From contig NKIW01000007.1 of NCBI GenBank assembly GCA_002256205.1, forward strand, positions 62,001 to 126,000: 64,000 nt of DNA, written 5' to 3'. The notes below the pieces were generated by a model. The model was not told the origin of the DNA. It did no database searches and was given only the letters and a program-made list of their open reading frames with translations. The first letter of the stretch is position 1; every line of letters starts with the position of its first letter. This DNA is from Rhizobiales bacterium PAR1 (lineage in GTDB: Bacteria > Pseudomonadota > Alphaproteobacteria > Rhizobiales > Beijerinckiaceae). The translations under genes and the position numbers were made by a program. This document shows positions 1 to 64,000 of the stretch, piece by piece.

Positions 1-666
1 ACGCATCGCGAGTTCGAAGCCAAGACCGGCCATGCCATTCTCGAACGCTACGGCATGACCGAGACCAACATGAATACCTCCAACCCCTATGACGGAGACC
101 GCATTGCCGGTACCGTTGGGTTCCCGCTCCCGGGTACCGATCTGCGCGTCACCAACCCCGACACTGCCGCGGTGCTCGGGCCGGACGAGATCGGCATGAT
201 CGAGGTGCGCGGTCCGAATGTGTTCAAGGGCTACTGGCAAAACCCGGAGAAGACCGCCGCCGAGTTTCGTGCAGATGGCTTCTTCATCACCGGCGATCTC
301 GGCAAGGTGGATGCGAGCGGCTATGTCCATATAGTCGGGCGTGGCAAGGATCTGATTATCACGGGCGGCTACAACGTCTACCCGAAGGAAATCGAGGGCG
401 AGATCGACGCCATGCCGGGCGTCAATGAAAGCGCGGTGATCGGCATCGCACATCGGGATTTCGGCGAGGGTGTCACCGCTGTTGTCGTCCCCTCCAAGGG
501 TGCGACGCTCTCCGAAGCCGCCATCGTCAAGGCGCTGGAGGGGCGTCTCGCCAAGTTCAAGCAGCCGAAGCGTGTCATCATCGTCGATGAGCTCCCGCGC
601 AACACCATGGGCAAGGTGCAAAAGAACGTGCTGCGGGAGACGTATAAGGATCTCTACAAGGCGTGA
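1..666 (+). CDS. matB: Malonyl-CoA synthetase (MatB-type acyl-CoA ligase), 3' part
   Basis: The reading frame is open from base 1, so the N-terminal part lies outside the window and 221 residues are visible. ANL-family adenylating enzymes of the MatB type make malonyl-CoA from malonate, ATP and CoA in the cytoplasm. Visible motifs include ERYGMTETNMNTS (A5-like, very typical of MatB), the GDLGK hinge region, GRGKDLIITGGYNVYPKEIE (A8) and the C-terminal catalytic lysine region NTMGKVQKN (A10). The malonate-specific calling rests on the closeness of these stretches to MatB proteins as I know them. The next gene is an unrelated periplasmic binding protein, so no malonate operon partner is visible here. 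Confidence 0.88.
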   Translation, partial: THREFEAKTGHAILERYGMTETNMNTSNPYDGDRIAGTVGFPLPGTDLRVTNPDTAAVLGPDEIGMIEVRGPNVFKGYWQNPEKTAAEFRADGFFITGDLGKVDASGYVHIVGRGKDLIITGGYNVYPKEIEGEIDAMPGVNESAVIGIAHRDFGEGVTAVVVPSKGATLSEAAIVKALEGRLAKFKQPKRVIIVDELPRNTMGKVQKNVLRETYKDLYKA

Positions 667-743
667 CGGCAAAAACTCTGGTTGACGCCGACGGCATTCA
701 CCCGAACACTCGGCGTAACCACCAGAAACTTCGGGAGAAAATC

Positions 744-1499
744 ATGCGCCGCGCTTGGCCTCTTGCTTCATTGGCTCTTGCCGTTTTGGCCGTCTCGGCC
801 GAGGCCGCGGAGGTAAAGGTTTTCGTCACCGGCGCCTCCAAGGCGATCACGCAGAGCCTTGCCGAAAGCTACAGGGCCAGGACCGGACACGTGATCATCC
901 TCACGGCGGATACGGCAGGTGGCGTAGCGAAGCGTGTCGAAGCCGGTGAGTCTTTCGAAGTTGCGATGGCAACCAAGGGTGTCGTCAATGATCTGATCGC
1001 CAAGGGAAAGCTCGCGACCGGTAGCCACGCCGATATCGCCTCGACCTCCATTGGCGTCGCGGTGAAGGAGGGCGCGCCGAAGCCCGATATTTCGTCCGTT
1101 GATGCTTTCAAGAAGACGCTTCTTGCCGCTCAAACCGTGGCTTATGTTGATCCCGCTTCTGGCGGCACGAGCGGTATTTACATCGCGCAGCAGATCGAGA
1201 AACTCGGCCTCACCGAAGCGCTGAAGCCCAAGCTTCGCCTGCAATCCGGCGGCTACGTTGCCGAGAAGGTCGCGAAGGGCGAGGCTGAAATCGTCATCCA
1301 TCAGGTGAGCGAGATCATCCCGGTGAAAGGCGTGACGATCATCGGCGGCCTACCGGCGGAAATCCAGCTCGTGACCACCTATTCCGGCGGTCTTGCGCCC
1401 AATGCCAGCGAGGCCGCGAAAGCCTTCCTCGCCTACCTCACCGGACCGGATGCCGATAACGTGCTGAAAACGGCAGGTATGGAAAAGCCCAAGCCGTAG
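744..1499 (+). CDS. ModA-like extracellular solute-binding protein (molybdate/SBP_bac_11 type)
   Basis: The protein has 251 residues. It starts at the ATG preceded by a GGGAGA ribosome site; an upstream extension overlapping matB lacks one. Residues 1-22 form a Sec signal peptide ending in SAEA, followed by a mature start EVKVFVTGASKAI, the pattern of ModA-type binding proteins. GGTSGIYIAQQIEKLG in the middle and the terminal AFLAYLTGPDADNVLKTAGM segment also fit this family. No ModB or ModC gene is adjacent, so it is an orphan binding protein. The ligand is unknown; molybdate is not assured, because many ModA-like orphans bind other anions. Confidence 0.75.
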   Translation: MRRAWPLASLALAVLAVSAEAAEVKVFVTGASKAITQSLAESYRARTGHVIILTADTAGGVAKRVEAGESFEVAMATKGVVNDLIAKGKLATGSHADIASTSIGVAVKEGAPKPDISSVDAFKKTLLAAQTVAYVDPASGGTSGIYIAQQIEKLGLTEALKPKLRLQSGGYVAEKVAKGEAEIVIHQVSEIIPVKGVTIIGGLPAEIQLVTTYSGGLAPNASEAAKAFLAYLTGPDADNVLKTAGMEKPKP

Positions 1500-1503
1500 A
1501 TTA

Positions 1504-1542
1504 CCAACCCTGAGCCAGCGCCCAAGCGGCTTGCGAGGTTGG
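1504..1542 (+). terminator. Possible stem-loop terminator after the ModA-like gene
   Basis: CCAACC at 1504-1509 pairs with GGTTGG at 1537-1542, and an inner GAGCC/GGCTT stem (one G-U pair) lies inside. It starts five bases after the stop codon. No T-run follows, so this may be a weak or Rho-assisted terminator. Confidence 0.3.
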
Positions 1543-1564
1543 AATCAAGGTCGTATATGCTTGT

Positions 1565-2317
1565 ATGGCAGTTTCGCCCCGCCGGCAGAAAGGCTTGCCC
1601 TTGCCCAACCGCATGGCTCACGCTCCGATCAAGACTGAACTGGTGCGCCCCACCCTCCCCAAGGGCGTGAGCGCGACGGGTTTTGTCGCCGACCAGCTGC
1701 GTCATGCCATTATTTCCATGGAATTTCCGCCCGGAACCCGGCTTTCCGAGGGAGAAATCGCCGCGCGCTTTGCCGTTTCTCGCCAGCCTGTGCGCGAAGC
1801 GCTGATCTCGCTGAGCCGCATCGGCCTTGTTCAGGTGATGCCGCAGCGTGGTACCATCGTCACCCGGATTTCGACGCGCCACATCATGCAGGTGCGGATC
1901 GCGCGGGAAGCTCTGGAGAGTGCGATTGTCCAGCGCGCTTGTGAACGCTTCGACCCGGTGATCCGCCAATCCATTGATACCATTCTTGAAACGCAAGCAC
2001 GCGCTGCCGAATCCGGTGATACGGCAGCCATCGCGACAGCGGATTCGCAGTTCCACGCCGCGCTTGCGACCGGCGCCGAATGCGAAATCATCTGGCAGAT
2101 GGTGCAGGACGTGAAGGTACACTCCGACCGCGTGCGCCATCTCACGCTCGAAAATCGTGAGACCATGCAGACGTTGGTGAGCCAGCACCGCGAAATCGTC
2201 ACGGCGATTGATGCGCGCGATGCCGCCGCTGCCGAAGCTGCGATGCGGCACCACCTGCGGGAAATCCTGCGTGATCTGCCGCGTGTTCTCGCCGCTTACC
2301 CGACCTATTTCGAATAA
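1565..2317 (+). CDS. GntR-family regulator, FadR/FCD subfamily
   Basis: The protein has 250 residues. An N-terminal winged helix-turn-helix runs from about residue 35 to 100 (GTRLSEGEIAARF, SRQPVREAL, QRGTIVT) and is followed by an all-helical FCD ligand-binding domain to the C-terminus. Its stop lies 21 bases before uronate isomerase, on the same strand, so it probably controls sugar-acid (hexuronate) use as UxuR/ExuR-type regulators do; that role is inferred from position. The start is uncertain: ATG 1565 has no clear ribosome site and ATG 1613 (MAHAPIK) is an alternative that keeps the whole HTH domain. Confidence 0.85.
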   Translation: MAVSPRRQKGLPLPNRMAHAPIKTELVRPTLPKGVSATGFVADQLRHAIISMEFPPGTRLSEGEIAARFAVSRQPVREALISLSRIGLVQVMPQRGTIVTRISTRHIMQVRIAREALESAIVQRACERFDPVIRQSIDTILETQARAAESGDTAAIATADSQFHAALATGAECEIIWQMVQDVKVHSDRVRHLTLENRETMQTLVSQHREIVTAIDARDAAAAEAAMRHHLREILRDLPRVLAAYPTYFE

Positions 2318-2338
2318 TTCCCGAACGGACACCCTGAC

Positions 2339-3739
2339 ATGTTGCATCCTGATCGCCTGTTTCCCGCCGACCCCGCCGTGCGCGCGCTGGCTCGCAAGCT
2401 CTACGAGACGGTCAAGGATTTGCCGATCATTTCACCGCACGGGCATACCGATCCGCGCTGGTACGCCGAGAATGCGCCCTTCCCTGATCCCGCGAAGCTC
2501 TTTGTCGTGCCGGATCATTACGTGTTCCGGATGCTCTATTCACAGGGTATCCGGCTCGAAGACCTCGGTATCACGCGCCTCGATGGTGGCGCTGTCGAGC
2601 AGGATCCGCGCAAGATATGGCGGCTGTTCGCAGCAAACTACCATCTCTTCCGCGCGACCCCGACGCGCATGTGGCTCGACCATGCCTTCGAGACACTATT
2701 CGGCCTCAAGGAGCGGCTTTCCTCCAAAAATGCCGAGCATTTCTACGATGTCATCGACGCTGCGCTGAAGACCGAGGGATTCCGCCCTCGCGCGCTGTTT
2801 GAGAGCATGAACATTGAAGTGATTTCGACGACCGATGCCGCGATTGATGATCTCAAATGGCACCGGATGATCCGTGACTCGGGCTGGAAGGGCCGTGTTG
2901 TGCCAGCTTATCGTCCGGATGCGGTAGTGGACCCGGAATTCCGGGGTTTCCAGCAGAACATCGAGACGCTGGGGCAGATCACCGGCGAGGATACGACCAC
3001 CTGGACCGGCTATCTCGCCGCGCACATGAAACGTCGCGCCTTTTTCAAATCCTTCGGCGCGACCTCCTCCGATCATGGTCATCCCTCCGCACAGACCGCG
3101 AACCTTGCACCCTCGGATGCCGCCGCGCTCTTCACGCGCGTGCTCAAGCATACGGTGGACCCCGCCGATGCTGAGTTGTTCCGCGCCCAAATGCTGACTG
3201 AAATGGCGCGCATGAGCATCGACGATGGCCTCGTACTGCAAATCCACCCCGGCTCTTTCCGCAATCACAATGGCCAGGTTTTCGAGGCTTTCGGGCGTGA
3301 TGTTGGCGCGGATATCCCCTCGCAGACGGATTATGTGCGCGCGCTCAAGCCTCTGCTCGACGCCTATGGCAATGACCCGCGCCTCTCGATCATCCTTTTC
3401 ACGCTCGACGAGACGGCCTATTCCCGTGAACTCGCGCCGCTCGCCGGGCATTACCCGAGCCTGAAACTCGGCCCGGCGTGGTGGTTCTTTGATGCGCCGG
3501 ACGGGATGCGCCGTTTCCGTGATCTCACGACCGAAACCGCCGGCTTCTACAACACGGTCGGCTTCAACGATGATACGCGCGCCTTCCCGTCGATTCCGGC
3601 GCGGCATGATGTGGCGCGGCGGGTGGATTGCGCGTTCCTTGCGGACCGCGTCTCGACGCATCGGCTTGATGAGGACGAGGCCTTCGAGTTGGCGCCGGAT
3701 TTGGCCTATAACCTTGCAAAAGCGGCCTATAAGCTCTGA
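2339..3739 (+). CDS. uxaC: Uronate isomerase (glucuronate isomerase)
   Basis: This 466-residue protein has the normal length for UxaC, which converts D-glucuronate to D-fructuronate and D-galacturonate to D-tagaturonate. The N-terminus LHPDRLFPADP and the metal-binding HGHTDPRWY (residues about 36-44) are diagnostic of this amidohydrolase-superfamily member. Other supporting stretches are PSQTDYVRAL, the WWFFDAPDGM segment and the terminal FNDDTRAFPSIPARHDVARR, all characteristic. It probably forms an operon with the GntR gene just upstream. No UxaA/UxaB/UxuA genes are nearby, so the remaining hexuronate steps must be elsewhere. It converges on the flavoprotein gene with a gap of three bases. 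Confidence 0.95.
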   Translation: MLHPDRLFPADPAVRALARKLYETVKDLPIISPHGHTDPRWYAENAPFPDPAKLFVVPDHYVFRMLYSQGIRLEDLGITRLDGGAVEQDPRKIWRLFAANYHLFRATPTRMWLDHAFETLFGLKERLSSKNAEHFYDVIDAALKTEGFRPRALFESMNIEVISTTDAAIDDLKWHRMIRDSGWKGRVVPAYRPDAVVDPEFRGFQQNIETLGQITGEDTTTWTGYLAAHMKRRAFFKSFGATSSDHGHPSAQTANLAPSDAAALFTRVLKHTVDPADAELFRAQMLTEMARMSIDDGLVLQIHPGSFRNHNGQVFEAFGRDVGADIPSQTDYVRALKPLLDAYGNDPRLSIILFTLDETAYSRELAPLAGHYPSLKLGPAWWFFDAPDGMRRFRDLTTETAGFYNTVGFNDDTRAFPSIPARHDVARRVDCAFLADRVSTHRLDEDEAFELAPDLAYNLAKAAYKL

Positions 3740-3751
3740 ACGTCAGAGCTT
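3731..3751. terminator. Perfect hairpin straddling two convergent stop codons
   Basis: AAGCTCTGA (3731-3739) is exactly complementary to TCAGAGCTT (3743-3751) with a three-base loop ACG. The stem contains the uxaC stop codon on one arm and the stop codon of the minus-strand flavoprotein on the other. It probably acts as a bidirectional terminator or mRNA 3' stabiliser, though no T-run follows on either strand. Confidence 0.5.
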
Positions 3752-5134
3752 CGCTGCGGCTTCCCCCGCGAGATAGCCGTAGGCAAAGGCGGTGAGCAGC
3801 CCGTTGCCGGAGAGATAGCCGGAGGCTTGGCTGCCGGAGACGCCGTGTGCCGCGCCGCCGACCGCAAAGAGGTTCGGCAGCGCTGTGCCATCCGGCCGCA
3901 ATACGCGGGCCTCGGCATTGACCGCGAGCCCGCCCTGCGTGTGGAACAGCGCACCGGTGACTTTCACGGCGCAATAGGGCGCCTCAAGCGGCTTAATCCC
4001 GGCCCATTTGCGGCCAAAGCTATCGGTTACACCGCTCGCTTTAGCGGCTTCCACCGCCTCGAAGGTTGCCGCCAGAGCGTCGGCAGGCACGCTGATCCGC
4101 AGCGCCAGTGCCTCCGGCGTTTGGGCTGTGAGCACCGCGCCTTGTGCCTCGGCGTTGCGGAAATCCTCGAACTGACGCGCGATTTCTGCGATACGGGCGT
4201 CGAAAATCGACCAGGCGATGCCGCCCTCCTGCTTGAGAACCGTCGCGGCATGTTCGGAATAGCCGTGCGATTCATCCGAGAAGCGCTTGCCCTGCCGGTT
4301 CACCTGAAAGCCACCTTCAACCATGCTCGCCCAGGTGATCAGGATGCCGTGCGGCTCGGCAACCGAGCCATGCCCCTGATGGCCGGAGAGATCCGCCGTT
4401 TGCGCACCCAGGGCCTGCCCCCAGAGGATCGCCTCTCCCTGATTGCCGGGATGGCCAAAATAGAGCGCTGTCGCCAACTCCGGAATATGCTGCGCCACCA
4501 GCGCCTTGTTGCCGCCGTAGCCGTTGCACGCGAGGATCAGCGCCTTGCAGCCGATGGAATCGCGCGTGCCGTCGGGGCGCGCAAGCTCGACACCGGCGAT
4601 GCGTCCGCCCTCGCCGGTCAGCAGGGTTGTCACCTGCGCCTCGGTGATAATGTCGATATCCGCGCGCTCGGCGGCGGCACGCAGGCGATCCATCAACTCA
4701 AGGCCGGAGCGGCTCGGAAGGCCGTGCATCCGGTACGCGGAATGGCCGGGATAGGTGAAATTCTCGATCACCGAGAACGGCAGATCATAGCGTTCCGCCA
4801 GCCATTCGATGGCCGGAGCGACAGCGCGGACAGGGATCGCGACGCGCGCTGCTTCCGGCTCGCCGTGGGCTTTACGCAAAATATCTCCGACGAAAATCTC
4901 TTCGGAATCAAGGATATTTGCAGCTTTCTGAAAGCGCGTGCCTGCTGCCGGAATGAGCCCGGCGGAGAGCGCGGTCGAACCGCGCGGCACGGCATCCCGC
5001 TCCAGAACCAGCACCCCGGCGCCGGCGGCTTTCGCGCGCAGCGCCGCGATCAACCCACCTGCCCCGGCGCCGACAATGACCACATCGGCGTAGGCCTCGA
5101 AGGCACTGCCGTCATGAACGCGAATGTCGGGCAT
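3743..5134 (-). CDS. FAD-dependent fumarate-reductase/tricarballylate-dehydrogenase-like oxidoreductase
   Basis: The start at 5134 gives 463 residues, MPDIRVHDG, with CGGAG upstream; a longer frame would run through the operator region. The N-terminal dinucleotide-binding motif is VVIVGAGAGGLIAAL, followed by ERD and a GGLAVN...LFAVGGAAHG region near the C-terminus that closes the FAD site, the layout of the succinate dehydrogenase/fumarate reductase flavoprotein family. Free-standing members reduce or oxidise small carboxylates (TcuA tricarballylate dehydrogenase, urocanate reductase and others). It is divergent from the regulator that heads the 5.3-20.4 kb gene block and shares its operator, so it may carry out a redox step on the same substrate. 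The exact substrate is unknown. Confidence 0.8.
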   Translation of the reverse strand: MPDIRVHDGSAFEAYADVVIVGAGAGGLIAALRAKAAGAGVLVLERDAVPRGSTALSAGLIPAAGTRFQKAANILDSEEIFVGDILRKAHGEPEAARVAIPVRAVAPAIEWLAERYDLPFSVIENFTYPGHSAYRMHGLPSRSGLELMDRLRAAAERADIDIITEAQVTTLLTGEGGRIAGVELARPDGTRDSIGCKALILACNGYGGNKALVAQHIPELATALYFGHPGNQGEAILWGQALGAQTADLSGHQGHGSVAEPHGILITWASMVEGGFQVNRQGKRFSDESHGYSEHAATVLKQEGGIAWSIFDARIAEIARQFEDFRNAEAQGAVLTAQTPEALALRISVPADALAATFEAVEAAKASGVTDSFGRKWAGIKPLEAPYCAVKVTGALFHTQGGLAVNAEARVLRPDGTALPNLFAVGGAAHGVSGSQASGYLSGNGLLTAFAYGYLAGEAAAKL

Positions 5135-5155
5135 AGGATGAACTCCGGAAAATGA

Positions 5156-5193
5156 AACAGTTTGCTGTATGGGGTTGACGACAGCAAACTGTT
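5156..5193. promoter_or_regulatory. Perfect 13-bp inverted repeat, probable operator in a divergent promoter
   Basis: AACAGTTTGCTGT (5156-5168) and ACAGCAAACTGTT (5181-5193) are exact reverse complements separated by 12 bases. Each arm is itself a dyad of the form ACAG-N4-CTGT, so the site looks like two regulator dimers with centres 24 bases apart. A -35-like TTGACG lies at 5175-5180 and a -10-like TACAAT at 5195-5200, but their 14-base spacing is short. It sits between the flavoprotein and the HutC-type regulator, the obvious candidate to bind it. Confidence 0.65.
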
Positions 5194-5267
5194 CTACAAT
5201 TAATACAAAATCAAGCCGGTCGCTGAGCATCAACGAGGATGCCAGCCCTGTTGGAGACAAAGAGCGC

Positions 5268-6089
5268 GTGGTTGCCATCGAGCCATCCAAAACGCAGAGG
5301 ATCTACCTTCTTCTCAAGGAGCAGATCCTGAAAGGCACGCTTCCGCCGGGGCATCGTTTGCCGAGCGAACCCCAGCTGGCGCTGGCGCATCGGCTCTCGC
5401 GCGTGACCATCCGCCGCGCTCTGGAGGGGCTAGAACGGGATGGATTGATCCGTCGTCAACCGGGCGCTGGAACCTTTGTTCTCGATAATTCCTCGCGAAA
5501 AGGCGTCGTGGGCGACCTTTCCAACATGTTGGCGCACCTCGTCGCCATGGGGCGCGCGACGCGGGCACACCTCCTGAGCTTCAGCTATATCGTCCCGCCT
5601 TCGCCTGTCTCGGAAGCGCTCAAGCTTGGTGAGGGCGAGCGTGTCCAGCATTCGGTGCGTGTGCGTCTGATTGACGATACGCCCTTCTCGCATCTGACGA
5701 CATTCGTGCCGGAACGGGTGGGCGTGACCTACAACGAAGCGGACCTTTCCTCGACCCCGCTGCTCTCGTTGCTCGAACGTTCGGGCGTTGTTGCGGACAA
5801 GGCCAACCAGACAATCTCGGCGACGCTTGCCGGGCCGGAAATCGCCGAAGTGTTAGGTGTGGAGGTCGGCTCGCCGCTGATTTCGATGACGCGCGTTGTG
5901 TTCGATGATCAGGGGCGCGGCGTGGAATATCTTCAGGCGCTCTACCGGCCCGATCTGCACACCTTCCAGATGGAAATGACGCGGACCGGCATCGGCGCGG
6001 ATCGCCGCTGGGCGCCTGTGGCCAGCGTGGGCCGCACACCGGAAAAGCCCGGCGGGTTGCGCCGGACCATCCGGAGACGGCAGGTATGA
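5268..6089 (+). CDS. GntR-family regulator, HutC/UTRA subfamily
   Basis: The GTG start at 5268 has GGAGA ten bases upstream and gives a 273-residue protein beginning VAIEPSKTQRIYLLLKEQI, as usual for HutC members. A longer frame from ATG 5169 would begin inside the operator and is less likely. The winged HTH covers about residues 10-75 (HRLPSEPQLA, SRVTIRRALEGLERDGLI, PGAGTFV) and a UTRA ligand-binding domain follows. Its 3' end overlaps the next gene by ATGA, so regulator and transport genes are translationally coupled. It probably represses the divergent flavoprotein and the 14-gene block, with a pathway metabolite as inducer (inference). Confidence 0.85.
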   Translation: MVAIEPSKTQRIYLLLKEQILKGTLPPGHRLPSEPQLALAHRLSRVTIRRALEGLERDGLIRRQPGAGTFVLDNSSRKGVVGDLSNMLAHLVAMGRATRAHLLSFSYIVPPSPVSEALKLGEGERVQHSVRVRLIDDTPFSHLTTFVPERVGVTYNEADLSSTPLLSLLERSGVVADKANQTISATLAGPEIAEVLGVEVGSPLISMTRVVFDDQGRGVEYLQALYRPDLHTFQMEMTRTGIGADRRWAPVASVGRTPEKPGGLRRTIRRRQV

Positions 6090-7075
6090 CGCCGAGGTTC
6101 GTAACACGGCGGGCGCTGCTCGCGTCGACCATGCTGGCGCTTGCGCCCAGCCTCCTGTCGAAGGCTGCGCATGCGCAAGGCGGCTGGCCGACGCGCGGCG
6201 GGCGGATCGTTGTTCCCTACCCCGCCGGCGGCGCGACCGATATCATGGGCCGCGTTGCCGCTGAAGCGCTGGCGCAGGGTACAGGCCATCGTTTCGTGGT
6301 CGAAAACAAGGGCGGCGCTTCGGGCGCGCTTGGCTCGGCTGAAGTCGAGCGTGCCGCGCCCGACGGCTATACGCTGCTCGTCGCGACGCCAGCGACGCAT
6401 GTGACGAACGCCTTCCTCAAGACCAAGCTGGCGTATGATCCGAACAATTTCGAGCCCGTGGTGCTGCTCTCGCGCAGCCCGCTGGTGCTGGTTGCCCATC
6501 CCTCGCTGCCGGCAAATTCGGTGGCGGAACTGGTGGCCCTCGCCAAGCGCGAAGCGGGCAAGCTGAATTACGCGAGTTCCGGCACCGGCGCGACGAGCCA
6601 TCTTGCGCCCGAGCTGTTCAAGAAGCTCGCGGAGGTTGATATCGCGCATATCCCGTATCGCGGTGCCGGGCCGGCCATGACGGACCTTGTGGGCGGCAAG
6701 GTCCAGATCATGTTCGACAATCTGCAATCGGCGTTGCCGCAGATCGAGGCCGGTACTGTCAAGGTGCTCGGCGTGACGAGTGCCGAACGGCTGGCGAGCC
6801 ATCCGAAAATCCCGACCATCGGCGAAACCGTGAAGGGCTATGAGGCGCTTAGCTTTCTTGCGCTTGTCGCGCCGAAGGGCACGCCGCGTCCGATCATCGA
6901 TACCATCAGCCGCCAGATCCAGACCCATCTCAAGGCCCCGGCCCTCGCCGCGACGCTCGCCGGGATCGGGGTCGAGCCTGTTGAAAGTACACCGGAATCC
7001 CTCGCGACCTTTCTTCTCGGTGAGCGCGCCAAGTGGGGGGCGCTGATCAAGGAGCGAGGTCTGACAGCGGAATAA
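6086..7075 (+). CDS. Bug/TctC-family tripartite tricarboxylate-type binding protein
   Basis: The 329-residue protein begins with a signal peptide carrying RR and ending AHAQ at about residue 31. The mature start WPTRGGRIVVPYPAGGATDIMGR is the hallmark of the Bug family, periplasmic receptors that bind carboxylates and amides such as citrate, aromatic acids, glutamate or nicotinate. YASSGTGATSHLAPELFK and IPYRGAGPAMTDL are further family motifs. No TctA/TctB membrane genes are present, so it may act as a sensor or cooperate with an importer elsewhere. It overlaps the regulator gene by four bases and precedes the Liv importer. Confidence 0.9.
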   Translation: MTPRFVTRRALLASTMLALAPSLLSKAAHAQGGWPTRGGRIVVPYPAGGATDIMGRVAAEALAQGTGHRFVVENKGGASGALGSAEVERAAPDGYTLLVATPATHVTNAFLKTKLAYDPNNFEPVVLLSRSPLVLVAHPSLPANSVAELVALAKREAGKLNYASSGTGATSHLAPELFKKLAEVDIAHIPYRGAGPAMTDLVGGKVQIMFDNLQSALPQIEAGTVKVLGVTSAERLASHPKIPTIGETVKGYEALSFLALVAPKGTPRPIIDTISRQIQTHLKAPALAATLAGIGVEPVESTPESLATFLLGERAKWGALIKERGLTAE

Positions 7076-7147
7076 GCGACTTCTCGAAAACGCCGTCAAG
7101 CGATGAACGCCTCGAACCAAAAACGCCTTGAACAAGGAGAACGTGCC

Positions 7148-8377
7148 ATGAAGAACCGGACCACGACGACGGGCGGTCTTGACCGCCGCACCCTGCTAAA
7201 AGCCGCTGCTGCTGGCTCGGTGGCTAGCCTCGCGATGCCCGGCATTCTCCGCGCGCAGGGCGCAGCGGTGAAGATTGGCGTTCTCCAGCCTGTGACCGGC
7301 GCGCTGGCGCAGGACGGCGAACATGGCCGCATCGGCGCCGAAATCGCCATCAACGAAATCAATAAGGCTGGCGGCATCAAGGCGCTCGGCGGCGCTAAGG
7401 TCGAGATGGTGTTCGGTGATGCGCGCTCGACGCCGGAAGGTGGCACGCAGGAAGTCGAGCGGATGCAGGCGGAGGGCGTCTGTGCCATCGTCGGCGGTTT
7501 TGCCTCACCGATCTGCCTTGCGGCGACGCAGGCGGCCTCGGCCTACAACATTCCGTTCATCGTCGACGTTGGCGTCTCGGATCAGATCGTCAAACGCGGG
7601 TTGAAGAACACGTTCCGCTTCGGCCCCGGCTTCGGCTCGGTGACCTCCGCCGCGCTCGATAACCTCGCCAAGCTCAACGAGGGCGCGGGCAAGCCGGCGA
7701 AGACCGTCGTGATCGTCCATGAAGACGGCCTTTTCGGCTCGGGCATGGCGAAGCTGCTTCAGGCCGAACTGCCCAAGCGCGGCTTCGAGGTTCTCGAAAC
7801 GGTTGCCCACCCGACGCCTTCGCGCGACATGGCGAACGTGGCGCTGCGCATCCGCGCACTCAACCCGGATCTCGTGATCCCCTCGAGCTATTATTCGGAA
7901 TTCGTGCTGCTGGCGCGCACCATGCAGCAGCAGAAGATCAAGCCGAAGGGCATCTACGCGGTGCTCAACGGCGCGGCCTCGAACTACCGCTTCGTCAAGG
8001 AATTCCCGGAGGCGGCCAACCTCGTGATGGATTGCAACCATTGGGCCGACTTCCGCAAGCCCAAGACCGCCGAAGTGCGGGCAGAAACCGAGCGGGCCGG
8101 CAAGTCCTGGCTCTACAACACCCCGCTCAACTACTCCTGCATGCGCCTTGTCGTGGATGCGATCGAGCGCGCCGGCTCGACGGATCGCCAGAAGATCATC
8201 GATGCGCTTAACGCCTCGACCTTCGCCGATCACATCATGCCCTATGGCGCAACGAAGTTCGTCGATGGCCAAAACATGGGTGCACAGGCAGTGAACACGC
8301 AGGTGCAGAACGGCGAGATCAAGATCATCTTCCCGTCGGAAGTGGCGAACGCCAAGCCGATCTTCCCGGTGATCTGA
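7148..8377 (+). CDS. LivK-type ABC substrate-binding protein (system 1)
   Basis: ATG 7148 has AAGGAG eight or so bases upstream and gives 409 residues; an upstream in-frame ATG at 7103 lacks a ribosome site. Residues 13-35 form a Tat-like signal (DRRTLLKAA ... GILRAQ). The mature protein starts VKIGVLQPVTGALAQDGEHGR, typical of the type 1 periplasmic fold (Peripla_BP_6) that binds branched-chain amino acids, amides, urea or aromatic acids. It heads a complete KHMGF transport set with gaps of 15 bases or less. The ligand is unknown; the neighbouring catabolic genes suggest a nitrogenous or carboxylic ring compound rather than leucine. Confidence 0.9.
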   Translation: MKNRTTTTGGLDRRTLLKAAAAGSVASLAMPGILRAQGAAVKIGVLQPVTGALAQDGEHGRIGAEIAINEINKAGGIKALGGAKVEMVFGDARSTPEGGTQEVERMQAEGVCAIVGGFASPICLAATQAASAYNIPFIVDVGVSDQIVKRGLKNTFRFGPGFGSVTSAALDNLAKLNEGAGKPAKTVVIVHEDGLFGSGMAKLLQAELPKRGFEVLETVAHPTPSRDMANVALRIRALNPDLVIPSSYYSEFVLLARTMQQQKIKPKGIYAVLNGAASNYRFVKEFPEAANLVMDCNHWADFRKPKTAEVRAETERAGKSWLYNTPLNYSCMRLVVDAIERAGSTDRQKIIDALNASTFADHIMPYGATKFVDGQNMGAQAVNTQVQNGEIKIIFPSEVANAKPIFPVI

Positions 8378-8392
8378 TCAAGGCTCAGCGTC

Positions 8393-9265
8393 ATGCTTAA
8401 GCTCGATATTTTCCTATCAGCGCTCGCGAACGGCCTCCTTACGGGAGCCGTTTACGCACTGATCGCGCTTGGGCTGACGCTGATCTACGGCGTGCTGCAC
8501 ATCATCAACTTCGCACATGGCGCGACGCTGACTCTCGCCATGTTTGCCGTGTTCGTGATGCACAGCGCCTTCAAGATCGACCCTTACATCGCGATTTTTA
8601 TGCTGACGCCGCTGTTTTTCGGCGTCGGCTATCTCTTGCAGCGGCTGGTGATCAATCCGGCGAGCCATGGCGATGACAGCAACATCCTGCTGGTCACGCT
8701 AGGCCTCTCGATCATCTTCGAGAACGGATTGCTGGCGATCTTCCGTTCGGATACCCGCTCAATTGACGTGCCCTACGGCTTCGATGTCATCGAGGTCGGC
8801 AACCTCTTTCTTTCGACACCGAAGGTGATCGCCTTTGTCGCGGCCTTTGCTGTGGCGGCCGCGCTCTGGCTGCTGCTTGCGCGAACCGATACCGGCAAGG
8901 CGATCCGCGCTGTCGCCAAGGAAAAGACCGGCGCGGCGCTCTGCGGCATGGATGTCGAGCACATTTACGCCGTCACCTTCGGGCTGGGCACAGCCTGCCT
9001 TGCGATTGCCGCCTGCCTGCTGATGCCAACGTTCCTCGTCAACCCGCGCATCGGCAATGCCTTTGTGCTGGTCGCCTTCACCATCGTTGTGCTCGGCGGC
9101 ATGGGCTCGATCGGCGGCGCGCTCGCGGGCGGGTTGATTATCGGCGTCGTCGAAAGCCTTTCCGGTCTCTATTTCGGCGAGAGCCTTGGTCAGATCGGTA
9201 TTTTCCTGATCTTTCTCATCGTGCTGCTGTTCCGTCCCACGGGCCTGTTCGGAGCCAAAGCATGA
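8393..9265 (+). CDS. LivH-type ABC permease (system 1)
   Basis: The 290-residue protein is an inner-membrane permease. The N-terminal GLLTGAVYALIALGLTLIYGVLHIINFAHGA segment, given here only in outline, is the first two membrane helices with the conserved NFAHG turn of LivH. GGMGSIGGALAGG near residue 240 is the conserved cytoplasmic coupling loop. It ends with LFRPTGLFGAKA, the family C-terminus, and overlaps livM by ATGA. It forms the membrane channel with LivM. Confidence 0.93.
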   Translation: MLKLDIFLSALANGLLTGAVYALIALGLTLIYGVLHIINFAHGATLTLAMFAVFVMHSAFKIDPYIAIFMLTPLFFGVGYLLQRLVINPASHGDDSNILLVTLGLSIIFENGLLAIFRSDTRSIDVPYGFDVIEVGNLFLSTPKVIAFVAAFAVAAALWLLLARTDTGKAIRAVAKEKTGAALCGMDVEHIYAVTFGLGTACLAIAACLLMPTFLVNPRIGNAFVLVAFTIVVLGGMGSIGGALAGGLIIGVVESLSGLYFGESLGQIGIFLIFLIVLLFRPTGLFGAKA

Positions 9266-10233
9266 GAACCGGCCTGCCCGTCTCGCTCGTTATTGTTGTG
9301 GCGCTGTTGGCGGCTTTGCCGCTGGCGTTTACCGCCAATACGATGCTGAATTTTCTCACTTTCGTGATGATCGTGACGCTTGCGGCACAAGGCTGGAACC
9401 TGCTCGCCGGGTTCGGTGGTCAGTTCTCCTTTGGCCATGCCGCGTTCTTTGGCATGGGTGCCTATGCCATGGCGATCCTCCAGGTACGCTATGGCATCAA
9501 TGCCTGGCTTGCGCTGCCGCTGGCGATGGCGCTCGGGGCTGTCGTGGGCTTTTTTCTAGGCTTCCTGAGCTTCCGGGCGCAACTCCGGGGTTCCTATTTC
9601 GCGCTGGTGACGCTGGCGTTTGCCGAGGTGTTCCGCATTCTCGCCAATGCCTCGAGCTTCACCAATGGCGCGGCGGGCATTCTGGTGCCGCTCAAGACAA
9701 GCGCGGCTGATTTCCAGTTCGCGGATCGGCGCTGGTTCTACTGGGTTGCGCTGGCTTTCGTCGCGCTGGTGTTGGCGCTGACGTATCACATCAGTCGGAC
9801 GCGCTTTGGCGCGCATCTCGTCGCGGTGCGCGAGAATGAGGAAGCGGCGCGCGCGCTCGGGGTCGATGCCTTCCGGACCAAGCTCAAGGCGATCACGCTT
9901 TCGGGTGCGATCACCGCGACGGCAGGCTGCCTCTACACGCAGAAATTCCTCTATATCGACGCCAATCTCGCCTTCGGTCCATGGATTTCAGTCGAGGCGT
10001 TGCTCGCCCCGATCATCGGCGGCATGGGTACGGTGCTCGGCCCGCTCGCGGGCGCGATGATGCTGCTGGGCCTTGGGGAAGTGACGAAATCTCTCTTCGC
10101 GATGTTGCTCGGCGGCTCGATTCCCGGCGTCGATCTCGTGGTCTTCGGTGTGTTGCTGATCCTCTGCGTCGCCTTTGCGCCGCAAGGCGTGATGGGCGCG
10201 ATCAAGCGGTTTTCATCGCGAGGTGCTCCATGA
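9262..10233 (+). CDS. LivM-type ABC permease (system 1)
   Basis: This 323-residue permease has about eight to ten hydrophobic segments. The motifs GQFSFGHAAFFGMGAY (residues about 53-68), LRGSYFALVTLAFAEV and RENEEAARALGVD are typical of LivM. PIIGGMGTVLGPLAGA is the coupling loop that contacts the ATPases. It overlaps both neighbours by ATGA, which implies tight translational coupling and co-assembly with LivH. Confidence 0.93.
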   Translation: MRTGLPVSLVIVVALLAALPLAFTANTMLNFLTFVMIVTLAAQGWNLLAGFGGQFSFGHAAFFGMGAYAMAILQVRYGINAWLALPLAMALGAVVGFFLGFLSFRAQLRGSYFALVTLAFAEVFRILANASSFTNGAAGILVPLKTSAADFQFADRRWFYWVALAFVALVLALTYHISRTRFGAHLVAVRENEEAARALGVDAFRTKLKAITLSGAITATAGCLYTQKFLYIDANLAFGPWISVEALLAPIIGGMGTVLGPLAGAMMLLGLGEVTKSLFAMLLGGSIPGVDLVVFGVLLILCVAFAPQGVMGAIKRFSSRGAP

Positions 10234-10985
10234 GTACGCTTCTCACCTGCGAAAATGTCACCAAGCGTTTCGGTGGCTTGCTGGCGGTGGATAATGCCTC
10301 GCTGACCGTCGAGGCAGGTTCGATCACCGGGCTGATCGGTCCGAATGGTGCGGGGAAAACCACGCTTTTCACGATGATCTCGGGCTTTGCCGAACCGACC
10401 TCCGGCCGTGTGATGTTCGAGGGGCGCGATATCACCGCCCTTCCCGCACATATCCGCGCCGCGCAGGGCATCGCCCGCACTTTCCAGATCGTGCAGCCCT
10501 TCGCCGGACTCTCTGTGCATGAGAATATCGCGGTTGGGGCCTATCTGCGCCATGCCGGGCGTACGGAGGCCATGGATAAAGCGGAAGCCGTCGCGCGCGA
10601 AGTCGGGCTTGATGCGATGCTTGCCCAACCCGCCGGAGCGCTGACCGTTGCCGGACGCAAGCGGCTCGAACTTGCCCGGGCGCTGGCTACCGAACCGCGC
10701 TTGCTCCTCCTTGATGAGGTGCTCGCGGGGCTGAACCCGTCGGAAATCCGCGACATGATCCCTGTCTTACAGGCAATCCGCTCGCGCGGCGTGACGATCC
10801 TCATCGTCGAACACGTGATGCAGGCGGTGATGCAGCTTTGCGATACCGTTTATGTGCTGGCGCAGGGACGGATGATCGCGAGCGGCGCGCCGGGCGAAGT
10901 CGCGCACGACCAGGGCGTTGTCGAGGCCTATCTCGGCCATGGTGCGGCGCGGAAGATGCAAGCCCATCACGAGGCAAAGTCATGA
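10230..10985 (+). CDS. LivG-type ABC transporter ATPase (system 1)
   Basis: The start at 10230 overlaps the livM stop as ATGA and gives 251 residues. Walker A is GPNGAGKT, the Q-loop region reads ARTFQIVQPF, and Walker B is LLLLDEVLAGLNP, where the more usual DEPAAGL is replaced by DEVLAGL, a frequent variant. The C-terminal VVEAYLGHGA is the LivG ending. It pairs with LivF to power uptake. Confidence 0.93.
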   Translation: MSTLLTCENVTKRFGGLLAVDNASLTVEAGSITGLIGPNGAGKTTLFTMISGFAEPTSGRVMFEGRDITALPAHIRAAQGIARTFQIVQPFAGLSVHENIAVGAYLRHAGRTEAMDKAEAVAREVGLDAMLAQPAGALTVAGRKRLELARALATEPRLLLLDEVLAGLNPSEIRDMIPVLQAIRSRGVTILIVEHVMQAVMQLCDTVYVLAQGRMIASGAPGEVAHDQGVVEAYLGHGAARKMQAHHEAKS

Positions 10986-11000
10986 TTGGGATCAAAGATC

Positions 11001-11702
11001 ATGCTTGAGGTTCGGGGGCTTGTTGCGGGGTATGGCGGCGTGCCGATTCTGCGCGGTGTATCGCTCGATGTCGCGCCAGGAGCGGTCTACGCTGTGCTCG
11101 GCGCGAATGGCGTCGGCAAGACGACGCTCAACCGCGCGATTTCCGGGTTGATCCCGGTTTCCGGCGGCACAATTACCTTCGAAGGCGAGCGGATCGATGG
11201 GCTGAAGCCGCCTGCGATTGTCGAGCGCGGCCTCATTCATGTGCCGGAGGGGCGCAAGATTTTCCCGAACATGAGCGTGCGGGAAAACCTCGAACTCGGT
11301 TCGTATCGCCGCGCGAAACCGCGCCGGAGCGCCAATCTGGAGAAGGTCTTCGCGACGTTCCCGCGCCTTAGGGAGCGCGAAATGCAGTTCGCTGGTACGC
11401 GCTCCGGCGGCGAGCAGCAGATGCTCGCGATCGGGCGCGGGCTGATGGCCGAGCCGAAGCTCCTCATTCTCGACGAGCCTTCGCTGGGCCTCTCGCCACT
11501 GCTGGTCGAAGAGCTTTTCGTGCTGATCGCGCGGATCGCGGCAGAAGGGCTCGCCGTAATGCTGGTCGAGCAGAATGTCGTGCAGTCGCTGGAGCTGGCG
11601 GCAGAGGCTTCCGTGCTGGCGAACGGTACAGTCGTGTTGTCCGGTCCTGCGGCGGAGCTTTCGCGCGATCCGGATCTTGAAAAAACCTATCTCGGGATGT
11701 GA
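11001..11702 (+). CDS. LivF-type ABC transporter ATPase (system 1)
   Basis: The ATG at 11001 gives 233 residues, the usual LivF size; a TTG at 10986 would add five residues. Motifs are Walker A GANGVGKTT, VPEGRKIFPNMSVRENL (LivF-specific), the signature SGGEQQMLAIGR and Walker B LLILDEPSLGLSP. The C-terminus KTYLGM is typical. It completes the importer and lies six bases before the MmgE/PrpD gene, which ties transport to catabolism. Confidence 0.93.
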   Translation: MLEVRGLVAGYGGVPILRGVSLDVAPGAVYAVLGANGVGKTTLNRAISGLIPVSGGTITFEGERIDGLKPPAIVERGLIHVPEGRKIFPNMSVRENLELGSYRRAKPRRSANLEKVFATFPRLREREMQFAGTRSGGEQQMLAIGRGLMAEPKLLILDEPSLGLSPLLVEELFVLIARIAAEGLAVMLVEQNVVQSLELAAEASVLANGTVVLSGPAAELSRDPDLEKTYLGM

Positions 11703-11708
11703 GGCACT

Positions 11709-13091
11709 ATGGCGATTGTCACCGAAGGGGTTGTTCCCGCTTCCGAACTCGTCACCGGCAAGAAACCGAAGTGGCTCAAAGACTGGGCGCGTTTTGCGCG
11801 GGCAACCAAGTTCGAAACGCTGCCGGATGTGGTGGTGGATCGCACGCGCCTTGTGATCCTGGATTGCCTCGGCGCGATTATTGCGGGGCGCACCGAGCCT
11901 GAGGTTCAGTCGGTCACGAAGCGGCTCGGCAAGGCCGGAAAGGCACGCCGCGCCGGTTCGCCGCTGATGGATGCCTTCCTTGGCGGCACGGCCGGTACGA
12001 TGCTGGAGATCGACGAGGGCAATCAATACGCGCGCGGACATCCGGCGATTCACGTTGTTCCCGCCGTGCTGGCGGCGGCGAAACTGCGCAAGATTTCCGG
12101 GCAGGAGGCGATTGTCGCGACAGCGCTCGGCTATGAAATCGGCTCACGGATCGGCATTGCGTCGAAATTGCGCGTCACCATGCACCCGCATGGCACCTGG
12201 GGCGTTGTGGGCGCGGCGCTGGCCATCGCCAAACTTGGCAAGGCTAGCGCGGCGGAGATCGAGACTGTCATCAACATCGCCTCCTCGCTCGGGCTGACCA
12301 CGAGCCGTCGCACCATGCTCGAAGGAGGAACGGTGCGTAACTCCTACGCCGGCTTCTCCAACATGCTTGGCATGATGGCGTGGGAGATGACGAAATCCGG
12401 CTTTACGGGCGAGGCGGACGGCGTTGGCGCGGTGTATGGCGGCATCGCCGCGACGGACTGGAAGCCTGCGGAAATGACGGAAGATCTCGGCACGCGCTGG
12501 GAGATTGCCCGCAACTATTTCAAACGCCATGCCGCCTGTCGCTATAACCACGGCGCGCTCGATGCGCTGGCAGACATCGTTCGGCAGCACGGTGGACCCA
12601 TTGCACCGGAGAAAGTCGCCGCGGTTGCGGTCGATACCTATGTCTGGGCGGCACAACTTGATCACCCCGCACCGCAGAACATGCTCGCTGCGAAATTCTC
12701 GATGCCGTTCAGCCTTGCAACGACCATCGTCAACGGTGCGGCGACGCTCGACGCCTTCCGCGATATGGCGCGTGCCAATGCGGTGACGCAGGCGCTGGCT
12801 GCGAAGGTGACCGTCAATGAAGATCCTGCACTGACCGCGAAGCTCCCCGGCCTTCGCCCGGCGCGGGTGACGCTCACGCTCACCGACGGACGGGTGTTGA
12901 AGGCCGAGGTTTTGACCAACAAGGGTGATACCGAAGACCCCTACTCCCGCGACGATGTGATCACGAAATTCCACGAGGTCGCAGGGCCATCCATCGGTGC
13001 CGAACGGGCCAAGGCGCTCGTGGCGGCAGCGCTTGCACTCGACACCGCCCCCTCGATCACGCCGCTCCTCCAGCTCAGCGAGTCCCTGTGA
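11709..13091 (+). CDS. MmgE/PrpD-family protein
   Basis: The 460-residue protein has the all-helical N-terminal domain and the C-terminal domain of the MmgE/PrpD fold. Supporting stretches are RTRLVILDCLGAIIAG, GTAGTMLEIDEGNQYARGHP, HPHGTWGVVGAALA, and FKRHAACRYNHGALDA. Known members are 2-methylcitrate dehydratase (PrpD), cis-aconitate decarboxylase and iminodisuccinate epimerase, so the family acts on branched or unsaturated di- and tricarboxylates. It is followed without gap by a PrpB-like lyase. Since PrpC is absent and the next genes are HyuBA, this is probably not the propionate pathway. The precise reaction cannot be assigned. Confidence 0.88.
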   Translation: MAIVTEGVVPASELVTGKKPKWLKDWARFARATKFETLPDVVVDRTRLVILDCLGAIIAGRTEPEVQSVTKRLGKAGKARRAGSPLMDAFLGGTAGTMLEIDEGNQYARGHPAIHVVPAVLAAAKLRKISGQEAIVATALGYEIGSRIGIASKLRVTMHPHGTWGVVGAALAIAKLGKASAAEIETVINIASSLGLTTSRRTMLEGGTVRNSYAGFSNMLGMMAWEMTKSGFTGEADGVGAVYGGIAATDWKPAEMTEDLGTRWEIARNYFKRHAACRYNHGALDALADIVRQHGGPIAPEKVAAVAVDTYVWAAQLDHPAPQNMLAAKFSMPFSLATTIVNGAATLDAFRDMARANAVTQALAAKVTVNEDPALTAKLPGLRPARVTLTLTDGRVLKAEVLTNKGDTEDPYSRDDVITKFHEVAGPSIGAERAKALVAAALALDTAPSITPLLQLSESL

Positions 13092-13981
13092 TGTCCCCCG
13101 CCTCCTCCCTTCCCGGCTCGTTCAAGGCGCGGATCGGCCAAAGGCCTATCGTGCTGGCACCGGGCATCTATGATGCGCTGACCGCCTCACTTGCCACTGA
13201 TGCCGGGGCCGAAGCGCTTTATCTTTCGGGCGCGGCGGTGGCGTATACCCGCCTTGGGCGTCCCGATATCGGCCTCACCTCGATGACGGAAATGGCCGAG
13301 ACCATAGCACTGATCCGCGACCGGGTCGCCACCCCGTTGATCGTCGATGCTGATAACGGCCATGGCAATGCGCTCAACATGCAGCGCACGATGCGGATTT
13401 TCGAGCGTGCCGGCGCCAATGCCTTGCAGATCGAGGATCAATCCTACCCCAAGCGCTGCGGGCATCTGGCCGAAAAGCGTCTGATTTCCGCGACCGAGAT
13501 GGCTGGCAAGATCAAGGCCGCTGCGGATGCGCGCGCCAGTGACGATACGGTCATCATCGCGCGGACGGATGCGATTGCGGTCGAGGGCTTCAATGCTGCG
13601 ATCGATCGCGCCTGCCTCTATGCGCAATCCGGCGCGGATATGCTGTTCGTGGAAGCGCCCGGCAGTCAGGATGAACTGGGTGCCATCGTCAAGGCGCTCG
13701 CGGGGACCGGCCTGCCGCTGATGGCCAATATGGTCGAGGGCGGGCGCACACCCATCAAGGCCGCCGCCGAGCTTGAAGCCCAAGGGTTCAGACTTGTGAT
13801 CTTCCCCGGCGGCATTGTTCGCGCCATCGCCCATGCGGCGCAGGCGTTCTACGCAACGCTTCTGCGTGACGGCACGACGGACGCCTTCCGCAACGCGATG
13901 TTCGATTTCGATGAACTCAACGAGGTCATCGGCACGCCGGAAATGCTGGCGCTCGGCAAGCGCTACGAGGACAACGCCTGA
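13091..13981 (+). CDS. Isocitrate lyase/PEP mutase-family carboxylate lyase (PrpB-like)
   Basis: ATG 13091 overlaps the preceding stop (TGATG) and gives 296 residues; a GTG three bases earlier is possible. The TIM-barrel motifs are APGIYDALTASLA, the metal-binding DADNGHGNALN, and the gating-loop motif EDQSYPKRCGHLAEK, which retains the catalytic Cys of the lyases (methylisocitrate lyase, 2,3-dimethylmalate lyase, oxaloacetate decarboxylase family). ARTDAIAVEGF is also typical. The neighbours suggest cleavage of a hydroxylated branched diacid to pyruvate or glyoxylate plus a short acid. It overlaps the HyuB gene by one base. Confidence 0.87.
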   Translation: MSPASSLPGSFKARIGQRPIVLAPGIYDALTASLATDAGAEALYLSGAAVAYTRLGRPDIGLTSMTEMAETIALIRDRVATPLIVDADNGHGNALNMQRTMRIFERAGANALQIEDQSYPKRCGHLAEKRLISATEMAGKIKAAADARASDDTVIIARTDAIAVEGFNAAIDRACLYAQSGADMLFVEAPGSQDELGAIVKALAGTGLPLMANMVEGGRTPIKAAAELEAQGFRLVIFPGGIVRAIAHAAQAFYATLLRDGTTDAFRNAMFDFDELNEVIGTPEMLALGKRYEDNA

Positions 13982-15723
13982 TGACCACCCCGACTCTCGA
14001 CCCCGTCACCTTCGCCATTCTCACCGGGCGGCTCGAACAGATCGCCGACGAGATGGACGCGACGCTTTATCGCTCCGCATTCAACCCGATCATCGCGGAA
14101 GCGCGTGACGCTTGCCACGGTCTCTATCATGCCACGACCGGCGCAACGCTGGTGCAGGGCCAGCGCGGTTTGCCAATTTTCGTCGGTGCGATGGCATTCG
14201 CGGTCAAATCCGTGATCGACAAGGTCGGGCCTGACGGGGCCGAGGACGGCGATACCTTCATCTTCAACGACCCCTACGCGGGCGGAACGCATCTCAACGA
14301 TTTCCGTCTCGTGCGGCCGTTGATGCGGGGCGGGAAGCTCTTCGCCTGGCTCGCCTCGGTTGGCCATTGGCTCGATATCGGCGGCAATGTGCCGGGTGGT
14401 TACAATCCGCAGGCGGTCGAGAGCTTTCAGGAAGGTGTGCTGATCCCGCCGGTGAAGCTCTTCAGGAAGGGCGTGATCCAGCAGGACATCGTCGATATCC
14501 TGCAAGCGAATACCCGTGTTCCGCGCTCGAACTGGGGTGATCTCAACGGCCAGCTCAACGCGCTCGATCTCGGCGAAAAGCGCTTCCACGCGCTGATCGA
14601 TGAATACGGCGATGGCGTTGTCGAAGCGGCGCTCGAAGCCGCCTCCGCCCGCGCTGAAGCCTTGATGCGGGCCAATATCGCCGCCCTGCCCGATGGGGTC
14701 TATTCGTTTGAGGATTACCTCGATAACGACGGCATCGTCGATGAAAAGCTGACCATCGCGCTCGATCTCACCATTGCGGGCGAGACCATGGTGCTCGATT
14801 TCTCGCGCTCCTCGCCCGCCTGCAAGGGGCCGGTGAATATTGCGAAATCGACCGCCGTTGCGGCCTGCTATGTCGCGCTGAAACATGTGTTCACCGAAGT
14901 TCCGGCCAATGCTGGCTGCCTTCGACCGATCACCTTCGAGATCTCCGAGACGAGCTTTCTCGGCGTCTCCGCGCCGCGCCCTGTGGCCGGATATACCGAG
15001 ACCATTTTGCGGATGATCGGCGTGGTGTTCGGCGCGCTGGCGAAGGCCGATCCCTCGCGTGCCACGGCGGCCCCCTTCGGTACCATCAACGCGCTCTCGG
15101 TTGCCGGGCATCGCTCGAATGGCGAGCGCTGGGTGCTGTTCTCGTTCTTCGGCGGCGGTCTGGGCGGCAATCCGGCGTCCGATGGCCTCAACCACGCGAA
15201 TAACCCGATTTCCACGGCGACCATGCCGCCGGCGGAAATTCTGGAAGCCTCTTATCCCGTTATGTTCACCGAATGGGGCCTACGGCCGGAAAGCGCAGGT
15301 GCGGGTGCGCATCGGGGCGGCTTTGGCGCAGTTTATGCGCTCGAAGTGCTCTCAGAAGGCGGGGCGGATGTCTCACTTCTGGGTGAGCGCGGGCGTTACG
15401 CGCCGTTCGGTGTTGCGGGCGGCGCGCCCGGTGCGCTCAACCTGTTCCATTGGGAAACGGATGACGGACTGAAATCACCCGCCATGGCCTCGAAGGTCAC
15501 GGGCGTGAAGTTAACGCAGGGGCAGGAAATCCGTCTGCAATCGCCCGGCGGTGGTGGCTGGGGCGATGCCCGGACCCGCGCGCCAGAAGCCGTCGCGCGA
15601 GATGTCGTACGCGGGCTCCTTTCGCCCGAAACTGCCAGACAGGATTATGCCGTGATTGTCGATGCCTCAGGTCTCGTGGATACCAAGGCGACTGCCGCCC
15701 TCCGAGCGGGAGAAGCGGCATGA
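13981..15723 (+). CDS. hyuB: Hydantoinase B/oxoprolinase-family subunit (pair 1)
   Basis: The 580-residue protein belongs to the HyuB family (also N-methylhydantoinase beta, 5-oxoprolinase C-terminal half, acetone carboxylase alpha subunit). Typical stretches are DPVTFAILTGRLEQIADEM, NDPYAGGTHLNDFRLV, VGHWLDIGGNVPGGYN and, near the C-terminus, SPGGGGWGDA. With HyuA it would carry out ATP-dependent opening of a cyclic amide or carboxylation of a small ketone. The order hyuB-hyuA with ATGA coupling supports one heteromeric enzyme. The substrate is not visible from sequence. Confidence 0.9.
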   Translation: MTTPTLDPVTFAILTGRLEQIADEMDATLYRSAFNPIIAEARDACHGLYHATTGATLVQGQRGLPIFVGAMAFAVKSVIDKVGPDGAEDGDTFIFNDPYAGGTHLNDFRLVRPLMRGGKLFAWLASVGHWLDIGGNVPGGYNPQAVESFQEGVLIPPVKLFRKGVIQQDIVDILQANTRVPRSNWGDLNGQLNALDLGEKRFHALIDEYGDGVVEAALEAASARAEALMRANIAALPDGVYSFEDYLDNDGIVDEKLTIALDLTIAGETMVLDFSRSSPACKGPVNIAKSTAVAACYVALKHVFTEVPANAGCLRPITFEISETSFLGVSAPRPVAGYTETILRMIGVVFGALAKADPSRATAAPFGTINALSVAGHRSNGERWVLFSFFGGGLGGNPASDGLNHANNPISTATMPPAEILEASYPVMFTEWGLRPESAGAGAHRGGFGAVYALEVLSEGGADVSLLGERGRYAPFGVAGGAPGALNLFHWETDDGLKSPAMASKVTGVKLTQGQEIRLQSPGGGGWGDARTRAPEAVARDVVRGLLSPETARQDYAVIVDASGLVDTKATAALRAGEAA

Positions 15724-17777
15724 CCAAGCTTTCCACGCTCGTTGGCGTCGATGTCGGCGGCACGTTCACTGATCTCGCGTTCTTTGATGAGAAGACGCGC
15801 GCCTTCCGCACCGCCAAGGTGCCCTCGAACCGCGGCGACGAAGCTGTCGGCTTCATTGAGGGGCTTAAGCGGCTCGATGCTATCGCCAATCTCGGCGCGA
15901 TTGTTCATGGCACGACCGTGGGCACCAATGCGCTGCTGGAGCGCAAGGGTGCGAAAATCGGCATCATCACGACGCCGGGCTTCCGCGATACGCTGGAAAT
16001 GCGACGCCGCGACCGGCCCAATACCTGGGGGCTCTGGGGCGATTTCGAACCCATCGCCTCCCGTGAATTCCGCCTTGAAGTGCCTGAAAGAACGCTGGCG
16101 GATGGCACTATCCGCGTCGCGGTTCAGAAGGCTGATATCGAAGCGGCCTGCGCCAAGCTGATCGCCATGGGGGCTGAAGCGCTCGCTATCGGCTTCATCA
16201 ATGCCTATGCTAACCCGGCGAATGAGCGCGCGGCGCTCGAAGCCGCGCGGGCGGTGTGGCCGAACGCGCATGTCTCGGCCTCGCATGAATTGCTGCCGGA
16301 AATCCGCGAGTTTGAACGCACCTCGACCATCGCCCTCAACGCCTATCTCCAACCTGTCGTGGCGAGTTATCTCGGCAAGCTTGAGGATGCACTCGCGGGC
16401 GATGGCTTTGCCGGCTCGTTCCATATCGTGCAATCCAACGGTGGCGTGATGTCGACCGCGAATGCGCGGAAATTCCCGGTCCGTACCGCGCTATCCGGTC
16501 CGGCGGCGGGCGTGATCGCGGCAGCGGCCATCGGGCGCGCGGCGGGTTATGAGGATATCGTCACCGCCGATCTTGGCGGTACTTCCTTCGATGTCAGCCT
16601 CGTGGCAGGCGGCGAAGCGGCGCTCGCAGCACAGACCACCATCGACTTCGGCATGGTCGTCCGCACGCCGATGATCGAGATCACCACCATCGGCGCCGGC
16701 GGCGGGTCCATCGCCCATGTCGACAAGGGCGGGTTGCTGGCTGTTGGGCCGGAAAGCGCTGGTTCGCGCCCCGGTCCGGTCGCCTATGCGCAGGGCAACA
16801 CCCGCCCGACCCTCACGGACGCGAATATCGTACTCGGGCGGATCAACGCCGAAAAGCCGATCGGCGGCAAGCTCGCACGGCTCGATGTCGAAGCCGCGCG
16901 TGCGGCGATCGACGCGCATATCGGTGAGCCGCTCGGCCTTTCGCCGGAAGCGGCGGCGGAGGCGATCATCCGCGTCGCCAATGCGAAGATGGCCGGCGCT
17001 ATCCGGCTGGTGTCCATCGAGCGCGGGCATGATCCGACGAAATTTACCGCTGTGCCCTTCGGTGGTGGCGGTGCGCTGCATGTTGGCGCGCTGATCAAGG
17101 ATGTCGGCCTCAAATCCGCACTGGTGCCGCGCTATCCCGGCATCACCTCGGCGCTTGGCTGCATCATCGCCGATATCCGGCATGATGAGGTCGCGACCGT
17201 CAATCTGATGCTCGACGGGCTCGATGCCGCTTCGCTCGCGGCACGCATGGCGGAGACGGGCGAGAAGGCGCGTGCGATTGTCGCCGCTGCCTCGCTTCAG
17301 GTCGAGCGGATCGATGTCGTCTTCGAACTCGACATGCATTATCAGGGTCAGACGCATACGGTCGGCGTGCCGCTGCCGGTGACGCTGGAGGCCGGCAAGG
17401 TTTCGCTGAGCGAGGCTGTGGTTCGCGCGGCGTTCGAAACCGCCTACGCCAAGGCGTTTTCGCGCCTCCTGCCCGGCATTCCGGTGAAAATAGTGAACCT
17501 CCGGACGGCTGCCATCGGCCGCCGCCCGGCATTCGATTTGGCTGCGCTTGCCCCTGCGGCGGATGCCAGCATCGAGACGGCGGCGCGTGGCTATCGCAAG
17601 GTGTGGTTTGACGGCGGCTGGCACGAGGCGGCGATTTATGATCGCCTCGCGCTACCGATTGACGCGAAAATCACCGGCCCCGCCATTCTCGAACAGGCGG
17701 ATGCGACCATTGTTCTCGATCCCGGCCTTGGCGCACGGGTCGACCGCTTCGGCAACCTCATTGTGGAGCGCCTGTGA
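15720..17777 (+). CDS. hyuA: Hydantoinase A/oxoprolinase-family ATPase subunit (pair 1)
   Basis: The 685-residue subunit has the ASKHA ATPase fold: phosphate-1 motif VDVGGTFTDLAFFD at residues about 9-22, HGTTVGTNALLERKG at about 62, and phosphate-2 motif TADLGGTSFDVSLV. GAGGGSIAHVD and SRPGPVAY are conserved in HyuA. The C-terminal domain contains the DMHYQGQTH segment. It phosphorylates the amide or keto intermediate while HyuB completes the reaction, by analogy with N-methylhydantoinase and acetone carboxylase. It overlaps hyuB by four bases and the next gene by one base. Confidence 0.92.
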   Translation: MTKLSTLVGVDVGGTFTDLAFFDEKTRAFRTAKVPSNRGDEAVGFIEGLKRLDAIANLGAIVHGTTVGTNALLERKGAKIGIITTPGFRDTLEMRRRDRPNTWGLWGDFEPIASREFRLEVPERTLADGTIRVAVQKADIEAACAKLIAMGAEALAIGFINAYANPANERAALEAARAVWPNAHVSASHELLPEIREFERTSTIALNAYLQPVVASYLGKLEDALAGDGFAGSFHIVQSNGGVMSTANARKFPVRTALSGPAAGVIAAAAIGRAAGYEDIVTADLGGTSFDVSLVAGGEAALAAQTTIDFGMVVRTPMIEITTIGAGGGSIAHVDKGGLLAVGPESAGSRPGPVAYAQGNTRPTLTDANIVLGRINAEKPIGGKLARLDVEAARAAIDAHIGEPLGLSPEAAAEAIIRVANAKMAGAIRLVSIERGHDPTKFTAVPFGGGGALHVGALIKDVGLKSALVPRYPGITSALGCIIADIRHDEVATVNLMLDGLDAASLAARMAETGEKARAIVAAASLQVERIDVVFELDMHYQGQTHTVGVPLPVTLEAGKVSLSEAVVRAAFETAYAKAFSRLLPGIPVKIVNLRTAAIGRRPAFDLAALAPAADASIETAARGYRKVWFDGGWHEAAIYDRLALPIDAKITGPAILEQADATIVLDPGLGARVDRFGNLIVERL

Positions 17778-18379
17778 TGAGCGACTGGACCTCGACCGCC
17801 CTGCTGCTGTGCGATTTGCAGAACGATTTCATCCATCCCGATGGCGCGTATGCACGTGGCGGACAAGGCAATGCCGAGATCGCTGCCCTGCCCGCGCGGA
17901 TCAAACCGCTGGCGGATACGATGCGGAAGGCGGGCGGCCTCGTGATCTCGACGCATTTCACGCTGGTGCCAGGGCGCGGCGGCGAACCGATGATCTCGCC
18001 GCACCTCAAGAAGATTCGCCCCTTTCTGCGCAAGGGTGATTTCGCGCCGGGCGGCTGGGGTCAGGCGACGGTCGATGCGCTGCAACCTGTTGATGTAGCG
18101 GTCGAAAAGGTCGCCTACTCAGCCTTTTATATGAGCCGACTTGAATGGGTGATCCGCAAGCTCGGCGTCACGCGGCTGCTCGTTTGCGGCATTGTCACCA
18201 ACGGTGGCGTGGCCTCGACCTTCCGCGACGCGCATGTCCGCGACCTCGAGGCCATTCTACTGGAAGATGGCTGCGCCGCCTTCTCGCCGGAGGTGCATAA
18301 GACGGCCGTGGACGCGCTGCGCCCGGTGGGCCGCGTGGCCTCCATCGCCGAGATGATCGCGGAGATCGAAGCGGCATGA
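17777..18379 (+). CDS. Isochorismatase-fold hydrolase with Gly at the catalytic Cys position
   Basis: ATG 17777 (overlapping the HyuA stop) gives 200 residues of the isochorismatase-like superfamily, which contains N-carbamoylsarcosine amidase, nicotinamidase and maleamate amidase. The catalytic Asp is at 13 (LCDLQNDF) and Lys at 111 (VEKVAYSAF). In the third motif, GIVTNGGVASTFRDAH, the residue where amidases carry the nucleophilic Cys is Gly144. Isochorismatases such as EntB and PhzD also lack this Cys, so a vinyl-ether or other non-covalent hydrolysis, or a lost amidase activity, must be considered. Its tight coupling to HyuA and LeuC places it in the same pathway. Confidence 0.85.
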   Translation: MSDWTSTALLLCDLQNDFIHPDGAYARGGQGNAEIAALPARIKPLADTMRKAGGLVISTHFTLVPGRGGEPMISPHLKKIRPFLRKGDFAPGGWGQATVDALQPVDVAVEKVAYSAFYMSRLEWVIRKLGVTRLLVCGIVTNGGVASTFRDAHVRDLEAILLEDGCAAFSPEVHKTAVDALRPVGRVASIAEMIAEIEAA

Positions 18380-19770
18380 GCGCGCCGCGCACGCTGTTCG
18401 ACAAACTTTGGGATAGCCATGTCATCACGACGCGTGAGGATGGCGAATCCCTGCTCTGGGTTGACCGGCATTTCGTGCATGAAGGCTCGCACCATGCCTT
18501 CCGCAATCTCGATGCGCGCGGCGAAAAGCTCGCGGAGCCGGGACTGACTTTCGGCGTCGCGGATCATTACGTCCCCACGCGCGGGCGCCCGGCGATCCCG
18601 GATGACGAGATCGCGGGGATGGTGGATCGGCTTTCAGCCAATGCAGGGAAGCACGGCTTTCGCCTTTTTGACATCGCGGACCCGGCGCAGGGTATTGTCC
18701 ATGTTGTCGGGCCGGAACAGGGGCTGACGCTGCCGGGGCTGCTCATCGTCTGTGGGGATAGCCACACCTCCACGCATGGCGCTTTCGGGGCCTATGCCTT
18801 CGGGATCGGCGCTTCCGAAGTCGCCCATGTGCTGATGACGCAGACCCTCTGGCAGAAAAAGCCGAAGCGGATGCGGATCACGGTTGCGGGCCGCCTCGGG
18901 CCGCATATCTCAGCGAAGGACCTCGCGCTCCACGTGATTCGCACCATCGGGGCGGACGGCGCGCGCGGTGCTGCGGTGGAATACGCTGGCGAGGCTATTT
19001 CTGCGCTTTCAATGGAAGGGCGGCTGACGCTCTGCAACATGTCGATTGAGGGCGGCGCGCGTTGCGCGATGGTTGCGCCAGATGAGGTCACCTTCGCGTG
19101 GGTTCGGGGACGCCCTTACGCACCGAAGGGCGCGGCACTGGATTTTGCGATTGCGGCGTGGCGCGAGCTTACGACAGACCCCGGCGCGACCTTCGACCGC
19201 GAAGTCGCGCTCAATGCCGCAGACATCGCGCCGCTCGTTACCTGGGGCGTGAGCCCGGAGGATGCGCTGGCAATTACGGCGCAAGCGCCTGATCCGGCTG
19301 CTGAGGTTGACCCCGCGCGCGCGAAATATCTTGCCGAAGCGCTGAATTATATGGGGCTTTCTCCCGGCCAGAATCTCGAAACAGTTGTTGTAGACCGCGT
19401 TTTCATCGGCTCCTGCACCAATGCTCGGATCGAGGATCTGCGCGCGGCGGCGGGCGTGCTCAAGGGCCGCAAGGCGAAGGTGCCTGGGCTTGTTTCTCCC
19501 GGCTCGACGCTGGTGAAGAAGCAGGCCGAGGTCGAAGGACTCGACCGGATTTTCATTGAGGCCGGTCTGATCTGGGCTGATTCTGGCTGCTCCATGTGTG
19601 TCGGGATGAACGGCGATCTTGTGAGCGCCGGAGAGCGCTGCGCTTCCACCACCAACCGCAATTTTCGTGGACGGCAGGGCAAGGATGCGCGCACGCATCT
19701 GATGTCGCCCGCGATGGTCGCTGCAGCGGCGGTCACGGGGCGGCTCACGGATGTGCGGAAGCTGGGGTGA
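18376..19770 (+). CDS. Aconitase-family hydratase, large subunit (LeuC-like)
   Basis: The 464-residue protein has the LeuC layout: RTLFDKLWDSHV, VDRHFVHEG, CGDSHTSTHGAFGAYAFGIG, then the iron-sulfur cluster cysteines in IGSCTNARIEDLRAAA and SGCSMCVGMN. These three Cys positions bind a [4Fe-4S] cluster for (de)hydration of malate-type acids. Family members include isopropylmalate isomerase, citraconase, dimethylmaleate hydratase and maleate hydratase. No leuA or leuB is nearby, and the gene is embedded in a catabolic block, so a role in diacid degradation is more likely than leucine synthesis. Confidence 0.88.
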   Translation: MSAPRTLFDKLWDSHVITTREDGESLLWVDRHFVHEGSHHAFRNLDARGEKLAEPGLTFGVADHYVPTRGRPAIPDDEIAGMVDRLSANAGKHGFRLFDIADPAQGIVHVVGPEQGLTLPGLLIVCGDSHTSTHGAFGAYAFGIGASEVAHVLMTQTLWQKKPKRMRITVAGRLGPHISAKDLALHVIRTIGADGARGAAVEYAGEAISALSMEGRLTLCNMSIEGGARCAMVAPDEVTFAWVRGRPYAPKGAALDFAIAAWRELTTDPGATFDREVALNAADIAPLVTWGVSPEDALAITAQAPDPAAEVDPARAKYLAEALNYMGLSPGQNLETVVVDRVFIGSCTNARIEDLRAAAGVLKGRKAKVPGLVSPGSTLVKKQAEVEGLDRIFIEAGLIWADSGCSMCVGMNGDLVSAGERCASTTNRNFRGRQGKDARTHLMSPAMVAAAAVTGRLTDVRKLG

Positions 19771-19773
19771 TTC

Positions 19774-20382
19774 ATGGATAAGTTCACGACCCTTTCCGCG
19801 CCTGCCTGCCCGCTCGGGCTCGAAAACGTCGATACAGACCAGTTGATCCCTGCGCGCTTCATGAGCCGCCCCCGCTCGGCAGGCTATGGTCGATTTCTGC
19901 TGCACGACCTCCGGTTCGACGAGGCTGGAACCTCGAAGGGGTTCGTGCTCGATACGCGCTATTCGACTGCGAAAATCATGGTCGCGCGGCGTAATTTCGG
20001 CACCGGCTCCTCGCGCGAAGCGGCGGTTTATGCCCTCTGGGATTTCGGTATTCGCTGCGTGATCGCGCCGTCTTTCGGGGATATTTTCGCGTCGAACGCG
20101 GTCAAGAACGGACTGCTGCCTGCCACCGTGACGCCGGAGGATGCGGAAGCCTTGCTCCAGAGGCTCGGCGAGGTGGATCAGCCGATCACCGTTGATCTTG
20201 AGGCGCAGACCATCACCTCCGGCAATTTCCAGTGTGGATTTGTGATCGATCCGGTGCGGCGGCTACAGCTTCTGAACGGCTGGGATGACCTCGATCTGAC
20301 GCGCCGTCACACGGATGAAATCGCGACGTTCCGGGCGGCGCGGCTCGGTGCCGAGCCTTGGGTGATGCCCGTTACGGAATGA
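19774..20382 (+). CDS. Aconitase-family hydratase, small subunit (LeuD-like)
   Basis: The 202-residue partner of the upstream LeuC-like subunit forms the swivelling domain. Motifs are VDTDQLIPARFM, the substrate-recognition NFGTGSSREAAVYALWDFG and APSFGDIFASNAVKNGLLP. It starts three bases after the LeuC stop. It is the last gene of the block, and its 3' end overlaps the convergent IlvD/EDD gene by 11 bases, so no separate terminator fits between them. Confidence 0.9.
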   Translation: MDKFTTLSAPACPLGLENVDTDQLIPARFMSRPRSAGYGRFLLHDLRFDEAGTSKGFVLDTRYSTAKIMVARRNFGTGSSREAAVYALWDFGIRCVIAPSFGDIFASNAVKNGLLPATVTPEDAEALLQRLGEVDQPITVDLEAQTITSGNFQCGFVIDPVRRLQLLNGWDDLDLTRRHTDEIATFRAARLGAEPWVMPVTE

Positions 20383-22084
20383 CCCGCGTGATCTCCGGGA
20401 TCAGGAAGGCGAAATCGCAGCCTTGCTCGGCTTGCGTCACCTGCTCGAACCAGAGTTTTGCATAGCCGCGCGGTGGGACCGGCGGCTTCAGCGGCAGCTC
20501 CGCGCGTCGTTCCGCCAACTCCGCCTCATCCAAAAGGAGATCGAGCTTGCGCCCGGCGGTGTCGAGCCGGATGCGATCGCCATTCCGGACCAGCGCCAGC
20601 GGGCCGCCTTCCGCCGCCTCAGGCGAAATGTGCAGCACGATGGTGCCGAAGGCCGTGCCACTCATCCGCGCATCCGAGATGCGGACGATATCCTTCACAC
20701 CCATTTGCCCGAGCTTTTTCGGGATCGGGAGATAGCCCGCCTCGGGCATGCCCGGTGCGCCCTTGGGGCCGGCATTCTTGAGCACGAGGATATCCCCCGG
20801 GGCGACATCGAGCGCGGGATCATCGATGCGCGCGGCAAGGTCGGCGAGGCTTTCGAACACAACTGCCCTGCCCTCGTGCTGAAGGAGATTGGGGTTCGCG
20901 GCGGCCTGCTTGATGATCGCGCCGTTGGGCGCGAGGTTGCCGGTCAGCACCGCCATAGCGCCGCCCGAATGGATCGGGTTTTCGAGCGGGCGGATGACAT
21001 CCTGCGCGAAGTCGGCCCGCCCGGCGGCGATGTTCTCGCCGAGCGTGAGTCCGGTCACGGTTTTGCAGGAAAGATCGAGCATCGGCGCGAGTTGACGCAA
21101 AATCGGCGTCAGGCCGCCTGCGTGATGCAAATCTTCCATATAATGCTGGCCGGTGGGCTTCAGATCGACCAGCACAGGGGTTTCCCGGCCGAGACGATCA
21201 AAGCCTGCGAGATCCACGCCGATGCCAAGGCGTCCCGCCATGGCGGTGAGGTGCACGAGCGCATTGGTGGAACCGCCGGCGGCCAGCACCACGCGCAACG
21301 CATTCACGAAGGCGGCAGGCGTTAAAACCTGATCCGGTGTGAGTTTCTCCGCAGCCATCGCCACGGCACGGGTTCCGGTGGCTTCCGCAAGGCGGCGGCG
21401 CTCGGCGGAAACGGCAGGCGCACAGGCGCCGCCCGGCAACATGATGCCCATCGCCTCGCAGGCAAGCGCCATTGTGCTCGCCGTTCCCATCACGCCGCAG
21501 GTGCCGACGGTCGGTGCAAGCTCGGCGTTGGCTTCGGTGATGTCCGCTTCGCTCATCTCGCCGGCGCGAAATTTTGCCCAGTAGCGGCGGCAATCCGTGC
21601 AGGCACCGATCTTCTCGCCGCGAAAGCTGCCCGCGAGCATCGGACCGGTGACGAGCAAAATCGCCGGGACATTGACGCTCGCCGCGCCCATTACTAGCGC
21701 CGGAACGGTCTTATCGCAGCCACCAATCAGGATCACCGCATCCATCGGCTGCGCCCGGATCATCTCCTCGACATCCATCGCCATCAGGTTGCGCAGGTAC
21801 ATCGAGGTGGGGTTGGCGAAACTCTCCTGAATCGAGATCACCGGAAACGGGATCGGAATCCCGCCCGCGAGCATCACGCCACGGCTCGCGGCGGTGATCA
21901 GGTCCGGCATATTGGCGTGGCAGGCATTGTAGCCCGACCCGGTATCAACAATGCCAATGATCGGGCGCTCCAGCGCGTCATCGGAATAGCCGAGCGCCTT
22001 GATGAAGGCCTTGCGCAGGAAGACCGAAAACCCCGCATCACCATAGTTCGCGAGGTTGCGGCGCATTCCCTTGGGGTCAGACAT
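20372..22084 (-). CDS. IlvD/EDD-family sugar-acid dehydratase (L-arabinonate dehydratase-like)
   Basis: The 570-residue protein starts at 22084 after CGGAGAG. Cys55 (GYNACHANM), Cys123 (GGCDKTVPA) and Cys196 (VGTCGVMG) have the 68/73-residue spacing of the [2Fe-2S] ligands in L-arabinonate dehydratase, and ARMSGTAFG contains the catalytic Ser. The family dehydrates sugar acids to 2-keto-3-deoxy acids or dihydroxy acids to keto acids. Sugar-acid use is favoured over isoleucine/valine synthesis because the gene sits at the end of an Opp-type transport operon and sugar-acid genes occur at 32-40 kb. It could serve the fuconate-type pathway there, which lacks a dehydratase (inference). Confidence 0.87.
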   Translation of the reverse strand: MSDPKGMRRNLANYGDAGFSVFLRKAFIKALGYSDDALERPIIGIVDTGSGYNACHANMPDLITAASRGVMLAGGIPIPFPVISIQESFANPTSMYLRNLMAMDVEEMIRAQPMDAVILIGGCDKTVPALVMGAASVNVPAILLVTGPMLAGSFRGEKIGACTDCRRYWAKFRAGEMSEADITEANAELAPTVGTCGVMGTASTMALACEAMGIMLPGGACAPAVSAERRRLAEATGTRAVAMAAEKLTPDQVLTPAAFVNALRVVLAAGGSTNALVHLTAMAGRLGIGVDLAGFDRLGRETPVLVDLKPTGQHYMEDLHHAGGLTPILRQLAPMLDLSCKTVTGLTLGENIAAGRADFAQDVIRPLENPIHSGGAMAVLTGNLAPNGAIIKQAAANPNLLQHEGRAVVFESLADLAARIDDPALDVAPGDILVLKNAGPKGAPGMPEAGYLPIPKKLGQMGVKDIVRISDARMSGTAFGTIVLHISPEAAEGGPLALVRNGDRIRLDTAGRKLDLLLDEAELAERRAELPLKPPVPPRGYAKLWFEQVTQAEQGCDFAFLIPEITRVIP

Positions 22085-22111
22085 ATCGACTCTCCGGATG
22101 ACAGGTTTTGC

Positions 22112-22999
22112 TTATCGCAAGCCCGCCTCTTTCGCACAATGCGCCGCGATCTCGGCATGGGTCGCGAACCAGCAATTTCCGCGCGCTTTGGCGTGCTGGA
22201 TCAGCTCTTCGAGGATGAACAGCCGCGAGCGATAACCCGTGACATGCGGGTGCATGGTGAGGAGAAACAATCCGCCCTCGTCATAGGCACCGTCGAACTC
22301 ACGCTTGAAGATATCGAGCACGGCGGGCGGCGGCGTGTAAGGTCGGAGCGCCTGAAAGCGGTTCATGTTGAAATAGGGCGCGTCATCCCGGATCCATTCG
22401 ACCGGAAGTTCGACAATGCCAGTGGCCTCGCCCTGATCGATCAGCTCGTAGGGGTCGTTATCGGCCATCAATGAGCTGTCGTAGAGCAAGCCGAGTTCAC
22501 GCTGGATTTTGAGCGTCGCGGGCGAAAAATCCCAGCTTGGTGTGCGCATACCCACGGCTCGGACACCGGTGATCTTTTCAAGCGTATCCGCCGCGCGGAA
22601 ATGGAGATCGCGTTCGACCTCCTCCGGCAAGGTGGAATTCACCTCGTGAATCCAGCCGTGAAGGCCGATTTCGTGACCATCGGCGATCACGCGGCGTTGT
22701 TCGTCGGGGTGGAGGAGCGCGGCCACGGCGGGGACAAAGAAGCTCGCGCGGATATCCTCGCGCTTGAGGATATCGAGGATGCGCGGCACGCCGACGCGAT
22801 TGCCATATTGTCCCCAGGACATACGCCCCACAGACTTGCCGCCGTCCCGAAGTTCATTGGTCTCATGATCACTATCGAAGGAGAGCGCTACGGCGCAGGT
22901 CGCGCCGCCAGGCCAGCTTTTCGGCTTTAGCGAGCGCCCGGCCCGCACGGCATCGACACGGGCGCGCCATTCGGATTCAGGCCATTGCCAAGGTTCCAT
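22112..22999 (-). CDS. NodB/PuuE-type polysaccharide-deacetylase-fold hydrolase, cyclic-imide hydrolase candidate
   Basis: The 295-residue protein starts after a good AAGGAG site. It has NodB-fold motifs: SFDSDHE (Asp42/Asp44), the metal-binding HGWIH (His114, His118) and RTPSWDFSP. There is no signal peptide or membrane anchor, and the size matches cytoplasmic PuuE allantoinases and cyclic imide hydrolases, which open cyclic amides rather than deacetylate glycans. The presence of HyuAB, isochorismatase-fold and creatininase-family genes within 15 kb supports a cyclic-amide role, but a peptidoglycan-type deacetylase cannot be excluded. It lies 27 bases upstream of the dehydratase in the same minus-strand operon. 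Confidence 0.8.
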   Translation of the reverse strand: MEPWQWPESEWRARVDAVRAGRSLKPKSWPGGATCAVALSFDSDHETNELRDGGKSVGRMSWGQYGNRVGVPRILDILKREDIRASFFVPAVAALLHPDEQRRVIADGHEIGLHGWIHEVNSTLPEEVERDLHFRAADTLEKITGVRAVGMRTPSWDFSPATLKIQRELGLLYDSSLMADNDPYELIDQGEATGIVELPVEWIRDDAPYFNMNRFQALRPYTPPPAVLDIFKREFDGAYDEGGLFLLTMHPHVTGYRSRLFILEELIQHAKARGNCWFATHAEIAAHCAKEAGLR

Positions 23000-23028
23000 G
23001 TGACGCTCCTTCTTGAATGGCTGTTAAT

Positions 23029-24045
23029 TTACAACGGAAAATGGCAGGCGACCGCGCGCTCCCCGCCCTGCTCGTCGAGCGGCGGGCGCTCGCTACGGCA
23101 GCGCGCCTCGGCCTTCGGGCAACGCAGGTTGAAATGGCAGCCCTTTGGTGGCGAAAGCGGTGACGGTAATTCACCCTCAATTGGCTTGAACGAGACGAGT
23201 TCATCGGCATCGGTGACGAACTTCGGCACGCTGTCGAGCAGCGCGCGGGTATAGGGGTGCTGCGGAGCTGCGTAGACCGCTTCAGTTGGTCCCAGTTCGA
23301 CAATGCGCCCGAGATACATCACCGCGATCCGGTCCGAGATGTGGCGGACGATACCGAGATCATGGCTGATGAAGAGCATCGTCAGCCCGAGTTCGCGACG
23401 CAATTTCAGGAAGAGGTTGATGATCTGCGCCTGAATCGAGACATCAAGCGAAGCGACGGGCTCATCACAGACCAGCACGTCCGGCTGCATCGCAAGCGCG
23501 CGGGCAATCGCGACGCGCTGGCGCTGACCGCCGGAGAATTGATGCGGGAAGCGCTCCGCTGCCTCCGCCGGCAGACCTACAGCCGTCAGCCATCGCGCGA
23601 CATAGGCCTTGGCCTCGGCGCTGCTGACAAGGTTATGCGCAATCGGGCCTTCGGAAATCGTCTCGCCGATGCGGATGCGCGGATCGAGCGAGGCAAAGGG
23701 GTCCTGAAACACCATCTGGATGCGCGTGGTGGTCTTGCGCCCGGCGGCGTTCATCACGGGCGCGCTGTCGATGCTGGCCGCGCCTGCGCTTGGCGGATGA
23801 ATGCCCGCGATAACGCGGCCAAGTGTTGATTTTCCGCAGCCGGATTCGCCGACAAGACCGAGAACCTCGCCCTTGCGGATCGCAAAGCTCACGCCATCGA
23901 CCGCGTGCACGGTGCGCGTTTCGATGGGCGAGCCGAGCCGTGCTGCAATCTTCTCCCCAAAGGAAAGGCGCGGCGAGAAGCGTTTCGAGACGTTCTCGAC
24001 CGTGATGATCTGGTTCATATCCTTGAAAGAACCGCCTTCGCTCAT
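23029..24045 (-). CDS. OppF/DppF-type oligopeptide ABC ATPase (system 1)
   Basis: The 338-residue ATPase contains Walker A GESGCGKST, the signature SGGQRQRVAIARALA and Walker B VLVCDEPVASLDVS, followed by the oligo_HPY C-terminal domain with GCHFNLRCPKAEARC (putative iron-sulfur Cys cluster typical of these ATPases). It overlaps the OppD gene by ATGA. It powers the permeases encoded at 25007-26856. Confidence 0.93.
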   Translation of the reverse strand: MSEGGSFKDMNQIITVENVSKRFSPRLSFGEKIAARLGSPIETRTVHAVDGVSFAIRKGEVLGLVGESGCGKSTLGRVIAGIHPPSAGAASIDSAPVMNAAGRKTTTRIQMVFQDPFASLDPRIRIGETISEGPIAHNLVSSAEAKAYVARWLTAVGLPAEAAERFPHQFSGGQRQRVAIARALAMQPDVLVCDEPVASLDVSIQAQIINLFLKLRRELGLTMLFISHDLGIVRHISDRIAVMYLGRIVELGPTEAVYAAPQHPYTRALLDSVPKFVTDADELVSFKPIEGELPSPLSPPKGCHFNLRCPKAEARCRSERPPLDEQGGERAVACHFPL

Positions 24046-25010
24046 GATCCGCTCCCGTTCAGCGGGAAATGGCAGCGGACGGCGCGGTTTTCCTCACGCA
24101 GCAGGTTCGGCATCACACCGCAGCCCGCTTGCGCATAAGTGCAGCGCGGCTGGAACGCGCAGCCCGGCGGCAGATCGAACAGCGAGGGTGTCGAGCCAGG
24201 GATTTGCACGAGATCGCGCCCCGGCACGGCATGGGCAGGGAGCGAGGCAATCAGGCCTGCCGTGTAGGGGTGACGCGGCGCCCGCAGCACATCGCGCACC
24301 GGCCCTTCCTCGATGATCCGCCCTGCATACATCACGAGAAGGCGGCTCGCGACGGAGGAAACGGTCGCGAGATCATGGGAAATCCAGATCATCGCGGTGC
24401 CGAGATCGCGCGCTAGCGCCTTCATTTCGGTGAGGATCTGCGCCTGGATCGACACATCGAGCGCAGTGGTCGGTTCGTCACAGATGATGAGCGCGGGGCT
24501 ATTCAGCAGCGCAATCGCGATGGCCACGCGCTGGCGCATGCCGCCGGAAAACTGGTGCGGATGGGCATCGAGCCGTCGCGCGGCATCCGGAATCCCGACG
24601 CGTTCGAGCACTTCCACCGCGCGGGCGCGCATCGCCGCTTCGCTCGTTTTCTCATGCGCTTCGAGCGCCAGTTGCATCTGCCGCCCGATGGTGAGAACCG
24701 GGTTCAGCGTCGCCGAAGGGTCCTGAAACACCATCGAGATCTGGCGTCCGCGCACGCCGCGCAACTCGGCATTCGGGAGGCCAACGAGTTCGCGGCCCTC
24801 CAGCTTCACCGATCCACCGATAATGCGCCCCGGCGGATCAATAAGGCCGAGGATCGAAAACCCGGTGACGGATTTGCCCGAACCGCTCTCACCAACGAGG
24901 CCGACGATTTCGCCCGCAGCGATATCAAACGAGACGCCGTCTACGGCCTTCAGCGCACCGGAACGGGTCGCAAAATGGGTTTGAAGGTCGCGAACCTGAA
25001 GCAGCGTCAT
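24042..25010 (-). CDS. OppD/DppD-type oligopeptide ABC ATPase (system 1)
   Basis: The 322-residue ATPase has Walker A GESGSGKSVT, VFQDPSATLNPVLT, signature SGGMRQRVAIAIALL and Walker B LIICDEPTTALDVS. The C-terminal PPGCAFQPRCTYAQAGC is the oligo_HPY cysteine cluster. It overlaps both neighbours by four bases, showing one translationally coupled unit. Confidence 0.93.
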   Translation of the reverse strand: MTLLQVRDLQTHFATRSGALKAVDGVSFDIAAGEIVGLVGESGSGKSVTGFSILGLIDPPGRIIGGSVKLEGRELVGLPNAELRGVRGRQISMVFQDPSATLNPVLTIGRQMQLALEAHEKTSEAAMRARAVEVLERVGIPDAARRLDAHPHQFSGGMRQRVAIAIALLNSPALIICDEPTTALDVSIQAQILTEMKALARDLGTAMIWISHDLATVSSVASRLLVMYAGRIIEEGPVRDVLRAPRHPYTAGLIASLPAHAVPGRDLVQIPGSTPSLFDLPPGCAFQPRCTYAQAGCGVMPNLLREENRAVRCHFPLNGSGS

Positions 25011-25888
25011 CTTCTGAGCCTCGGGTTCAACTGATCGCGGATCTGGTCGCCGACGAGGTTGATCGCGACGATCAGCACGATCAGCGCCACGCCGGGATAG
25101 ATCGAAATCCAGTAGCGCCCGGAGAGCATGTACTGGAAACCGTTGGCGATCAGCATGCCAAGCGAAGGTTCGCTCACCGGCAGACCGAGGCCGAGGAACG
25201 AGAGCGTCGCTTCGAGCGCGATGGAGTTCGCAACCTGCACCGTCGCCACCACAATGAGCGGCGGCAGGCAGTTCGGCAGGATATGGCGGAACACCACGCG
25301 GCGCGGCGAGAGTGGGGTCGAAAGCGCAGCTTCGACATATTCCTTCGAGCGCTCGGTCGCGGCTGCCCCATGCGCCGTGCGGGCAAAATAGGCGTATTGC
25401 GCCGTCACCAGCGCGGCGATCAACGGGCCCTTCCCCTGCCCCAGCAGCGCCGCCAGCACCAGCGCGAGCAGGATTGCCGGAAACGAAAGCTGCAAATCAA
25501 CGATGCGCATGATCAGCGCCTCGATCTTGCCGCCGAAATAGGCCGCAAACGCGCCAAGCGTCGCGCCGAGGCAAAAGGCAATGCCGCCCGCCATCACGCC
25601 GATCTGGATCGAGATTCGGAGGCCATAGAGGATCGCGGAGAGAAGATCGCGCCCCTGCGCATCCGTCCCCAGCCAATGCGTGAAGCCCTTCGAGCCGACA
25701 AAGCCCGGTGGACGGCGGGCATCAGTCAACACGAGGGTCGCAAGATCATAGGGGTTCTGCGGCGAGATCAGCGGCGCGAACAGTGCAATCAGCATGATCA
25801 GGACCACCACCACCAGCGCGCCAACGGCGATGCGGTTGTGGCGAAATTCATCCCAGAAACGGGCAAGAGGGCTTGAGGGATCAATCAT
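25007..25888 (-). CDS. DppC/OppC-type ABC permease (system 1)
   Basis: The 293-residue membrane protein has an N-terminal OppC_N segment (HNRIAVGALVVVVLIMLIALFAPL region) and the sequence LGTDAQGRDLLSAILYG, a DppC hallmark. The coupling loop is VEAALSTPLSPRRVVFRHILPN, cited here for location at about residue 185. The C-terminus RDQLNPRLRR is also typical. It overlaps DppB by ATGA. Confidence 0.93.
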   Translation of the reverse strand: MIDPSSPLARFWDEFRHNRIAVGALVVVVLIMLIALFAPLISPQNPYDLATLVLTDARRPPGFVGSKGFTHWLGTDAQGRDLLSAILYGLRISIQIGVMAGGIAFCLGATLGAFAAYFGGKIEALIMRIVDLQLSFPAILLALVLAALLGQGKGPLIAALVTAQYAYFARTAHGAAATERSKEYVEAALSTPLSPRRVVFRHILPNCLPPLIVVATVQVANSIALEATLSFLGLGLPVSEPSLGMLIANGFQYMLSGRYWISIYPGVALIVLIVAINLVGDQIRDQLNPRLRR

Positions 25889-26856
25889 GCGCGCCGTGTC
25901 CTCAGGCGCGGGTCGAGCGCGGCATAGGAGATGTCGACCACGAAATTAATCACGATGAAGAAAAACGCGACCAGCATCAGGTAAGCGACCATCACCGGAC
26001 GATCGAGCGTCGTGATGCTGTCGATGATGAGCTTGCCGACGCCGGGCCAGGAGAAAATCGTCTCGGTGACAACCGCAAAGGCCATGGTAGAGCCAAGTTC
26101 GAGCCCGAAGACGGTCACGATGGGAATCGCGATCAACCGAAGGACATGCCGTGTCAGGATCGTCCATTCGCTCTCGCCGGCGGCGCGGGCGAAGCGCACG
26201 GTATCGGTCAGCATGGTTTCACGCGTGCCGGCGCGGGCAAGGCGCACCATCATGGCGAATTTGAACAGCGAGAGGTTCAGCGCGGGCAAGAACATGTGCT
26301 TGAGGCCGTTCGTGGTCAGAAAGCTCCATTCGATACCGAAGAGTTGCGCGGTCTCGCCGCGTCCGCCCGCCGGGAGCCAGCCGAGTTCCACCGCGAAGGT
26401 GAAGATCAGCACGAGGCCGATCCAGAATGTCGGGACCGAGAAGCCGAGGATCGAGATCGCCATCACGGCCTTCGAGAAGGTGCTGTCGGGGCGATACCCC
26501 GCGTACATGCCGAGCGGAACGCCCAGAAATGTCGCGCCGAACACGGCGGCCAGTGTGAGTTCAGCAGTCGCCGGCAGGCGCGAGCCGATCAATTGCAGCA
26601 CTGGCATGTTGTAGAGGAACGAATTGCCGAAATCGCCACGGATCAGCCGGCCGAGAAAATCCGCGTATTGCTTCCAGAGCGGCTGATCGAAGCCATAAGC
26701 CTTGATTGCTTGCTCACGGATCTGCTGCGTCGCATCCGGCGAGAGCACCACGTCGATGGGGTTTCCAACGGCATACACGCCGACAAACACCATCGCGGAG
26801 ATGATCATCATCACCACGAAGGCTTGCAGCAGCCGCTGGATCACAAAACCGAGCAT
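25885..26856 (-). CDS. DppB/OppB-type ABC permease (system 1)
   Basis: This 323-residue permease begins MLGFVIQRLLQAFVVM, the usual DppB first helix, and contains GDFGNSFLYNMPV, a YRPDSTFSK region and the C-terminal ISYAALDPRLR. It is the first transport gene of the minus operon. The tandem repeat array lies directly upstream, between it and the creatininase gene, and might uncouple its expression from that gene. Confidence 0.93.
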   Translation of the reverse strand: MLGFVIQRLLQAFVVMMIISAMVFVGVYAVGNPIDVVLSPDATQQIREQAIKAYGFDQPLWKQYADFLGRLIRGDFGNSFLYNMPVLQLIGSRLPATAELTLAAVFGATFLGVPLGMYAGYRPDSTFSKAVMAISILGFSVPTFWIGLVLIFTFAVELGWLPAGGRGETAQLFGIEWSFLTTNGLKHMFLPALNLSLFKFAMMVRLARAGTRETMLTDTVRFARAAGESEWTILTRHVLRLIAIPIVTVFGLELGSTMAFAVVTETIFSWPGVGKLIIDSITTLDRPVMVAYLMLVAFFFIVINFVVDISYAALDPRLRTRRA

Positions 26857-26880
26857 AAAGACCTTTCTTCAGTTTTCATA

Positions 26881-27041
26881 CGCCTTTGCTCCACGCGAAC
26901 CGGTGCCCACTTCGCTTGCAAAGGCCAGTATTTTTTGACGCCTTTGCTCCACGCGAACCGGTGCCCACTTCGCTTGCAAAGGCCAGTATTTTTTGACGCC
27001 TTTGCTTCACGCGAACCGGTGCCCACTTCGCTTGCAAAGGC
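26881..27041. repeat. 58-bp tandem repeat, 2.8 copies, with palindromic core
   Basis: Unit 1 is 26881-26938, unit 2 is 26939-26996 (identical) and the truncated unit 3 is 26997-27041 with one C-to-T change. Each unit folds as a hairpin: outer stem GCCTTTGC/GCAAAGGC, inner stem GCGAA/TTCGC around an 11-base loop. On the plus strand units 1 and 2 are followed by TATTTTTTGA, so they resemble tandem intrinsic terminators reading against the operon. The core, read on the minus strand as GCGAAGTGGGCACCGGTTCGC, resembles a REP-like palindrome I recall as widespread in Rhizobiales. Confidence 0.9.
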
Positions 27042-27051
27042 TGTGTATGGA

Positions 27052-27753
27052 TCAATCCCACCCCTCCGTGATGATTTTCCGCGTTTCGGCGACGGCGACC
27101 TCCCAGATCGCCAGCATCTCCTCATCGGAGCGCTGGTAGAAGCCGCCGTAGTTGCCATCGCCGAGGAGCTCCTTCTTGGCTCCCGGATCGAGTTGCACAA
27201 AGCGGGCCATGTCGAGCATCGGCTTTTGCGTCGCGGGCATGCCGATGTTGCCAAGCCGCGTCCACGGGAAATTCTCCATCCACGAAGCGTGGCTGGCGAC
27301 AGGGTCAATGGCTTTGACCTTGGCGAAGGTCTCCGGCGCGTTCCACCAGTTGTGCCATTTGACCTGAACGCCGCGATGACGATCAAGCCATTCGAGCACC
27401 GCGCCATGGGCCGGCGAATTGCCGCCGTGTCCGTTGACAATGGTGATGCGCTTGAACCCCGAGCGCACCATGCCGTCGAGAATATCGGTGACAAGCGCGA
27501 TATAGGTCGAGAGCTTCAGTGTCACCGTACCAGGAAAATCGACGAAATTCGGCGTGAAACCATAGCTTGAAACGGGAAAAACCGGAATATTCAGCCCCTC
27601 TGCCGCATCAAGCGCCACGCGCTCGGCGAGGATCGCATCGACCGCGAGGCTGAGATAGGCGTGCTGCTCGGTCGAGCCGAGCGGCAGCACCGCACGATCA
27701 TCGCCTTTGACGTGCTCGGCCACCTGCATCCAGTTCATATCTGCAATACGCAT
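27052..27753 (-). CDS. Creatininase-family amidohydrolase
   Basis: The ATG at 27753 with AGGA upstream gives 233 residues; a TTG at 27768 would overlap the MarR stop. Motifs are LPLGSTEQHAYLSLAVDA (Glu and His metal ligands), SSYGFTPNFVDFPGTVTL and IVNGHGGNSPAHGAVLEWL. The first motif usually continues HGPHLPLGTD; here it reads HAYLSLAVD, so the loop diverges while the Glu-x-His and Asp ligands are kept. Family members hydrolyse cyclic or linear amides (creatinine, formamides, the mycofactocin peptide). Its position between MarR and dppB suggests action on an imported amide or peptide. Confidence 0.88.
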   Translation of the reverse strand: MRIADMNWMQVAEHVKGDDRAVLPLGSTEQHAYLSLAVDAILAERVALDAAEGLNIPVFPVSSYGFTPNFVDFPGTVTLKLSTYIALVTDILDGMVRSGFKRITIVNGHGGNSPAHGAVLEWLDRHRGVQVKWHNWWNAPETFAKVKAIDPVASHASWMENFPWTRLGNIGMPATQKPMLDMARFVQLDPGAKKELLGDGNYGGFYQRSDEEMLAIWEVAVAETRKIITEGWD

Positions 27754-27764
27754 GAAATATCCTG

Positions 27765-28376
27765 TCAAGGTTCGTCTGGAAGATCAGGTACGGATTGTCC
27801 GTAGAACATTGCGGTCACCACCTTGGCGAGCAGCATGGACAGCATTTCCCGTTCCACAAGGTTGAGCGAGGCGAGCATCTCCTGCTCTAGGCCAGCGAAA
27901 CGCGGCAGCGCCTCATCATAGATCGCCTGCCCTTTGGCCGTCAGCGCGAGATTTTGTGCCCGGCGATCCGTCCCGTCCGCCTTCCGGGTAATCAAACCAA
28001 GCTTGGCGAGCCGATTGACGGCGCGGCTCAGGGTGTTCTTCGGAAAGGCGGTCGAGGCGGCGATTTCGCTCGCGGTGAAGCTTCCAGCGACCGCAAGATT
28101 GTAAATCACGATGAATTCGACGCGGCTGAGGCCATAATGCTCCTGCACCCAGCCGTAGAGCGGCACGTTGTAGCGCCGTGCAAGAAAGTTGAAGCGCGCG
28201 GCAAAACCGCAAGGGTTTTTCCAGAGGCGGGCGTGAGTCAAGGCGTCGAGTCGTTGACGGTCGAGCAACTCGCTGCCCGGCGTCAGCACCTCTACGGGCG
28301 CCGCTGTGCCTGATGAAGCATCATCCTGCTCTTCAACGCGGCGCGCTGCTGACTTGTCCCGCATAAATGGTTCCAT
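27765..28376 (-). CDS. MarR-family transcriptional regulator
   Basis: The 203-residue protein has an extended N-terminus of about 45 residues and then a MarR winged helix: LSRVEFIVIYNLA, FTASEIAASTAFPKNTLSRAVNRL (recognition helix), and the wing KADGTDRRAQNLALTAKG. It is transcribed away from the binding-protein gene at 28519 and is followed by the creatininase gene after about 12 bases. It probably controls both divergent operons with an imported metabolite as ligand (inference). ATG 28364 is an alternative start. Confidence 0.88.
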   Translation of the reverse strand: MEPFMRDKSAARRVEEQDDASSGTAAPVEVLTPGSELLDRQRLDALTHARLWKNPCGFAARFNFLARRYNVPLYGWVQEHYGLSRVEFIVIYNLAVAGSFTASEIAASTAFPKNTLSRAVNRLAKLGLITRKADGTDRRAQNLALTAKGQAIYDEALPRFAGLEQEMLASLNLVEREMLSMLLAKVVTAMFYGQSVPDLPDEP

Positions 28377-28434
28377 CTCGAACGGATCAGGGGTCTGAGA
28401 GGACTATAGCGCTAAAAAATAGTTCCACAAGGAA

Positions 28435-28463
28435 TTGACGTCACCGTTTTGCTGGCCTTCAAT
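28435..28463 (+). promoter_or_regulatory. Candidate sigma-70 promoter of the peptide-binding-protein operon
   Basis: TTGACG (28435-28440) and TTCAAT (28458-28463) are separated by 17 bases, with 55 bases to the start codon. Immediately upstream lie TTCC-N4-GGAA (28423-28434) and the palindrome TAGCGCTA (28407-28414), which could serve as MarR sites. Evidence is by consensus only. Confidence 0.35.
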
Positions 28464-28518
28464 GCGCTCATCTGCGCCCGGCCGTGGCGGCTGAGGCGTC
28501 CTCAACAGGAGGTCCTGC

Positions 28519-30105
28519 ATGCGCCCGTCCGTTTTCGCTCTTTTCTGTGCGACTGCTCTTTCCACGACCGCCCTTTCCTCCCCGACTTTGGCGCAGACGC
28601 TGACTATCGGTGTGCGTGGCGGTCCGGATTCGATTGATCCGCATTTCACGGCCACCGGCAATCATGCGGAATCACTCAAACAGATTTTTGATACGCTGGT
28701 CTGGTCAGGCGACGGGCTTGAACTTGAGCCGCGTCTCGCCGAGAGCTGGAAGGTGGTCAACGAGACCACCTGGGAATTCAAGCTCCGCAAGGGCGTGAAA
28801 TTCCACGATGGTTCGGATTTCACTGCTGAGGACGTTAAGTTCTCGATTGAGCGTATTCCGGTGGTTTCCGGTCCGAACCCGACGACAATCTACGTTCGCC
28901 GCGTCAAGGAAGTGAAGATCATCGATCCCCTGACCGTTCAGGTGATCACGGATGGTGCAGCGCCGACGCTGCCGAACGATTTCATCCGCCTCTTTATCGT
29001 CTCCGCCAAGGCGGCGGCGGGCCTCACCAAGGAAAGCGCCAATGCGGCGTTCAACTCGGGCAAGGCTGCCATCGGCACCGGGCCGTACAAATATGTCTCG
29101 TGGGAGCCGAAGGGTGACCTCGTGCTTGACCGTTTCGATGGCTACTGGGGTCCGAAGGAGCCGTGGGCGAAGCATATCCGCAAGGAAATCGCCAATGATG
29201 CCGCGCGCGTCGCGCAGCTCAAGGCGGGTCAGCTCGATCTGATCACCCGCGTGCCGGCAACGGACGTGGCAACGCTCAAGCGTGACCCGAAGATCGATGT
29301 GCAAATCATTGACACAGTTTACGTCTTCAATATCGAGATGGATCTGCGCGAGAAGGCGCAAGGCGTCACCGCGAAGGACGGTTCTGCGCTTGAGAAGAAC
29401 CCCTTCCTCGATATCCGGGTGCGCCAGGCCATCGATCTCGCCATTGACCGCAAGGCGCTGGCGGAAATCGCGATGGAAGGCCTCGGCAAGGACGTCAACC
29501 AGCTCGTGACGCCTTCGATCTTCGGTTACAACAAGGCGATTGCACCGAAGAAGTATGATCCGGCAGCGGCGAAGAAGCTCCTTGCGGATGCGGGTTACCC
29601 CAACGGGTTCAAGATGTCCTTCGCCTTCACGAAGGATCGCCTGCCGGGGGACGTGCAGGTCGGCACCTCGATTGCGCAAATGCTCGCGGCCATCGGCATC
29701 GATACGACGCCGAATGCGCAGCCGGTCACCGTGTTCTTCCCGGCCCGCACGCGCGGTGAATATTCGTTCTCAATGTCCGGCTGGGGCACGCTGACGGGCG
29801 AAGCACATTATACGCTCTCCTCCCTCGCCCATTCCAACGCGCCAACGGTAAAAATGGGCGCATTCAACGTGCTCGGCTACAAGAACGAGGCGGTCGACAA
29901 GGCGCTTCAGGCTGCGGCCATCGAAATGGATGAAGGCAAGCGCCGCAAGTTCCTCGAAGATGCCAATGCGCTCGTCGACAAGGATCTCCAGCGCCTCCCC
30001 ATCGTCGCGGTCGGTTCGGCCTGGGCAATGCAGAAAGGCAAGGTGACCATCAAGCCGCGTGTCGACGAAGATACGCTCGCGATGAACATCAAGCCGGGCA
30101 AATAA
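28519..30105 (+). CDS. DppA/OppA-type extracellular peptide-binding protein
   Basis: The 528-residue protein follows a strong AGGAGGT site. Its signal peptide ends near residue 26 (PTLAQ). The SBP_bac_5 family signature appears as LEPRLAESWKVVNETTWEFKL and KFHDGSDFTAEDVKFSIER, followed by GTGPYKYVSWEPKGDLVLDRFDGYWG, all typical of dipeptide, glutathione or opine receptors. It is the only SBP_bac_5 gene near the dppBCDF genes on the other side of marR, so the five genes probably form one divergent transport system. Confidence 0.93.
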   Translation: MRPSVFALFCATALSTTALSSPTLAQTLTIGVRGGPDSIDPHFTATGNHAESLKQIFDTLVWSGDGLELEPRLAESWKVVNETTWEFKLRKGVKFHDGSDFTAEDVKFSIERIPVVSGPNPTTIYVRRVKEVKIIDPLTVQVITDGAAPTLPNDFIRLFIVSAKAAAGLTKESANAAFNSGKAAIGTGPYKYVSWEPKGDLVLDRFDGYWGPKEPWAKHIRKEIANDAARVAQLKAGQLDLITRVPATDVATLKRDPKIDVQIIDTVYVFNIEMDLREKAQGVTAKDGSALEKNPFLDIRVRQAIDLAIDRKALAEIAMEGLGKDVNQLVTPSIFGYNKAIAPKKYDPAAAKKLLADAGYPNGFKMSFAFTKDRLPGDVQVGTSIAQMLAAIGIDTTPNAQPVTVFFPARTRGEYSFSMSGWGTLTGEAHYTLSSLAHSNAPTVKMGAFNVLGYKNEAVDKALQAAAIEMDEGKRRKFLEDANALVDKDLQRLPIVAVGSAWAMQKGKVTIKPRVDEDTLAMNIKPGK

Positions 30106-30126
30106 GGGCAGGATTGGCGAAACAAA

Positions 30127-31101
30127 ATGACAAAGATCGCCATCGGTCTGCACGGCGGCTGCGGGACACTGGACCGCAGCCTCCAGAGCGAACGGGACTG
30201 GGCCGAAAGCCGGGAGCATATCGCGAATGCGCTCCGCGCCGGCTGGGCGATCCTCAAAACCGGTGGCCGCGCGGTTGATGCCGTGCAGGCCACGGTGGTC
30301 GTGCTGGAGAATTCGCCACACTTCAACGCCGGGTTCGGCGCGGCGCTCAATGAAAACGGCGAGCATGAACTCGACGCTTCGATCATGGATGGCTCGACCC
30401 TCGAAGCCGGGGCGGTGACGGCCGTGCGCCGCATCCGCAATCCGGTTGTGGCCGCCCGCGCTGTGATGGACAGCGGCAAGGCGGTTTTGCTCACCGGCGC
30501 CCCGGCGGATGATTTCGCGGAAAAATCCGGGCTGGAGATGGTCGAGCCAACATATTTTACCACCAAGCGGCGCGTTGACGCGCTCGCAAACCTCAAGGCG
30601 CGTGCAGCGCTCGGCACCATCGCCAAGGCCTCCGAGGCCGAAAAGCATGGCACGGTCGGCGCGGTGGCGCGCGACTCTCATGGCCATCTTGCCGCCGCGA
30701 CCTCAACCGGCGGGTTCAACAACAAGCCCGTTGGCCGCGTAGGTGACAGCCCGATTATCGGCGCCGGGACGTATGCAGATGACTCGACCTGTGCCGTTTC
30801 CTGCACCGGTCAGGGCGAGATTTTCATCCGCCGCGTGGTCGGCCATGACCTTGCCGCGCGCATTCGCTACGGCGGGCAGAAGCTCGAGGATGCAGCGAAA
30901 ACGCTCGTTCACGAAACGCTGTCGAGCCATGGCATCGGCGCAGGCCTTGTTGCCATCGGGCCGGAGGGCGATGCGATCGCGCCCTATAACACCCTCGGCA
31001 TGTATCGCGGCTGGATCACCACCGAAGGCGATATCGTCGTCGCCACCCACCATGAGCTTAACGCCATGGGCAACATCAACGATCCGGGAAAAGTGACATG
31101 A
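30127..31101 (+). CDS. iaaA: Isoaspartyl peptidase/L-asparaginase (Ntn hydrolase)
   Basis: The 324-residue precursor belongs to the type 2 asparaginase family, which cleaves itself before a Thr and hydrolyses beta-aspartyl dipeptides or asparagine. The nucleophile is Thr176 in KHGTVGAVA; the N-terminal IGLHGGCGTLD, FNAGFGAALNENGEHELDASIMDG and TSTGGFNNKPVGRVGDSPIIGAGTYAD outline the active site. In E. coli iaaA lies beside the gsi glutathione importer; here too it follows a peptide-binding protein by 21 bases. It probably processes an imported beta-aspartyl or related amide. Confidence 0.92.
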   Translation: MTKIAIGLHGGCGTLDRSLQSERDWAESREHIANALRAGWAILKTGGRAVDAVQATVVVLENSPHFNAGFGAALNENGEHELDASIMDGSTLEAGAVTAVRRIRNPVVAARAVMDSGKAVLLTGAPADDFAEKSGLEMVEPTYFTTKRRVDALANLKARAALGTIAKASEAEKHGTVGAVARDSHGHLAAATSTGGFNNKPVGRVGDSPIIGAGTYADDSTCAVSCTGQGEIFIRRVVGHDLAARIRYGGQKLEDAAKTLVHETLSSHGIGAGLVAIGPEGDAIAPYNTLGMYRGWITTEGDIVVATHHELNAMGNINDPGKVT

Positions 31102-32126
31102 GAACGCCGATCCTGATCTGGGGCGCAGGCGCCATTGGCGGCACGCTTGGCGCGTATTGGGCGCGCGCCGGGCTCAATGTCACGATGGTCGATATCGTCG
31201 CGGAGCACGCCGAGGCCTGCTCGCGGCAAGGGCTCGCGATTACCGGACCGGTGGAGGAATTCCGGCAGGTCGTGCCGACCGTGACACCGGACAAGGTGGT
31301 AGGCACCTGGCCGATCATCGTTCTTGCGGTAAAAGCACAAGCGACCGAGGCGGCACTCGAAGCGCTTAAGCCGCATCTCGCGGCGGATGGCTATGTTCTC
31401 TCGGCGCAGAACGGGCTCAATGAAATCGCCATTGCGAAAGCCGTGGGCGAAGCGCGCACCATGGGCTGTTTTGTCAATTTCGGCGCCGACTGGCTCGGGC
31501 CGGGCGATGTTCTCTATGGCAATCGCGGCGCGGTGGTTGTCGGCGAGATTGACGGTGTGACGCAAGATCGCACGCGGCAGATGTTCGAATGGCTCAAGCT
31601 TTTCGAGCCTGACTCGGTGCTGACGGAAAATATCTGGGGCTATCTCTGGGGCAAGCTCGCCTACGGCGCGATGCTGTTCGCCACCGCCCTCACCCCGGAT
31701 TCGATGAGTGCGAATTTTGCGGATCCGCGCCGCGTTGCTGTGTTTGAACGTCTCGGCCGCGAAGTAATGGCAGTCACGAAGGCGCGCGGCGTCGAGCCCA
31801 TCGGCTTTCCGGAATTTGATGTCGCGGCGTTCCTGCCCGGCGCGCCGGAGCATCGCGCCCGCGAGGTCATCGCCTCGCTTGCGGTCTACACCTCAAAGAC
31901 CGCGAAGACGCATAGCGGTATCTACCGCGACCTCGCGATCCGCAAGCGCAAGACCGAGGTTGATCCGCAAATCGGCATCATCGGAAAGCTTGGCCGCAAG
32001 GCTGGCGTTGCGACCCCCGCCATCGATACGCTCGTCACATTGATCCACGATATCGAGGATGGTCGCCGCCCGATGGCCTTCGAGACGTTTCAGGTTCTGA
32101 TCGACGCCTGCGACGGAGCAGCGTGA
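31098..32126 (+). CDS. Ketopantoate reductase-like (PanE/ApbA family) dehydrogenase
   Basis: The 342-residue protein has the N-terminal NAD(P) motif IWGAGAIGGTLGAYWARAG and the C-terminal ApbA_C domain (KLAYGAMLFATALTPDSM; TSMxxD-type helix replaced by KTHSGIYRDLAIRKRKTEVD). The family reduces 2-oxo acids with NADPH; ketopantoate is only one substrate. Its ATGA overlap with iaaA and the following SDR genes indicates a catabolic dehydrogenase acting on a 2-oxo or 2-hydroxy acid, not pantothenate synthesis. Confidence 0.82.
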   Translation: MRTPILIWGAGAIGGTLGAYWARAGLNVTMVDIVAEHAEACSRQGLAITGPVEEFRQVVPTVTPDKVVGTWPIIVLAVKAQATEAALEALKPHLAADGYVLSAQNGLNEIAIAKAVGEARTMGCFVNFGADWLGPGDVLYGNRGAVVVGEIDGVTQDRTRQMFEWLKLFEPDSVLTENIWGYLWGKLAYGAMLFATALTPDSMSANFADPRRVAVFERLGREVMAVTKARGVEPIGFPEFDVAAFLPGAPEHRAREVIASLAVYTSKTAKTHSGIYRDLAIRKRKTEVDPQIGIIGKLGRKAGVATPAIDTLVTLIHDIEDGRRPMAFETFQVLIDACDGAA

Positions 32127-32881
32127 TGGATATCCGCTTCGACAACCGCGTCGCGCTGGTCACTGGAGCCGCACAAGGCATCGGGCAGGCGATTGCGCTG
32201 GCGCTGAAGGCCTCCGGTGCGCAAGTTGCCGTGGCGGATATCGATGCGGTGCGGCTCAATGCCTTTGCCGAAGCGCAAGGCTTCCTCCCACTCGTTCTGG
32301 ATCTGGGTGATCGGGCGGCGACAAAGGCAGCGGTCGAGGCGGTTGTTGCCCGCTTCGGGCGGCTCGATATTCTCGTCAATGCTGCCGGCGGCGTACGTGG
32401 GCAGGTCGGGGGGCCGATTGAAAGCGTCTCCGAAGACGGATGGCGGGCGATTTTTGCCGCCAATGTCGACGGCGCGATGTGGATGGCGCAGGCTGCCGCG
32501 CCCGCGATGCAGGCAAAGGGCTATGGCCGGATCGTCAATATTGCCTCCGGCGCCGGGCTTCGTCCCAGCCTCACTGGCATTCAGGCCTATACTGCCGCCA
32601 AACACGCGCTGGTGGGACTGACGAAGCAGTTCAGTCAGGACTTGGGGCCGAGGGGCATCACCTGCAACGCGGTGGCACCGGGGTTCGTACGTTCCAACCC
32701 GACGACCGAAAAGCAGTGGCAGAGCTACGGCGAGGAAGGTCAGGCGCGGCTCGTCGCCTCTATCCACACCCGCCGCCTCGGTACTGCGGAAGATATCGCG
32801 AATGCGGTGCTGTTCCTTGCCAGCGAACAGGCGGGCTGGGTCAGCGGGCAAATTTTATCAGTGGATGGCGGGCGCTCCTAG
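32126..32881 (+). CDS. Short-chain dehydrogenase/reductase (SDR)
   Basis: ATG 32126 overlaps the previous stop and gives 251 residues. The classical SDR pattern is complete: cofactor motif VTGAAQGIGQAIA, Asp after strand 2 (VADID, suggesting NAD preference), NAAGG, catalytic Ser in NIASGAG, and YTAAKHALVGL. C-terminal GQILSVDGGRS is standard. The substrate is probably a hydroxy acid or sugar acid given the neighbours. Confidence 0.9.
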   Translation: MDIRFDNRVALVTGAAQGIGQAIALALKASGAQVAVADIDAVRLNAFAEAQGFLPLVLDLGDRAATKAAVEAVVARFGRLDILVNAAGGVRGQVGGPIESVSEDGWRAIFAANVDGAMWMAQAAAPAMQAKGYGRIVNIASGAGLRPSLTGIQAYTAAKHALVGLTKQFSQDLGPRGITCNAVAPGFVRSNPTTEKQWQSYGEEGQARLVASIHTRRLGTAEDIANAVLFLASEQAGWVSGQILSVDGGRS

Positions 32882-32887
32882 CTGGAA

Positions 32888-33649
32888 ATGAATTCCATGA
32901 GTTTCTCGCGCTACTCGGACCTATCTGGCCGGACGGTTCTCATCACTGGCGGCGCATCCGGCATTGGCGAAGCCATGGTCAGGGCCTTTGTCGAACAAGG
33001 CGCGCGGGTTGGCTTTCTTGATCTTGACCGCGAGGCTGGCTCCGCGCTCGCCAGGGAGCTCGGAGCCGCGGTTGCCTTCGAACCGGTTGATCTCAGAGAT
33101 CTCGATGCGCTGAAAACCGCGATTGAGGCCATTCGTGCTCGCCTCGGGCCAATCACGGTGCTGGTCAATAACGCCGCACGCGACGACCGGCACACCATTG
33201 ACGAGGTCACGCCGGCCTATTGGCGTGAGCGCTTTGCGACCAACCTTGATCACCAGTTCTTCGCGGCACAAGCGGTCTACAAGGATATGGTTGCGGCTGG
33301 TGGCGGTGCCATGATCTGCATGGGCTCGACGAGTTATATCGCGAGCCATGATGCTTTCGCGGCCTATAAGACAGCAAAATCGGCAGTGGTCGGGCTTACC
33401 CGGTCGCTGGCGCGCGAGCTCGGCCACCACAACATCCGGGTCAACTGCCTCCTCCCCGGCTGGATCATGACCAAACGGCAGATCGATCTCTGGCTGACAG
33501 CTAAGGGGGAAGCGGCGCTGATGGCGCAGCAATGCCTCAAGCGTAGACTTGTCCCCGAGGACATCGCCCGCGCTGCGCTGTTCCTCGCCTCGAATCAATC
33601 GGGCGGGATGACGGCGCAGAACCTCGTCGTCGACGGCGGTTGGATCTGA
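32888..33649 (+). CDS. Short-chain dehydrogenase/reductase (SDR), sugar or sugar-acid type
   Basis: The 253-residue protein contains ITGGASGIGEAMV, the NAD-selecting FLDLDRE, NNAARDDRHTIDEVTPAYW, Ser in MGSTSY and catalytic YKTAK. The DDRH segment and HNIRVNCLLPGWIMTKRQ are shared with sugar dehydrogenases such as xylose, galactose or 2-keto-3-deoxy-fuconate dehydrogenases as I know them. It starts at 32888, or at ATG 32897, which has a better-spaced GGAA. It converges on the TRAP operon, with three bases between stops, and could act in the sugar-acid route encoded there. Confidence 0.88.
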   Translation: MNSMSFSRYSDLSGRTVLITGGASGIGEAMVRAFVEQGARVGFLDLDREAGSALARELGAAVAFEPVDLRDLDALKTAIEAIRARLGPITVLVNNAARDDRHTIDEVTPAYWRERFATNLDHQFFAAQAVYKDMVAAGGGAMICMGSTSYIASHDAFAAYKTAKSAVVGLTRSLARELGHHNIRVNCLLPGWIMTKRQIDLWLTAKGEAALMAQQCLKRRLVPEDIARAALFLASNQSGGMTAQNLVVDGGWI

Positions 33650-33652
33650 AGG

Positions 33653-34939
33653 TTATTTCCCCAGCAGCAGTTGTGGCAGCCAGAGCGTCAACGGCGGCCA
33701 GAGCGTGATCGCCAGCAACACGACGAGCAGCGGGATCAGCCACGGCAGGATCGCGCGGCTCATCGTCTCGAAGCTGACATCGGCGATGCGTGTCACCACA
33801 AAGAGCACGACACCAATCGGCGGGTGAATGGTGCCCAGAATGAGGTTCAGGATCATGATGACGCCGAACTGTACCGGGTCGATACCGTAGCTGATCGCAG
33901 CAGGCACCAGAATCGGGATCAGGATCAGGAGGGCCGCCAGCGCCTCCATGAAGCAGCCGACGACCAGGAGCAGCGCATTCGCCATCAGCAGAAAAACGAT
34001 GGGCGAGGAAATCGTCGAGACGATCCACGGCGCCGCCGTCTGCGGCAGGCGCGAGATCGACATGCACCAGCCAAGCGCGCCGGCCGCCATCACCAGCACG
34101 GTGACAAGGCCGGTGGTTTCCGCCGTCTCGATCAGGATGCCGGGGATTTGCTTCCACTCAAGCGTGCGATAGACGAAAAACCCGAGGATCAGGGCATAGA
34201 TGCAGGCCGCCGCGGCAGCTTCGGTTGGCGTAAAAACGCCGGAAAACATGCCGCCGAGCAGCAGAACTGGCGTCATCAGCGCGAAAAAGCTGCCCAGAAA
34301 CGCGCGTCCCACCGCGCGGAAGCCCTCGAACGGTTTGCGGCCCATGCCTTCACGGCGCGCGACAAGGCTCACCATGATCACCAGCGAGAGGCCCATCAGA
34401 ATGCCCGGAATGAGCCCCCCAATGAAAAGACGTCCGATAGAGACATCCGCTGTCACGCCGTAGATCACCATGGGGAGCGAAGGCGGGATGATCGGGCCGA
34501 TGGTTGCGGCGGCGGCGGTAATCGCGGCGGCGGTTTCGGGTTTATAACCCGCGTTGCGCATCGCGCGGATTTCAATCGCGCCAGAGCCGGCGGCATCCGC
34601 CACGGCAGAGCCGACCATGCCGGCGAAGATCATCGAGGTGAGGATGCTCGCATGGGCATAGCCGCCCCTCACCCAGCCGATCACCGCGCCGGCGAACACC
34701 ACGATGCGATCCGTGATCTTCGCCGCCGCGAGGATGTTGCCCATCAGGATGAAGAGCGGCGCGGCGACGATGGGGAAGGAATTCATCGATCCCGCCATCT
34801 TCTGCGGCAGGACGGTGATCGGGAAACCGCCCCACCAGAGGAAGGCAAGCGACGCGAGCCCGATCGAGACATACAGCGGCATCCCCGCGAGGATCACCGC
34901 CAGCCAGGCACCGGAAATCTTGAGAATGAGGCTGATCAT
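33653..34939 (-). CDS. dctM: TRAP transporter large permease (DctM)
   Basis: The start at 34939 overlaps the DctQ stop and yields 428 residues; the longer open frame upstream is in-frame extension into dctQ. The protein is made of about 12 hydrophobic segments. GGFPITVLPQKMAGSMNSFPIVAAPLFILMG (outlined), SGSAVADAAGSG-like GSAVADAAGSGAIEI and ATIGPIIPPSLPMVIYG are DctM hallmarks. It uses ion gradients to import C4-dicarboxylates or sugar acids together with DctQ and DctP. Confidence 0.93.
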   Translation of the reverse strand: MISLILKISGAWLAVILAGMPLYVSIGLASLAFLWWGGFPITVLPQKMAGSMNSFPIVAAPLFILMGNILAAAKITDRIVVFAGAVIGWVRGGYAHASILTSMIFAGMVGSAVADAAGSGAIEIRAMRNAGYKPETAAAITAAAATIGPIIPPSLPMVIYGVTADVSIGRLFIGGLIPGILMGLSLVIMVSLVARREGMGRKPFEGFRAVGRAFLGSFFALMTPVLLLGGMFSGVFTPTEAAAAACIYALILGFFVYRTLEWKQIPGILIETAETTGLVTVLVMAAGALGWCMSISRLPQTAAPWIVSTISSPIVFLLMANALLLVVGCFMEALAALLILIPILVPAAISYGIDPVQFGVIMILNLILGTIHPPIGVVLFVVTRIADVSFETMSRAILPWLIPLLVVLLAITLWPPLTLWLPQLLLGK

Positions 34940-35415
34940 ACCGGTTTCCCCGCGCGGGCGGTCAGCGTCTGCCAGAGATCGGCAAGTCCTTGCGTGAGGG
35001 TCAGCAGGCCCGCCGGAACGAGCGGCACATACATCCACGCGGTGGAGATCGGCATGGTCGTTGCCTCGACATCCGAATTCGCCTCGATCACATGCAGCGC
35101 TTTCCACGCGATCACGGCACCAAGCAGCACGGCGCCGAGTTCAATCACGATTTCCGTGCCGAGTTTGGGCACGCCGGGCAAGCGGTCCAGAAAGAAGCGG
35201 ATGCGGATATGCGCACCGCGCCGGGTCGCCAGCATCCAGCCGATGCAGGCGAGCCAAACCATCAGGAAGCCGCTCGCCTCATCGGTGAAACTGAAAGGAT
35301 GGTTCACGGCGCGGGAAACAATTCCCGCCGTGACCATGCCGAGCAGCGCCACGACGAGCGCCATCGCCAGCCGTTCAAGGAAGAGATCATGCAGGCGTAC
35401 GAGGCGCGGGAACAT
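34936..35415 (-). CDS. dctQ: TRAP transporter small permease (DctQ)
   Basis: The 159-residue protein has four predicted membrane segments and the conserved FTDEASGFLMVWLACIGW motif of DctQ near residues 40-57, followed by RRGAHIRI. It overlaps dctM by four bases and lies seven bases after dctP. Confidence 0.92.
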   Translation of the reverse strand: MFPRLVRLHDLFLERLAMALVVALLGMVTAGIVSRAVNHPFSFTDEASGFLMVWLACIGWMLATRRGAHIRIRFFLDRLPGVPKLGTEIVIELGAVLLGAVIAWKALHVIEANSDVEATTMPISTAWMYVPLVPAGLLTLTQGLADLWQTLTARAGKPV

Positions 35416-35422
35416 TGTCGGC

Positions 35423-36412
35423 TTACAGCTTCAGAAGCGATTCAAATGTGCCCTTGCCCCATTTGGCTTCGAATTTCGCAGGCACGGTCGCGAGCACGGG
35501 CTTGCGCCACTCCTCGACATTGACCTCGACGACATTCATCCCGCCCGCTTTGAGCGTGCCGACAAGCGTCGCTTCCTGCGAGAGGAGTTCCTTGTCCTGC
35601 CATGCGGCGCCGGCGTTGAAGGCCGCTTCGAGCAGGCTGCGATCTGCCGCTGGCAGGCTCTTCCAGAAGGCCTCGTTCACGATCACCATACGCGGCGTGA
35701 TGATATGCTCGGTGAGGACGAGATGCTTCTGCACTTCGTGGAATTTGCCGGACTGGATGGTCGGCAGCGGGTTTTCCTGCCCGTCCACCGCACCCTGGCT
35801 GAGCGCGAGATAGAGTTCCGGGAAAGCAATCGGCGTCGCTTTGGCGCCCCAGGCGTCGGCCATGGCGAGGAAGGTATCGACGGGCGGCACGCGGAGCTTG
35901 AAGCCGACCATATCCGCCGGGGATTTCACGGCCCGCGAGCCCGAAGTCAGATGGCGCTTGCCATAATAGGTGACGTTGAGCATGCGCATGCCGCGCCTTG
36001 CGACGAGATCGGCGTTCATTTTCTGGAATTCGGGAGAGGCCGAGACCTTCGCAAGATGGGCGGCATCGCGCCAGAGATACGGCGCTTCAACCACCGAAAG
36101 CGCCGGCAAGAACGCGCCAAGCGCGCCCGCGCCGTCGGTCGTCAGCTGAAGTGCGCCGGATGAGACCGACTCCATCATGTCCTTGCCCGAGCCGAGCTGG
36201 CCGTTCGGGAAAAGTTGGATATCGATGCGTCCGCCGGATTTCTCCTTGACCTCTTTGGCGACCCGCTCGGCCATCTGCACCTGTGGGTGCGAGGCGGCGA
36301 GGAGTTCGCCCCAGCGCACCACGGTGGCCTGCGCACGCAGCACCGCCGGCATCGCAACCGAACCGGCGACGAGCACCGAGCCCTTGAGAAAAGTCCGTTT
36401 TGAAATCGTCAT
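35423..36412 (-). CDS. dctP: TRAP transporter substrate-binding protein (DctP)
   Basis: ATG 36412 with GGGAGGA upstream gives 329 residues. The signal is Tat-like (SKRTFLKGS) and ends at AVLRAQ. The mature protein shows FPNGQLGSGKDMMESVSSGALQL, a motif close to the DctP consensus, and the RVPPVDTF and ALSQGAVDGQENPL regions; the Arg in LRVP normally forms the salt bridge with the carboxylate ligand. With the neighbouring aldolase and lactonase genes a sugar acid (uronate, fuconate or similar) is the likely cargo. Confidence 0.93.
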   Translation of the reverse strand: MTISKRTFLKGSVLVAGSVAMPAVLRAQATVVRWGELLAASHPQVQMAERVAKEVKEKSGGRIDIQLFPNGQLGSGKDMMESVSSGALQLTTDGAGALGAFLPALSVVEAPYLWRDAAHLAKVSASPEFQKMNADLVARRGMRMLNVTYYGKRHLTSGSRAVKSPADMVGFKLRVPPVDTFLAMADAWGAKATPIAFPELYLALSQGAVDGQENPLPTIQSGKFHEVQKHLVLTEHIITPRMVIVNEAFWKSLPAADRSLLEAAFNAGAAWQDKELLSQEATLVGTLKAGGMNVVEVNVEEWRKPVLATVPAKFEAKWGKGTFESLLKL

Positions 36413-36459
36413 GCTATCCTCCCGATGGATCGTCTTGTTTTTTAAGGCGCAGAGTGGGT

Positions 36460-37137
36460 TCAGCGTCCGTAGCTCAGATCGTTCTCGATATTGATCGCCC
36501 GGTTGCGGGCTTGCAGGATATGGTCCGTCATGGCTTGCGCGGCCGCCTCTGGCTCGCGCCGTTCCAGCGCCTCGATCACCTTGAGATGATCCTGCATCAC
36601 AGGAATCACGAGATCGAGGTAGAGGCGCGTCTCGTTCTGGCGGATGATCTTGATTTTGATCCAGTTCACCCAATAGGTCTTTGAAATAATATCGTTTTCA
36701 AGATGCTCGATGATGGTTTCATGGAGCATGCGGTCTGTGGCCTCGGCGTCCGAAATCAGGGATTCCTTCTCGCCGCCTTCGGCCCGGGCGATGATATCGA
36801 GATGGGCGGCCTTGAGGCTGGCGATCACCTCGTCGCTGGCGTTGCGAGCGAAAAGCGCCGTCGCCTCACGCTCGATGAACAGGCGAAACTGGAATGCATT
36901 GCGAATGAGGTTGAGGTCGACATGGGCGATCTGAAGCCCACGCTGCGGCACGGTGGTAATCAGCCCTTCCGCCTCAAGCCGCGGGATCAACTCGCGGATC
37001 GCGCCCAGCGGCATGCCGGTGATATCGACCAGTTCGCGCTGCGAGACGAACTGGCCCGGCTTGATTTCGCGCGCCAGCAACCGTTCGGTAAAGCTCGAAT
37101 AGGCCCGGTCGCGCAGTTTGGTGCTGTCCTCTCGCAT
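36460..37137 (-). CDS. GntR-family regulator, FadR/FCD subfamily
   Basis: The 225-residue protein has a winged HTH at residues about 8-75 (AYSSFTERLLAREIKPGQFVSQREL, PQRGLQIA) and an FCD domain with the metal-binding pattern (ATDRMLHETI, MQDHLKVIEAL, MTDHILQARN). It lies between the DapA-type gene (30 bases upstream) and dctP (48 bases downstream) on the same strand. The 14-bp palindrome at 38094-38107 is its likely operator. Confidence 0.87.
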   Translation of the reverse strand: MREDSTKLRDRAYSSFTERLLAREIKPGQFVSQRELVDITGMPLGAIRELIPRLEAEGLITTVPQRGLQIAHVDLNLIRNAFQFRLFIEREATALFARNASDEVIASLKAAHLDIIARAEGGEKESLISDAEATDRMLHETIIEHLENDIISKTYWVNWIKIKIIRQNETRLYLDLVIPVMQDHLKVIEALERREPEAAAQAMTDHILQARNRAINIENDLSYGR

Positions 37138-37166
37138 CCGGGCCGTTTCCTTCGAAATATACTGCG

Positions 37167-38042
37167 TTATTGCTTCCTGATCGCCTCGATCTTGCCCGCC
37201 AGCACCGCCGTATCGGTATCATTGAAGCCGTCGAGCGGGGCGCGCATGATCCGCCAATCCGGATCACCAAGGCGCGCGGAGATCAAGGCTTTGATCGCCG
37301 GCATGAACGAATAATCCAGAATGGCGTTGACCATGGCGTGCACACGCGCATCGTCCTTGCCGTCGTTGGCGAGCGGACGGAGCAGGTCCGGCGCGACATT
37401 CGCAAGGCCGCAGATCGAGCCGGAACCGCCATTTTTCACGGCATTCGCGAGGTGACGTTCGTCGCCGACGAGGATTTGCAGATCCGAGAGTTCCTTGAGG
37501 CGGCGCGCAGTCATCGGCCAGTCACCGGCGCTATCCTTGACGCCTTCAATCGCGCCGGGGAAAGCATCCGCAAGACGGCGCGTCAGTTCCACCGACAGCG
37601 GAACCCGCGTCATGCCGGGAATATGATAGAGAAAAATGTTGCGAAGGCGCGCACCGAGCTTTTTGAAAACGCTCGAGAAAAAGCTGAACAGCGCATCATC
37701 GCTGACGCCGGAGAAATAGAACGGCGGGGCGAGCAAGATCGCGCGGCAGTTCATGTCATAGGCCGCGTTGCACTGGGCGACGATATCCTCCTCGGACGAG
37801 GCCGAAACGCCGGCAATAACCTGCTTGCGCAGATCGAACCCGCCGCCCGCCATCGCACCGAGCACCGCATAGCGGTCCTGCAGGCCGATCGAGGCGCCCT
37901 CACCCGTCGTGCCGAAGACGGTGATGCCGTCGCAGCCATTCGCCAGCACCCATTTCGCATGTGCGACCATGCGGGGCAAATCCATCGTTCCATCCGCGCG
38001 GAAGGCGGACGAGAGTGCACAATTCAAGCCGATACGAGCCAT
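37167..38042 (-). CDS. DapA/KdgA-type class I aldolase or dehydratase (2-keto-3-deoxy sugar acid)
   Basis: The 291-residue TIM barrel contains GTTGEGASIG, the catalytic Tyr in YHIPGMTRVPL and the Schiff-base Lys in EGVKDSAGDW, so it is a catalytically complete member of the dihydrodipicolinate synthase/N-acetylneuraminate lyase family. Lysine synthesis is unlikely because it is the first gene of a TRAP/regulator operon. A retro-aldol cleavage of a 2-keto-3-deoxy acid (for instance 2-keto-3-deoxy-L-fuconate or -rhamnonate to pyruvate and lactaldehyde) fits the divergent fucose-type genes; a keto-deoxyglucarate dehydratase is an alternative. Confidence 0.87.
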   Translation of the reverse strand: MARIGLNCALSSAFRADGTMDLPRMVAHAKWVLANGCDGITVFGTTGEGASIGLQDRYAVLGAMAGGGFDLRKQVIAGVSASSEEDIVAQCNAAYDMNCRAILLAPPFYFSGVSDDALFSFFSSVFKKLGARLRNIFLYHIPGMTRVPLSVELTRRLADAFPGAIEGVKDSAGDWPMTARRLKELSDLQILVGDERHLANAVKNGGSGSICGLANVAPDLLRPLANDGKDDARVHAMVNAILDYSFMPAIKALISARLGDPDWRIMRAPLDGFNDTDTAVLAGKIEAIRKQ

Positions 38043-38093
38043 CGGAATCCTCCAGTTGCCACCATGCTGCCCGCTGCCAAGAGAGTTGTCAAC

Positions 38094-38107
38094 ACTAACA
38101 TGTTAGT
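38094..38107. promoter_or_regulatory. 14-bp perfect palindrome ACTAACATGTTAGT, probable GntR operator
   Basis: The palindrome lies centrally in the 125-base divergent region between the DapA-type gene and the aldo/keto reductase gene. TTGTCA at 38086-38091 (close to the -35 consensus, plus strand) just precedes it, so a bound repressor could block the plus-strand promoter. The nearby FCD-type GntR is the natural candidate to bind. Confidence 0.55.
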
Positions 38108-38167
38108 TGAAAATCACGTTATCCAATGGCAAGTTATCGACGAACGGATTTGATTGGCGGCAACAAG

Positions 38168-39187
38168 ATGATCGCACCCACCCTGCCTTTCCGCCCCTTG
38201 GGCCGCACTGGATTGCCGGTCAGTGCGCTCGGGTTCGGCGGTGCGCCGCTCGGCGACCTCTATGCCCTGCTTGATGAGGCCGAGGCGGTGGAAACCGTCG
38301 TGGCCGCGCTCGGTGCTGGGATTACCCTTCTTGATACCTCCCCGCTCTATGGTCACGGGCTTTCCGAACACCGCATCGGCGCGGCGATCCGGCGCGCTTC
38401 CGGCGCGAAACCGGTGATTTCCACCAAGGTCGGACGCGTGACGGCCCCGTTCGCCGGTCGCGGCAGCGGCTCGGGTTATCTCGGCGGGCTGCCACATGGT
38501 GCGATGTTCGACTACTCCTATGATGGTGTGATGCGTAGCCTCGAGCAATCCGCACTGCGGCTCGGCGTTGATCACCTCGATATCGTGCTGATCCATGATG
38601 TCGATGTCTGGACCCATGGCAAGGACGCCATCGAAGGTCGCTTTCAGCAGGCAATGGAGGGCGCCTATCGCGCGCTCGTCAAGCTGCGAGAAGCCGGTGC
38701 GGTGCGCGCCATCGGCATCGGCGTCAACGAAGCGGATATGGCGGAGCGGTTCGCCCGCGCCGGGGATTTTGATGCCATGCTGCTCGCCGGGCGCTATTCG
38801 CTGCTCGAACAGCCTGCGCTGGCCTCCTTCCTGCCGCTGGCGCTCGAAAAAGGCATTGGCGTGATGCTTGGCGGGGTGTTCAACTCGGGCATTCTCGCGA
38901 CCGGTGCTGTGCCCGGCGCGAAGTACAATTATGCCGAAGCGCCGCCGGCGATTATGGCGAAAGTTGCGAAAATCGAAGCGGTTTGCGCCCGGCACGCAAC
39001 GCCGATCTTCCACGCTGCGCTGCATTTCGCATCGGGGCATCCGGCAGTCGCCTCAGTGGTACTCGGCGCTGTGAAGCCGGCGGAAATCGCGGCACAAGTC
39101 GCCGCGATGAGCGCGCCGCCCCCCGTCGCGCTCTGGGCCGAGCTGAAGGCGGAGGGCTTGCTTGATCGCGCAGCCCCTACACCGTGA
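38168..39187 (+). CDS. Aldo/keto reductase, L-fucose (D-threo-aldose) 1-dehydrogenase type
   Basis: ATG 38168 gives 339 residues; an in-frame ATG at 38126 lacks a ribosome site and lies close to the operator. The barrel begins LPFRPLGRTGLPVSALGFGGAPLG. The AKR tetrad is visible as Asp in LLDTSPLYG, Tyr in the same motif, Lys in ISTKVGR and His in VLIHDVD. RGSGSGYLGGLPHGAMFDYSYDGVMRS, outlined here, is a region shared by D-threo-aldose dehydrogenases that oxidise L-fucose to the lactone with NAD(P)+. The lactonase and mutarotase genes that follow support the assignment. Confidence 0.83.
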   Translation: MIAPTLPFRPLGRTGLPVSALGFGGAPLGDLYALLDEAEAVETVVAALGAGITLLDTSPLYGHGLSEHRIGAAIRRASGAKPVISTKVGRVTAPFAGRGSGSGYLGGLPHGAMFDYSYDGVMRSLEQSALRLGVDHLDIVLIHDVDVWTHGKDAIEGRFQQAMEGAYRALVKLREAGAVRAIGIGVNEADMAERFARAGDFDAMLLAGRYSLLEQPALASFLPLALEKGIGVMLGGVFNSGILATGAVPGAKYNYAEAPPAIMAKVAKIEAVCARHATPIFHAALHFASGHPAVASVVLGAVKPAEIAAQVAAMSAPPPVALWAELKAEGLLDRAAPTP

Positions 39188-39195
39188 GGCACGAT

Positions 39196-40053
39196 ATGGC
39201 ACTCAAAATCGATGCCCATCAGCACTTCTGGCGTCCCGCTCGCGGGGACTATGGCTGGCTCACTCCGGAACTCGGGCCGATCTATCGCGATTTCCTGCCC
39301 GCTGAGCTCGCACCCATGCTCAATGCCGCAGGAATCGACCGGACGATTCTTGTACAGGCCGCGCCGACTGTCATGGAAACGGACTGGCTGCTCGATCTGG
39401 CAGAGAAGACACCTTTTGTTGCCGGCGTCGTCGGCTGGGCGGATTTCGCCGCGCCGGACGCTGCAACGAAGATCGCGGCGTTTGGCGAACATCCACTGCT
39501 TGTTGGCCTGCGGCCGATGATTCATGATATCGCCGATCCCGACTGGATGCTCGGCGCGGCGCTGGAGCCCGCTTTTGCGGCACTGAAGGCTGCTGGATTG
39601 GTCTTCGACGCGCTCGTCAAGCCGCCGCATCTCTCCCGACTGCTGACCCTGGCGGATCGTCATCCGGATCTTGCGATTGTCATCGATCACGGCGCAAAAC
39701 CGCCGATCTCGGCGGGCACGCTCGATCCTTGGTTGAACTCTTGGCGCGCGGATATGGCAGCGCTGGCGGCACGCGCGAACATTACCTGCAAGCTGTCAGG
39801 ACTTGTCACCGAAGCCGGCAACGCATGGGATATCGGGAAGCTCAAGCCTTACGTTGCGCATCTTCTCACGGTTTTTGGCCCCGACAGATTGATTTTCGGC
39901 TCGGATTGGCCGGTTTGCACCCTCGCGGCGTCCTATGCCGCATGGCATGATGCGGCACGCGCGCTGACCGCCCACCTGTCCGCGCCTCAGCAAGACGCCA
40001 TTTTTGGTGGCAACGCCACACGCATCTATCTCTCTCAGCGCGGACGGGCCTGA
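39196..40053 (+). CDS. Amidohydrolase-family lactonase (L-fuconolactonase-like)
   Basis: ATG 39196 with GAGG six bases upstream gives 285 residues; a GTG at 39184 overlapping the previous stop would add four. It is a metal-dependent amidohydrolase_2 protein with KIDAHQHFWRPARGDYGWL at the N-terminus, GLRPMIHD in the middle and GSDWPVCTL near the C-terminus, which matches L-fuconolactonase and L-rhamnono-1,4-lactonase. It would open the lactone formed by the upstream dehydrogenase to the aldonate. Confidence 0.87.
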   Translation: MALKIDAHQHFWRPARGDYGWLTPELGPIYRDFLPAELAPMLNAAGIDRTILVQAAPTVMETDWLLDLAEKTPFVAGVVGWADFAAPDAATKIAAFGEHPLLVGLRPMIHDIADPDWMLGAALEPAFAALKAAGLVFDALVKPPHLSRLLTLADRHPDLAIVIDHGAKPPISAGTLDPWLNSWRADMAALAARANITCKLSGLVTEAGNAWDIGKLKPYVAHLLTVFGPDRLIFGSDWPVCTLAASYAAWHDAARALTAHLSAPQQDAIFGGNATRIYLSQRGRA

Positions 40054-40056
40054 CCC

Positions 40057-40503
40057 ATGCTCAAGAATATCGATCCCCTGCTTTCCGCCGATCTGCTTCA
40101 CTTTCTCGCCTCGATGGGGCATGGGGACGATCTCGCGCTCGTTGACGCCAATCATCCGGCGGAGACGGTAGCGGGGGGCAAGCGGTTGATCCGCCTGCCC
40201 GGCCTTTCGATGGAGCGTGTCGCGCGGGCGATTCTCTCGGTGCTGCCGATCGATGATTTCGAGCCAAACCCACTCCGCCGGATGGAAATGGTCGGTAATC
40301 CGGCCGAGATTCCACAGGTTCAACGTGCGGTTCAAGCCGAGATTGACCGGGTGGTGCCGGGCCAGCCGGTTCTCGCCGGCATTGAGCGATTCGCCTTCTA
40401 TGAGGCCGCAAAGGCGGGCTTCGGCGTTATTCAGGTTGGTGATCCCCGCCCCTACGGCTGCTTTCTTTTCCGCAAGGGCGTGATTGCGGGCGAACCGGGC
40501 TAA
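40057..40503 (+). CDS. fucU: RbsD/FucU-family sugar mutarotase (L-fucose mutarotase-like)
   Basis: The 148-residue protein carries the FucU pattern: LLHFLASMGHGDDLALVDANHPA at the N-terminus (outlined, catalytic His in GHGD) and ERFAFYEAAKAGFGVI with Tyr and GDPRPYGCFLFRKGV at the C-terminus. It interconverts alpha and beta sugar anomers, supplying the right anomer to the dehydrogenase. It is the last gene of the three-gene plus-strand operon, three bases after the lactonase. Confidence 0.88.
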   Translation: MLKNIDPLLSADLLHFLASMGHGDDLALVDANHPAETVAGGKRLIRLPGLSMERVARAILSVLPIDDFEPNPLRRMEMVGNPAEIPQVQRAVQAEIDRVVPGQPVLAGIERFAFYEAAKAGFGVIQVGDPRPYGCFLFRKGVIAGEPG

Positions 40504-40583
40504 GTCAGGACTTCCACCGATTTCCGGCGTGTTGCCGCCGGTCTAAACCTCGCCTCTACACTGAACAGCAAGGGGAGCGAGAC

Positions 40584-41261
40584 ATGCGACAAAACCTGAT
40601 GGCTTTGATGATCGCGGGGCTCCTTGGCGCCCTGCCCATGGTGGCCAATGCGCAAACGCCGCCCTCGCCGGCTGAAATTGCGGCCTATACCGGCCTTCAC
40701 GCCGCGGCGCAGAAGGGCGATGCGAAAGAGATCGCCCGCCTGATCGCCGGCGGCGCAAACCCCAATGCCGTGGATTCGAACCTTCGGACGCCGCTGCATG
40801 TCTCAGCCTTTGCCAAGCGGCATGACGCGATGCGCGCGCTTGCCAAGGGTGGCGCGAACCCGCGTGCGCTCGACCGGCAACTCTATGACACCGTGACCAT
40901 TGCTGCCGTGGCGGACGACGTCGAGACCCTCAAGGTAGGCCTTGCGATTGGTGGCGACGCACGCGAAATCACGAGCATTTATGTCGGGACCGCGTTGATC
41001 GCCGCCGCGCATCTCGGGCATGATGGCGCCGTGCGCGAACTCATCCGTGCCGGAGCGCCGCTCGATCACGTCAACAATCTCGGCTGGACGGCGCTCATAG
41101 AGGCGGTGATCCTCGGCAATGGCGGGCCGCGCCATGTTGCCACCGTCAAGGCACTGGTGGACGCCGGCGCCCGGCGTGATCTTGCGGACCGCGGCGGCGT
41201 CGCACCCGTGGAACACGCGCGCCAGCGAGGCTATGTTGAGATGGTCAAGCTCCTACAATAA
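40584..41261 (+). CDS. Exported ankyrin-repeat protein
   Basis: The 225-residue protein follows an AGGGGAGCGAG site. A Sec signal peptide covers residues 1-24 (VANAQ). The rest is four to five ankyrin repeats: LHAAAQKGDAKEIARLIAGGANPN, TPLHVSAFAKRHDAMRALAKGGANP, and later TALIAAAHLGHDGAVRELIRAGAP-like units ending in GYVEMVKLLQ. It is therefore periplasmic or exported and probably binds a protein partner. Its neighbours (sugar mutarotase and cobalamin uptake) give no functional clue, and 80 bases separate it from fucU. Confidence 0.82.
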   Translation: MRQNLMALMIAGLLGALPMVANAQTPPSPAEIAAYTGLHAAAQKGDAKEIARLIAGGANPNAVDSNLRTPLHVSAFAKRHDAMRALAKGGANPRALDRQLYDTVTIAAVADDVETLKVGLAIGGDAREITSIYVGTALIAAAHLGHDGAVRELIRAGAPLDHVNNLGWTALIEAVILGNGGPRHVATVKALVDAGARRDLADRGGVAPVEHARQRGYVEMVKLLQ

Positions 41262-41397
41262 CTGGGCTATTGCGCTCACACGCGGTCATTATAGTGCAGA
41301 TTGCTGCCCCCCTTCTCGCCGAAGGTTCACTGCGGCAGCTCGTCTTTTTCGCCTGCGGCAGCTTGCCACGCTGGCGCAGGTGTGGTTCTTAACAAAT

Positions 41398-41590
41398 GCT
41401 TTCGGTGCCTCTCGCAGGAGAGGTGAAACGGGAATGTGGTGCGAACCGAAGGGTTCTATTCCACGGCTGCCCCCGCAACTGTAAGCGGCGAGTGCTTCTC
41501 GCACAAACCACTGATCCCGTTGGGATTGGGAAGGACGAGAAGCGCATTGACCCGCGAGCCAGGAGACCGGCCGAGAGCATGTGCAACCCC
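41398..41590 (+). promoter_or_regulatory. Cobalamin (B12) riboswitch upstream of btuB
   Basis: The conserved aptamer elements appear in order: CGGTGCC at about 41403, GAAACGGGAA at 41425-41434, CCCCGCAACTGTAAGCGG at 41470-41487 and the B12 box GAGCCAGGAGACCGGCC at 41556-41572. The btuB ribosome site GGGAGGA follows at 41612, so adenosylcobalamin binding probably sequesters it or terminates transcription. The boundaries are approximate. The preceding part of this 360-base gap (41262-41397) shows no gene and no convincing promoter. Confidence 0.93.
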
Positions 41591-41621
41591 AGACTTCGGC
41601 GGTGGGCCGAAGGGAGGAACC

Positions 41622-43649
41622 ATGTCTCGCGCTTCTTGCGCGCTCGTCATTGCGACGGGCGTTTTTCTGTCTTTGTCTTCACACAATCCGGCTTTTGCGC
41701 AAACCGCGCCCGAGCCTCAATCCGGCTCCCCGGCGGCCGAGCGCCCCGGCCTTCAGATCACACTGACGGCCAACCGCTCCCCGACCGAGATCCAGCGCGT
41801 CGGCAGCGCCATCACGGTAGTTTCCGCCGAAGAGATCCGGAAAACCAACCCGGCCAGTGTTGTTGATATTCTCCGGAGCGTTCCGGGCCTAACGATCACG
41901 GAAAATGGCGGACCGGGCAGCTCCAGCAACGTGCTTTTGCGCGGCGCGAATGCCCAGCACACCATGGTTCTGGTGGATGGCATGCGTGTCAACGACCCTT
42001 CGGATTCCGCTGGCGCCTTCGATTTTGCCAATATTGCGCCGGCGCTGATTGACCGGATCGAGGTGCTGCGTGGACCGCAGAGCGCCCTTTATGGTTCCGG
42101 TGCGATCGGCGGCGTCATCAATATCATCACCAAGCGCGGGCGCGGACCGTTCACCACCTTCGCGCAGGCTGAAGGCGGCGCCTATGGCACCATCAGCGGC
42201 AATACGGGCTTTTACGGCTCGAAGGATGCCTGGCAGTATGCGCTCTCGATCAGTTCGCTCAAAACCGACGGCTTCTCGCGCTATGGGTATCGCGTCGGGC
42301 GCGCGCCGGGCATCATCGGCAAGCTCGAAGCCGATGGGACGATCCGCCATAGTGCCTATGGCCGCATCGGCTACAATCCTGGCACGGGCTTTCGCTTTGA
42401 AGTCGGCTTGATGGCAACCTCGACACGGTCCGAATACGACAGCGGGTTTTACGACCCGGTCTTCTCGCTCAAGCCTGATACGCCGAACCGATCGACAAAC
42501 CTCTTCCACACCAGCTTCGCGAAAGCGGAACTCGATACTTTCGACAACCGGCTGAAGCATTCGCTCTCGGTTTTCGCGAGCCGGACGCGGCGTGATTACC
42601 GCTCGTTCTACACGATGGCACTCCCCCCACCCAGCACGGACTACTTCGACCGCTACCAGTATATCGGCACCCGAACCGGCGCGGAATATCAGGCCAATCT
42701 CGCACTGGATCAGTTCGGCAGCCTGATTGTCGGCGGGCGTGTCGAGCGGGAGGCGATCGAGAGCTATTCGGAATCGGTTTTCCCGTTTCCGGTGCCGAAA
42801 AACAAGGATATCGACAAGAGTCAGGTCACGCGTTCGGCGTTTGCGCTCTGGCAGGTTTCCCTAGGCCAACGCGTCGATGCCTCGTTTGGCGGGCGGCTCG
42901 ATTCGACCGCCAACGGTGCCGCTTTCCGCACATGGCGCGCAACGGCGGCCTATCGTATCGACGAGACCGGGACAAAATTCCGCGCCAGTATCGGCACGGG
43001 TGGTAAGGCGCCGACACTCTATAACCTCTATGCGCCGTTCTACGGCGTATCGAGCCTTCAAGCCGAGCGCAGCTTCGGTGTCGATGCCGGGGTGGACCAG
43101 CGCTTTTTTGATGGCCGGCTCAAGCTGTCGCTGACCGGATTTTCAAACCGTATCAACCAGATGATCGACTTTGAGTTTAACGGTGCGAATTGTCCGGGTG
43201 GCTTGCTGGCACATGCCTCGGGGTGCTTCAACAACATCGCAAAGGCCGAAACCTCGGGGCTGGAAAGCGCGGTCAGCGCTGTCGTCTGGCAGAATTACGT
43301 GACGATGAATGCGAGCTACACCTACCTTAAGGCGAAGGATCGGCAGACCGGCCTCGCGCTCGCCCGTCGCCCTGAGCATAGCGGCAAGTTCGGCCTGACG
43401 ATCACGCCCTATGTCGACTGGACGTTCGAGCCTTCGCTGACCATGATCTCGAAGCGCTTCAGCTCTTCCAACGAGACCGAGCGTCTTGCACGTTATGCGC
43501 GGCTCGATGCGCTGCTGAGCTACCGCGTCAACGACCATGTCGACGTTTACGTCAGAGGTGAAAACCTCACCAATGCGCGCTATCAGGAGGTGACGAACTT
43601 CGGCACCACCGGACGCGCGCTTTATGCGGGCGTGAAAGGCACCTGGTAA
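41622..43649 (+). CDS. btuB: TonB-dependent vitamin B12 outer-membrane receptor
   Basis: ATG 41622 follows AGGGAGGAACC and gives 675 residues; the open frame further upstream only reads through the riboswitch. The signal peptide ends near residue 28 (AFAQT). A TonB-box-like stretch (LQITLTANR) precedes the plug domain (VGSAITVVSAEEIRKTNPASV, VLLRGANAQHTMVLVDGM, GPQSALYGSGAIGGVINI). The beta barrel ends with the aromatic LYAGVKGTW. The riboswitch and the following btuCDF genes make B12 or cobinamide the substrate. Confidence 0.93.
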   Translation: MSRASCALVIATGVFLSLSSHNPAFAQTAPEPQSGSPAAERPGLQITLTANRSPTEIQRVGSAITVVSAEEIRKTNPASVVDILRSVPGLTITENGGPGSSSNVLLRGANAQHTMVLVDGMRVNDPSDSAGAFDFANIAPALIDRIEVLRGPQSALYGSGAIGGVINIITKRGRGPFTTFAQAEGGAYGTISGNTGFYGSKDAWQYALSISSLKTDGFSRYGYRVGRAPGIIGKLEADGTIRHSAYGRIGYNPGTGFRFEVGLMATSTRSEYDSGFYDPVFSLKPDTPNRSTNLFHTSFAKAELDTFDNRLKHSLSVFASRTRRDYRSFYTMALPPPSTDYFDRYQYIGTRTGAEYQANLALDQFGSLIVGGRVEREAIESYSESVFPFPVPKNKDIDKSQVTRSAFALWQVSLGQRVDASFGGRLDSTANGAAFRTWRATAAYRIDETGTKFRASIGTGGKAPTLYNLYAPFYGVSSLQAERSFGVDAGVDQRFFDGRLKLSLTGFSNRINQMIDFEFNGANCPGGLLAHASGCFNNIAKAETSGLESAVSAVVWQNYVTMNASYTYLKAKDRQTGLALARRPEHSGKFGLTITPYVDWTFEPSLTMISKRFSSSNETERLARYARLDALLSYRVNDHVDVYVRGENLTNARYQEVTNFGTTGRALYAGVKGTW

Positions 43650-43652
43650 GCA

Positions 43653-44705
43653 ATGCAAGGCAAGCCAGCCCGAGATCTGCCAGCCCGAGATCTGCCAGCA
43701 CCCGCAAGGCGGTTTCCGGTTGTGCCGGTGCTGGCTGGCCTGACTTTGCTGTTTTTCCTCGCCTCTCTCGGCGCAGGACCGGTGCGGCTCTCGCCCGCCG
43801 AGGTGATTGCCGCACTGTTCTCACCGGGGGATGAGGCAGCGCGGATCATCGTGCTTGAAATCCGCCTGCCACGCGCGATCCTCGCGGTGGCAATCGGCGG
43901 GATGCTCGGGCTGGCAGGCGCTTCGATGCAGGGCCTGTTGCGCAATCCCCTCGCCGATCCGTCGTTGTTCGGCGCACCGCAATCGGCGGCGCTCGCTGCG
44001 GTGATGACCCTGACGCTCGGCCTCAATCATACGCTCTCCTGGGGATTGCCTGTCGCGGCGATCCTTGGCGCGCTGGCTTCCGTGGCGCTGCTGCTGGCGG
44101 TCGCGGGGCGCAGCGCGAGCCTGCTGCTGCTCATCCTTGCGGGGCTGGCGGTCTCCTCGATGGCCGGGGCCGGAACGGTTCTGGCGATGAATCTCGCGCC
44201 TAATCCCTTCGCTGCGCTCGAAATCGCGTTCTGGCTGCTGGGATCGCTTGAAGATCGCTCAATGCGGCATGTCATGCTGGCGGTGCCGTTCATTGTGGTG
44301 GCCATGGTCTTGCTGTTTTCCCAAGGGAAGGCGTTCCGTGCGCTTTCGCTCGGCGAGGATGCTGCCGAAAGCCTTGGTGTGCCGGTGACGCGCCTGCGCA
44401 TTCTGGTGATCCTCGGCGTGGCGCTCGGTACCGGCGCTTCGGTCGCGGTCGCGGGGACGATTTCCTTCATCGGCCTCGTTGCTCCGCACCTGATGCGTGC
44501 CGTTGTCGGGCCGGACCCGACGCGCCTGCTGCTGCCAAGTGCGCTTGCCGGTGCGGTTCTGCTGATGCTGGCGGATATCGCGGTGCGGCTCATTCCAGCG
44601 TCCTCCGACATCAAGGTCGGCGTATTGACCTCGATCATCGGCGTGCCGTTCTTCCTGCTGCTGATCTTGCGCGAGCGGCGCCGTCTTGCCGGGGGGCTGG
44701 CATGA
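43653..44705 (+). CDS. btuC: FecCD-family B12 ABC permease
   Basis: The 350-residue protein has about ten membrane helices and the family motifs RLPRAILAVAIGGMLGLAGASMQGLLRNPLADP (outlined) and FIGLVAPHLMR. It lies three bases after btuB and overlaps the ATPase by ATGA. The hydrophilic N-terminus contains a 15-base tandem duplication (43664-43693) that encodes PARDL twice; this may vary between strains. Confidence 0.92.
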   Translation: MQGKPARDLPARDLPAPARRFPVVPVLAGLTLLFFLASLGAGPVRLSPAEVIAALFSPGDEAARIIVLEIRLPRAILAVAIGGMLGLAGASMQGLLRNPLADPSLFGAPQSAALAAVMTLTLGLNHTLSWGLPVAAILGALASVALLLAVAGRSASLLLLILAGLAVSSMAGAGTVLAMNLAPNPFAALEIAFWLLGSLEDRSMRHVMLAVPFIVVAMVLLFSQGKAFRALSLGEDAAESLGVPVTRLRILVILGVALGTGASVAVAGTISFIGLVAPHLMRAVVGPDPTRLLLPSALAGAVLLMLADIAVRLIPASSDIKVGVLTSIIGVPFFLLLILRERRRLAGGLA

Positions 44706-45493
44706 CAGCTCCAAGCAGGAGTATGCTCAACCTGCACGATGTATCCGTTAGCCTCGGCGGGCGGTCGATCCTGCAACATGTGTCGCTGAGCCTCGAAAAG
44801 GGGCGATTTGTCGTGCTGATCGGCCCGAATGGCGCAGGCAAGACGACGCTTTTGCGCGCCATGGCCGGGCTTGTCGCCGCGACCGGCGAGGTGATGGTGG
44901 ACGGCGCCCCCCTCACGACCCTCACCCGCCAGAAGCGCGCGCAAAAGATCGCCTATCTGCCGCAGGGACATCAGGTGCATTGGCCACTTTCCGCGCGAGA
45001 TGTGGTCGCCCTCGGGCGTTTTCCGCATGGCCTGGCCGACCCGGAAAATCTGTCCCCGGAGCATGCTGCCATCATCGCGGCGGCCATGGAACGCACCGGT
45101 ACCACGGCTCTCGCCGCGCGCAATGTCCAGAGCCTTTCGGGCGGCGAGCGTGCCCGCGTGATGCTCGCGCGTGTGCTGGCGGTCGATGCGCCGATCCTGC
45201 TGGCGGATGAGCCGACTGCCTCGCTCGATCCGCATCATCAGCTCGCGGTGATGCACGATCTTCAGACCGAAGCGCGGCGCGGCACGCTCGTGATCGCAGT
45301 GACACATGACATCGGTCTTGCCGCGCGCCTTGCGGACGAGGTCATCCTGATCGCCGACGGGCGTCTTGCCGCCATGGGGCCGCCAGCGGCGGTCTTTACG
45401 CCGGAACGGCTTGCGGAGATTTACCGCATCCGCGCCGTGCATCAGGAGATGGCCGGCGAAACACTGCTTGTGCCGTGGGAAACGGTGCCGTGA
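44702..45493 (+). CDS. btuD: B12/iron-siderophore-type ABC ATPase
   Basis: The 263-residue ATPase has Walker A GPNGAGKTT, Q-loop YLPQGHQVHW, signature LSGGERARVMLARVLA and Walker B PILLADEPTASLDP with the H-loop VTHDIG. These are the features of FepC/BtuD-type importers. It is coupled by overlap to btuC and to the binding protein gene. Confidence 0.92.
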   Translation: MTAPSRSMLNLHDVSVSLGGRSILQHVSLSLEKGRFVVLIGPNGAGKTTLLRAMAGLVAATGEVMVDGAPLTTLTRQKRAQKIAYLPQGHQVHWPLSARDVVALGRFPHGLADPENLSPEHAAIIAAAMERTGTTALAARNVQSLSGGERARVMLARVLAVDAPILLADEPTASLDPHHQLAVMHDLQTEARRGTLVIAVTHDIGLAARLADEVILIADGRLAAMGPPAAVFTPERLAEIYRIRAVHQEMAGETLLVPWETVP

Positions 45494-46320
45494 GACGGCT
45501 TGTTGCTGCCCTCGCCCTTTGCGTCTGTGTGGAGGCTGGCGCGAGCGAGGCACCGCGCCGGATTGTCTCGATCAACATGTGCACCGATCAGCTGCTGCTC
45601 GATATGGTCCCGCCAGCGCGTATTCTCGGTCTAAGCCCCTATGCCGGCGATGCCGTGCGCTCCTGGGTAGCGGACAAGGCGGCGAGCCTGCCGAAGCTTT
45701 CCGGCACGGCCGAGGAAGTGCTGATCCTCAAGCCGGATCTCGTGCTTCTGAGCCGCTATATGAAGCCGGAAACGCTCGATTTCATTCGCCGTCGCGGTAT
45801 CCCGCATGCCGAATTCGATGACGTGCGTTCGCTTGAGGAAGCCAAAGCACAGATCCTCGTCTTCGGCACTCGGGTTGGCGAGGCGGAAGCCGCAGAGGCG
45901 CGGGTCGAGGCGATTGAGACGGCCCTCCAAGGTTTGCGCGCCACTGCGGCGGCGACGGGCATTCGTGTGCTGCCACTCGCGCGACGTGGCTGGGTGGCGG
46001 GCAAGGAGACGCTGATGAGCGATCTCCTTGCCAAGGCCGGGCTCAGCAATGCCGCCGCCGAACTTGGTATTCAGGACGGCGGCTTTGTCTCGCTCGAAGC
46101 CATCGTGAAGCTCCGCCCGGATGCCATTCTGGTTGCGCGCGATGATCTCTCCTCTGAAGATCAGGGCGCTGCGATGATGCTGCACCCGGCGATCCAGGCG
46201 CTTTTTCCGCCCGAGCGACGCCTGTATCTGTCCGAAAAGCTGACGGTGTGTGGCGGCCCGATGCTCGCCGAGGCGATCCGGCAGTTGGCAACGCAGATAG
46301 GCGCTCTCAAAAAGCGCTAG
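45490..46320 (+). CDS. btuF: Periplasmic B12-binding protein (BtuF-like)
   Basis: The GTG at 45490 overlaps the btuD stop as GTGA and yields 276 residues with a clean signal peptide (RRLVAALALCVCVEAGAS); an in-frame GTG at 45475 would add five residues. The mature start RRIVSINMCTDQLLLDM and the PDLVLLSRYM region are typical of helical-backbone metal/B12 binding proteins (Peripla_BP_2). Its 3' end overlaps the convergent cobP by 14 bases. Confidence 0.9.
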   Translation: MRRLVAALALCVCVEAGASEAPRRIVSINMCTDQLLLDMVPPARILGLSPYAGDAVRSWVADKAASLPKLSGTAEEVLILKPDLVLLSRYMKPETLDFIRRRGIPHAEFDDVRSLEEAKAQILVFGTRVGEAEAAEARVEAIETALQGLRATAAATGIRVLPLARRGWVAGKETLMSDLLAKAGLSNAAAELGIQDGGFVSLEAIVKLRPDAILVARDDLSSEDQGAAMMLHPAIQALFPPERRLYLSEKLTVCGGPMLAEAIRQLATQIGALKKR

Positions 46321-46834
46321 GCTTCAATGTGAGCGGCAGACCCGCCGCCACAAACACCACCGACGGTACGAGCGCCGCGACGGCCTGATTGAGCCGCCCC
46401 TGCGCATCGCGAAAGTCGCGCCCCAGCGGCGTTTCCGGCACGAGGCCGAGGCCGACTTCGTTGGAAACAAGTATCACCGGGCCTCGCGCCTCCCGCAGGG
46501 CTTCAAGCAGCGCGGCTTGCTCAGCTGCGACATCACGCCCGGCAAACATCAGGTTGTTGAGCCAGAGCGTCAGGCAATCGAGGAGGATCACGCGGGTTGA
46601 GGTCGCCTCGCGGCGGATGATATCCGCGATTTCCAGTGGTTCTTCCAGCGTCTGCCAGCCTGCCTCCACGCGATCCGCCCGGTGGCGGGCGATGCGAGCT
46701 GCCATCTCATCATCGAAGGGCGTTGCGGTGGCGAGATAGAGCCGTTCGAAGCCGGATTCCACGGCTAGGCGCTCGGCGAAGGCGGATTTTCCCGAGCGGG
46801 CACCGCCCAAAACGAGCGTCGAGACGCAGCTCAT
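46307..46834 (-). CDS. cobP: Adenosylcobinamide kinase/guanylyltransferase
   Basis: The 175-residue enzyme (CobP/CobU) phosphorylates adenosylcobinamide and then transfers GMP. Motifs are the P-loop GGARSGKS at residues 10-17, HRADRVEAGWQTLEEP with the guanylylated His, DCLTLWLNNL and VSNEVGLGLVPETPLGR. It salvages the cobinamide imported by the convergent Btu system. It is translationally coupled (ATGA) to the dgoA-type gene upstream, an unusual partner. Confidence 0.94.
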   Translation of the reverse strand: MSCVSTLVLGGARSGKSAFAERLAVESGFERLYLATATPFDDEMAARIARHRADRVEAGWQTLEEPLEIADIIRREATSTRVILLDCLTLWLNNLMFAGRDVAAEQAALLEALREARGPVILVSNEVGLGLVPETPLGRDFRDAQGRLNQAVAALVPSVVFVAAGLPLTLKPSAF

Positions 46835-47472
46835 TGTGTTGCGACTGCCGCAATCGAAGCCTCGGCGCTGGCGCGGATCGCCTCCAGCGCCATGCCCGGC
46901 TTGAACAACGAAGAGCCAAGGCCGAAGCCGTCGCAGCCTGCGGTCTGAAGATTGCGCATGTTGGCGGGGCCAACTCCGCCGACGGCGATCAGCTTCAGCC
47001 CCTTGGGCAACACCGCGCGCATCGCCTTGACGCCCGATGCGCCGATCATCTCCATCGGGAAGAGTTTGAGCCCGTTCGCCCCGGCGCGGATCGCTGCAAA
47101 GGCCTCGGTCGAGCTCAGGATGCCCGGCAGCGAGACGAGCCCTGCCGCGCGGGCAGCACGGATGAGCGCGACATCCGCGTGCGGCGAAACAGCCAACCCC
47201 GCGCCGATACGCTTCAATTCCGCGATGTCCGCTTCTTCCATCACGGTTCCGGCGCCGATCAACGCGCGATCACCAAAGCGCTTCACCAGCCGGGCGATGC
47301 TGTCGAACGGGTCCGGCGAATTCAGCGGCACCTCGATGATGCGAATGCCCGCCGCAACGAGAATATCGCCGATGGCCTCTGCCCGCTGCGGCTCCAGCCC
47401 GCGCAGGATCGCGACCAGCGGCGCGGCGGCAAAAGCTGTCTCAAAGCGCGCAACGTGAGGATCTGACTTCAT
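46831..47472 (-). CDS. dgoA: 2-dehydro-3-deoxy-6-phosphogalactonate aldolase
   Basis: ATG 47472 overlaps the kinase stop and gives 213 residues; longer frames extend into the kinase gene. The KDPG/KDPGal aldolase pattern is present: VAILRG, Glu in RIIEVPLNSPDP, IGAGTVME, and the Schiff-base Lys in GANGLKLFPME. It cleaves 2-keto-3-deoxy-6-phosphogalactonate to pyruvate and glyceraldehyde 3-phosphate (De Ley-Doudoroff pathway). The order kinase then aldolase supports the galactonate assignment over gluconate. Confidence 0.92.
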   Translation of the reverse strand: MKSDPHVARFETAFAAAPLVAILRGLEPQRAEAIGDILVAAGIRIIEVPLNSPDPFDSIARLVKRFGDRALIGAGTVMEEADIAELKRIGAGLAVSPHADVALIRAARAAGLVSLPGILSSTEAFAAIRAGANGLKLFPMEMIGASGVKAMRAVLPKGLKLIAVGGVGPANMRNLQTAGCDGFGLGSSLFKPGMALEAIRASAEASIAAVATQ

Positions 47473-48374
47473 ACGGCTTTTCCTTCGAGCATCGCGAGTT
47501 TGCGGAACCCCTCGACCGTGGGCTGCGCGGGTCCAAGGTGCGCGGAGAGATCGAGGCTTTCGAGCGCGAGGCGATAGCGCCCGCAAAGGGCGGGATCACC
47601 GACCAGCAGGATCGGGCGATCCGCCCAACCGAGCGCAATCCCGCCGGCGATTTCCGCGCCGATCAGCAGGCCCGAGAGACGATCCGCTGCCGCTTCCGGT
47701 GCAAGCTGGCTCAGGAGTACGCCCGAACGGGTTGTGAAAAGGTCATGCAGCAGCCCTGCCCCGCCGGTTTGCGCCTGTTTTACACCTGTGACGAAGGAGG
47801 CTTCGTCGAACGGGCCGGCCTCTTGAGGCATCAGGCGACCGAGAATCGTGTGCGCCTTCAGCGTTGCAAAAACTTCGCCCGTCATGAAGGTGCGGAAATC
47901 TGCGAGCGCACCGCCTTTCGTGCGTACCCATTTCGAGTGCGTGCCGGGTAGCACCAGCGTGGAATCCTCATTCGGACCTATGGCACCGAAAACCTGAATT
48001 TCCTCGCCGCGCATCACATCCGGTGTCGGGTGTCGGGTGCAGACGCCGGGCAAGAACAGCAGCGGCGTGCCTTGAGCAAGGCGCGACGTCACCGCGCTGT
48101 TGCGCAGATCATCAAAGCGCGCGGGCGCTTCGATATACGGCGTTTCCAGCCAGCCGTTGCGGCTGGTGATCATGCCGGAGAGCAGGATTTCGGTGCTCTC
48201 GTCGATCCAGTCGCCGATCTGAGCCAGCAAAACCGCTTCGAACCCGCCTCCCTCGACGGTGAGAATGCCGCGCGGCGCCTGCCGGGTTTCAGCGACCTCG
48301 CCTGCTTCATCAAACCGGAACGCGCGGAAATTACTCGTCCCCCAGTCGACGATAAGGCGGTGACGGGCAGTCAT
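47469..48374 (-). CDS. dgoK: 2-dehydro-3-deoxygalactonokinase
   Basis: The 301-residue ATPase-fold kinase begins HRLIVDWGTSNFRAFRFDEAG, the DgoK signature, and contains TLVLPGTHSKWVRTKGG and FMTGEVFATLKAHTILGR. It phosphorylates 2-keto-3-deoxy-galactonate for the aldolase encoded directly downstream. No galactonate dehydratase (DgoD) or transporter lies next to it; the IlvD/EDD dehydratase at 20372 is a remote candidate. Confidence 0.93.
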   Translation of the reverse strand: MTARHRLIVDWGTSNFRAFRFDEAGEVAETRQAPRGILTVEGGGFEAVLLAQIGDWIDESTEILLSGMITSRNGWLETPYIEAPARFDDLRNSAVTSRLAQGTPLLFLPGVCTRHPTPDVMRGEEIQVFGAIGPNEDSTLVLPGTHSKWVRTKGGALADFRTFMTGEVFATLKAHTILGRLMPQEAGPFDEASFVTGVKQAQTGGAGLLHDLFTTRSGVLLSQLAPEAAADRLSGLLIGAEIAGGIALGWADRPILLVGDPALCGRYRLALESLDLSAHLGPAQPTVEGFRKLAMLEGKAV

Positions 48375-48506
48375 GACAGCGATCCTGCGGGCTGGCGGTT
48401 CAAGGGAGAGAACTTGTCCGGGGTGTTGACGCAGGAGTCAATCCGCCCGTTCCACCTGCACAGCGGCAAAAGCTTGCACACATTGAATACTCGCATCGAG
48501 GCTCTT

Positions 48507-48520
48507 GGCAAACGTTTGCC
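48507..48520. promoter_or_regulatory. 14-bp perfect palindrome GGCAAACGTTTGCC
   Basis: This palindrome with a central CG, the style of LacI/GalR-family operators, lies in the 253-base divergent region between dgoK and glpD, 107 bases before the glpD start. No LacI, DeoR or GlpR gene is in the window, so the binding protein is unknown. The rest of 48375-48627 shows no gene. Confidence 0.45.
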
Positions 48521-48627
48521 TTCGATCAATGTTCAACAACAGCGCTTGCCAGAGCGCTTCCGGCAGGAAAAACTCCGCACAACAAGACTCACCCAAAAGC
48601 CCGCGCAAGGGCTCTTTCGAGGATAAG

Positions 48628-50154
48628 ATGGACCCAATTTTCGATCTCGCGATCATCGGCGGCGGCATCAATGGCTGCGGGATTGCGCGAGATGCTGCCG
48701 GGCGCGGTCTCAAGGTCTATCTCTGCGAGATGAACGATCTTGCGAGCGGCACCTCCTCGTGGTCGACCAAACTCGTGCATGGCGGTTTGCGGTATCTCGA
48801 ATACTACGAGTTCCGGCTGGTCCGCGAAGCGCTAATCGAACGCGAGATTTTATGGCGCGCGGCGCCGCATATCATCGAGCCCCTGCGCTTCGTACTGCCG
48901 CACCATGCCGGGCTTCGGCCCGCGTGGCTATTGCGGCTCGGGCTGTTCCTCTACGATCACATTGGTGGGCGGAAGCTGCTTCCGGCGACCAAAACGCTTG
49001 ATCTTGCGCAGGATATTGTCGGCAAACCGCTCAAGGCGGCGATGTTCAGGAAAGGCTTCGAGTATTCCGATTGCCGCGTCGATGATGCGCGCTTTGTCGT
49101 GCTCAATGCCCGCGATGCGGTGGAGCGCGGCGCCACCATTGAAACGCGGTCGCTCGCGACCTCTGCCGTGCGCGAGGCCGAGGGCTGGCGCGTGACGGTT
49201 CAGAACCGTGCCACAGGCGAGACGCGGCAAATCCGCGCCCGCGTGCTGGTGAACGCCGCTGGTCCCTGGGTCGCTGACGTTCTCACGGGCTGCATTCGCG
49301 CCAACGCCCATGCCAAGGTGCGGTTGGTGCAGGGCTCGCATATCGTCGTGAAGAAGCTCTACGATCACGACCGCTGTTATATTTTCCAGAACAAGGATGG
49401 GCGGATCATCTTCTCGATCCCCTACGAGCGCGAGTTCACGCTGATCGGCACAACGGATCAGGATTACCACGGCGATCCAGCCGCCGTGCATGCGACGCCG
49501 GGCGAGATCACCTATCTCTGCGAGGCGGCGAGCGAATATTTCACGAAGGCGATCACGCCTGGAGATGTCGTCTGGACCTATTCGGGCGTGCGACCGCTCT
49601 ATGATGATGGTGCGAGCGAAGCCAAGGCTGCGACACGCGACTATGTCTTCGACGTGGATGAAAGCGAACCAAACGCGCCGCTTCTGTCGATTTTCGGTGG
49701 CAAGATCACGACCTATCGACGGCTTGCGGAATCGGTGCTGGAGCGTCTCGGGCGCAATTTCCCCAAGGCGCATGCGCCCTGGACGGCGGAAGCTTCCCTC
49801 CCCGGTGGCGATTTTCCGGTGGATGGGCGGAACCCGCTGGCTGCGCGGTTCATCGCGGCGTTTCCGTTTCTGACGGACCCGCATGCTGCGCGGCTCGTCC
49901 GCCTTTATGGCACGCGTGCGACACGGTTCCTTGAAGGCGCGACCAGCCTTGCCGATCTCGGGCAGGATTTCGGCGGCACGCTCACCGAGGCCGAATTGCG
50001 CTATCTCTACACCGAGGAATGGGCGCGTACGGGCGAGGATGTGCTCTGGCGACGCAGCAAGCTCGGGCTGGTGCTGAGCACAGATCAGGCACGTGCCGTC
50101 GATGATTTTATGCAGGAACTTGGTCGTCAGGAAATGGGCCGTTTCACGCCCTAG
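48628..50154 (+). CDS. glpD: Glycerol-3-phosphate dehydrogenase (FAD)
   Basis: ATG 48628 follows GAGGATAAG and gives 508 residues. The FAD motif is DLAIIGGGINGCGIARDAAGRG (outlined), followed by SSWSTKLVHGGLRYLEYYEF and RPLYDDGASEAKAATRDY, all diagnostic of GlpD. The peripheral membrane enzyme oxidises glycerol 3-phosphate to dihydroxyacetone phosphate and feeds electrons to quinone. glpK follows by 39 bases. No GlpF or Ugp transporter is nearby. Confidence 0.95.
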   Translation: MDPIFDLAIIGGGINGCGIARDAAGRGLKVYLCEMNDLASGTSSWSTKLVHGGLRYLEYYEFRLVREALIEREILWRAAPHIIEPLRFVLPHHAGLRPAWLLRLGLFLYDHIGGRKLLPATKTLDLAQDIVGKPLKAAMFRKGFEYSDCRVDDARFVVLNARDAVERGATIETRSLATSAVREAEGWRVTVQNRATGETRQIRARVLVNAAGPWVADVLTGCIRANAHAKVRLVQGSHIVVKKLYDHDRCYIFQNKDGRIIFSIPYEREFTLIGTTDQDYHGDPAAVHATPGEITYLCEAASEYFTKAITPGDVVWTYSGVRPLYDDGASEAKAATRDYVFDVDESEPNAPLLSIFGGKITTYRRLAESVLERLGRNFPKAHAPWTAEASLPGGDFPVDGRNPLAARFIAAFPFLTDPHAARLVRLYGTRATRFLEGATSLADLGQDFGGTLTEAELRYLYTEEWARTGEDVLWRRSKLGLVLSTDQARAVDDFMQELGRQEMGRFTP

Positions 50155-50193
50155 AACAATAGGCGCGAAAACGCGCTGCCGGAGGAAACGTTT

Positions 50194-51687
50194 ATGTCGC
50201 ATCTGATTGCCATTGATCAGGGAACCACCTCGTCGCGCGCGATCGTTTTTCGCACCGATCTGACTGTGGCGGCGATCGCGCAGGCGGAATTCCCGCAGCA
50301 TTACCCGGCCTCGGGCTGGGTGGAGCATGACCCGGAGGATTTGTGGCGCACCACGGTCGAGACCCTGCGTGCGGCGGTCGCCAAGGCTGGGATCAAGCCG
50401 GCAGACATCGCCGGTATCGGCATCACCAACCAGCGCGAGACAACGGTGGTCTGGGACCGTAAGAGCGGCAAGGCCATTCACAACGCGATTGTCTGGCAGG
50501 ATCGGCGTACGGCGGAAACCTGCGCCGGCCTCAAAGCGCTCGGACACGAGGTAACCTTCGCCGCCAGGACCGGCCTGCTGCTCGACCCCTATTTTTCGGG
50601 CACCAAAATCGGTTGGATTCTCGATCACGTGCCGGGCGCGCGCCAACGTGCGGAGAATGGCGACCTCGCCTTCGGCACCGTGGACAGCTTCCTGCTCTGG
50701 CGTCTCACCGGCGGCAAGGTCCATGCGACCGATGCCACCAACGCCTCGCGGACACTGCTGTTTGATATTCACAAAGGCATCTGGGACGCGGAGCTTTGCC
50801 GCATCCTCAAGGTGCCGATGTCGATGCTGCCCGAGGTGAAGGACTGTGCTGCTGATTTTGGCACCACGATCTCGGATATTCTCGATCGTCCCATCGCCAT
50901 TCGCGGCATCGCGGGCGATCAGCAGGCGGCGACCGTGGGACAGGCCTGCTTTTCGCCGGGGATGATGAAATCGACCTATGGCACCGGCTGTTTCGCCCTT
51001 CTGAATACCGGAACCACGCCGGTCGCCTCAAAAAACCGCATGCTCACGACCATCGCGTACCAGCTTAAGGGCACGCGAACCTATGCGCTCGAAGGCGCGA
51101 TCTTCATCGCCGGCGCCGCCGTACAATGGCTGCGCGACGGCCTCGGTGTGATTGCTTCGGCGGCGGAGACCGGCGCGCTCGCTGCAACAGCGGACCCGCA
51201 TCAGCAGGTCTATCTCGTCCCGGCCTTCACCGGGCTTGGTGCCCCCTATTGGGATGCCGAGGCGCGGGGTGCGCTCTTTGGTCTCACCCGCGGCACGACG
51301 AAGCGCGAGCTGGCGCGCGCGGCGCTGGAAAGCGTCGGCTACCAGACCCGAGATCTCATTGATGCGATGCGCGGCGACTGGCAGAATGCTTCCGGCGTGG
51401 AGACGGTGCTGCGTGTCGACGGCGGCATGACGGCCTCGGACTGGACGATGCAATTCCTCGCCGACATTCTCGCCGCGCCGGTGGATCGCCCCAAGGTCAT
51501 GGAAACGACGGCACTAGGTGCGGCCTATCTCGCGGGGCTTTCCGCCGGCATCCTGCCTGAACCTGCGGAATTCGCGAGGAGCTGGGCGTTGGATCGGCGA
51601 TTTATCCCGGCAATGGACAGCCCCGCGCGGGACGCGAAATACGCCGGCTGGAAGGACGCGATCCGCCGGACGCTGACGACGGGCTGA
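50194..51687 (+). CDS. glpK: Glycerol kinase
   Basis: The 497-residue FGGY kinase follows a GGAGGAAACG site. [47 protein letters not shown] and [16 protein letters not shown] are the classical glycerol kinase segments, and the length matches GlpK. It makes glycerol 3-phosphate for the upstream GlpD. A hairpin at 51707 may end the glp operon. Confidence 0.96.
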
Positions 51688-52243
51688 CCGCCTCTGGTTC
51701 ATCGTACTGCCGATTTGGCAGAATTATTCTTTTCATATTGGCAACAATGTCTTTCCATTGCTGCATGGAGGCAACGGCACTCTTCTGTGCAATGTATACA
51801 AGATGACCTCGGAATTATATCGATCAACGAGGAATTGCACTCACTTGGCCGTAAAAATTCGCGAGAGGGGCGCCTTCGAGATGTTTGTTGGCAGACTCTC
51901 TGCAAAATCGCAGGGTCACCTATGCACTTATCGAATGACTGGCAGGATTGATCTTGTAGAGCCATGCTGCCAGCAGCGTTTGATAGGCCGAATTTCTTGA
52001 ACCGGCCCCCTGAGTGGGAAAGACAACACGGTTTCGCCTTGCTTTCGACCGGTTTACCCCCAGAGGGGCTTGCCATTTCAAGGGCGCGGGCGATTTAGTG
52101 GCGTCAAGAGGCATGCCGATAAGGCATTGCTCATAAGAAAATTGGATGCGGTGGCAACAAGGCCGCATCCAGGGGAACGCCGCAGGGGCAATCCGGGGAG
52201 CAACCCGGACGCTTTTGCGGATATCAGCGCAAGGATGGAAAGC
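51688..52243 (+). other. Gene-poor leader region before the second Liv operon
   Basis: This 556-base gap looks AT-richer than its surroundings in its first half, and I recognise no gene in it. Its second half has clear inverted repeats: CCCC-CAGA-GGGG (52057-52068), TGGATGCGG/CCGCATCCA (52143-52151 with 52163-52171), and TCCGGG-GAGCAA-CCCGGA (52192-52209) nested inside CCGCA/TGCGG (52180-52184 with 52216-52220). These would form a structured 5' leader just before the livK ribosome site at about 52232. I could not match it to a known riboswitch class. Confidence 0.6.
51707..51730 (+). terminator. Weak intrinsic terminator candidate after glpK
   Basis: CTGCC (51707-51711) pairs with GGCAG (51717-51721) around loop GATTT, 20 bases after the glpK stop, and is followed by the A/T-rich stretch AATTATTCTTTT. 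The short stem makes it a weak candidate. Confidence 0.35.
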
Positions 52244-53458
52244 ATGAAGAAAACGTCATCTAAGAAGGTCTGGCTTGCTGCGGCTGCCCTCAGCGTCGCG
52301 ATGACCGGGGCGTCCTATGCCCAGCAGACGATCAAGATCGGCATTTCGGGCCCGTTCACCGGCGGCTCGGCGGCCATGGGCGTCTCGATGCGCGACGGGG
52401 TGAAGCTCGCCGTTCAGGAGATCAACAAGGCCGGCGGCCTTCTCGGCAAGCAGGTCTCGCTCGTTGAGCGCGATGACGAAGCCAAGAACGAGCTCGGCGT
52501 GCAGATCGCGCAGGAGTTGATCAACAAGGAGCAGGTGGTTGCCACCGTCGGCTTCATCAATACCGGTGTCTCGCTCGCCTCGCAGCGCTTCTATCAGGAA
52601 GCCGAAATCCCGGTGATGAACAATGTCGCGACCGGCACTCTGGTCACCCAGCAGTTCAAGGCGCCGGACCACAAGTTCAACTATGTCTTCCGCAATGCGG
52701 CGAATGACTCGATCCAGAGCGCCATGATTGCCGAAGCCGTTAAGAAAGCTGGCCACACCAAGCCGGCGATCATCGCAGACTCAACCAACTACGGCCAGCT
52801 TGGCCGCGCCGACCTGGAGAAGGCTCTTGCCGCCAACGGGATCAAGCCGGTGGCCGTCGAGAAGTTCAACATCGGCGATACCGACATGACCGCGCAGGCG
52901 CTCCGCGCCAAGGATGCCGGCGCTGATGTGGTTCTCACCTACGCGATCGGTCCGGAACTCGCGCAGACCGTCAACGCGGTCGTCAAGCTTGGCTGGAAGG
53001 TTCCGGTCATGGGTTCGTGGACGCTCTCGATGGCGAGCTTCATCGACTCAGCCGGCGCGAACGGCGAAGGCGTGATGATGCCGCAGACCTTCATCCAGCT
53101 GCCCTCTACCCCTAAGCGCAAGGCGTTCATTGAGGCCTATCAGGCGGCCTACAAGGTCGATCGTATCCCCTCCCCGGTTTCGGCCGCTCAGGGCTACGAC
53201 TCGATGTTGCTCCTCGCCGCTGCGATCAACCAGGCCAAGTCGACCGACGGCCGCAAGATCCGCGAAGCGCTGGAAAACCTCGGAACCAAGATCGAAGGCG
53301 TCGTGACGACTTACGACAAGCCGTTCTCGGCGACCGACCATGAAGCCATCACGTCCAACATTCCGGTGCTGGGTCTCGTGAAGGGTGGCCGCGTGGTTCC
53401 GGCGAACCCGGCTGACCTCGAAGGCGACAAGGCTCTCCGCGTCAAGCCGAAGGCTTAA
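52244..53458 (+). CDS. LivK-type ABC substrate-binding protein (system 2)
   Basis: ATG 52244 with AGGA eight bases upstream gives 404 residues. The signal peptide ends near residue 27 (ASYAQQT). The mature start TIKIGISGPFTGGSAAMGVSM and the segment NEINKAGGLLGKQV-like QEINKAGGLLGKQVSLVERDDE are typical of the Peripla_BP_6 family. The central MNNVATGTLVTQQF and C-terminal SAAQGYDSMLLLAAA regions fit. It is separated from livH by a strong hairpin, a usual way to express binding protein in excess. The ligand is unknown. Confidence 0.92.
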   Translation: MKKTSSKKVWLAAAALSVAMTGASYAQQTIKIGISGPFTGGSAAMGVSMRDGVKLAVQEINKAGGLLGKQVSLVERDDEAKNELGVQIAQELINKEQVVATVGFINTGVSLASQRFYQEAEIPVMNNVATGTLVTQQFKAPDHKFNYVFRNAANDSIQSAMIAEAVKKAGHTKPAIIADSTNYGQLGRADLEKALAANGIKPVAVEKFNIGDTDMTAQALRAKDAGADVVLTYAIGPELAQTVNAVVKLGWKVPVMGSWTLSMASFIDSAGANGEGVMMPQTFIQLPSTPKRKAFIEAYQAAYKVDRIPSPVSAAQGYDSMLLLAAAINQAKSTDGRKIREALENLGTKIEGVVTTYDKPFSATDHEAITSNIPVLGLVKGGRVVPANPADLEGDKALRVKPKA

Positions 53459-53470
53459 CCGCCAGAAACA

Positions 53471-53515
53471 AGAGTGGGGCATGGGCGCGCAAACGGGTCC
53501 ATGCCCCTCTTTCTT
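53471..53515 (+). terminator. Strong hairpin between livK and livH, probable partial terminator
   Basis: GGGGCATGG (53476-53484) pairs perfectly with CCATGCCCC (53499-53507) around a 14-base loop. After one mismatch the stem extends with AGAG against CTTT/CTCT, and TCTTTCTT follows. It begins 13 bases after the livK stop, so it likely attenuates transcription into the permease genes and stabilises livK mRNA. Confidence 0.65.
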
Positions 53516-53595
53516 GGTACTCGTTCTGAATTGCTCCGACCGCCCGGATGGATCTCTCCCTCCGCGGTTTCCCCCTCGTCCGGGTTTTCACCACC

Positions 53596-54495
53596 ATGCA
53601 AAACTTCTTCCAGATTCTCGTTTCGGGCATCTCTGTCGGCATGATCTACGGGGTCATTGCCTTCGGTTATCAGCTCACCTTCGCGACCTCCAAGACGCTG
53701 AATTTCGGGCAGGGCGAAGCGCTCACGCTCGGCGCGCTGGTGGGTCTCACCGTCGTGAATTTCCTGATTGGGATGAAGCTTGGCACCTTTGCCGCCTACC
53801 TCCTCGCGCTGCCGCTGGTGTTTGCCTTCGGCCTTGCGCAGGGCTCGGTGGTCGAATGGCTCGGTGTACGGCAGGCGATGAAGACCAAGTCCGAAGCCGG
53901 GTGGATCATGGCCACCATCGCGCTCGGCATCATCTTCAAGAACCTTGCTGAGAATATCTGGGGCAAGGACCCGCTGAAATTCCCCTCGCCGCTCAGCGAA
54001 AATCCGCTGACAATCATGGGCGTGAACATCCGCCCGATGGAAATCGCTATCGTGCTCGGCGCGCTCGCGATGATGCTGGCGGTGGAGCTGTTCAACCGCC
54101 GCTCGATCTACGGCAAAGCGGTGGTTGCGACCTCGAATGACCGCGATGCCGCCGGTCTGATGGGCATCAACACCTCGCTCGTCATCACGTTTTCCTACGC
54201 GCTGTCGTCACTTTCCGCCGCTCTGGCGGGCGTGCTGGTCGCGCCGATCACGCTGACCGGCGCCTCGATGGGTGCGGCGCTCGGCCTCAAGGCCTTCGCG
54301 GTGGCGATCATCGGCGGCCTTTCCTCGGGCATGGGCGTGGTCGTCGGTGGCCTGATCCTCGGGATCACCGAGAGCCTTACCGGGTTCTATATCGATACGG
54401 GCTATAAGGATGTTCCGGGCCTGATCCTGCTGCTCCTCGTGCTCTCCCTGAAGCCTGCCGGCCTCTTCGGCAAAGCCGCCATCAAGAAGGTCTGA
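53596..54495 (+). CDS. LivH-type ABC permease (system 2)
   Basis: The start at 53596 (MQNFFQILVSG) gives 299 residues and the usual LivH N-terminus; ATG 53548 would add 16 residues without a clear ribosome site. ISVGMIYGVIAFGYQLTFATSKTLNFGQGEAL (outlined) covers the first helices; the conserved NFxxG turn reads NFGQG here. AIIGGLSSGMGVVVGG is the coupling loop. It lies four bases before the fused LivMG gene. Confidence 0.92.
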   Translation: MQNFFQILVSGISVGMIYGVIAFGYQLTFATSKTLNFGQGEALTLGALVGLTVVNFLIGMKLGTFAAYLLALPLVFAFGLAQGSVVEWLGVRQAMKTKSEAGWIMATIALGIIFKNLAENIWGKDPLKFPSPLSENPLTIMGVNIRPMEIAIVLGALAMMLAVELFNRRSIYGKAVVATSNDRDAAGLMGINTSLVITFSYALSSLSAALAGVLVAPITLTGASMGAALGLKAFAVAIIGGLSSGMGVVVGGLILGITESLTGFYIDTGYKDVPGLILLLLVLSLKPAGLFGKAAIKKV

Positions 54496-54499
54496 GGCC

Positions 54500-56503
54500 A
54501 TGAATTCGTCTCCTCTCATGAAGAAACTCGCGCTTCTTGGTGGTATCGCGCTGCTTGCCGTCCTGCCGTTCGTGATCACCTCCTCGTATTATCTGCCGCT
54601 GATCACCACGATCATCATCTATTCGATCGTCGTGCTCGGGCTCGATATCGTGTTCGGCTACACGGGTGAGGTCTCGCTCGGCCATGCCGCGCTCTTCGGC
54701 GTCGGCGCCTATACTGCCGGCATGTTGTCGATGCACGCCGGCCTGGGGTTCTGGTGGGCGCTGCCGGCGGCGGTTGTCGTCACGGCACTGTTCGGCGCGC
54801 TGCTGGCACTTCCGGCGCTGAAGGTCACGGGCCCCTATCTTGCGATGGTGACGCTCGCCTTCGGCACCATCGTTATCACGCTCATCAACGAAATGACCGA
54901 GGTTCCGACGCCGTGGGGCCATATCAACGTGACCAACGGCCCGCTCGGTATCGAGCTTCGCACGCCGCTGTTCATTGACCTGCGCGATGTGCTCGACATG
55001 TCGATGAAGCGGCTCAAGGAAGTCGAGTACTACTATATCTCGGCGATTGCGTTGGTGATCACCATCATCGTCATCAACCGCATCATCGCCTCGCATTATG
55101 GACGCGCGTTTGAAGCACTGCGCGACAGCCCGATTGCCTCGGACTGCATGGGTGTCAGCGTTTACAAGCACAAGGTGCTGGCCTTCGTCGTCAGCGCGGC
55201 TTTTGCGGGCCTCGCGGGCGTGCTCTACGCCTATTTCCGCCAGTACATCGCGCCGGAAGCCTTCAACTTCAACCAGTCGATCGAGTTCCTGCTCGCGGTG
55301 GCGATGGGCGGGCGCAAGTCGCGCCTCGGTCCGATCATCGGCGCGACGATCATCGTCTTTCTGCCGAATATTCTTGCGGATCTGGAACTCTTCCGCATCT
55401 CGGCGGGCATCATCGCGGCGATTGCGCTGGTCTCGGGCTACTTCGGCTGGCGCCGCAAGCCGGAGGACGCGAAGTCCATTGGCATCGCAGTAGCGCTCTG
55501 CGTGGTGTTTTTCGTCTTCTCGCTCTTCCTCGAGCGGATCGTCGACTACAAGCTCACCATCTACGGCCTGATGATCCTCTTCGTCGTGTATTACCTTCCC
55601 GATGGCATCATGGGCTTCATTCGCCAGACGGTTGCACGCTTCACCTCCAGCGCCACGCATCTGACCGCAGCAAAGGGCGGCGACGAATCCCAAGTTTGGG
55701 GTGCGTCGAAGCCGAATGTTGCGCCGGGCGAAGCTCTGCTCAACGTCAAGAAGGTGCTGATGCAGTTCGGTGGCCTCAAGGCGCTGAACGAGGTTGATAT
55801 GGCAGTCAAGCCCGGCACCATTCACGGCCTGATTGGCCCGAACGGCTCGGGAAAATCCACCATGATGAACGTGCTGACCGGCATTTATGTGCCGACGGCG
55901 GGCGAAATCAGCTTCGAGGGCCATGCGCTCGCGGGCCTCACCTCGCCGGAAATCGCCGACAAGGGCATCGCCCGTACCTTCCAGAACGTGCAGCTCTTCA
56001 GCGAGTTGACCTGCATCGAGAACGTGATGGTGGGTCTCCACCACACCTATTCGAGCGGGCTTGCGAGCGTCGCAATCGGCACGCCGCAGGCCCGCCGCGA
56101 AGAGGCGAACGCGCGCCAGCGCGCGGTCTCGATCCTCCAGTTCGTTGGCCTCGACAGCCTCGCCTACGAGGAAGCGCGCAATCTGCCCTACGGCAAGATG
56201 CGGCTTCTCGAAATCGGCCGTGCGCTCGCGCTCGACCCGAAGCTGCTGCTGCTCGATGAACCTGCTGCCGGCCTCACCGCGCCGGACATCAAGGAGCTCA
56301 TCGAGATCATCCGCAAGATCAAGGCACATGGCATCACCGTGATCCTGATCGAGCATCACATGGATGTGGTCATGGGCATCTGCGACACCGTCACCGTGCT
56401 CGATTTCGGCCAGAAGATCGCCGAGGGCGGTCCGGCGGAGGTGCAGTCCGATCCGCGCGTCATCGAAGCCTATCTCGGCGGCTCCGCCGCAGCCGCGCAT
56501 TAA
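54500..56503 (+). CDS. LivM-LivG fusion: ABC permease joined to its ATPase (system 2)
   Basis: The 667-residue protein joins two normally separate subunits. Residues 1 to about 330 form a LivM permease (GEVSLGHAALFGVGAY, TGPYLAMVTLAFG, RDSPIASDCMGV). About 330-390 adds two hydrophobic segments absent from the LivM of system 1 (FVFSLFLERIVDY, MILFVVYYLPDGIMGFI). A linker (ATHLTAAKGGDESQVWG) leads to a LivG ATPase from about 415: Walker A GPNGSGKST, signature variant LPYGKMRLLEIGRAL, Walker B LLLLDEPAAGLTAPD and H-loop LIEHHMD. No frameshift or internal stop is present, so the fusion looks genuine. It lies four bases after livH. Confidence 0.93.
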   Translation: MNSSPLMKKLALLGGIALLAVLPFVITSSYYLPLITTIIIYSIVVLGLDIVFGYTGEVSLGHAALFGVGAYTAGMLSMHAGLGFWWALPAAVVVTALFGALLALPALKVTGPYLAMVTLAFGTIVITLINEMTEVPTPWGHINVTNGPLGIELRTPLFIDLRDVLDMSMKRLKEVEYYYISAIALVITIIVINRIIASHYGRAFEALRDSPIASDCMGVSVYKHKVLAFVVSAAFAGLAGVLYAYFRQYIAPEAFNFNQSIEFLLAVAMGGRKSRLGPIIGATIIVFLPNILADLELFRISAGIIAAIALVSGYFGWRRKPEDAKSIGIAVALCVVFFVFSLFLERIVDYKLTIYGLMILFVVYYLPDGIMGFIRQTVARFTSSATHLTAAKGGDESQVWGASKPNVAPGEALLNVKKVLMQFGGLKALNEVDMAVKPGTIHGLIGPNGSGKSTMMNVLTGIYVPTAGEISFEGHALAGLTSPEIADKGIARTFQNVQLFSELTCIENVMVGLHHTYSSGLASVAIGTPQARREEANARQRAVSILQFVGLDSLAYEEARNLPYGKMRLLEIGRALALDPKLLLLDEPAAGLTAPDIKELIEIIRKIKAHGITVILIEHHMDVVMGICDTVTVLDFGQKIAEGGPAEVQSDPRVIEAYLGGSAAAAH

Positions 56504-56514
56504 GGAGGACCATC

Positions 56515-57237
56515 ATGCTCAAGGTCCAGAATCTGGTTGCCGGCTACGGCAAGGTGAAGGTGCTTCACGCCGTTTCGATCCATGTGCCGAAGGGCCAGCT
56601 TGTCACGCTGATCGGCTCCAACGGTGCGGGCAAAACAACGACGTTGCGCGCCATTTCGGGCATGATCAAGCCGGAATCCGGTGAAATTCTGCTCAACGGC
56701 ACCAACATCGCCGGCATGCCAAGCCATGAGATCACCCGTCTCGGCATGGCGCATTCGCCGGAAGGGCGGCGGGTGTTCCCCACCCTGCCGGTGACGGATA
56801 ACCTCCTTCTCGGCGCCTTCCCGCGCCTCACCGGTGCGCGCCCGAAGGGCGATGTGGATACGGACCTCAACCGCATGTTTGAGCTGTTCCCGCGCCTCAA
56901 GGAACGCAAGGATCAGCTCGCGGGTACGCTCTCGGGCGGTGAACAGCAGATGCTCGCCATGGCGCGCGCGCTGATGCTCCAGCCGGAAGTCCTGCTGCTC
57001 GATGAGCCTTCGATGGGCCTCGCCCCGCGCCTCGTGGAAGAGGTTTTCGCGACCATCGCGCGCCTCAAGACGGCGAAGATCACGATGCTGCTCGTCGAGC
57101 AATTCGCAGCCGCGGCGCTGGATGTCGCGGACTTCGGCTATGTGCTGGAGAACGGTCGCCTTGCCGGTTCCGGTCCGGCGGAGAAGCTCAAGAACGATCC
57201 GGCCGTGCGCGCCGCCTATCTCGGCGCCAGCCACTGA
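56515..57237 (+). CDS. LivF-type ABC transporter ATPase (system 2)
   Basis: The 240-residue ATPase follows AAGGAGG. Walker A is GSNGAGKTTT, then HSPEGRRVFPTLPVTDNL, signature SGGEQQMLAMARALM and Walker B VLLLDEPSMGLAP. It pairs with the ATPase half of the fused LivMG. It is the last gene of the operon and converges on hyuB of pair 2. Confidence 0.93.
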   Translation: MLKVQNLVAGYGKVKVLHAVSIHVPKGQLVTLIGSNGAGKTTTLRAISGMIKPESGEILLNGTNIAGMPSHEITRLGMAHSPEGRRVFPTLPVTDNLLLGAFPRLTGARPKGDVDTDLNRMFELFPRLKERKDQLAGTLSGGEQQMLAMARALMLQPEVLLLDEPSMGLAPRLVEEVFATIARLKTAKITMLLVEQFAAAALDVADFGYVLENGRLAGSGPAEKLKNDPAVRAAYLGASH

Positions 57238-57240
57238 GAA

Positions 57241-57271
57241 AAGGGCGGCTCGCCACGCGCGAGCCGCTTCT
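57241..57271. terminator. Bidirectional terminator hairpin between livF and hyuB
   Basis: GCGGCTCGC (57245-57253) and GCGAGCCGC (57259-57267) form a perfect 9-bp stem with a 5-base loop, extended by two G-U pairs. It lies between the two convergent stop codons and ends at the hyuB stop. There is no long T-run. Confidence 0.6.
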
Positions 57272-59241
57272 CAAACTGTAAGTTCAGAGGCTTTCATATA
57301 GGCTTCGAACGCTTCGCGGATGATCTCGCTCGTGGCACGCGTCGCTGGTGCTGCCTTCACCGCCGCAAATAGGCGTTTCTTGACCGGCGCGCGCCAGCTC
57401 ACCGGTACTGTGGCCAGAACCTCATGCATCGCCGCGTAGGCCTCCCTGTTCCAGCGCACCTCATGGGCACGGCGGGTCGGGCCGGGGTCGAAACCCTGCC
57501 TTTTGGGCATCTCGGCGCGAAGGGCATGCGTTTCCGCATCCTGAATCTCGCCTTCGACAATCACCACGCCATAGTCGCGTCGCGCCCCCTCGATGGTGAC
57601 GCGCCCGGCCTCGATGTCCCTAAGTACAGCGGCGGGGTCGCGTGTTGCAGGATCACCACGTCCTGCGCCGCTCGGTGAAATCACACGCAAGACGTCTCCC
57701 GGTGCAAGCCGAACTGCATCGGTGTTGCCAAGATCGACGGCATCAGGCGTTTCCGGGTTGAGCATGAAGCTGCCGCTTTTGCCCGGCGTACCGCCTAAGA
57801 TCGCCCAGGGTTGGAAATGCGAACGGTCACGATTGCGCGCGGTGACGAAGGCATCCGGCGAGGTCGCCTTGAATTCAAGCACCTGCGCCATGCCGCCGCG
57901 ATGCGCACCGGGACCGCCGGTATCCGGCATCAGGCCGTAGCGCACGATATGCACCGGCGCTTCGGATTCCGTGATCTCGATCGGGCTGTTTTTGAGGTAG
58001 GCGGAATCCGCGCCCGAACCATCGGTGCCATCTCTATGCGGCATGCCCCCTGCGCCGCCGACAATCGGTGCAATCGCTGTAATCGTGCGCTTGCCAGTGC
58101 GGCGATCCTCTGCCGCCATATTGATGATACAGGTCGCGCCCGCCGGGGCCGAGGGCATCCGCTCTGGCACCGCCATCGCGAACGCCCCGAAGATCAGGCT
58201 GCGGAGCCGCCCGCATGTGAGGCTGCGCATCCCCACCGCCGCCGGAAACTGCGCGTTGAGCACGCTCCCCTCCGGCACATGGCAGGTGAAGGCGCGCGTG
58301 GTGCCGAAATTTAGCATGATGCCGGGGCGCAGCGCGGAGAGCACATAGTAGGCCCCCACGAGCAGCAGCGAATGGCGCGGATGGTTGCCGATTGGGACAT
58401 TGAGGGAAGACAGCGTTTGCGGGTCCGAACCCGTAAAATCAAGTTCCGCACCATCACCCCGGATTTTCAGCGTGAGATGAAGCCGGAGCGGATCGCCGCT
58501 CGGGCCATCCTCATCGCAATATTCGGCGAAGCTGTAATCGCCGTCCGGCACATCCCGCAGCACGCTGCGCGCCTGCGCCTCGGCGTAATCAAGCAGATCC
58601 GCGAAGCCATCGACCACGGTCTGTGCACCGAACCGTTTGACAAGATCGAGCGTGCGGCGCTCTCCAGTGTTCACTGAGGCGACCTGCGCCTGAAGATCGC
58701 CCCAGTTCTGCTCGGGAATGCGGACATTGGTCAGAATGAGCTTCAGCAGCGAGGCGTCGAGCACGCCCCTGCGGTAGAGCTTCGTTGGCGGGATGCGGAT
58801 GCCCTCCTGATGCACATCGGTCAGCGCGCGCGACAGGCTCGTCGGCACAGCGCCGCCGACATCGACATTGTGGATATGCCCGCCGGCGAACGAGATGATC
58901 TTGCCCTCGTGGAAGACTGGCTTCCACATCACGATATCCGGCGTGTGGGTCGCGAGATAACCGGAATACGGGTCGTTGGTGATAACGATATCCCCCGGCT
59001 CATAGCCCTCTTCGACGAGCGCGATACCGCCGCCGTAGTCATGACCGGGATACCATGTCGCGCCAAGATCGATCGGCGAGGACACTGTTTTTCCGTCCGC
59101 ATCGAGGAGCTGGATCGTGAAATCCTCAGTCTCCTTCACGAAGGTTGAATGCGCGGTGCGATAGAGCGTCGTTGCCATGCTCTCGGCGGTGGCGCGGGCG
59201 AAATTCCGCAGGATTTGCAGCGTAATCGGATCGGTACGCAT
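57271..59241 (-). CDS. hyuB: Hydantoinase B/oxoprolinase-family subunit (pair 2)
   Basis: ATG 59241 overlaps the HyuA stop and gives 656 residues, longer than pair 1 HyuB (580). Typical stretches are TDPITLQILRNFARATAESM, HSTFVKETEDFTIQLLDADG, TNDPYSGYLATHTPDIVMWKPVF (outlined) and FAGGHIHNVDVGGAVP. The extra length is a C-terminal domain after the GRGDPATRDPAAVLRDIEAG region. With HyuA it would open a cyclic amide or act on a related ketone. The overall sequence is clearly divergent from pair 1, so the substrate may differ. Confidence 0.9.
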   Translation of the reverse strand: MRTDPITLQILRNFARATAESMATTLYRTAHSTFVKETEDFTIQLLDADGKTVSSPIDLGATWYPGHDYGGGIALVEEGYEPGDIVITNDPYSGYLATHTPDIVMWKPVFHEGKIISFAGGHIHNVDVGGAVPTSLSRALTDVHQEGIRIPPTKLYRRGVLDASLLKLILTNVRIPEQNWGDLQAQVASVNTGERRTLDLVKRFGAQTVVDGFADLLDYAEAQARSVLRDVPDGDYSFAEYCDEDGPSGDPLRLHLTLKIRGDGAELDFTGSDPQTLSSLNVPIGNHPRHSLLLVGAYYVLSALRPGIMLNFGTTRAFTCHVPEGSVLNAQFPAAVGMRSLTCGRLRSLIFGAFAMAVPERMPSAPAGATCIINMAAEDRRTGKRTITAIAPIVGGAGGMPHRDGTDGSGADSAYLKNSPIEITESEAPVHIVRYGLMPDTGGPGAHRGGMAQVLEFKATSPDAFVTARNRDRSHFQPWAILGGTPGKSGSFMLNPETPDAVDLGNTDAVRLAPGDVLRVISPSGAGRGDPATRDPAAVLRDIEAGRVTIEGARRDYGVVIVEGEIQDAETHALRAEMPKRQGFDPGPTRRAHEVRWNREAYAAMHEVLATVPVSWRAPVKKRLFAAVKAAPATRATSEIIREAFEAYMKASELTV

Positions 59242-61271
59242 CAGATTTGCTCCATCCGGATATTGCGAAAGCCGTCGACCTCGGCGCGCCACCCCTCGGT
59301 AATCAGCAGCGTCGTATCGTCCTGAATGACAATGGCGGGGCCGGACATGGTCGCGCCGGGCGTCAGGAATTTTCGATCATAGAGCCGGGCTTGGCGCCAC
59401 GCGCCGCCGGAATAGAGCTGCGTTGTGCCACTGGCGCGCGCCTCATGCAGCGCGCCCTCGGCGTGAGACAGTCGGAGATCCGGGGCCGGTCTCGCGCTGG
59501 AGACGCGCAAATTGACGACATGCACTGGCGTTTCACGGTCTGAATGGCCGAAAGCGCGCTCATAGGCCTCGTGAAAGGTCGCGATGAGCGCATCGGGCGT
59601 CGCAAGATCGCCCACCGGCACCGTGATCTCGAAGGATTGTCCCTTGTAGCGCAGGTCCGCCGAGCGGGTGATCGCGGATTGCCCCGCCCCGACCATCCCG
59701 ACAATCGCCGCCTCGGCCTCAGCGGCCAATTCATCGAGTGTCTGGGCGATATTACCAAGGTTTTCGGACGCCAGCGGCAACAACACGGTTCGCATCGTAT
59801 CGCGTCGGATCGCCGCCGAGGCCGCCCCAAGCGCGCAAAGTGTGCCGGGGGTCGCCGGCACCAGCATACGCTGTACGCCCGCGGCTTCGGCGAGCAAGGT
59901 TCCGAGCATTGGCCCGGCACCGCCGAAGGGCATCAGTGTGAGTTCGCTGGCGTGAACCCCGGCGCGGGCCAGCAACTGCTCGATGGCGATCAGCATACCG
60001 CTGACGGCCACGCGGAGCACGCCTTCCGCCAGTTCCGGCACGCCGATGCCGAGCTTTTCCGCGATGGGCCGCGCAGCCAATTCTGCGAGCTCCGGCTTTG
60101 GCGTAATCGCGCCGAAGCCAATCACGCCATGGCCGAGAATGCCGGTTATCAGCGCGGCATCGGTGACGGTCATGGCCGCGCCGCCGCGATCAAAACAGGC
60201 TGGCCCCGGCGTCGAACCGGCGCTGACCGGCCCGACCTGCAAAACGCCCTGCTCATCGAGCCAAACGATCGACCCCCCACCCTGCCCCGAGGATTGCACC
60301 GCGACGGTGGTGGTTGCGAGCGGGAATTCGCCGATCGAAAGGCCGGTCGCGAAGGAAGGTTCGCCGTTCTCAAGCAGCGCAACATCCGCGCTGGTGCCGC
60401 CGATATCGAGTGTCAGCACAGATTGGAGGCCCGTCGCCTTGGCAACCAGCGAGGCGCCAACCACGCCGGAAGCCGTACCGGAGAGCAGCATTCCGACGCA
60501 ATCGCGGCGCCCCGCCTCGGCGGTCATGGTGCCGCCGATTGAGGTGGTGAGCAGCAGCGGTGCCGTAACGCCCGCCTTTTCGAGCTCGCCCGAGACGCGG
60601 CGGAGATAATTGTCGATGCGCGGCTGGACATAGGCGTTGAGCACGGCGGTCGTGGTGCGCTCGTATTCGCGGATGACCGGCCAGACCTCGGCACCACAGA
60701 ACACCGTGATCTCCGGTGCGATCTTCGCGATCATGGCCGCGACCGCGCGTTCGTGACGCGGCGCACGCCAGGCGTGGAGAAATGAGACAACGACTACCTC
60801 GGCCCCGACCGTGCGGGCCTTGGCGACGGCGGCGGCGATATCCGCTTCATTGGGGGCAAGCAAGGTTTCACCCGTCGCCGCCATGCGCTCGGCAATCGGG
60901 AAGACGTGCTCACGCGGCACGAGTGGTGCGGGCCGCTCGCAGTAGAGGCTGTAGGGATTGGGCATCCGGAGGCGCGCAAGTTCGAGAATATCGGTAAAGC
61001 CTGCTGTCGTGAACAGCGCGACCCGTGCGCCGCGCCGCTGAATGATGGTGTTCACGCCCACTGTCGTGCCATGGACGAAGCGCTCAATCTCACCGAGCAT
61101 TAGCCCGCCATCCGCAAGACGCTTGAGCCCGGCGGCGATATCCTCGCCCGGTGCTGTGGGCGTGGTCAGAACTTTCAGCGTTTCAATCTCGCCAGTTCGG
61201 GTATCCACCGCGACGAAATCGGCAAAGGTTCCGCCGATATCCACGCCGACAATCAAAGGCATACCCGTCAT
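59241..61271 (-). CDS. hyuA: Hydantoinase A/oxoprolinase-family ATPase subunit (pair 2)
   Basis: The 676-residue subunit contains VDIGGTFADFVAVD (the usual second Thr of GGTFTD is Ala here), FVHGTTVGVNTIIQRRG, EYERTTTAVLNAYVQP, TLDIGGTSADVALLE and GQGGGSIVWLDEQG. It starts at 61271, or at the ATG three codons later. The order hyuA-hyuB is opposite to pair 1 (hyuB-hyuA), so the two pairs are not a recent tandem duplication. The fused Dpp ATPase gene lies 30 bases upstream, which suggests co-transcription with the importer. Confidence 0.92.
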   Translation of the reverse strand: MTGMPLIVGVDIGGTFADFVAVDTRTGEIETLKVLTTPTAPGEDIAAGLKRLADGGLMLGEIERFVHGTTVGVNTIIQRRGARVALFTTAGFTDILELARLRMPNPYSLYCERPAPLVPREHVFPIAERMAATGETLLAPNEADIAAAVAKARTVGAEVVVVSFLHAWRAPRHERAVAAMIAKIAPEITVFCGAEVWPVIREYERTTTAVLNAYVQPRIDNYLRRVSGELEKAGVTAPLLLTTSIGGTMTAEAGRRDCVGMLLSGTASGVVGASLVAKATGLQSVLTLDIGGTSADVALLENGEPSFATGLSIGEFPLATTTVAVQSSGQGGGSIVWLDEQGVLQVGPVSAGSTPGPACFDRGGAAMTVTDAALITGILGHGVIGFGAITPKPELAELAARPIAEKLGIGVPELAEGVLRVAVSGMLIAIEQLLARAGVHASELTLMPFGGAGPMLGTLLAEAAGVQRMLVPATPGTLCALGAASAAIRRDTMRTVLLPLASENLGNIAQTLDELAAEAEAAIVGMVGAGQSAITRSADLRYKGQSFEITVPVGDLATPDALIATFHEAYERAFGHSDRETPVHVVNLRVSSARPAPDLRLSHAEGALHEARASGTTQLYSGGAWRQARLYDRKFLTPGATMSGPAIVIQDDTTLLITEGWRAEVDGFRNIRMEQI

Positions 61272-61301
61272 CCCTGTCGTTTGAGGCGTTCTGCTGCCCC
61301 G

Positions 61302-63095
61302 TCAAAGCTCGCTGGTCTCACGATGGCAGGCGATGAGAGCATCTGCCGAGGCCTGCCAAACCAGCGGCGATACGTGGTCGCAGGTGCCGGGAATGCGCTG
61401 CGAGCAGCGCGGAAAGAAGGCGCAGCCGGTCAAGGCCTGCATTGCCACGATATCGACCTTCGCTTCGCTCGCGGCAGCGGTGGAGTCCTCCAGCCAGCCC
61501 CGGCGCAGTTCCGGCACGGACGCGAACAGCAGCTGCGTGTAGGGATGGTGATGCGGCGCGGTGATCGCGCTTGCCGGGATTTTCTCGGCCATCCGGCCCG
61601 CATAGAGCACCATGACATCATCGCAGATGGCGCGCACGGTTTTGAGATCGTGACTGATGAACATCGTGGTCAGGCCGAGATCGCGGCGCAATTCGGCCAT
61701 TAGATCAAGGATTGCTGCGGCGACCACGGTATCAAGCGCGGAAGTCACTTCGTCGCAGAGGAGCAGATCCGGCTTGGCGGCGAGCGCACGGGCAAGGTTG
61801 ACGCGCTGCTTCTGCCCTCCGGACAGATCACCCGGACGACGCTGCATGACCGAGGCCGGGAGATGCGTGAGATCAAGCAGTTCGCGCACACGTTTGGCGC
61901 GCGCCTCCCCCGTCAACCCGAAATAGAAGGTGAGCGGGCGCCCCAGAATGTCCTCGACCGACACGCGCGGATTGAGCGCGGTATCCGCCATCTGGAAGAC
62001 GATCTGGATGCGGCGAAGCTGGTCCTTGGTGCGTTGCGCTAGCGCGGGCGGCAAGGCTTCTCCGCCAAGCTTTACCGTGCCGCGTGCGAGCGGCGTCAGA
62101 CCCGCAATGACGCGCGCGAGCGTTGACTTTCCACAACCGGATTCGCCGATCACCCCGAGCGAGCGCCCCGGAGAAATGGCAAGATCGATGTCGCGCAGGA
62201 TCGGTATCGTGGGCACACCATCGGGCCCCACACTGCCGTAGCCCGCAAGCAAGCCCGAGACTTCAAGGAGCGGCGCAGCGGTGGTTGGCGGTACATGTGC
62301 GAGGCGCGGCGCGGGTTCCGCCGCAGCCAGCAGGCTCTTAGAATACGCGTCCAGCGGGCGATGGATCAGCGCGTCGGTTCCACCAATCTCGCGCACTTCG
62401 CCGTTTCGCAGCACCGTGATGCTGTCTGCGATCTGGGCAATGACCGCAAGATCGTGGGTCACGTAGATGCCGGTCGTCGCACGGTCGCGGATCGCCGATT
62501 TGAAGGCTTTGAGGACCTCGATCTGCGTCGTGACATCCAGCGCGGTGGTCGGCTCGTCGAAAATCACCACCTCGGGGTCGGTGATCAGCGCCATTGCGGC
62601 CATCAGGCGTTGGAGTTGACCACCGGAAACCTGATGGGGGTAGCGCGCGCCGATCGTCTCCGGCTCAGGAATGGCCAACGCTCGGAAAAGCTCGACGGCT
62701 TTCGCTTTAGCCGCAGCCTCGGTTGCGGTGCCGTGGATCAGCGCGCTTTCGATCACCTGCGCCATTATCGTGCGCGAGGGGTTGAAGGATGCCGCCGCGC
62801 TCTGGGCGATATAGGCGACGCGGCGTCCGCGTAACGCCATCAGCCCCTTGGCATCGAGCGCGGTGACATCGGTTTCGCCGATGCGCACGCTGCCGCCAGA
62901 GATACGACAGCCAAAGCGGGTATAACCCATGGTCGCGAGCGCGATGGTCGTCTTGCCGGAGCCGGATTCGCCGATCAGTCCCATGACTTCGCCGCGTTTG
63001 ACCGAAAAGCTGACGCCTCTGACAATCTCGGTCTCAGCGCCATTCGCGGCGCGGGCGGTAACGCGCAGGTCCTTGATGTCGATGAGTGCGGTCAT
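61302..63095 (-). CDS. Fused DppD-DppF ABC ATPase (system 2)
   Basis: ATG 63095 gives a 597-residue protein with two complete ATPase units. The first has Walker A GESGSGKTT, signature VSGGQLQRLMAAMAL and Walker B VVIFDEPTTALDVT; the second, from about residue 290, has GESGCGKST, LSGGQKQRVNLARALA and LLLCDEVTSALDT, ending in the oligo_HPY Cys region TGCAFFPRCSQRIPGTC. Such fusions are frequent in Dpp/Gsi-type importers. The gene lies one base after dppC. Confidence 0.93.
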   Translation of the reverse strand: MTALIDIKDLRVTARAANGAETEIVRGVSFSVKRGEVMGLIGESGSGKTTIALATMGYTRFGCRISGGSVRIGETDVTALDAKGLMALRGRRVAYIAQSAAASFNPSRTIMAQVIESALIHGTATEAAAKAKAVELFRALAIPEPETIGARYPHQVSGGQLQRLMAAMALITDPEVVIFDEPTTALDVTTQIEVLKAFKSAIRDRATTGIYVTHDLAVIAQIADSITVLRNGEVREIGGTDALIHRPLDAYSKSLLAAAEPAPRLAHVPPTTAAPLLEVSGLLAGYGSVGPDGVPTIPILRDIDLAISPGRSLGVIGESGCGKSTLARVIAGLTPLARGTVKLGGEALPPALAQRTKDQLRRIQIVFQMADTALNPRVSVEDILGRPLTFYFGLTGEARAKRVRELLDLTHLPASVMQRRPGDLSGGQKQRVNLARALAAKPDLLLCDEVTSALDTVVAAAILDLMAELRRDLGLTTMFISHDLKTVRAICDDVMVLYAGRMAEKIPASAITAPHHHPYTQLLFASVPELRRGWLEDSTAAASEAKVDIVAMQALTGCAFFPRCSQRIPGTCDHVSPLVWQASADALIACHRETSEL

Positions 63096-63096
63096 C

Positions 63097-63906
63097 TTAA
63101 TGACCCCGCTCTTGCGGGCCGAAGAACCCGTCAATCGTGAGATTCACAGAAATCGTCAGGCTCGCAATCGCCAGCGCCGGGAAGATCACCGCCGGAGCGC
63201 CATAAGGCAGGCCGCCGATATTCTCGCGCACGAGCGAGCCCCAATCCGCCTCAGGAGGCTGCACGCCGAGTCCAAGAAACGAGAGGCTGGAGAGCAGGAG
63301 CACCACATAAATGAAGCGTAGGCCGAAATCCGCCAGTACCGGGCCGATCATATTCGGCAGGATCTCGCGCAGCATAACGTAGAACGTCCCCTCACCACGC
63401 GCCCGCGCTACGGTCACGAAATCGAGCGCGGCGACATTCACCGCCACCGAGCGGACAATGCGGTAGCAGCCCGGCAGGTAGATGATCCCCAGCGTCAGGA
63501 TCAGAACCGGCATCGACGAGCCGAAAGCCGCAACCACCACGAGGCCAAACATCTTCGAGGGGATCGAGATCAGCGCATCGAGAAAGCGGCTGAGTGCCAT
63601 GTCGAAAACGCCGCCGATGGCGGAGGCTGCAAGGCCGAGCAGTAGGCCCGAGCCTACCGAAATCATGGTAGCGACCAGCGCAATGCCGACCGTGTAGCGC
63701 GTGCCGGCGATGATGCGCGAGAGCATGTCGCGGCCGAAATAGTCGGTCCCCAGCCAGTAGGCGCGGCTCATCGCCTCAAAGAGATCCGCATCCTGAATGA
63801 CAGCCGGATCATAGGGCGAAATCAGCGGGCCGATGAAGGCCATCGCCAGCCAGAAAAGGACGATGGCGGGCGCGATCCAGCGCGTGAGGCGGGCTGCGGC
63901 GCTCAT
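63097..63906 (-). CDS. DppC-type ABC permease (system 2)
   Basis: The 269-residue permease begins with a short membrane segment and contains ISPYDPAVIQDADLF and LGTDYFGRDMLSRIIAGTRYT, the DppC hallmark. FVTVARARGEGTFYVMLREILPN, outlined, is the coupling loop. It overlaps the partial DppB gene by ATGA. Confidence 0.92.
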   Translation of the reverse strand: MSAAARLTRWIAPAIVLFWLAMAFIGPLISPYDPAVIQDADLFEAMSRAYWLGTDYFGRDMLSRIIAGTRYTVGIALVATMISVGSGLLLGLAASAIGGVFDMALSRFLDALISIPSKMFGLVVVAAFGSSMPVLILTLGIIYLPGCYRIVRSVAVNVAALDFVTVARARGEGTFYVMLREILPNMIGPVLADFGLRFIYVVLLLSSLSFLGLGVQPPEADWGSLVRENIGGLPYGAPAVIFPALAIASLTISVNLTIDGFFGPQERGH

Positions 63907-64000
63907 TGGTGCCTCAGGCGAGGATTGGCGACGATCGCCGCGATATCCGCCGCCGTCACGAGAATGAGGTAGGCGCCGCAGAACAGCATCGCGCAGGCCT
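63903..64000 (-). CDS. DppB-type ABC permease, C-terminal end (system 2)
   Basis: The frame is open from the right edge and ends at the stop overlapping the dppC start. The 32 visible residues are a hydrophobic helix (MLFCGAYLILVTAADIAAI) followed by VANPRLRHQ, matching the terminal helix and NPRLR-type tail of DppB. The N-terminal part lies outside the window. Confidence 0.75.
   Translation of the reverse strand, partial: ACAMLFCGAYLILVTAADIAAIVANPRLRHQ

Follow-up and report, generated by a model that had tools for sequence, protein, structure and literature searches.

Several described pathways share chemistry with the route that we propose for the locus analyzed here. In the lower half of the 2-methylcitrate cycle, PrpD or AcnD/PrpF acts first and the lyase PrpB second. 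Nicotinate fermentation in Eubacterium barkeri ends with the dimethylmaleate hydratase DmdAB and dimethylmalate lyase, and the cyclic imide metabolism of Blastobacter employs an imidase and a half-amidase. In fungi, according to a passage in PMC9304392, HxnM and HxnN convert an imide to the half-amide and then hydrolyze the amide to the diacid.

The block studied here, from Rhizobiales bacterium PAR1, a Rhabdaerophilum-like alphaproteobacterium, resembles each of these systems in part. As in the 2-methylcitrate cycle, a substituted cis-aconitate-like acid would be hydrated and then cleaved by a PrpB-type enzyme, and relatives of MmgE/PrpD and PrpB are found in the block; in contrast to that cycle, there is no citrate-synthase-type gene among the 15 genes (the block's 14 and the divergent FAD gene), the lyase falls under the prpB cut-off, the route would start with ring opening, and the hydratase would be LeuCD or hacAB. 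The aconitase-family pair and the PEP-mutase-family lyase, which would act on a substituted maleate, recall E. barkeri, but the diacid would be derived from an imide via HyuAB rather than by the B12 mutase route. The predicted path from imide through half-amide to diacid is that of Blastobacter and of HxnM and HxnN, whereas in the block HyuAB takes the place of the PuuE-like or metal imidase and a cysteine-less isochorismatase-fold protein that of the amide hydrolase, and its diacid would be further hydrated and split. N-methylhydantoinase and the caprolactamase CapAB have the same HyuA-HyuB architecture and belong to the same sequence family, but the HyuAB of the block scores far under the CapAB cut-offs and has different partner genes. 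Finally, a GcdH orthologue and a SUGCT-like transferase, as in glutarate degradation, lie within the operon in some lineages; these enzymes are absent from the block itself, whose genome carries a GcdH orthologue (70%) elsewhere. We suggest that the block and the divergent FAD gene probably work as one unit in the breakdown of a cyclic imide with a substituted five-membered ring, of the maleimide or succinimide type.

Gene order and control region

The original prediction described 14 coupled plus-strand genes with a largest gap of 72 bases under one operator. All 14 genes are present at positions 5169 or 5268 to 20382 of the window (the whole 64-kb stretch of DNA that was analyzed), and their families are as named; the spacing is tighter, with intergenic gaps of -4 to 27 bases for the starts chosen here. 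The features are the following.

3743..5134, minus strand: FAD-dependent C-C dehydrogenase, FAD_binding_2, putative (Pfam, NCBIfam and nearest solved structures), divergent from the block
5135..5267, no strand: intergenic region between the FAD and GntR genes, carrying the palindrome ACAGNNNNCTGT twice (at 5157 and 5181), a candidate operator through which GntR would act on either side
5268..6089, plus strand: GntR/UTRA (HutC-type) regulator, start either ATG 5169 or GTG 5268
6086..7075, plus strand: TctC-type solute-binding protein (Pfam)
7103..8377, plus strand: LivK-type solute-binding protein (family match)
8393..9265, plus strand: LivH-type permease (family match)
9262..10233, plus strand: LivM-type permease (family match)
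10230..10985, plus strand: LivG-type ATPase (family match, beginning at residue 85 of the open reading frame 9981-10985), start as chosen here
10986..11702, plus strand: LivF-type ATPase (family match)
11709..13091, plus strand: MmgE/PrpD family protein (Pfam), optional member, putative epimerase/isomerase or dehydratase
13088..13981, plus strand: PrpB-like C-C lyase of the PEP-mutase/isocitrate-lyase superfamily, PKRCGH kept, NMVEGGRTP in place of NMTEFGKTP
13981..15723, plus strand: HyuB, hydantoinase B / oxoprolinase family (domain matches)
15720..17777, plus strand: HyuA, hydantoinase A / oxoprolinase family (domain matches), presumed ATP-dependent ring opener
17774..18379, plus strand: isochorismatase-fold hydrolase, candidate half-amidase, retaining Asp14 and Lys112 but with Gly145 where the family has Cys
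18376..19770, plus strand: LeuC-type aconitase-family large subunit (family match), putative catabolic hydratase, replaced by a hacA-type pair in relatives
19774..20382, plus strand: LeuD-type aconitase-family small subunit (family match)

The FAD gene, overlooked in the original prediction, is separated from the GntR gene by 133 bases if the latter starts at 5268. The two palindromes are the sole exact copies of ACAGNNNNCTGT within the window; a search at the GntR genes of relatives found the motif near GntR in only four of 61 cases. LivKHMGF, together with TctC, would take up the ring compound. TctC also lies within the operon in loci L160, L186, and L214, and in L040 it is in one frame with GntR.

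Conservation of the gene set in relatives

Conservation was assessed in 30 evenly drawn genomes carrying a HyuA orthologue, where several of the compared stretches are incomplete, contig ends being among the causes. HyuB was found in all 30 loci and the gene for the isochorismatase-fold protein in 28; 23 loci have the PrpB-like lyase and 21 the aconitase pair, and all of them occur together in 18. The gene set, for which a gene-neighbourhood analysis had been proposed, is thus conserved, and the assignment of the hydratase and the lyase to the same unit as HyuAB is well supported. In the genome of the window, two of the other HyuA loci (L057 and L058) were compared, a third copy lying at 59241-61271; the two compared loci have a match for HyuB and none for the PEP-mutase-family lyase, the isochorismatase-fold protein, the FAD enzyme, or LeuC. 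Since the set recurs in 30 genomes while these two loci show HyuB without those partners, the association is beyond chance. An unrelated assortment, in which a leucine-type LeuCD was joined to the other genes by accident, would agree with LeuC and LeuD passing the NCBIfam leuC and leuD cut-offs; but the set is conserved across a class and a phylum, unrelated enzymes replace one another within it, and the genome has two more LeuC genes, so that we regard it as extremely improbable.

The composition of the unit varies between lineages. In betaproteobacteria, the minimal unit is GntR-LivKHMGF-hacAB-HyuBA followed by the isochorismatase-fold protein and the PEP-mutase-family lyase. Rhabdaerophilum calidifontis (L088) has HyuAB, the lyase, and the FAD gene, and the stretch compared there contains no LeuCD; other loci of the set come from Azospirillum oryzae (L025) and Sulfitobacter pontiacus (L216). 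No lyase is near HyuA in 14 of 16 genomes queried, and five of these 14 have an orthologue-level copy (57-68%) elsewhere, in one case beside LeuC. An FAD orthologue is found within the operon or divergent from it in 84 of 128 related loci and in 17 of the 30 evenly drawn ones; judging from these neighbourhoods, the FAD dehydrogenase belongs to the conserved set. For the MmgE/PrpD protein, to which the original prediction gave an isomerisation, dehydration, or decarboxylation step, the family is confirmed by both N and C domains, but the gene is optional (36 of 128 loci). Its nearest structures are Bacillus subtilis IRG1 and IDS-epimerase; like the tautomerase and the Asp/Glu racemase it is a lineage-specific extra, probably an epimerase or isomerase.

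In 25 of 80 loci, from Roseomonas-type genomes and their kin (the Acetobacteraceae variant), a molybdenum-dehydrogenase large subunit follows the isochorismatase-fold or FAD gene, and the compared stretch contains neither the lyase nor the aconitase pair. No lyase orthologue was found in seven whole genomes of this variant or related to it, the best matches being at 38-45%. This variant speaks against our reading: it looks as though HyuAB might also take part in a different route. The molybdenum hydroxylase of L043 had clustered with the variant, but CoxG and AAA ATPase genes lie nearby; it resembles a CO dehydrogenase gene and was dropped as a member. A protein cluster represented in 11 loci of one lineage also lies near the unit, and its member tested is malate synthase G. 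This cluster was excluded from the main argument because those loci are without the lyase.

Predicted enzymes and the reactions they may catalyze

The comparison shows which genes belong together, how widely they are conserved, that unrelated enzymes are exchanged in one setting, and which residues are kept; every reaction and their order we infer as follows. The FAD enzyme would introduce a C=C bond where the compound comes in saturated. It is a member of the superfamily of fumarate reductase, tricarballylate dehydrogenase, and 3-ketosteroid dehydrogenase, and is a distant relative of the tricarballylate dehydrogenase TcuA (151.8 bits against a cut-off of 369). At two positions where fumarate reductase has substrate-binding arginines it carries tyrosines (Tyr292 and Tyr440), which sets it apart from both TcuA and fumarate reductase. 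The first tyrosine aligns with that of the KstD-like L150 and L151 (GxRFxNExxxYxxF), themselves under the KstD-model cut-off, and the second is three columns off. The kinship with TcuA, together with the molybdenum hydroxylases, typical of N-heteroaromatic breakdown, near the unit in some relatives, could point to a pyridine-derived six-membered imide of the citrazinate type, degraded through aconitate and isocitrate to glyoxylate and succinate. However, a housekeeping aconitase would do for such a route, the FAD enzyme has the low TcuA score and the two tyrosines, and the glutarate enzymes of relatives are left unexplained; this makes it highly improbable, and a tricarballylate or citrazinate route was set aside.

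HyuAB, with ATP, would open the imide to a half-amide of the maleamate type. The two proteins contain the domains Hydantoinase_A, Hydant_A_N, Hydant_A_C, and Hydantoinase_B, and the closest solved structure to HyuA is N-methylhydantoinase. The CapAB equivalog cut-offs were missed (507.1 and 308.9 against 1000 bits), and a function as CapAB or acetophenone carboxylase was set aside on cut-offs.

The isochorismatase-fold protein would then release the amide as ammonia. Its family of cysteine hydrolases (RutB, BiuH, and N-carbamoylsarcosine amidase type) has an Asp-Lys-Cys triad, of which only Asp14 and Lys112 are retained here: the catalytic cysteine is absent from 68 of 68 aligned rows, with Gly145 in its place, which counts against our reading. 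This point was invisible to the original prediction. An amidase role thus depends on a substrate-assisted mechanism, which we assume from general chemistry, and the neighbouring carboxylate of the substrate would probably do the work of the cysteine. The missing residue also bears on a hydantoin route as in creatinine breakdown, in which HyuAB and the isochorismatase-fold protein would degrade a hydantoin and LeuCD and the lyase would serve a separate acid within the same operon. N-methylhydantoinase as the nearest structure, Asp/Glu/hydantoin racemase genes in some relatives, and the Acetobacteraceae variant with HyuAB but without lyase and hydratase would all be compatible with it. Nevertheless, we find it quite improbable: LeuCD or hacAB and the lyase accompany this HyuAB in 18 of 30 loci and occur with PuuE-type hydrolases as well, the cysteine of carbamoylsarcosine-type amidases is lacking, and the FAD enzyme groups with fumarate reductase rather than with amino-acid oxidases. 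The creatinine-type route was set aside because of the missing cysteine.

The next step would be hydration of a substituted maleate to a substituted malate by LeuCD. Both subunits pass the NCBIfam leuC/leuD cut-offs (637.1 against 560.25 bits for LeuC, 165.1 against 116.25 for LeuD), but the genome has two further LeuC genes, at 55% and 50%, and a role in leucine synthesis was set aside on account of these copies. Among the 21 aconitase pairs in the evenly drawn loci, six are LeuCD and 15 are of a distant homoaconitase/DmdB type (hacAB); the two kinds alternate, with two changes on the HyuA tree (77 labelled rows). On this comparison we take the aconitase-family pair to be a catabolic hydratase. 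The small subunits were compared at a HACN-type specificity loop: hacB has Lys in 20 of 25 rows, whereas LeuD has Ser, Lys, or other residues. The loop does not decide the substrate.

Cleavage by the PrpB-like lyase would then release pyruvate or glyoxylate as the 2-oxoacid, together with a second acid that is predicted to be glutarate in at least some lineages. The lyase misses the prpB equivalog cut-off (276.4 against 354.4 bits) and scores only 57 bits with the isocit_lyase model. The KRCGH catalytic motif, aligned with solved lyases, is conserved at no less than 95% in 69 rows. In place of NxTEFG, which we take to be the substrate segment of the 2-methylisocitrate lyase PrpB, it has NMVEGG, nearer to NMIEGG of the petal death protein; a tricarboxylic substrate is therefore an uneasy fit.

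Clues to the substrate and implications

In L049 and L050, a PuuE/imidase-type pair and a cysteine-bearing isochorismatase adjoin the lyase and hacAB. The imidase-type genes of L049 stand at the place of HyuAB, with an 84-residue HyuB fragment (76%) beside the lyase, and its genome has no HyuA orthologue (best match 44%). The genome of L050 also carries a complete HyuAB cluster (L035, 80% HyuA), and its PuuE-type unit is thus a sister unit, not a replacement. PuuE is related to cyclic imide hydrolases, according to a passage in PMC9304392. Because two genomes combine imidase-type genes with this hydratase and lyase, we prefer an imide among the imide, lactam, or hydantoin of the original prediction, the latter two being less favoured.

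A glutarate-type CoA-transferase, a glutaryl-CoA dehydrogenase (622 bits to 1sir), or both were found within the operon in L163/L166/L176/L212, in L165, and in L039; in L118 such a gene follows the operon. In L163, L166, and L176, the lyase is outside the unit, elsewhere in the genome. Either enzyme is near in only 5 of 128 loci, with three changes on the tree; this and the displaced lyase weigh against the proposed route. A glutaryl-CoA dehydrogenase-like frame beside hacA in L050, about 100 residues long before a stop near the contig end, was left out of the counts. Of the original scheme, cleavage to pyruvate or glyoxylate plus a short acid is kept, and in at least some lineages the acid released is likely glutarate.

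Glutarate could also arise from a mono-substituted imide of the 3-(2-carboxyethyl)maleimide type on the same route, with homoaconitase and homoisocitrate lyase giving glyoxylate and glutarate. The more frequent of the two hydratase pairs falls into the homoaconitate hydratase subfamily, the glutarate enzymes of relatives fit, and the malate synthase G-containing cluster is near in the 11 loci mentioned above, albeit lyase-less ones. On the other hand, the lyase is closest to the PrpB type (276 against 57 bits), and the 2-oxoacid product of PrpB-type lyases is pyruvate, which counts against glyoxylate. Moreover, we know of no abundant natural imide of this type, and we consider this route unlikely.

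Glutarate and pyruvate as products would fit hematinic acid (3-methyl-4-(2-carboxyethyl)maleimide). As a tentative proposal, this compound and its dihydro form may be the dedicated substrate of the pathway: HyuAB would open the imide, the cysteine-less enzyme would free ammonia from the dialkylmaleamate by substrate-assisted catalysis, LeuCD or hacAB would hydrate 2-methyl-homoaconitate, and the lyase would give pyruvate and glutarate. Returning to cyclic imides in general, the comparative evidence favours the original scheme of import, opening by HyuAB to an unsaturated diacid, hydration, and cleavage, while its substrate and products are what we infer. Among the matches listed in the open-licence PMC literature, there is a description neither of this gene set nor of the breakdown of hematinic acid by bacteria. 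Precedents exist for the single reactions; the assembled route, the amide step without cysteine, and the catabolic reuse of "leucine" enzymes appear undescribed.

If the assembled route is as proposed, LeuCD, PrpB-like, and "cysteine hydrolase" genes of Alpha- and Betaproteobacteria would have to be re-annotated. Hematinic-type imides are pyrrole-derived remains of chlorophyll and heme oxidation. A passage in PMC7318184 places chlorophyll turnover, synthesis and breakdown together, on the scale of 10^12 kg per year and mentions hematinic acid detected in leaves; work cited there reports both maleimides and hematinic acid from senescent leaves and from the sediments of lakes. Should hematinic acid be the substrate, the pathway would explain the fate of a stable end product of chlorophyll, and bacteria would by this route return tetrapyrrole carbon and nitrogen to central metabolism.

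Gene content and conservation of the operon

All 14 genes originally predicted for the plus-strand operon (5268-20382) are present and closely packed (intergenic gaps, -4 to 27 bases). The genome measures 4.2 Mb in 25 contigs, and the window belongs to contig 1. A gene encoding a 463-residue FAD_binding_2 protein, absent from the original prediction, lies across the promoter region from the regulatory gene gntR. The bases between the two genes contain two ACAGNNNNCTGT palindromes, the sole exact copies within the window; among relatives the motif occurs close to gntR in four of 61 cases. This gene and other features of the window are as follows.

5134 down to 3743, minus strand: FAD_binding_2 gene (FAD)
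20372-22084, minus strand: IlvD/EDD-family dihydroxy-acid/sugar-acid dehydratase, its 3' end overlapping the leuD end by 11 bases
22112-22999, minus strand: PuuE/polysaccharide-deacetylase-like protein with dipeptide-type transporter genes beside it, perhaps another hydrolase of cyclic amides close to the operon
41436-43649, plus strand: TonB-dependent receptor
54482-56503: two long frames, one on each strand (672 and 667 amino acids), almost wholly overlapping; the minus-strand frame had no match in a Pfam search
57271-61271, minus strand: second HyuB-HyuA pair (Pfam), its HyuA 37% identical to that of the operon
61302-63134: oligopeptide-type double ABC ATPase, adjoining the second HyuB-HyuA pair

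Neighborhoods were compared for the best 80 of 305 HyuA relatives, for loci of further relatives, and for annotated plasmids. In Azospirillum oryzae the order is GntR-LivKHMGF-PEPM-HyuB-HyuA-CysH-FAD-LeuC-LeuD, PEPM being the PrpB-like lyase and CysH the isochorismatase-fold protein; the closest relatives share the divergent FAD gene of the window. Among 128 loci with HyuA more than 90% covered and more than 50% identical (repeats L030-L034 excluded; a few places counted twice, for instance L036/L088, L046/L135, L047/L129, and L134/L157), the partners are CysH in at least 126, PEPM in at least 89, FAD and LivK in at least 84 each, LeuC in at least 56, PrpD in at least 36, hacA-type in at least 20, and glutaryl-CoA dehydrogenase and succinate--glutarate CoA-transferase in at least four each, all lower bounds since many stretches end early, for instance at contig ends.

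An even sample was drawn from 385 genomes of the class and 398 of the phylum. At E 1e-210 or better, 26 of the former have a HyuA orthologue, the window's own genome and 25 others; at E 1e-190 or better, the latter gave eight matches, which added five new places. The resulting 30 loci contain HyuB in 30, CysH in 28, PEPM in 23, an aconitase-family pair in 21 (LeuCD-type in six, hacAB-type in 15; in L167 the small subunit alone is visible, at a contig end), FAD in 17, and PrpD in four. HyuAB, CysH, PEPM, and the pair occur together in 18 of the 30. The window's genome has three other HyuA loci, of which two (L057 and L058) served as a control: they have HyuB, and CysH, PEPM, FAD, and LeuC were unmatched there.

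Beyond the class, the order in Paraburkholderia largidicola is GntR-LivKHMGF-hacA-hacB-HyuB-HyuA-CysH-PEPM, and its stretch gave no match to FAD or PrpD; Variovorax has the same set plus TctC and FAD. Both the transporter (Liv, TRAP, or TctC) and the isomerase-like extra gene (PrpD, tautomerase, or Asp/Glu racemases) vary among relatives. In one of them (L040, 11126-12934, minus strand), a single open frame of 602 residues encodes both a TctC solute-binding domain and a GntR-UTRA regulator, either a fusion or a sequence artefact. The gene set is real, conserved, and coherent.

Proposed ring opening and amide release

Two loci of relatives, L049 and L050, suggest the class of substrate. In both, hacAB and the lyase adjoin two PuuE/CE4-type hydrolases, and an isochorismatase is present on the opposite strand or a few kilobases away; the L050 genes for the hydratase, the lyase, and the two PuuE-type proteins lie on a single strand and overlap. 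Since the L050 genome also holds a complete HyuAB cluster (HyuA 80%), its PuuE-type unit is a sister unit. The L049 genome was searched and has no HyuA orthologue (best 44%); an 84-residue HyuB fragment (76%; 9653-9904, minus strand) adjoins the lyase with the PuuE-type genes beside it, as if HyuAB had been lost. PMC9304392 describes the cyclic imide hydrolase HxnM as akin to a Pseudomonas putida imidase and links it to PuuE allantoinase via a deacetylase-like protein. Given this kinship and the PuuE-type genes beside hacAB and the lyase, an imide is the preferred substrate class.

Though labeled 'cysteine hydrolase' in public records, CysH has Gly145 at the nucleophile position in all 68 aligned rows, and retains Asp14 and Lys112 in alignment with solved relatives. 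A wider scan found the Gly motif in 132 of 148 matches, the search pattern failing to fit the other 16. Dialkylmaleamic acids shed their amide fast through attack by the neighboring carboxylate, and an enzyme for them might need no more than an acid; the Cys-less CysH would fit a 2,3-disubstituted maleamate as candidate substrate. Paralogs of CysH found in the PuuE-type and PrpD-type clusters do carry Cys at this position. A paralogous cluster on contig 16 of the window's genome (L054, 26700-46600), probably a sister pathway, contains a lyase (42%), a Cys-bearing isochorismatase, a Liv transporter, two prpD genes, and an FAD enzyme that shares its Tyr pair with that of the operon; HyuAB and LeuCD were unmatched in this stretch.

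This Tyr pair, Tyr292 and Tyr440, replaces the fumarate reductase arginines, each Tyr being at least 95% conserved (51 rows), and two fumarate reductase histidines are kept (His255 and His398). Aligned to KstD-like proteins from the genus, the first Tyr is in register and the second falls three columns away. With the residue roles that we presume, we read the FAD enzyme as one that would dehydrogenate beside a carbonyl such as that of an imide.

Proposed hydration and cleavage, and loci without the lyase

The window LeuCD is of the PRK12466 type, and other loci have a pair made up of hacA and a LeuD/DmdB-type subunit in the equivalent position (about 31-41% identity between the two types). Since the types swap in the same place, in two steps on the HyuA tree (77 labeled rows, leaving out 52 whose stretch has no pair), the pair appears to be retained as a hydratase in the HyuAB setting.

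The lyase scores 276 bits against PrpB vs 57 bits against isocitrate lyase. It has NMVEGG in place of the NMTEFG of methylisocitrate lyases; the petal death protein has NMIEGG, and dimethylmalate lyase is a further relative of the operon's lyase. These last two enzymes split alkylmalates.

In 14 of 16 genomes searched whole, the lyase is absent beside HyuA in the stretch examined. Five of these have an orthologue-level copy elsewhere (57-68%), in one case 81 bases from LeuC (70%); in the remaining nine the best relative is at 38-45%. Seven of the nine are Roseomonas-type, and six of these (all except L097) have the large subunit of a molybdenum dehydrogenase following CysH or FAD. This subunit (70% or more) is found in 25 of the loci of the best 80 of 305 HyuA relatives (for instance L078, L081, L100, L101, L105, and L110), with the lyase and the aconitase-family pair in none of the 25 stretches; an eight-locus cluster among them carries an RraA-like aldolase (one member tested). 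This variant is the chief evidence against one single route, and it probably continues the HyuAB route differently.

Glutarate genes and the candidate substrate

In three loci of one genus, annotated as Tistrella mobilis (L163, L166, and L176), CysH is followed, in this order, by an acyl-CoA dehydrogenase, a CoA-transferase, LeuC, and LeuD, with a lyase copy (66-68%) elsewhere in the genome. The dehydrogenase scores 622 bits against the human-type glutaryl-CoA dehydrogenase 1sir, and the transferase 537 of 750 bits on the succinate--glutarate family, with SUGCT among its solved relatives. Further, a CoA-transferase lies between CysH and LeuC in L165, glutaryl-CoA dehydrogenase overlaps the FAD gene end by eight bases in L039, and a LysR-glutaryl-CoA dehydrogenase-transferase-3-hydroxyacyl-CoA dehydrogenase set lies downstream in L118. 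The trait changes three times on the HyuA tree.

With glutarate as a lyase product, the cleaved acid would be HOOC-CH2CH2-CH(COOH)-C(OH)(R)-COOH. R = H would give glyoxylate from homoisocitrate; R = CH3 would give pyruvate and match opened, hydrated hematinic acid (3-methyl-4-(2-carboxyethyl)maleimide). Pyruvate is favored because the lyase resembles PrpB and not isocitrate lyase. Hematinic acid had been named as a candidate before the glutarate genes turned up; glutarate itself had not been recorded as an expectation by then.

Maleimides are described as tetrapyrrole degradation products in PMC8669743. PMC7318184 places hematinic acid among the substances formed when chlorophyll a is degraded, finds it in leaves but detects no other maleimides there, and cites both maleimides and hematinic acid from senescent leaves and lake sediments. 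Several cluster-bearing genomes come from ponds and lakes, and also from soil. In a single case, a Sulfitobacter sp. S190 plasmid (L217), bacteriochlorophyll genes accompany the core: bchM, bchL, bchB, bchF, and ppsR lie roughly 17-28 kb from it.

All reactions are inferred from gene context and sequence. We consider a general imide route, from uptake through HyuAB opening, amide release by CysH, and hydration to lyase cleavage, to be somewhat probable, and hematinic acid to be a tentative choice of substrate, rather doubtful as yet. The reaction types are already known; the operon's variant of them appears to be new.
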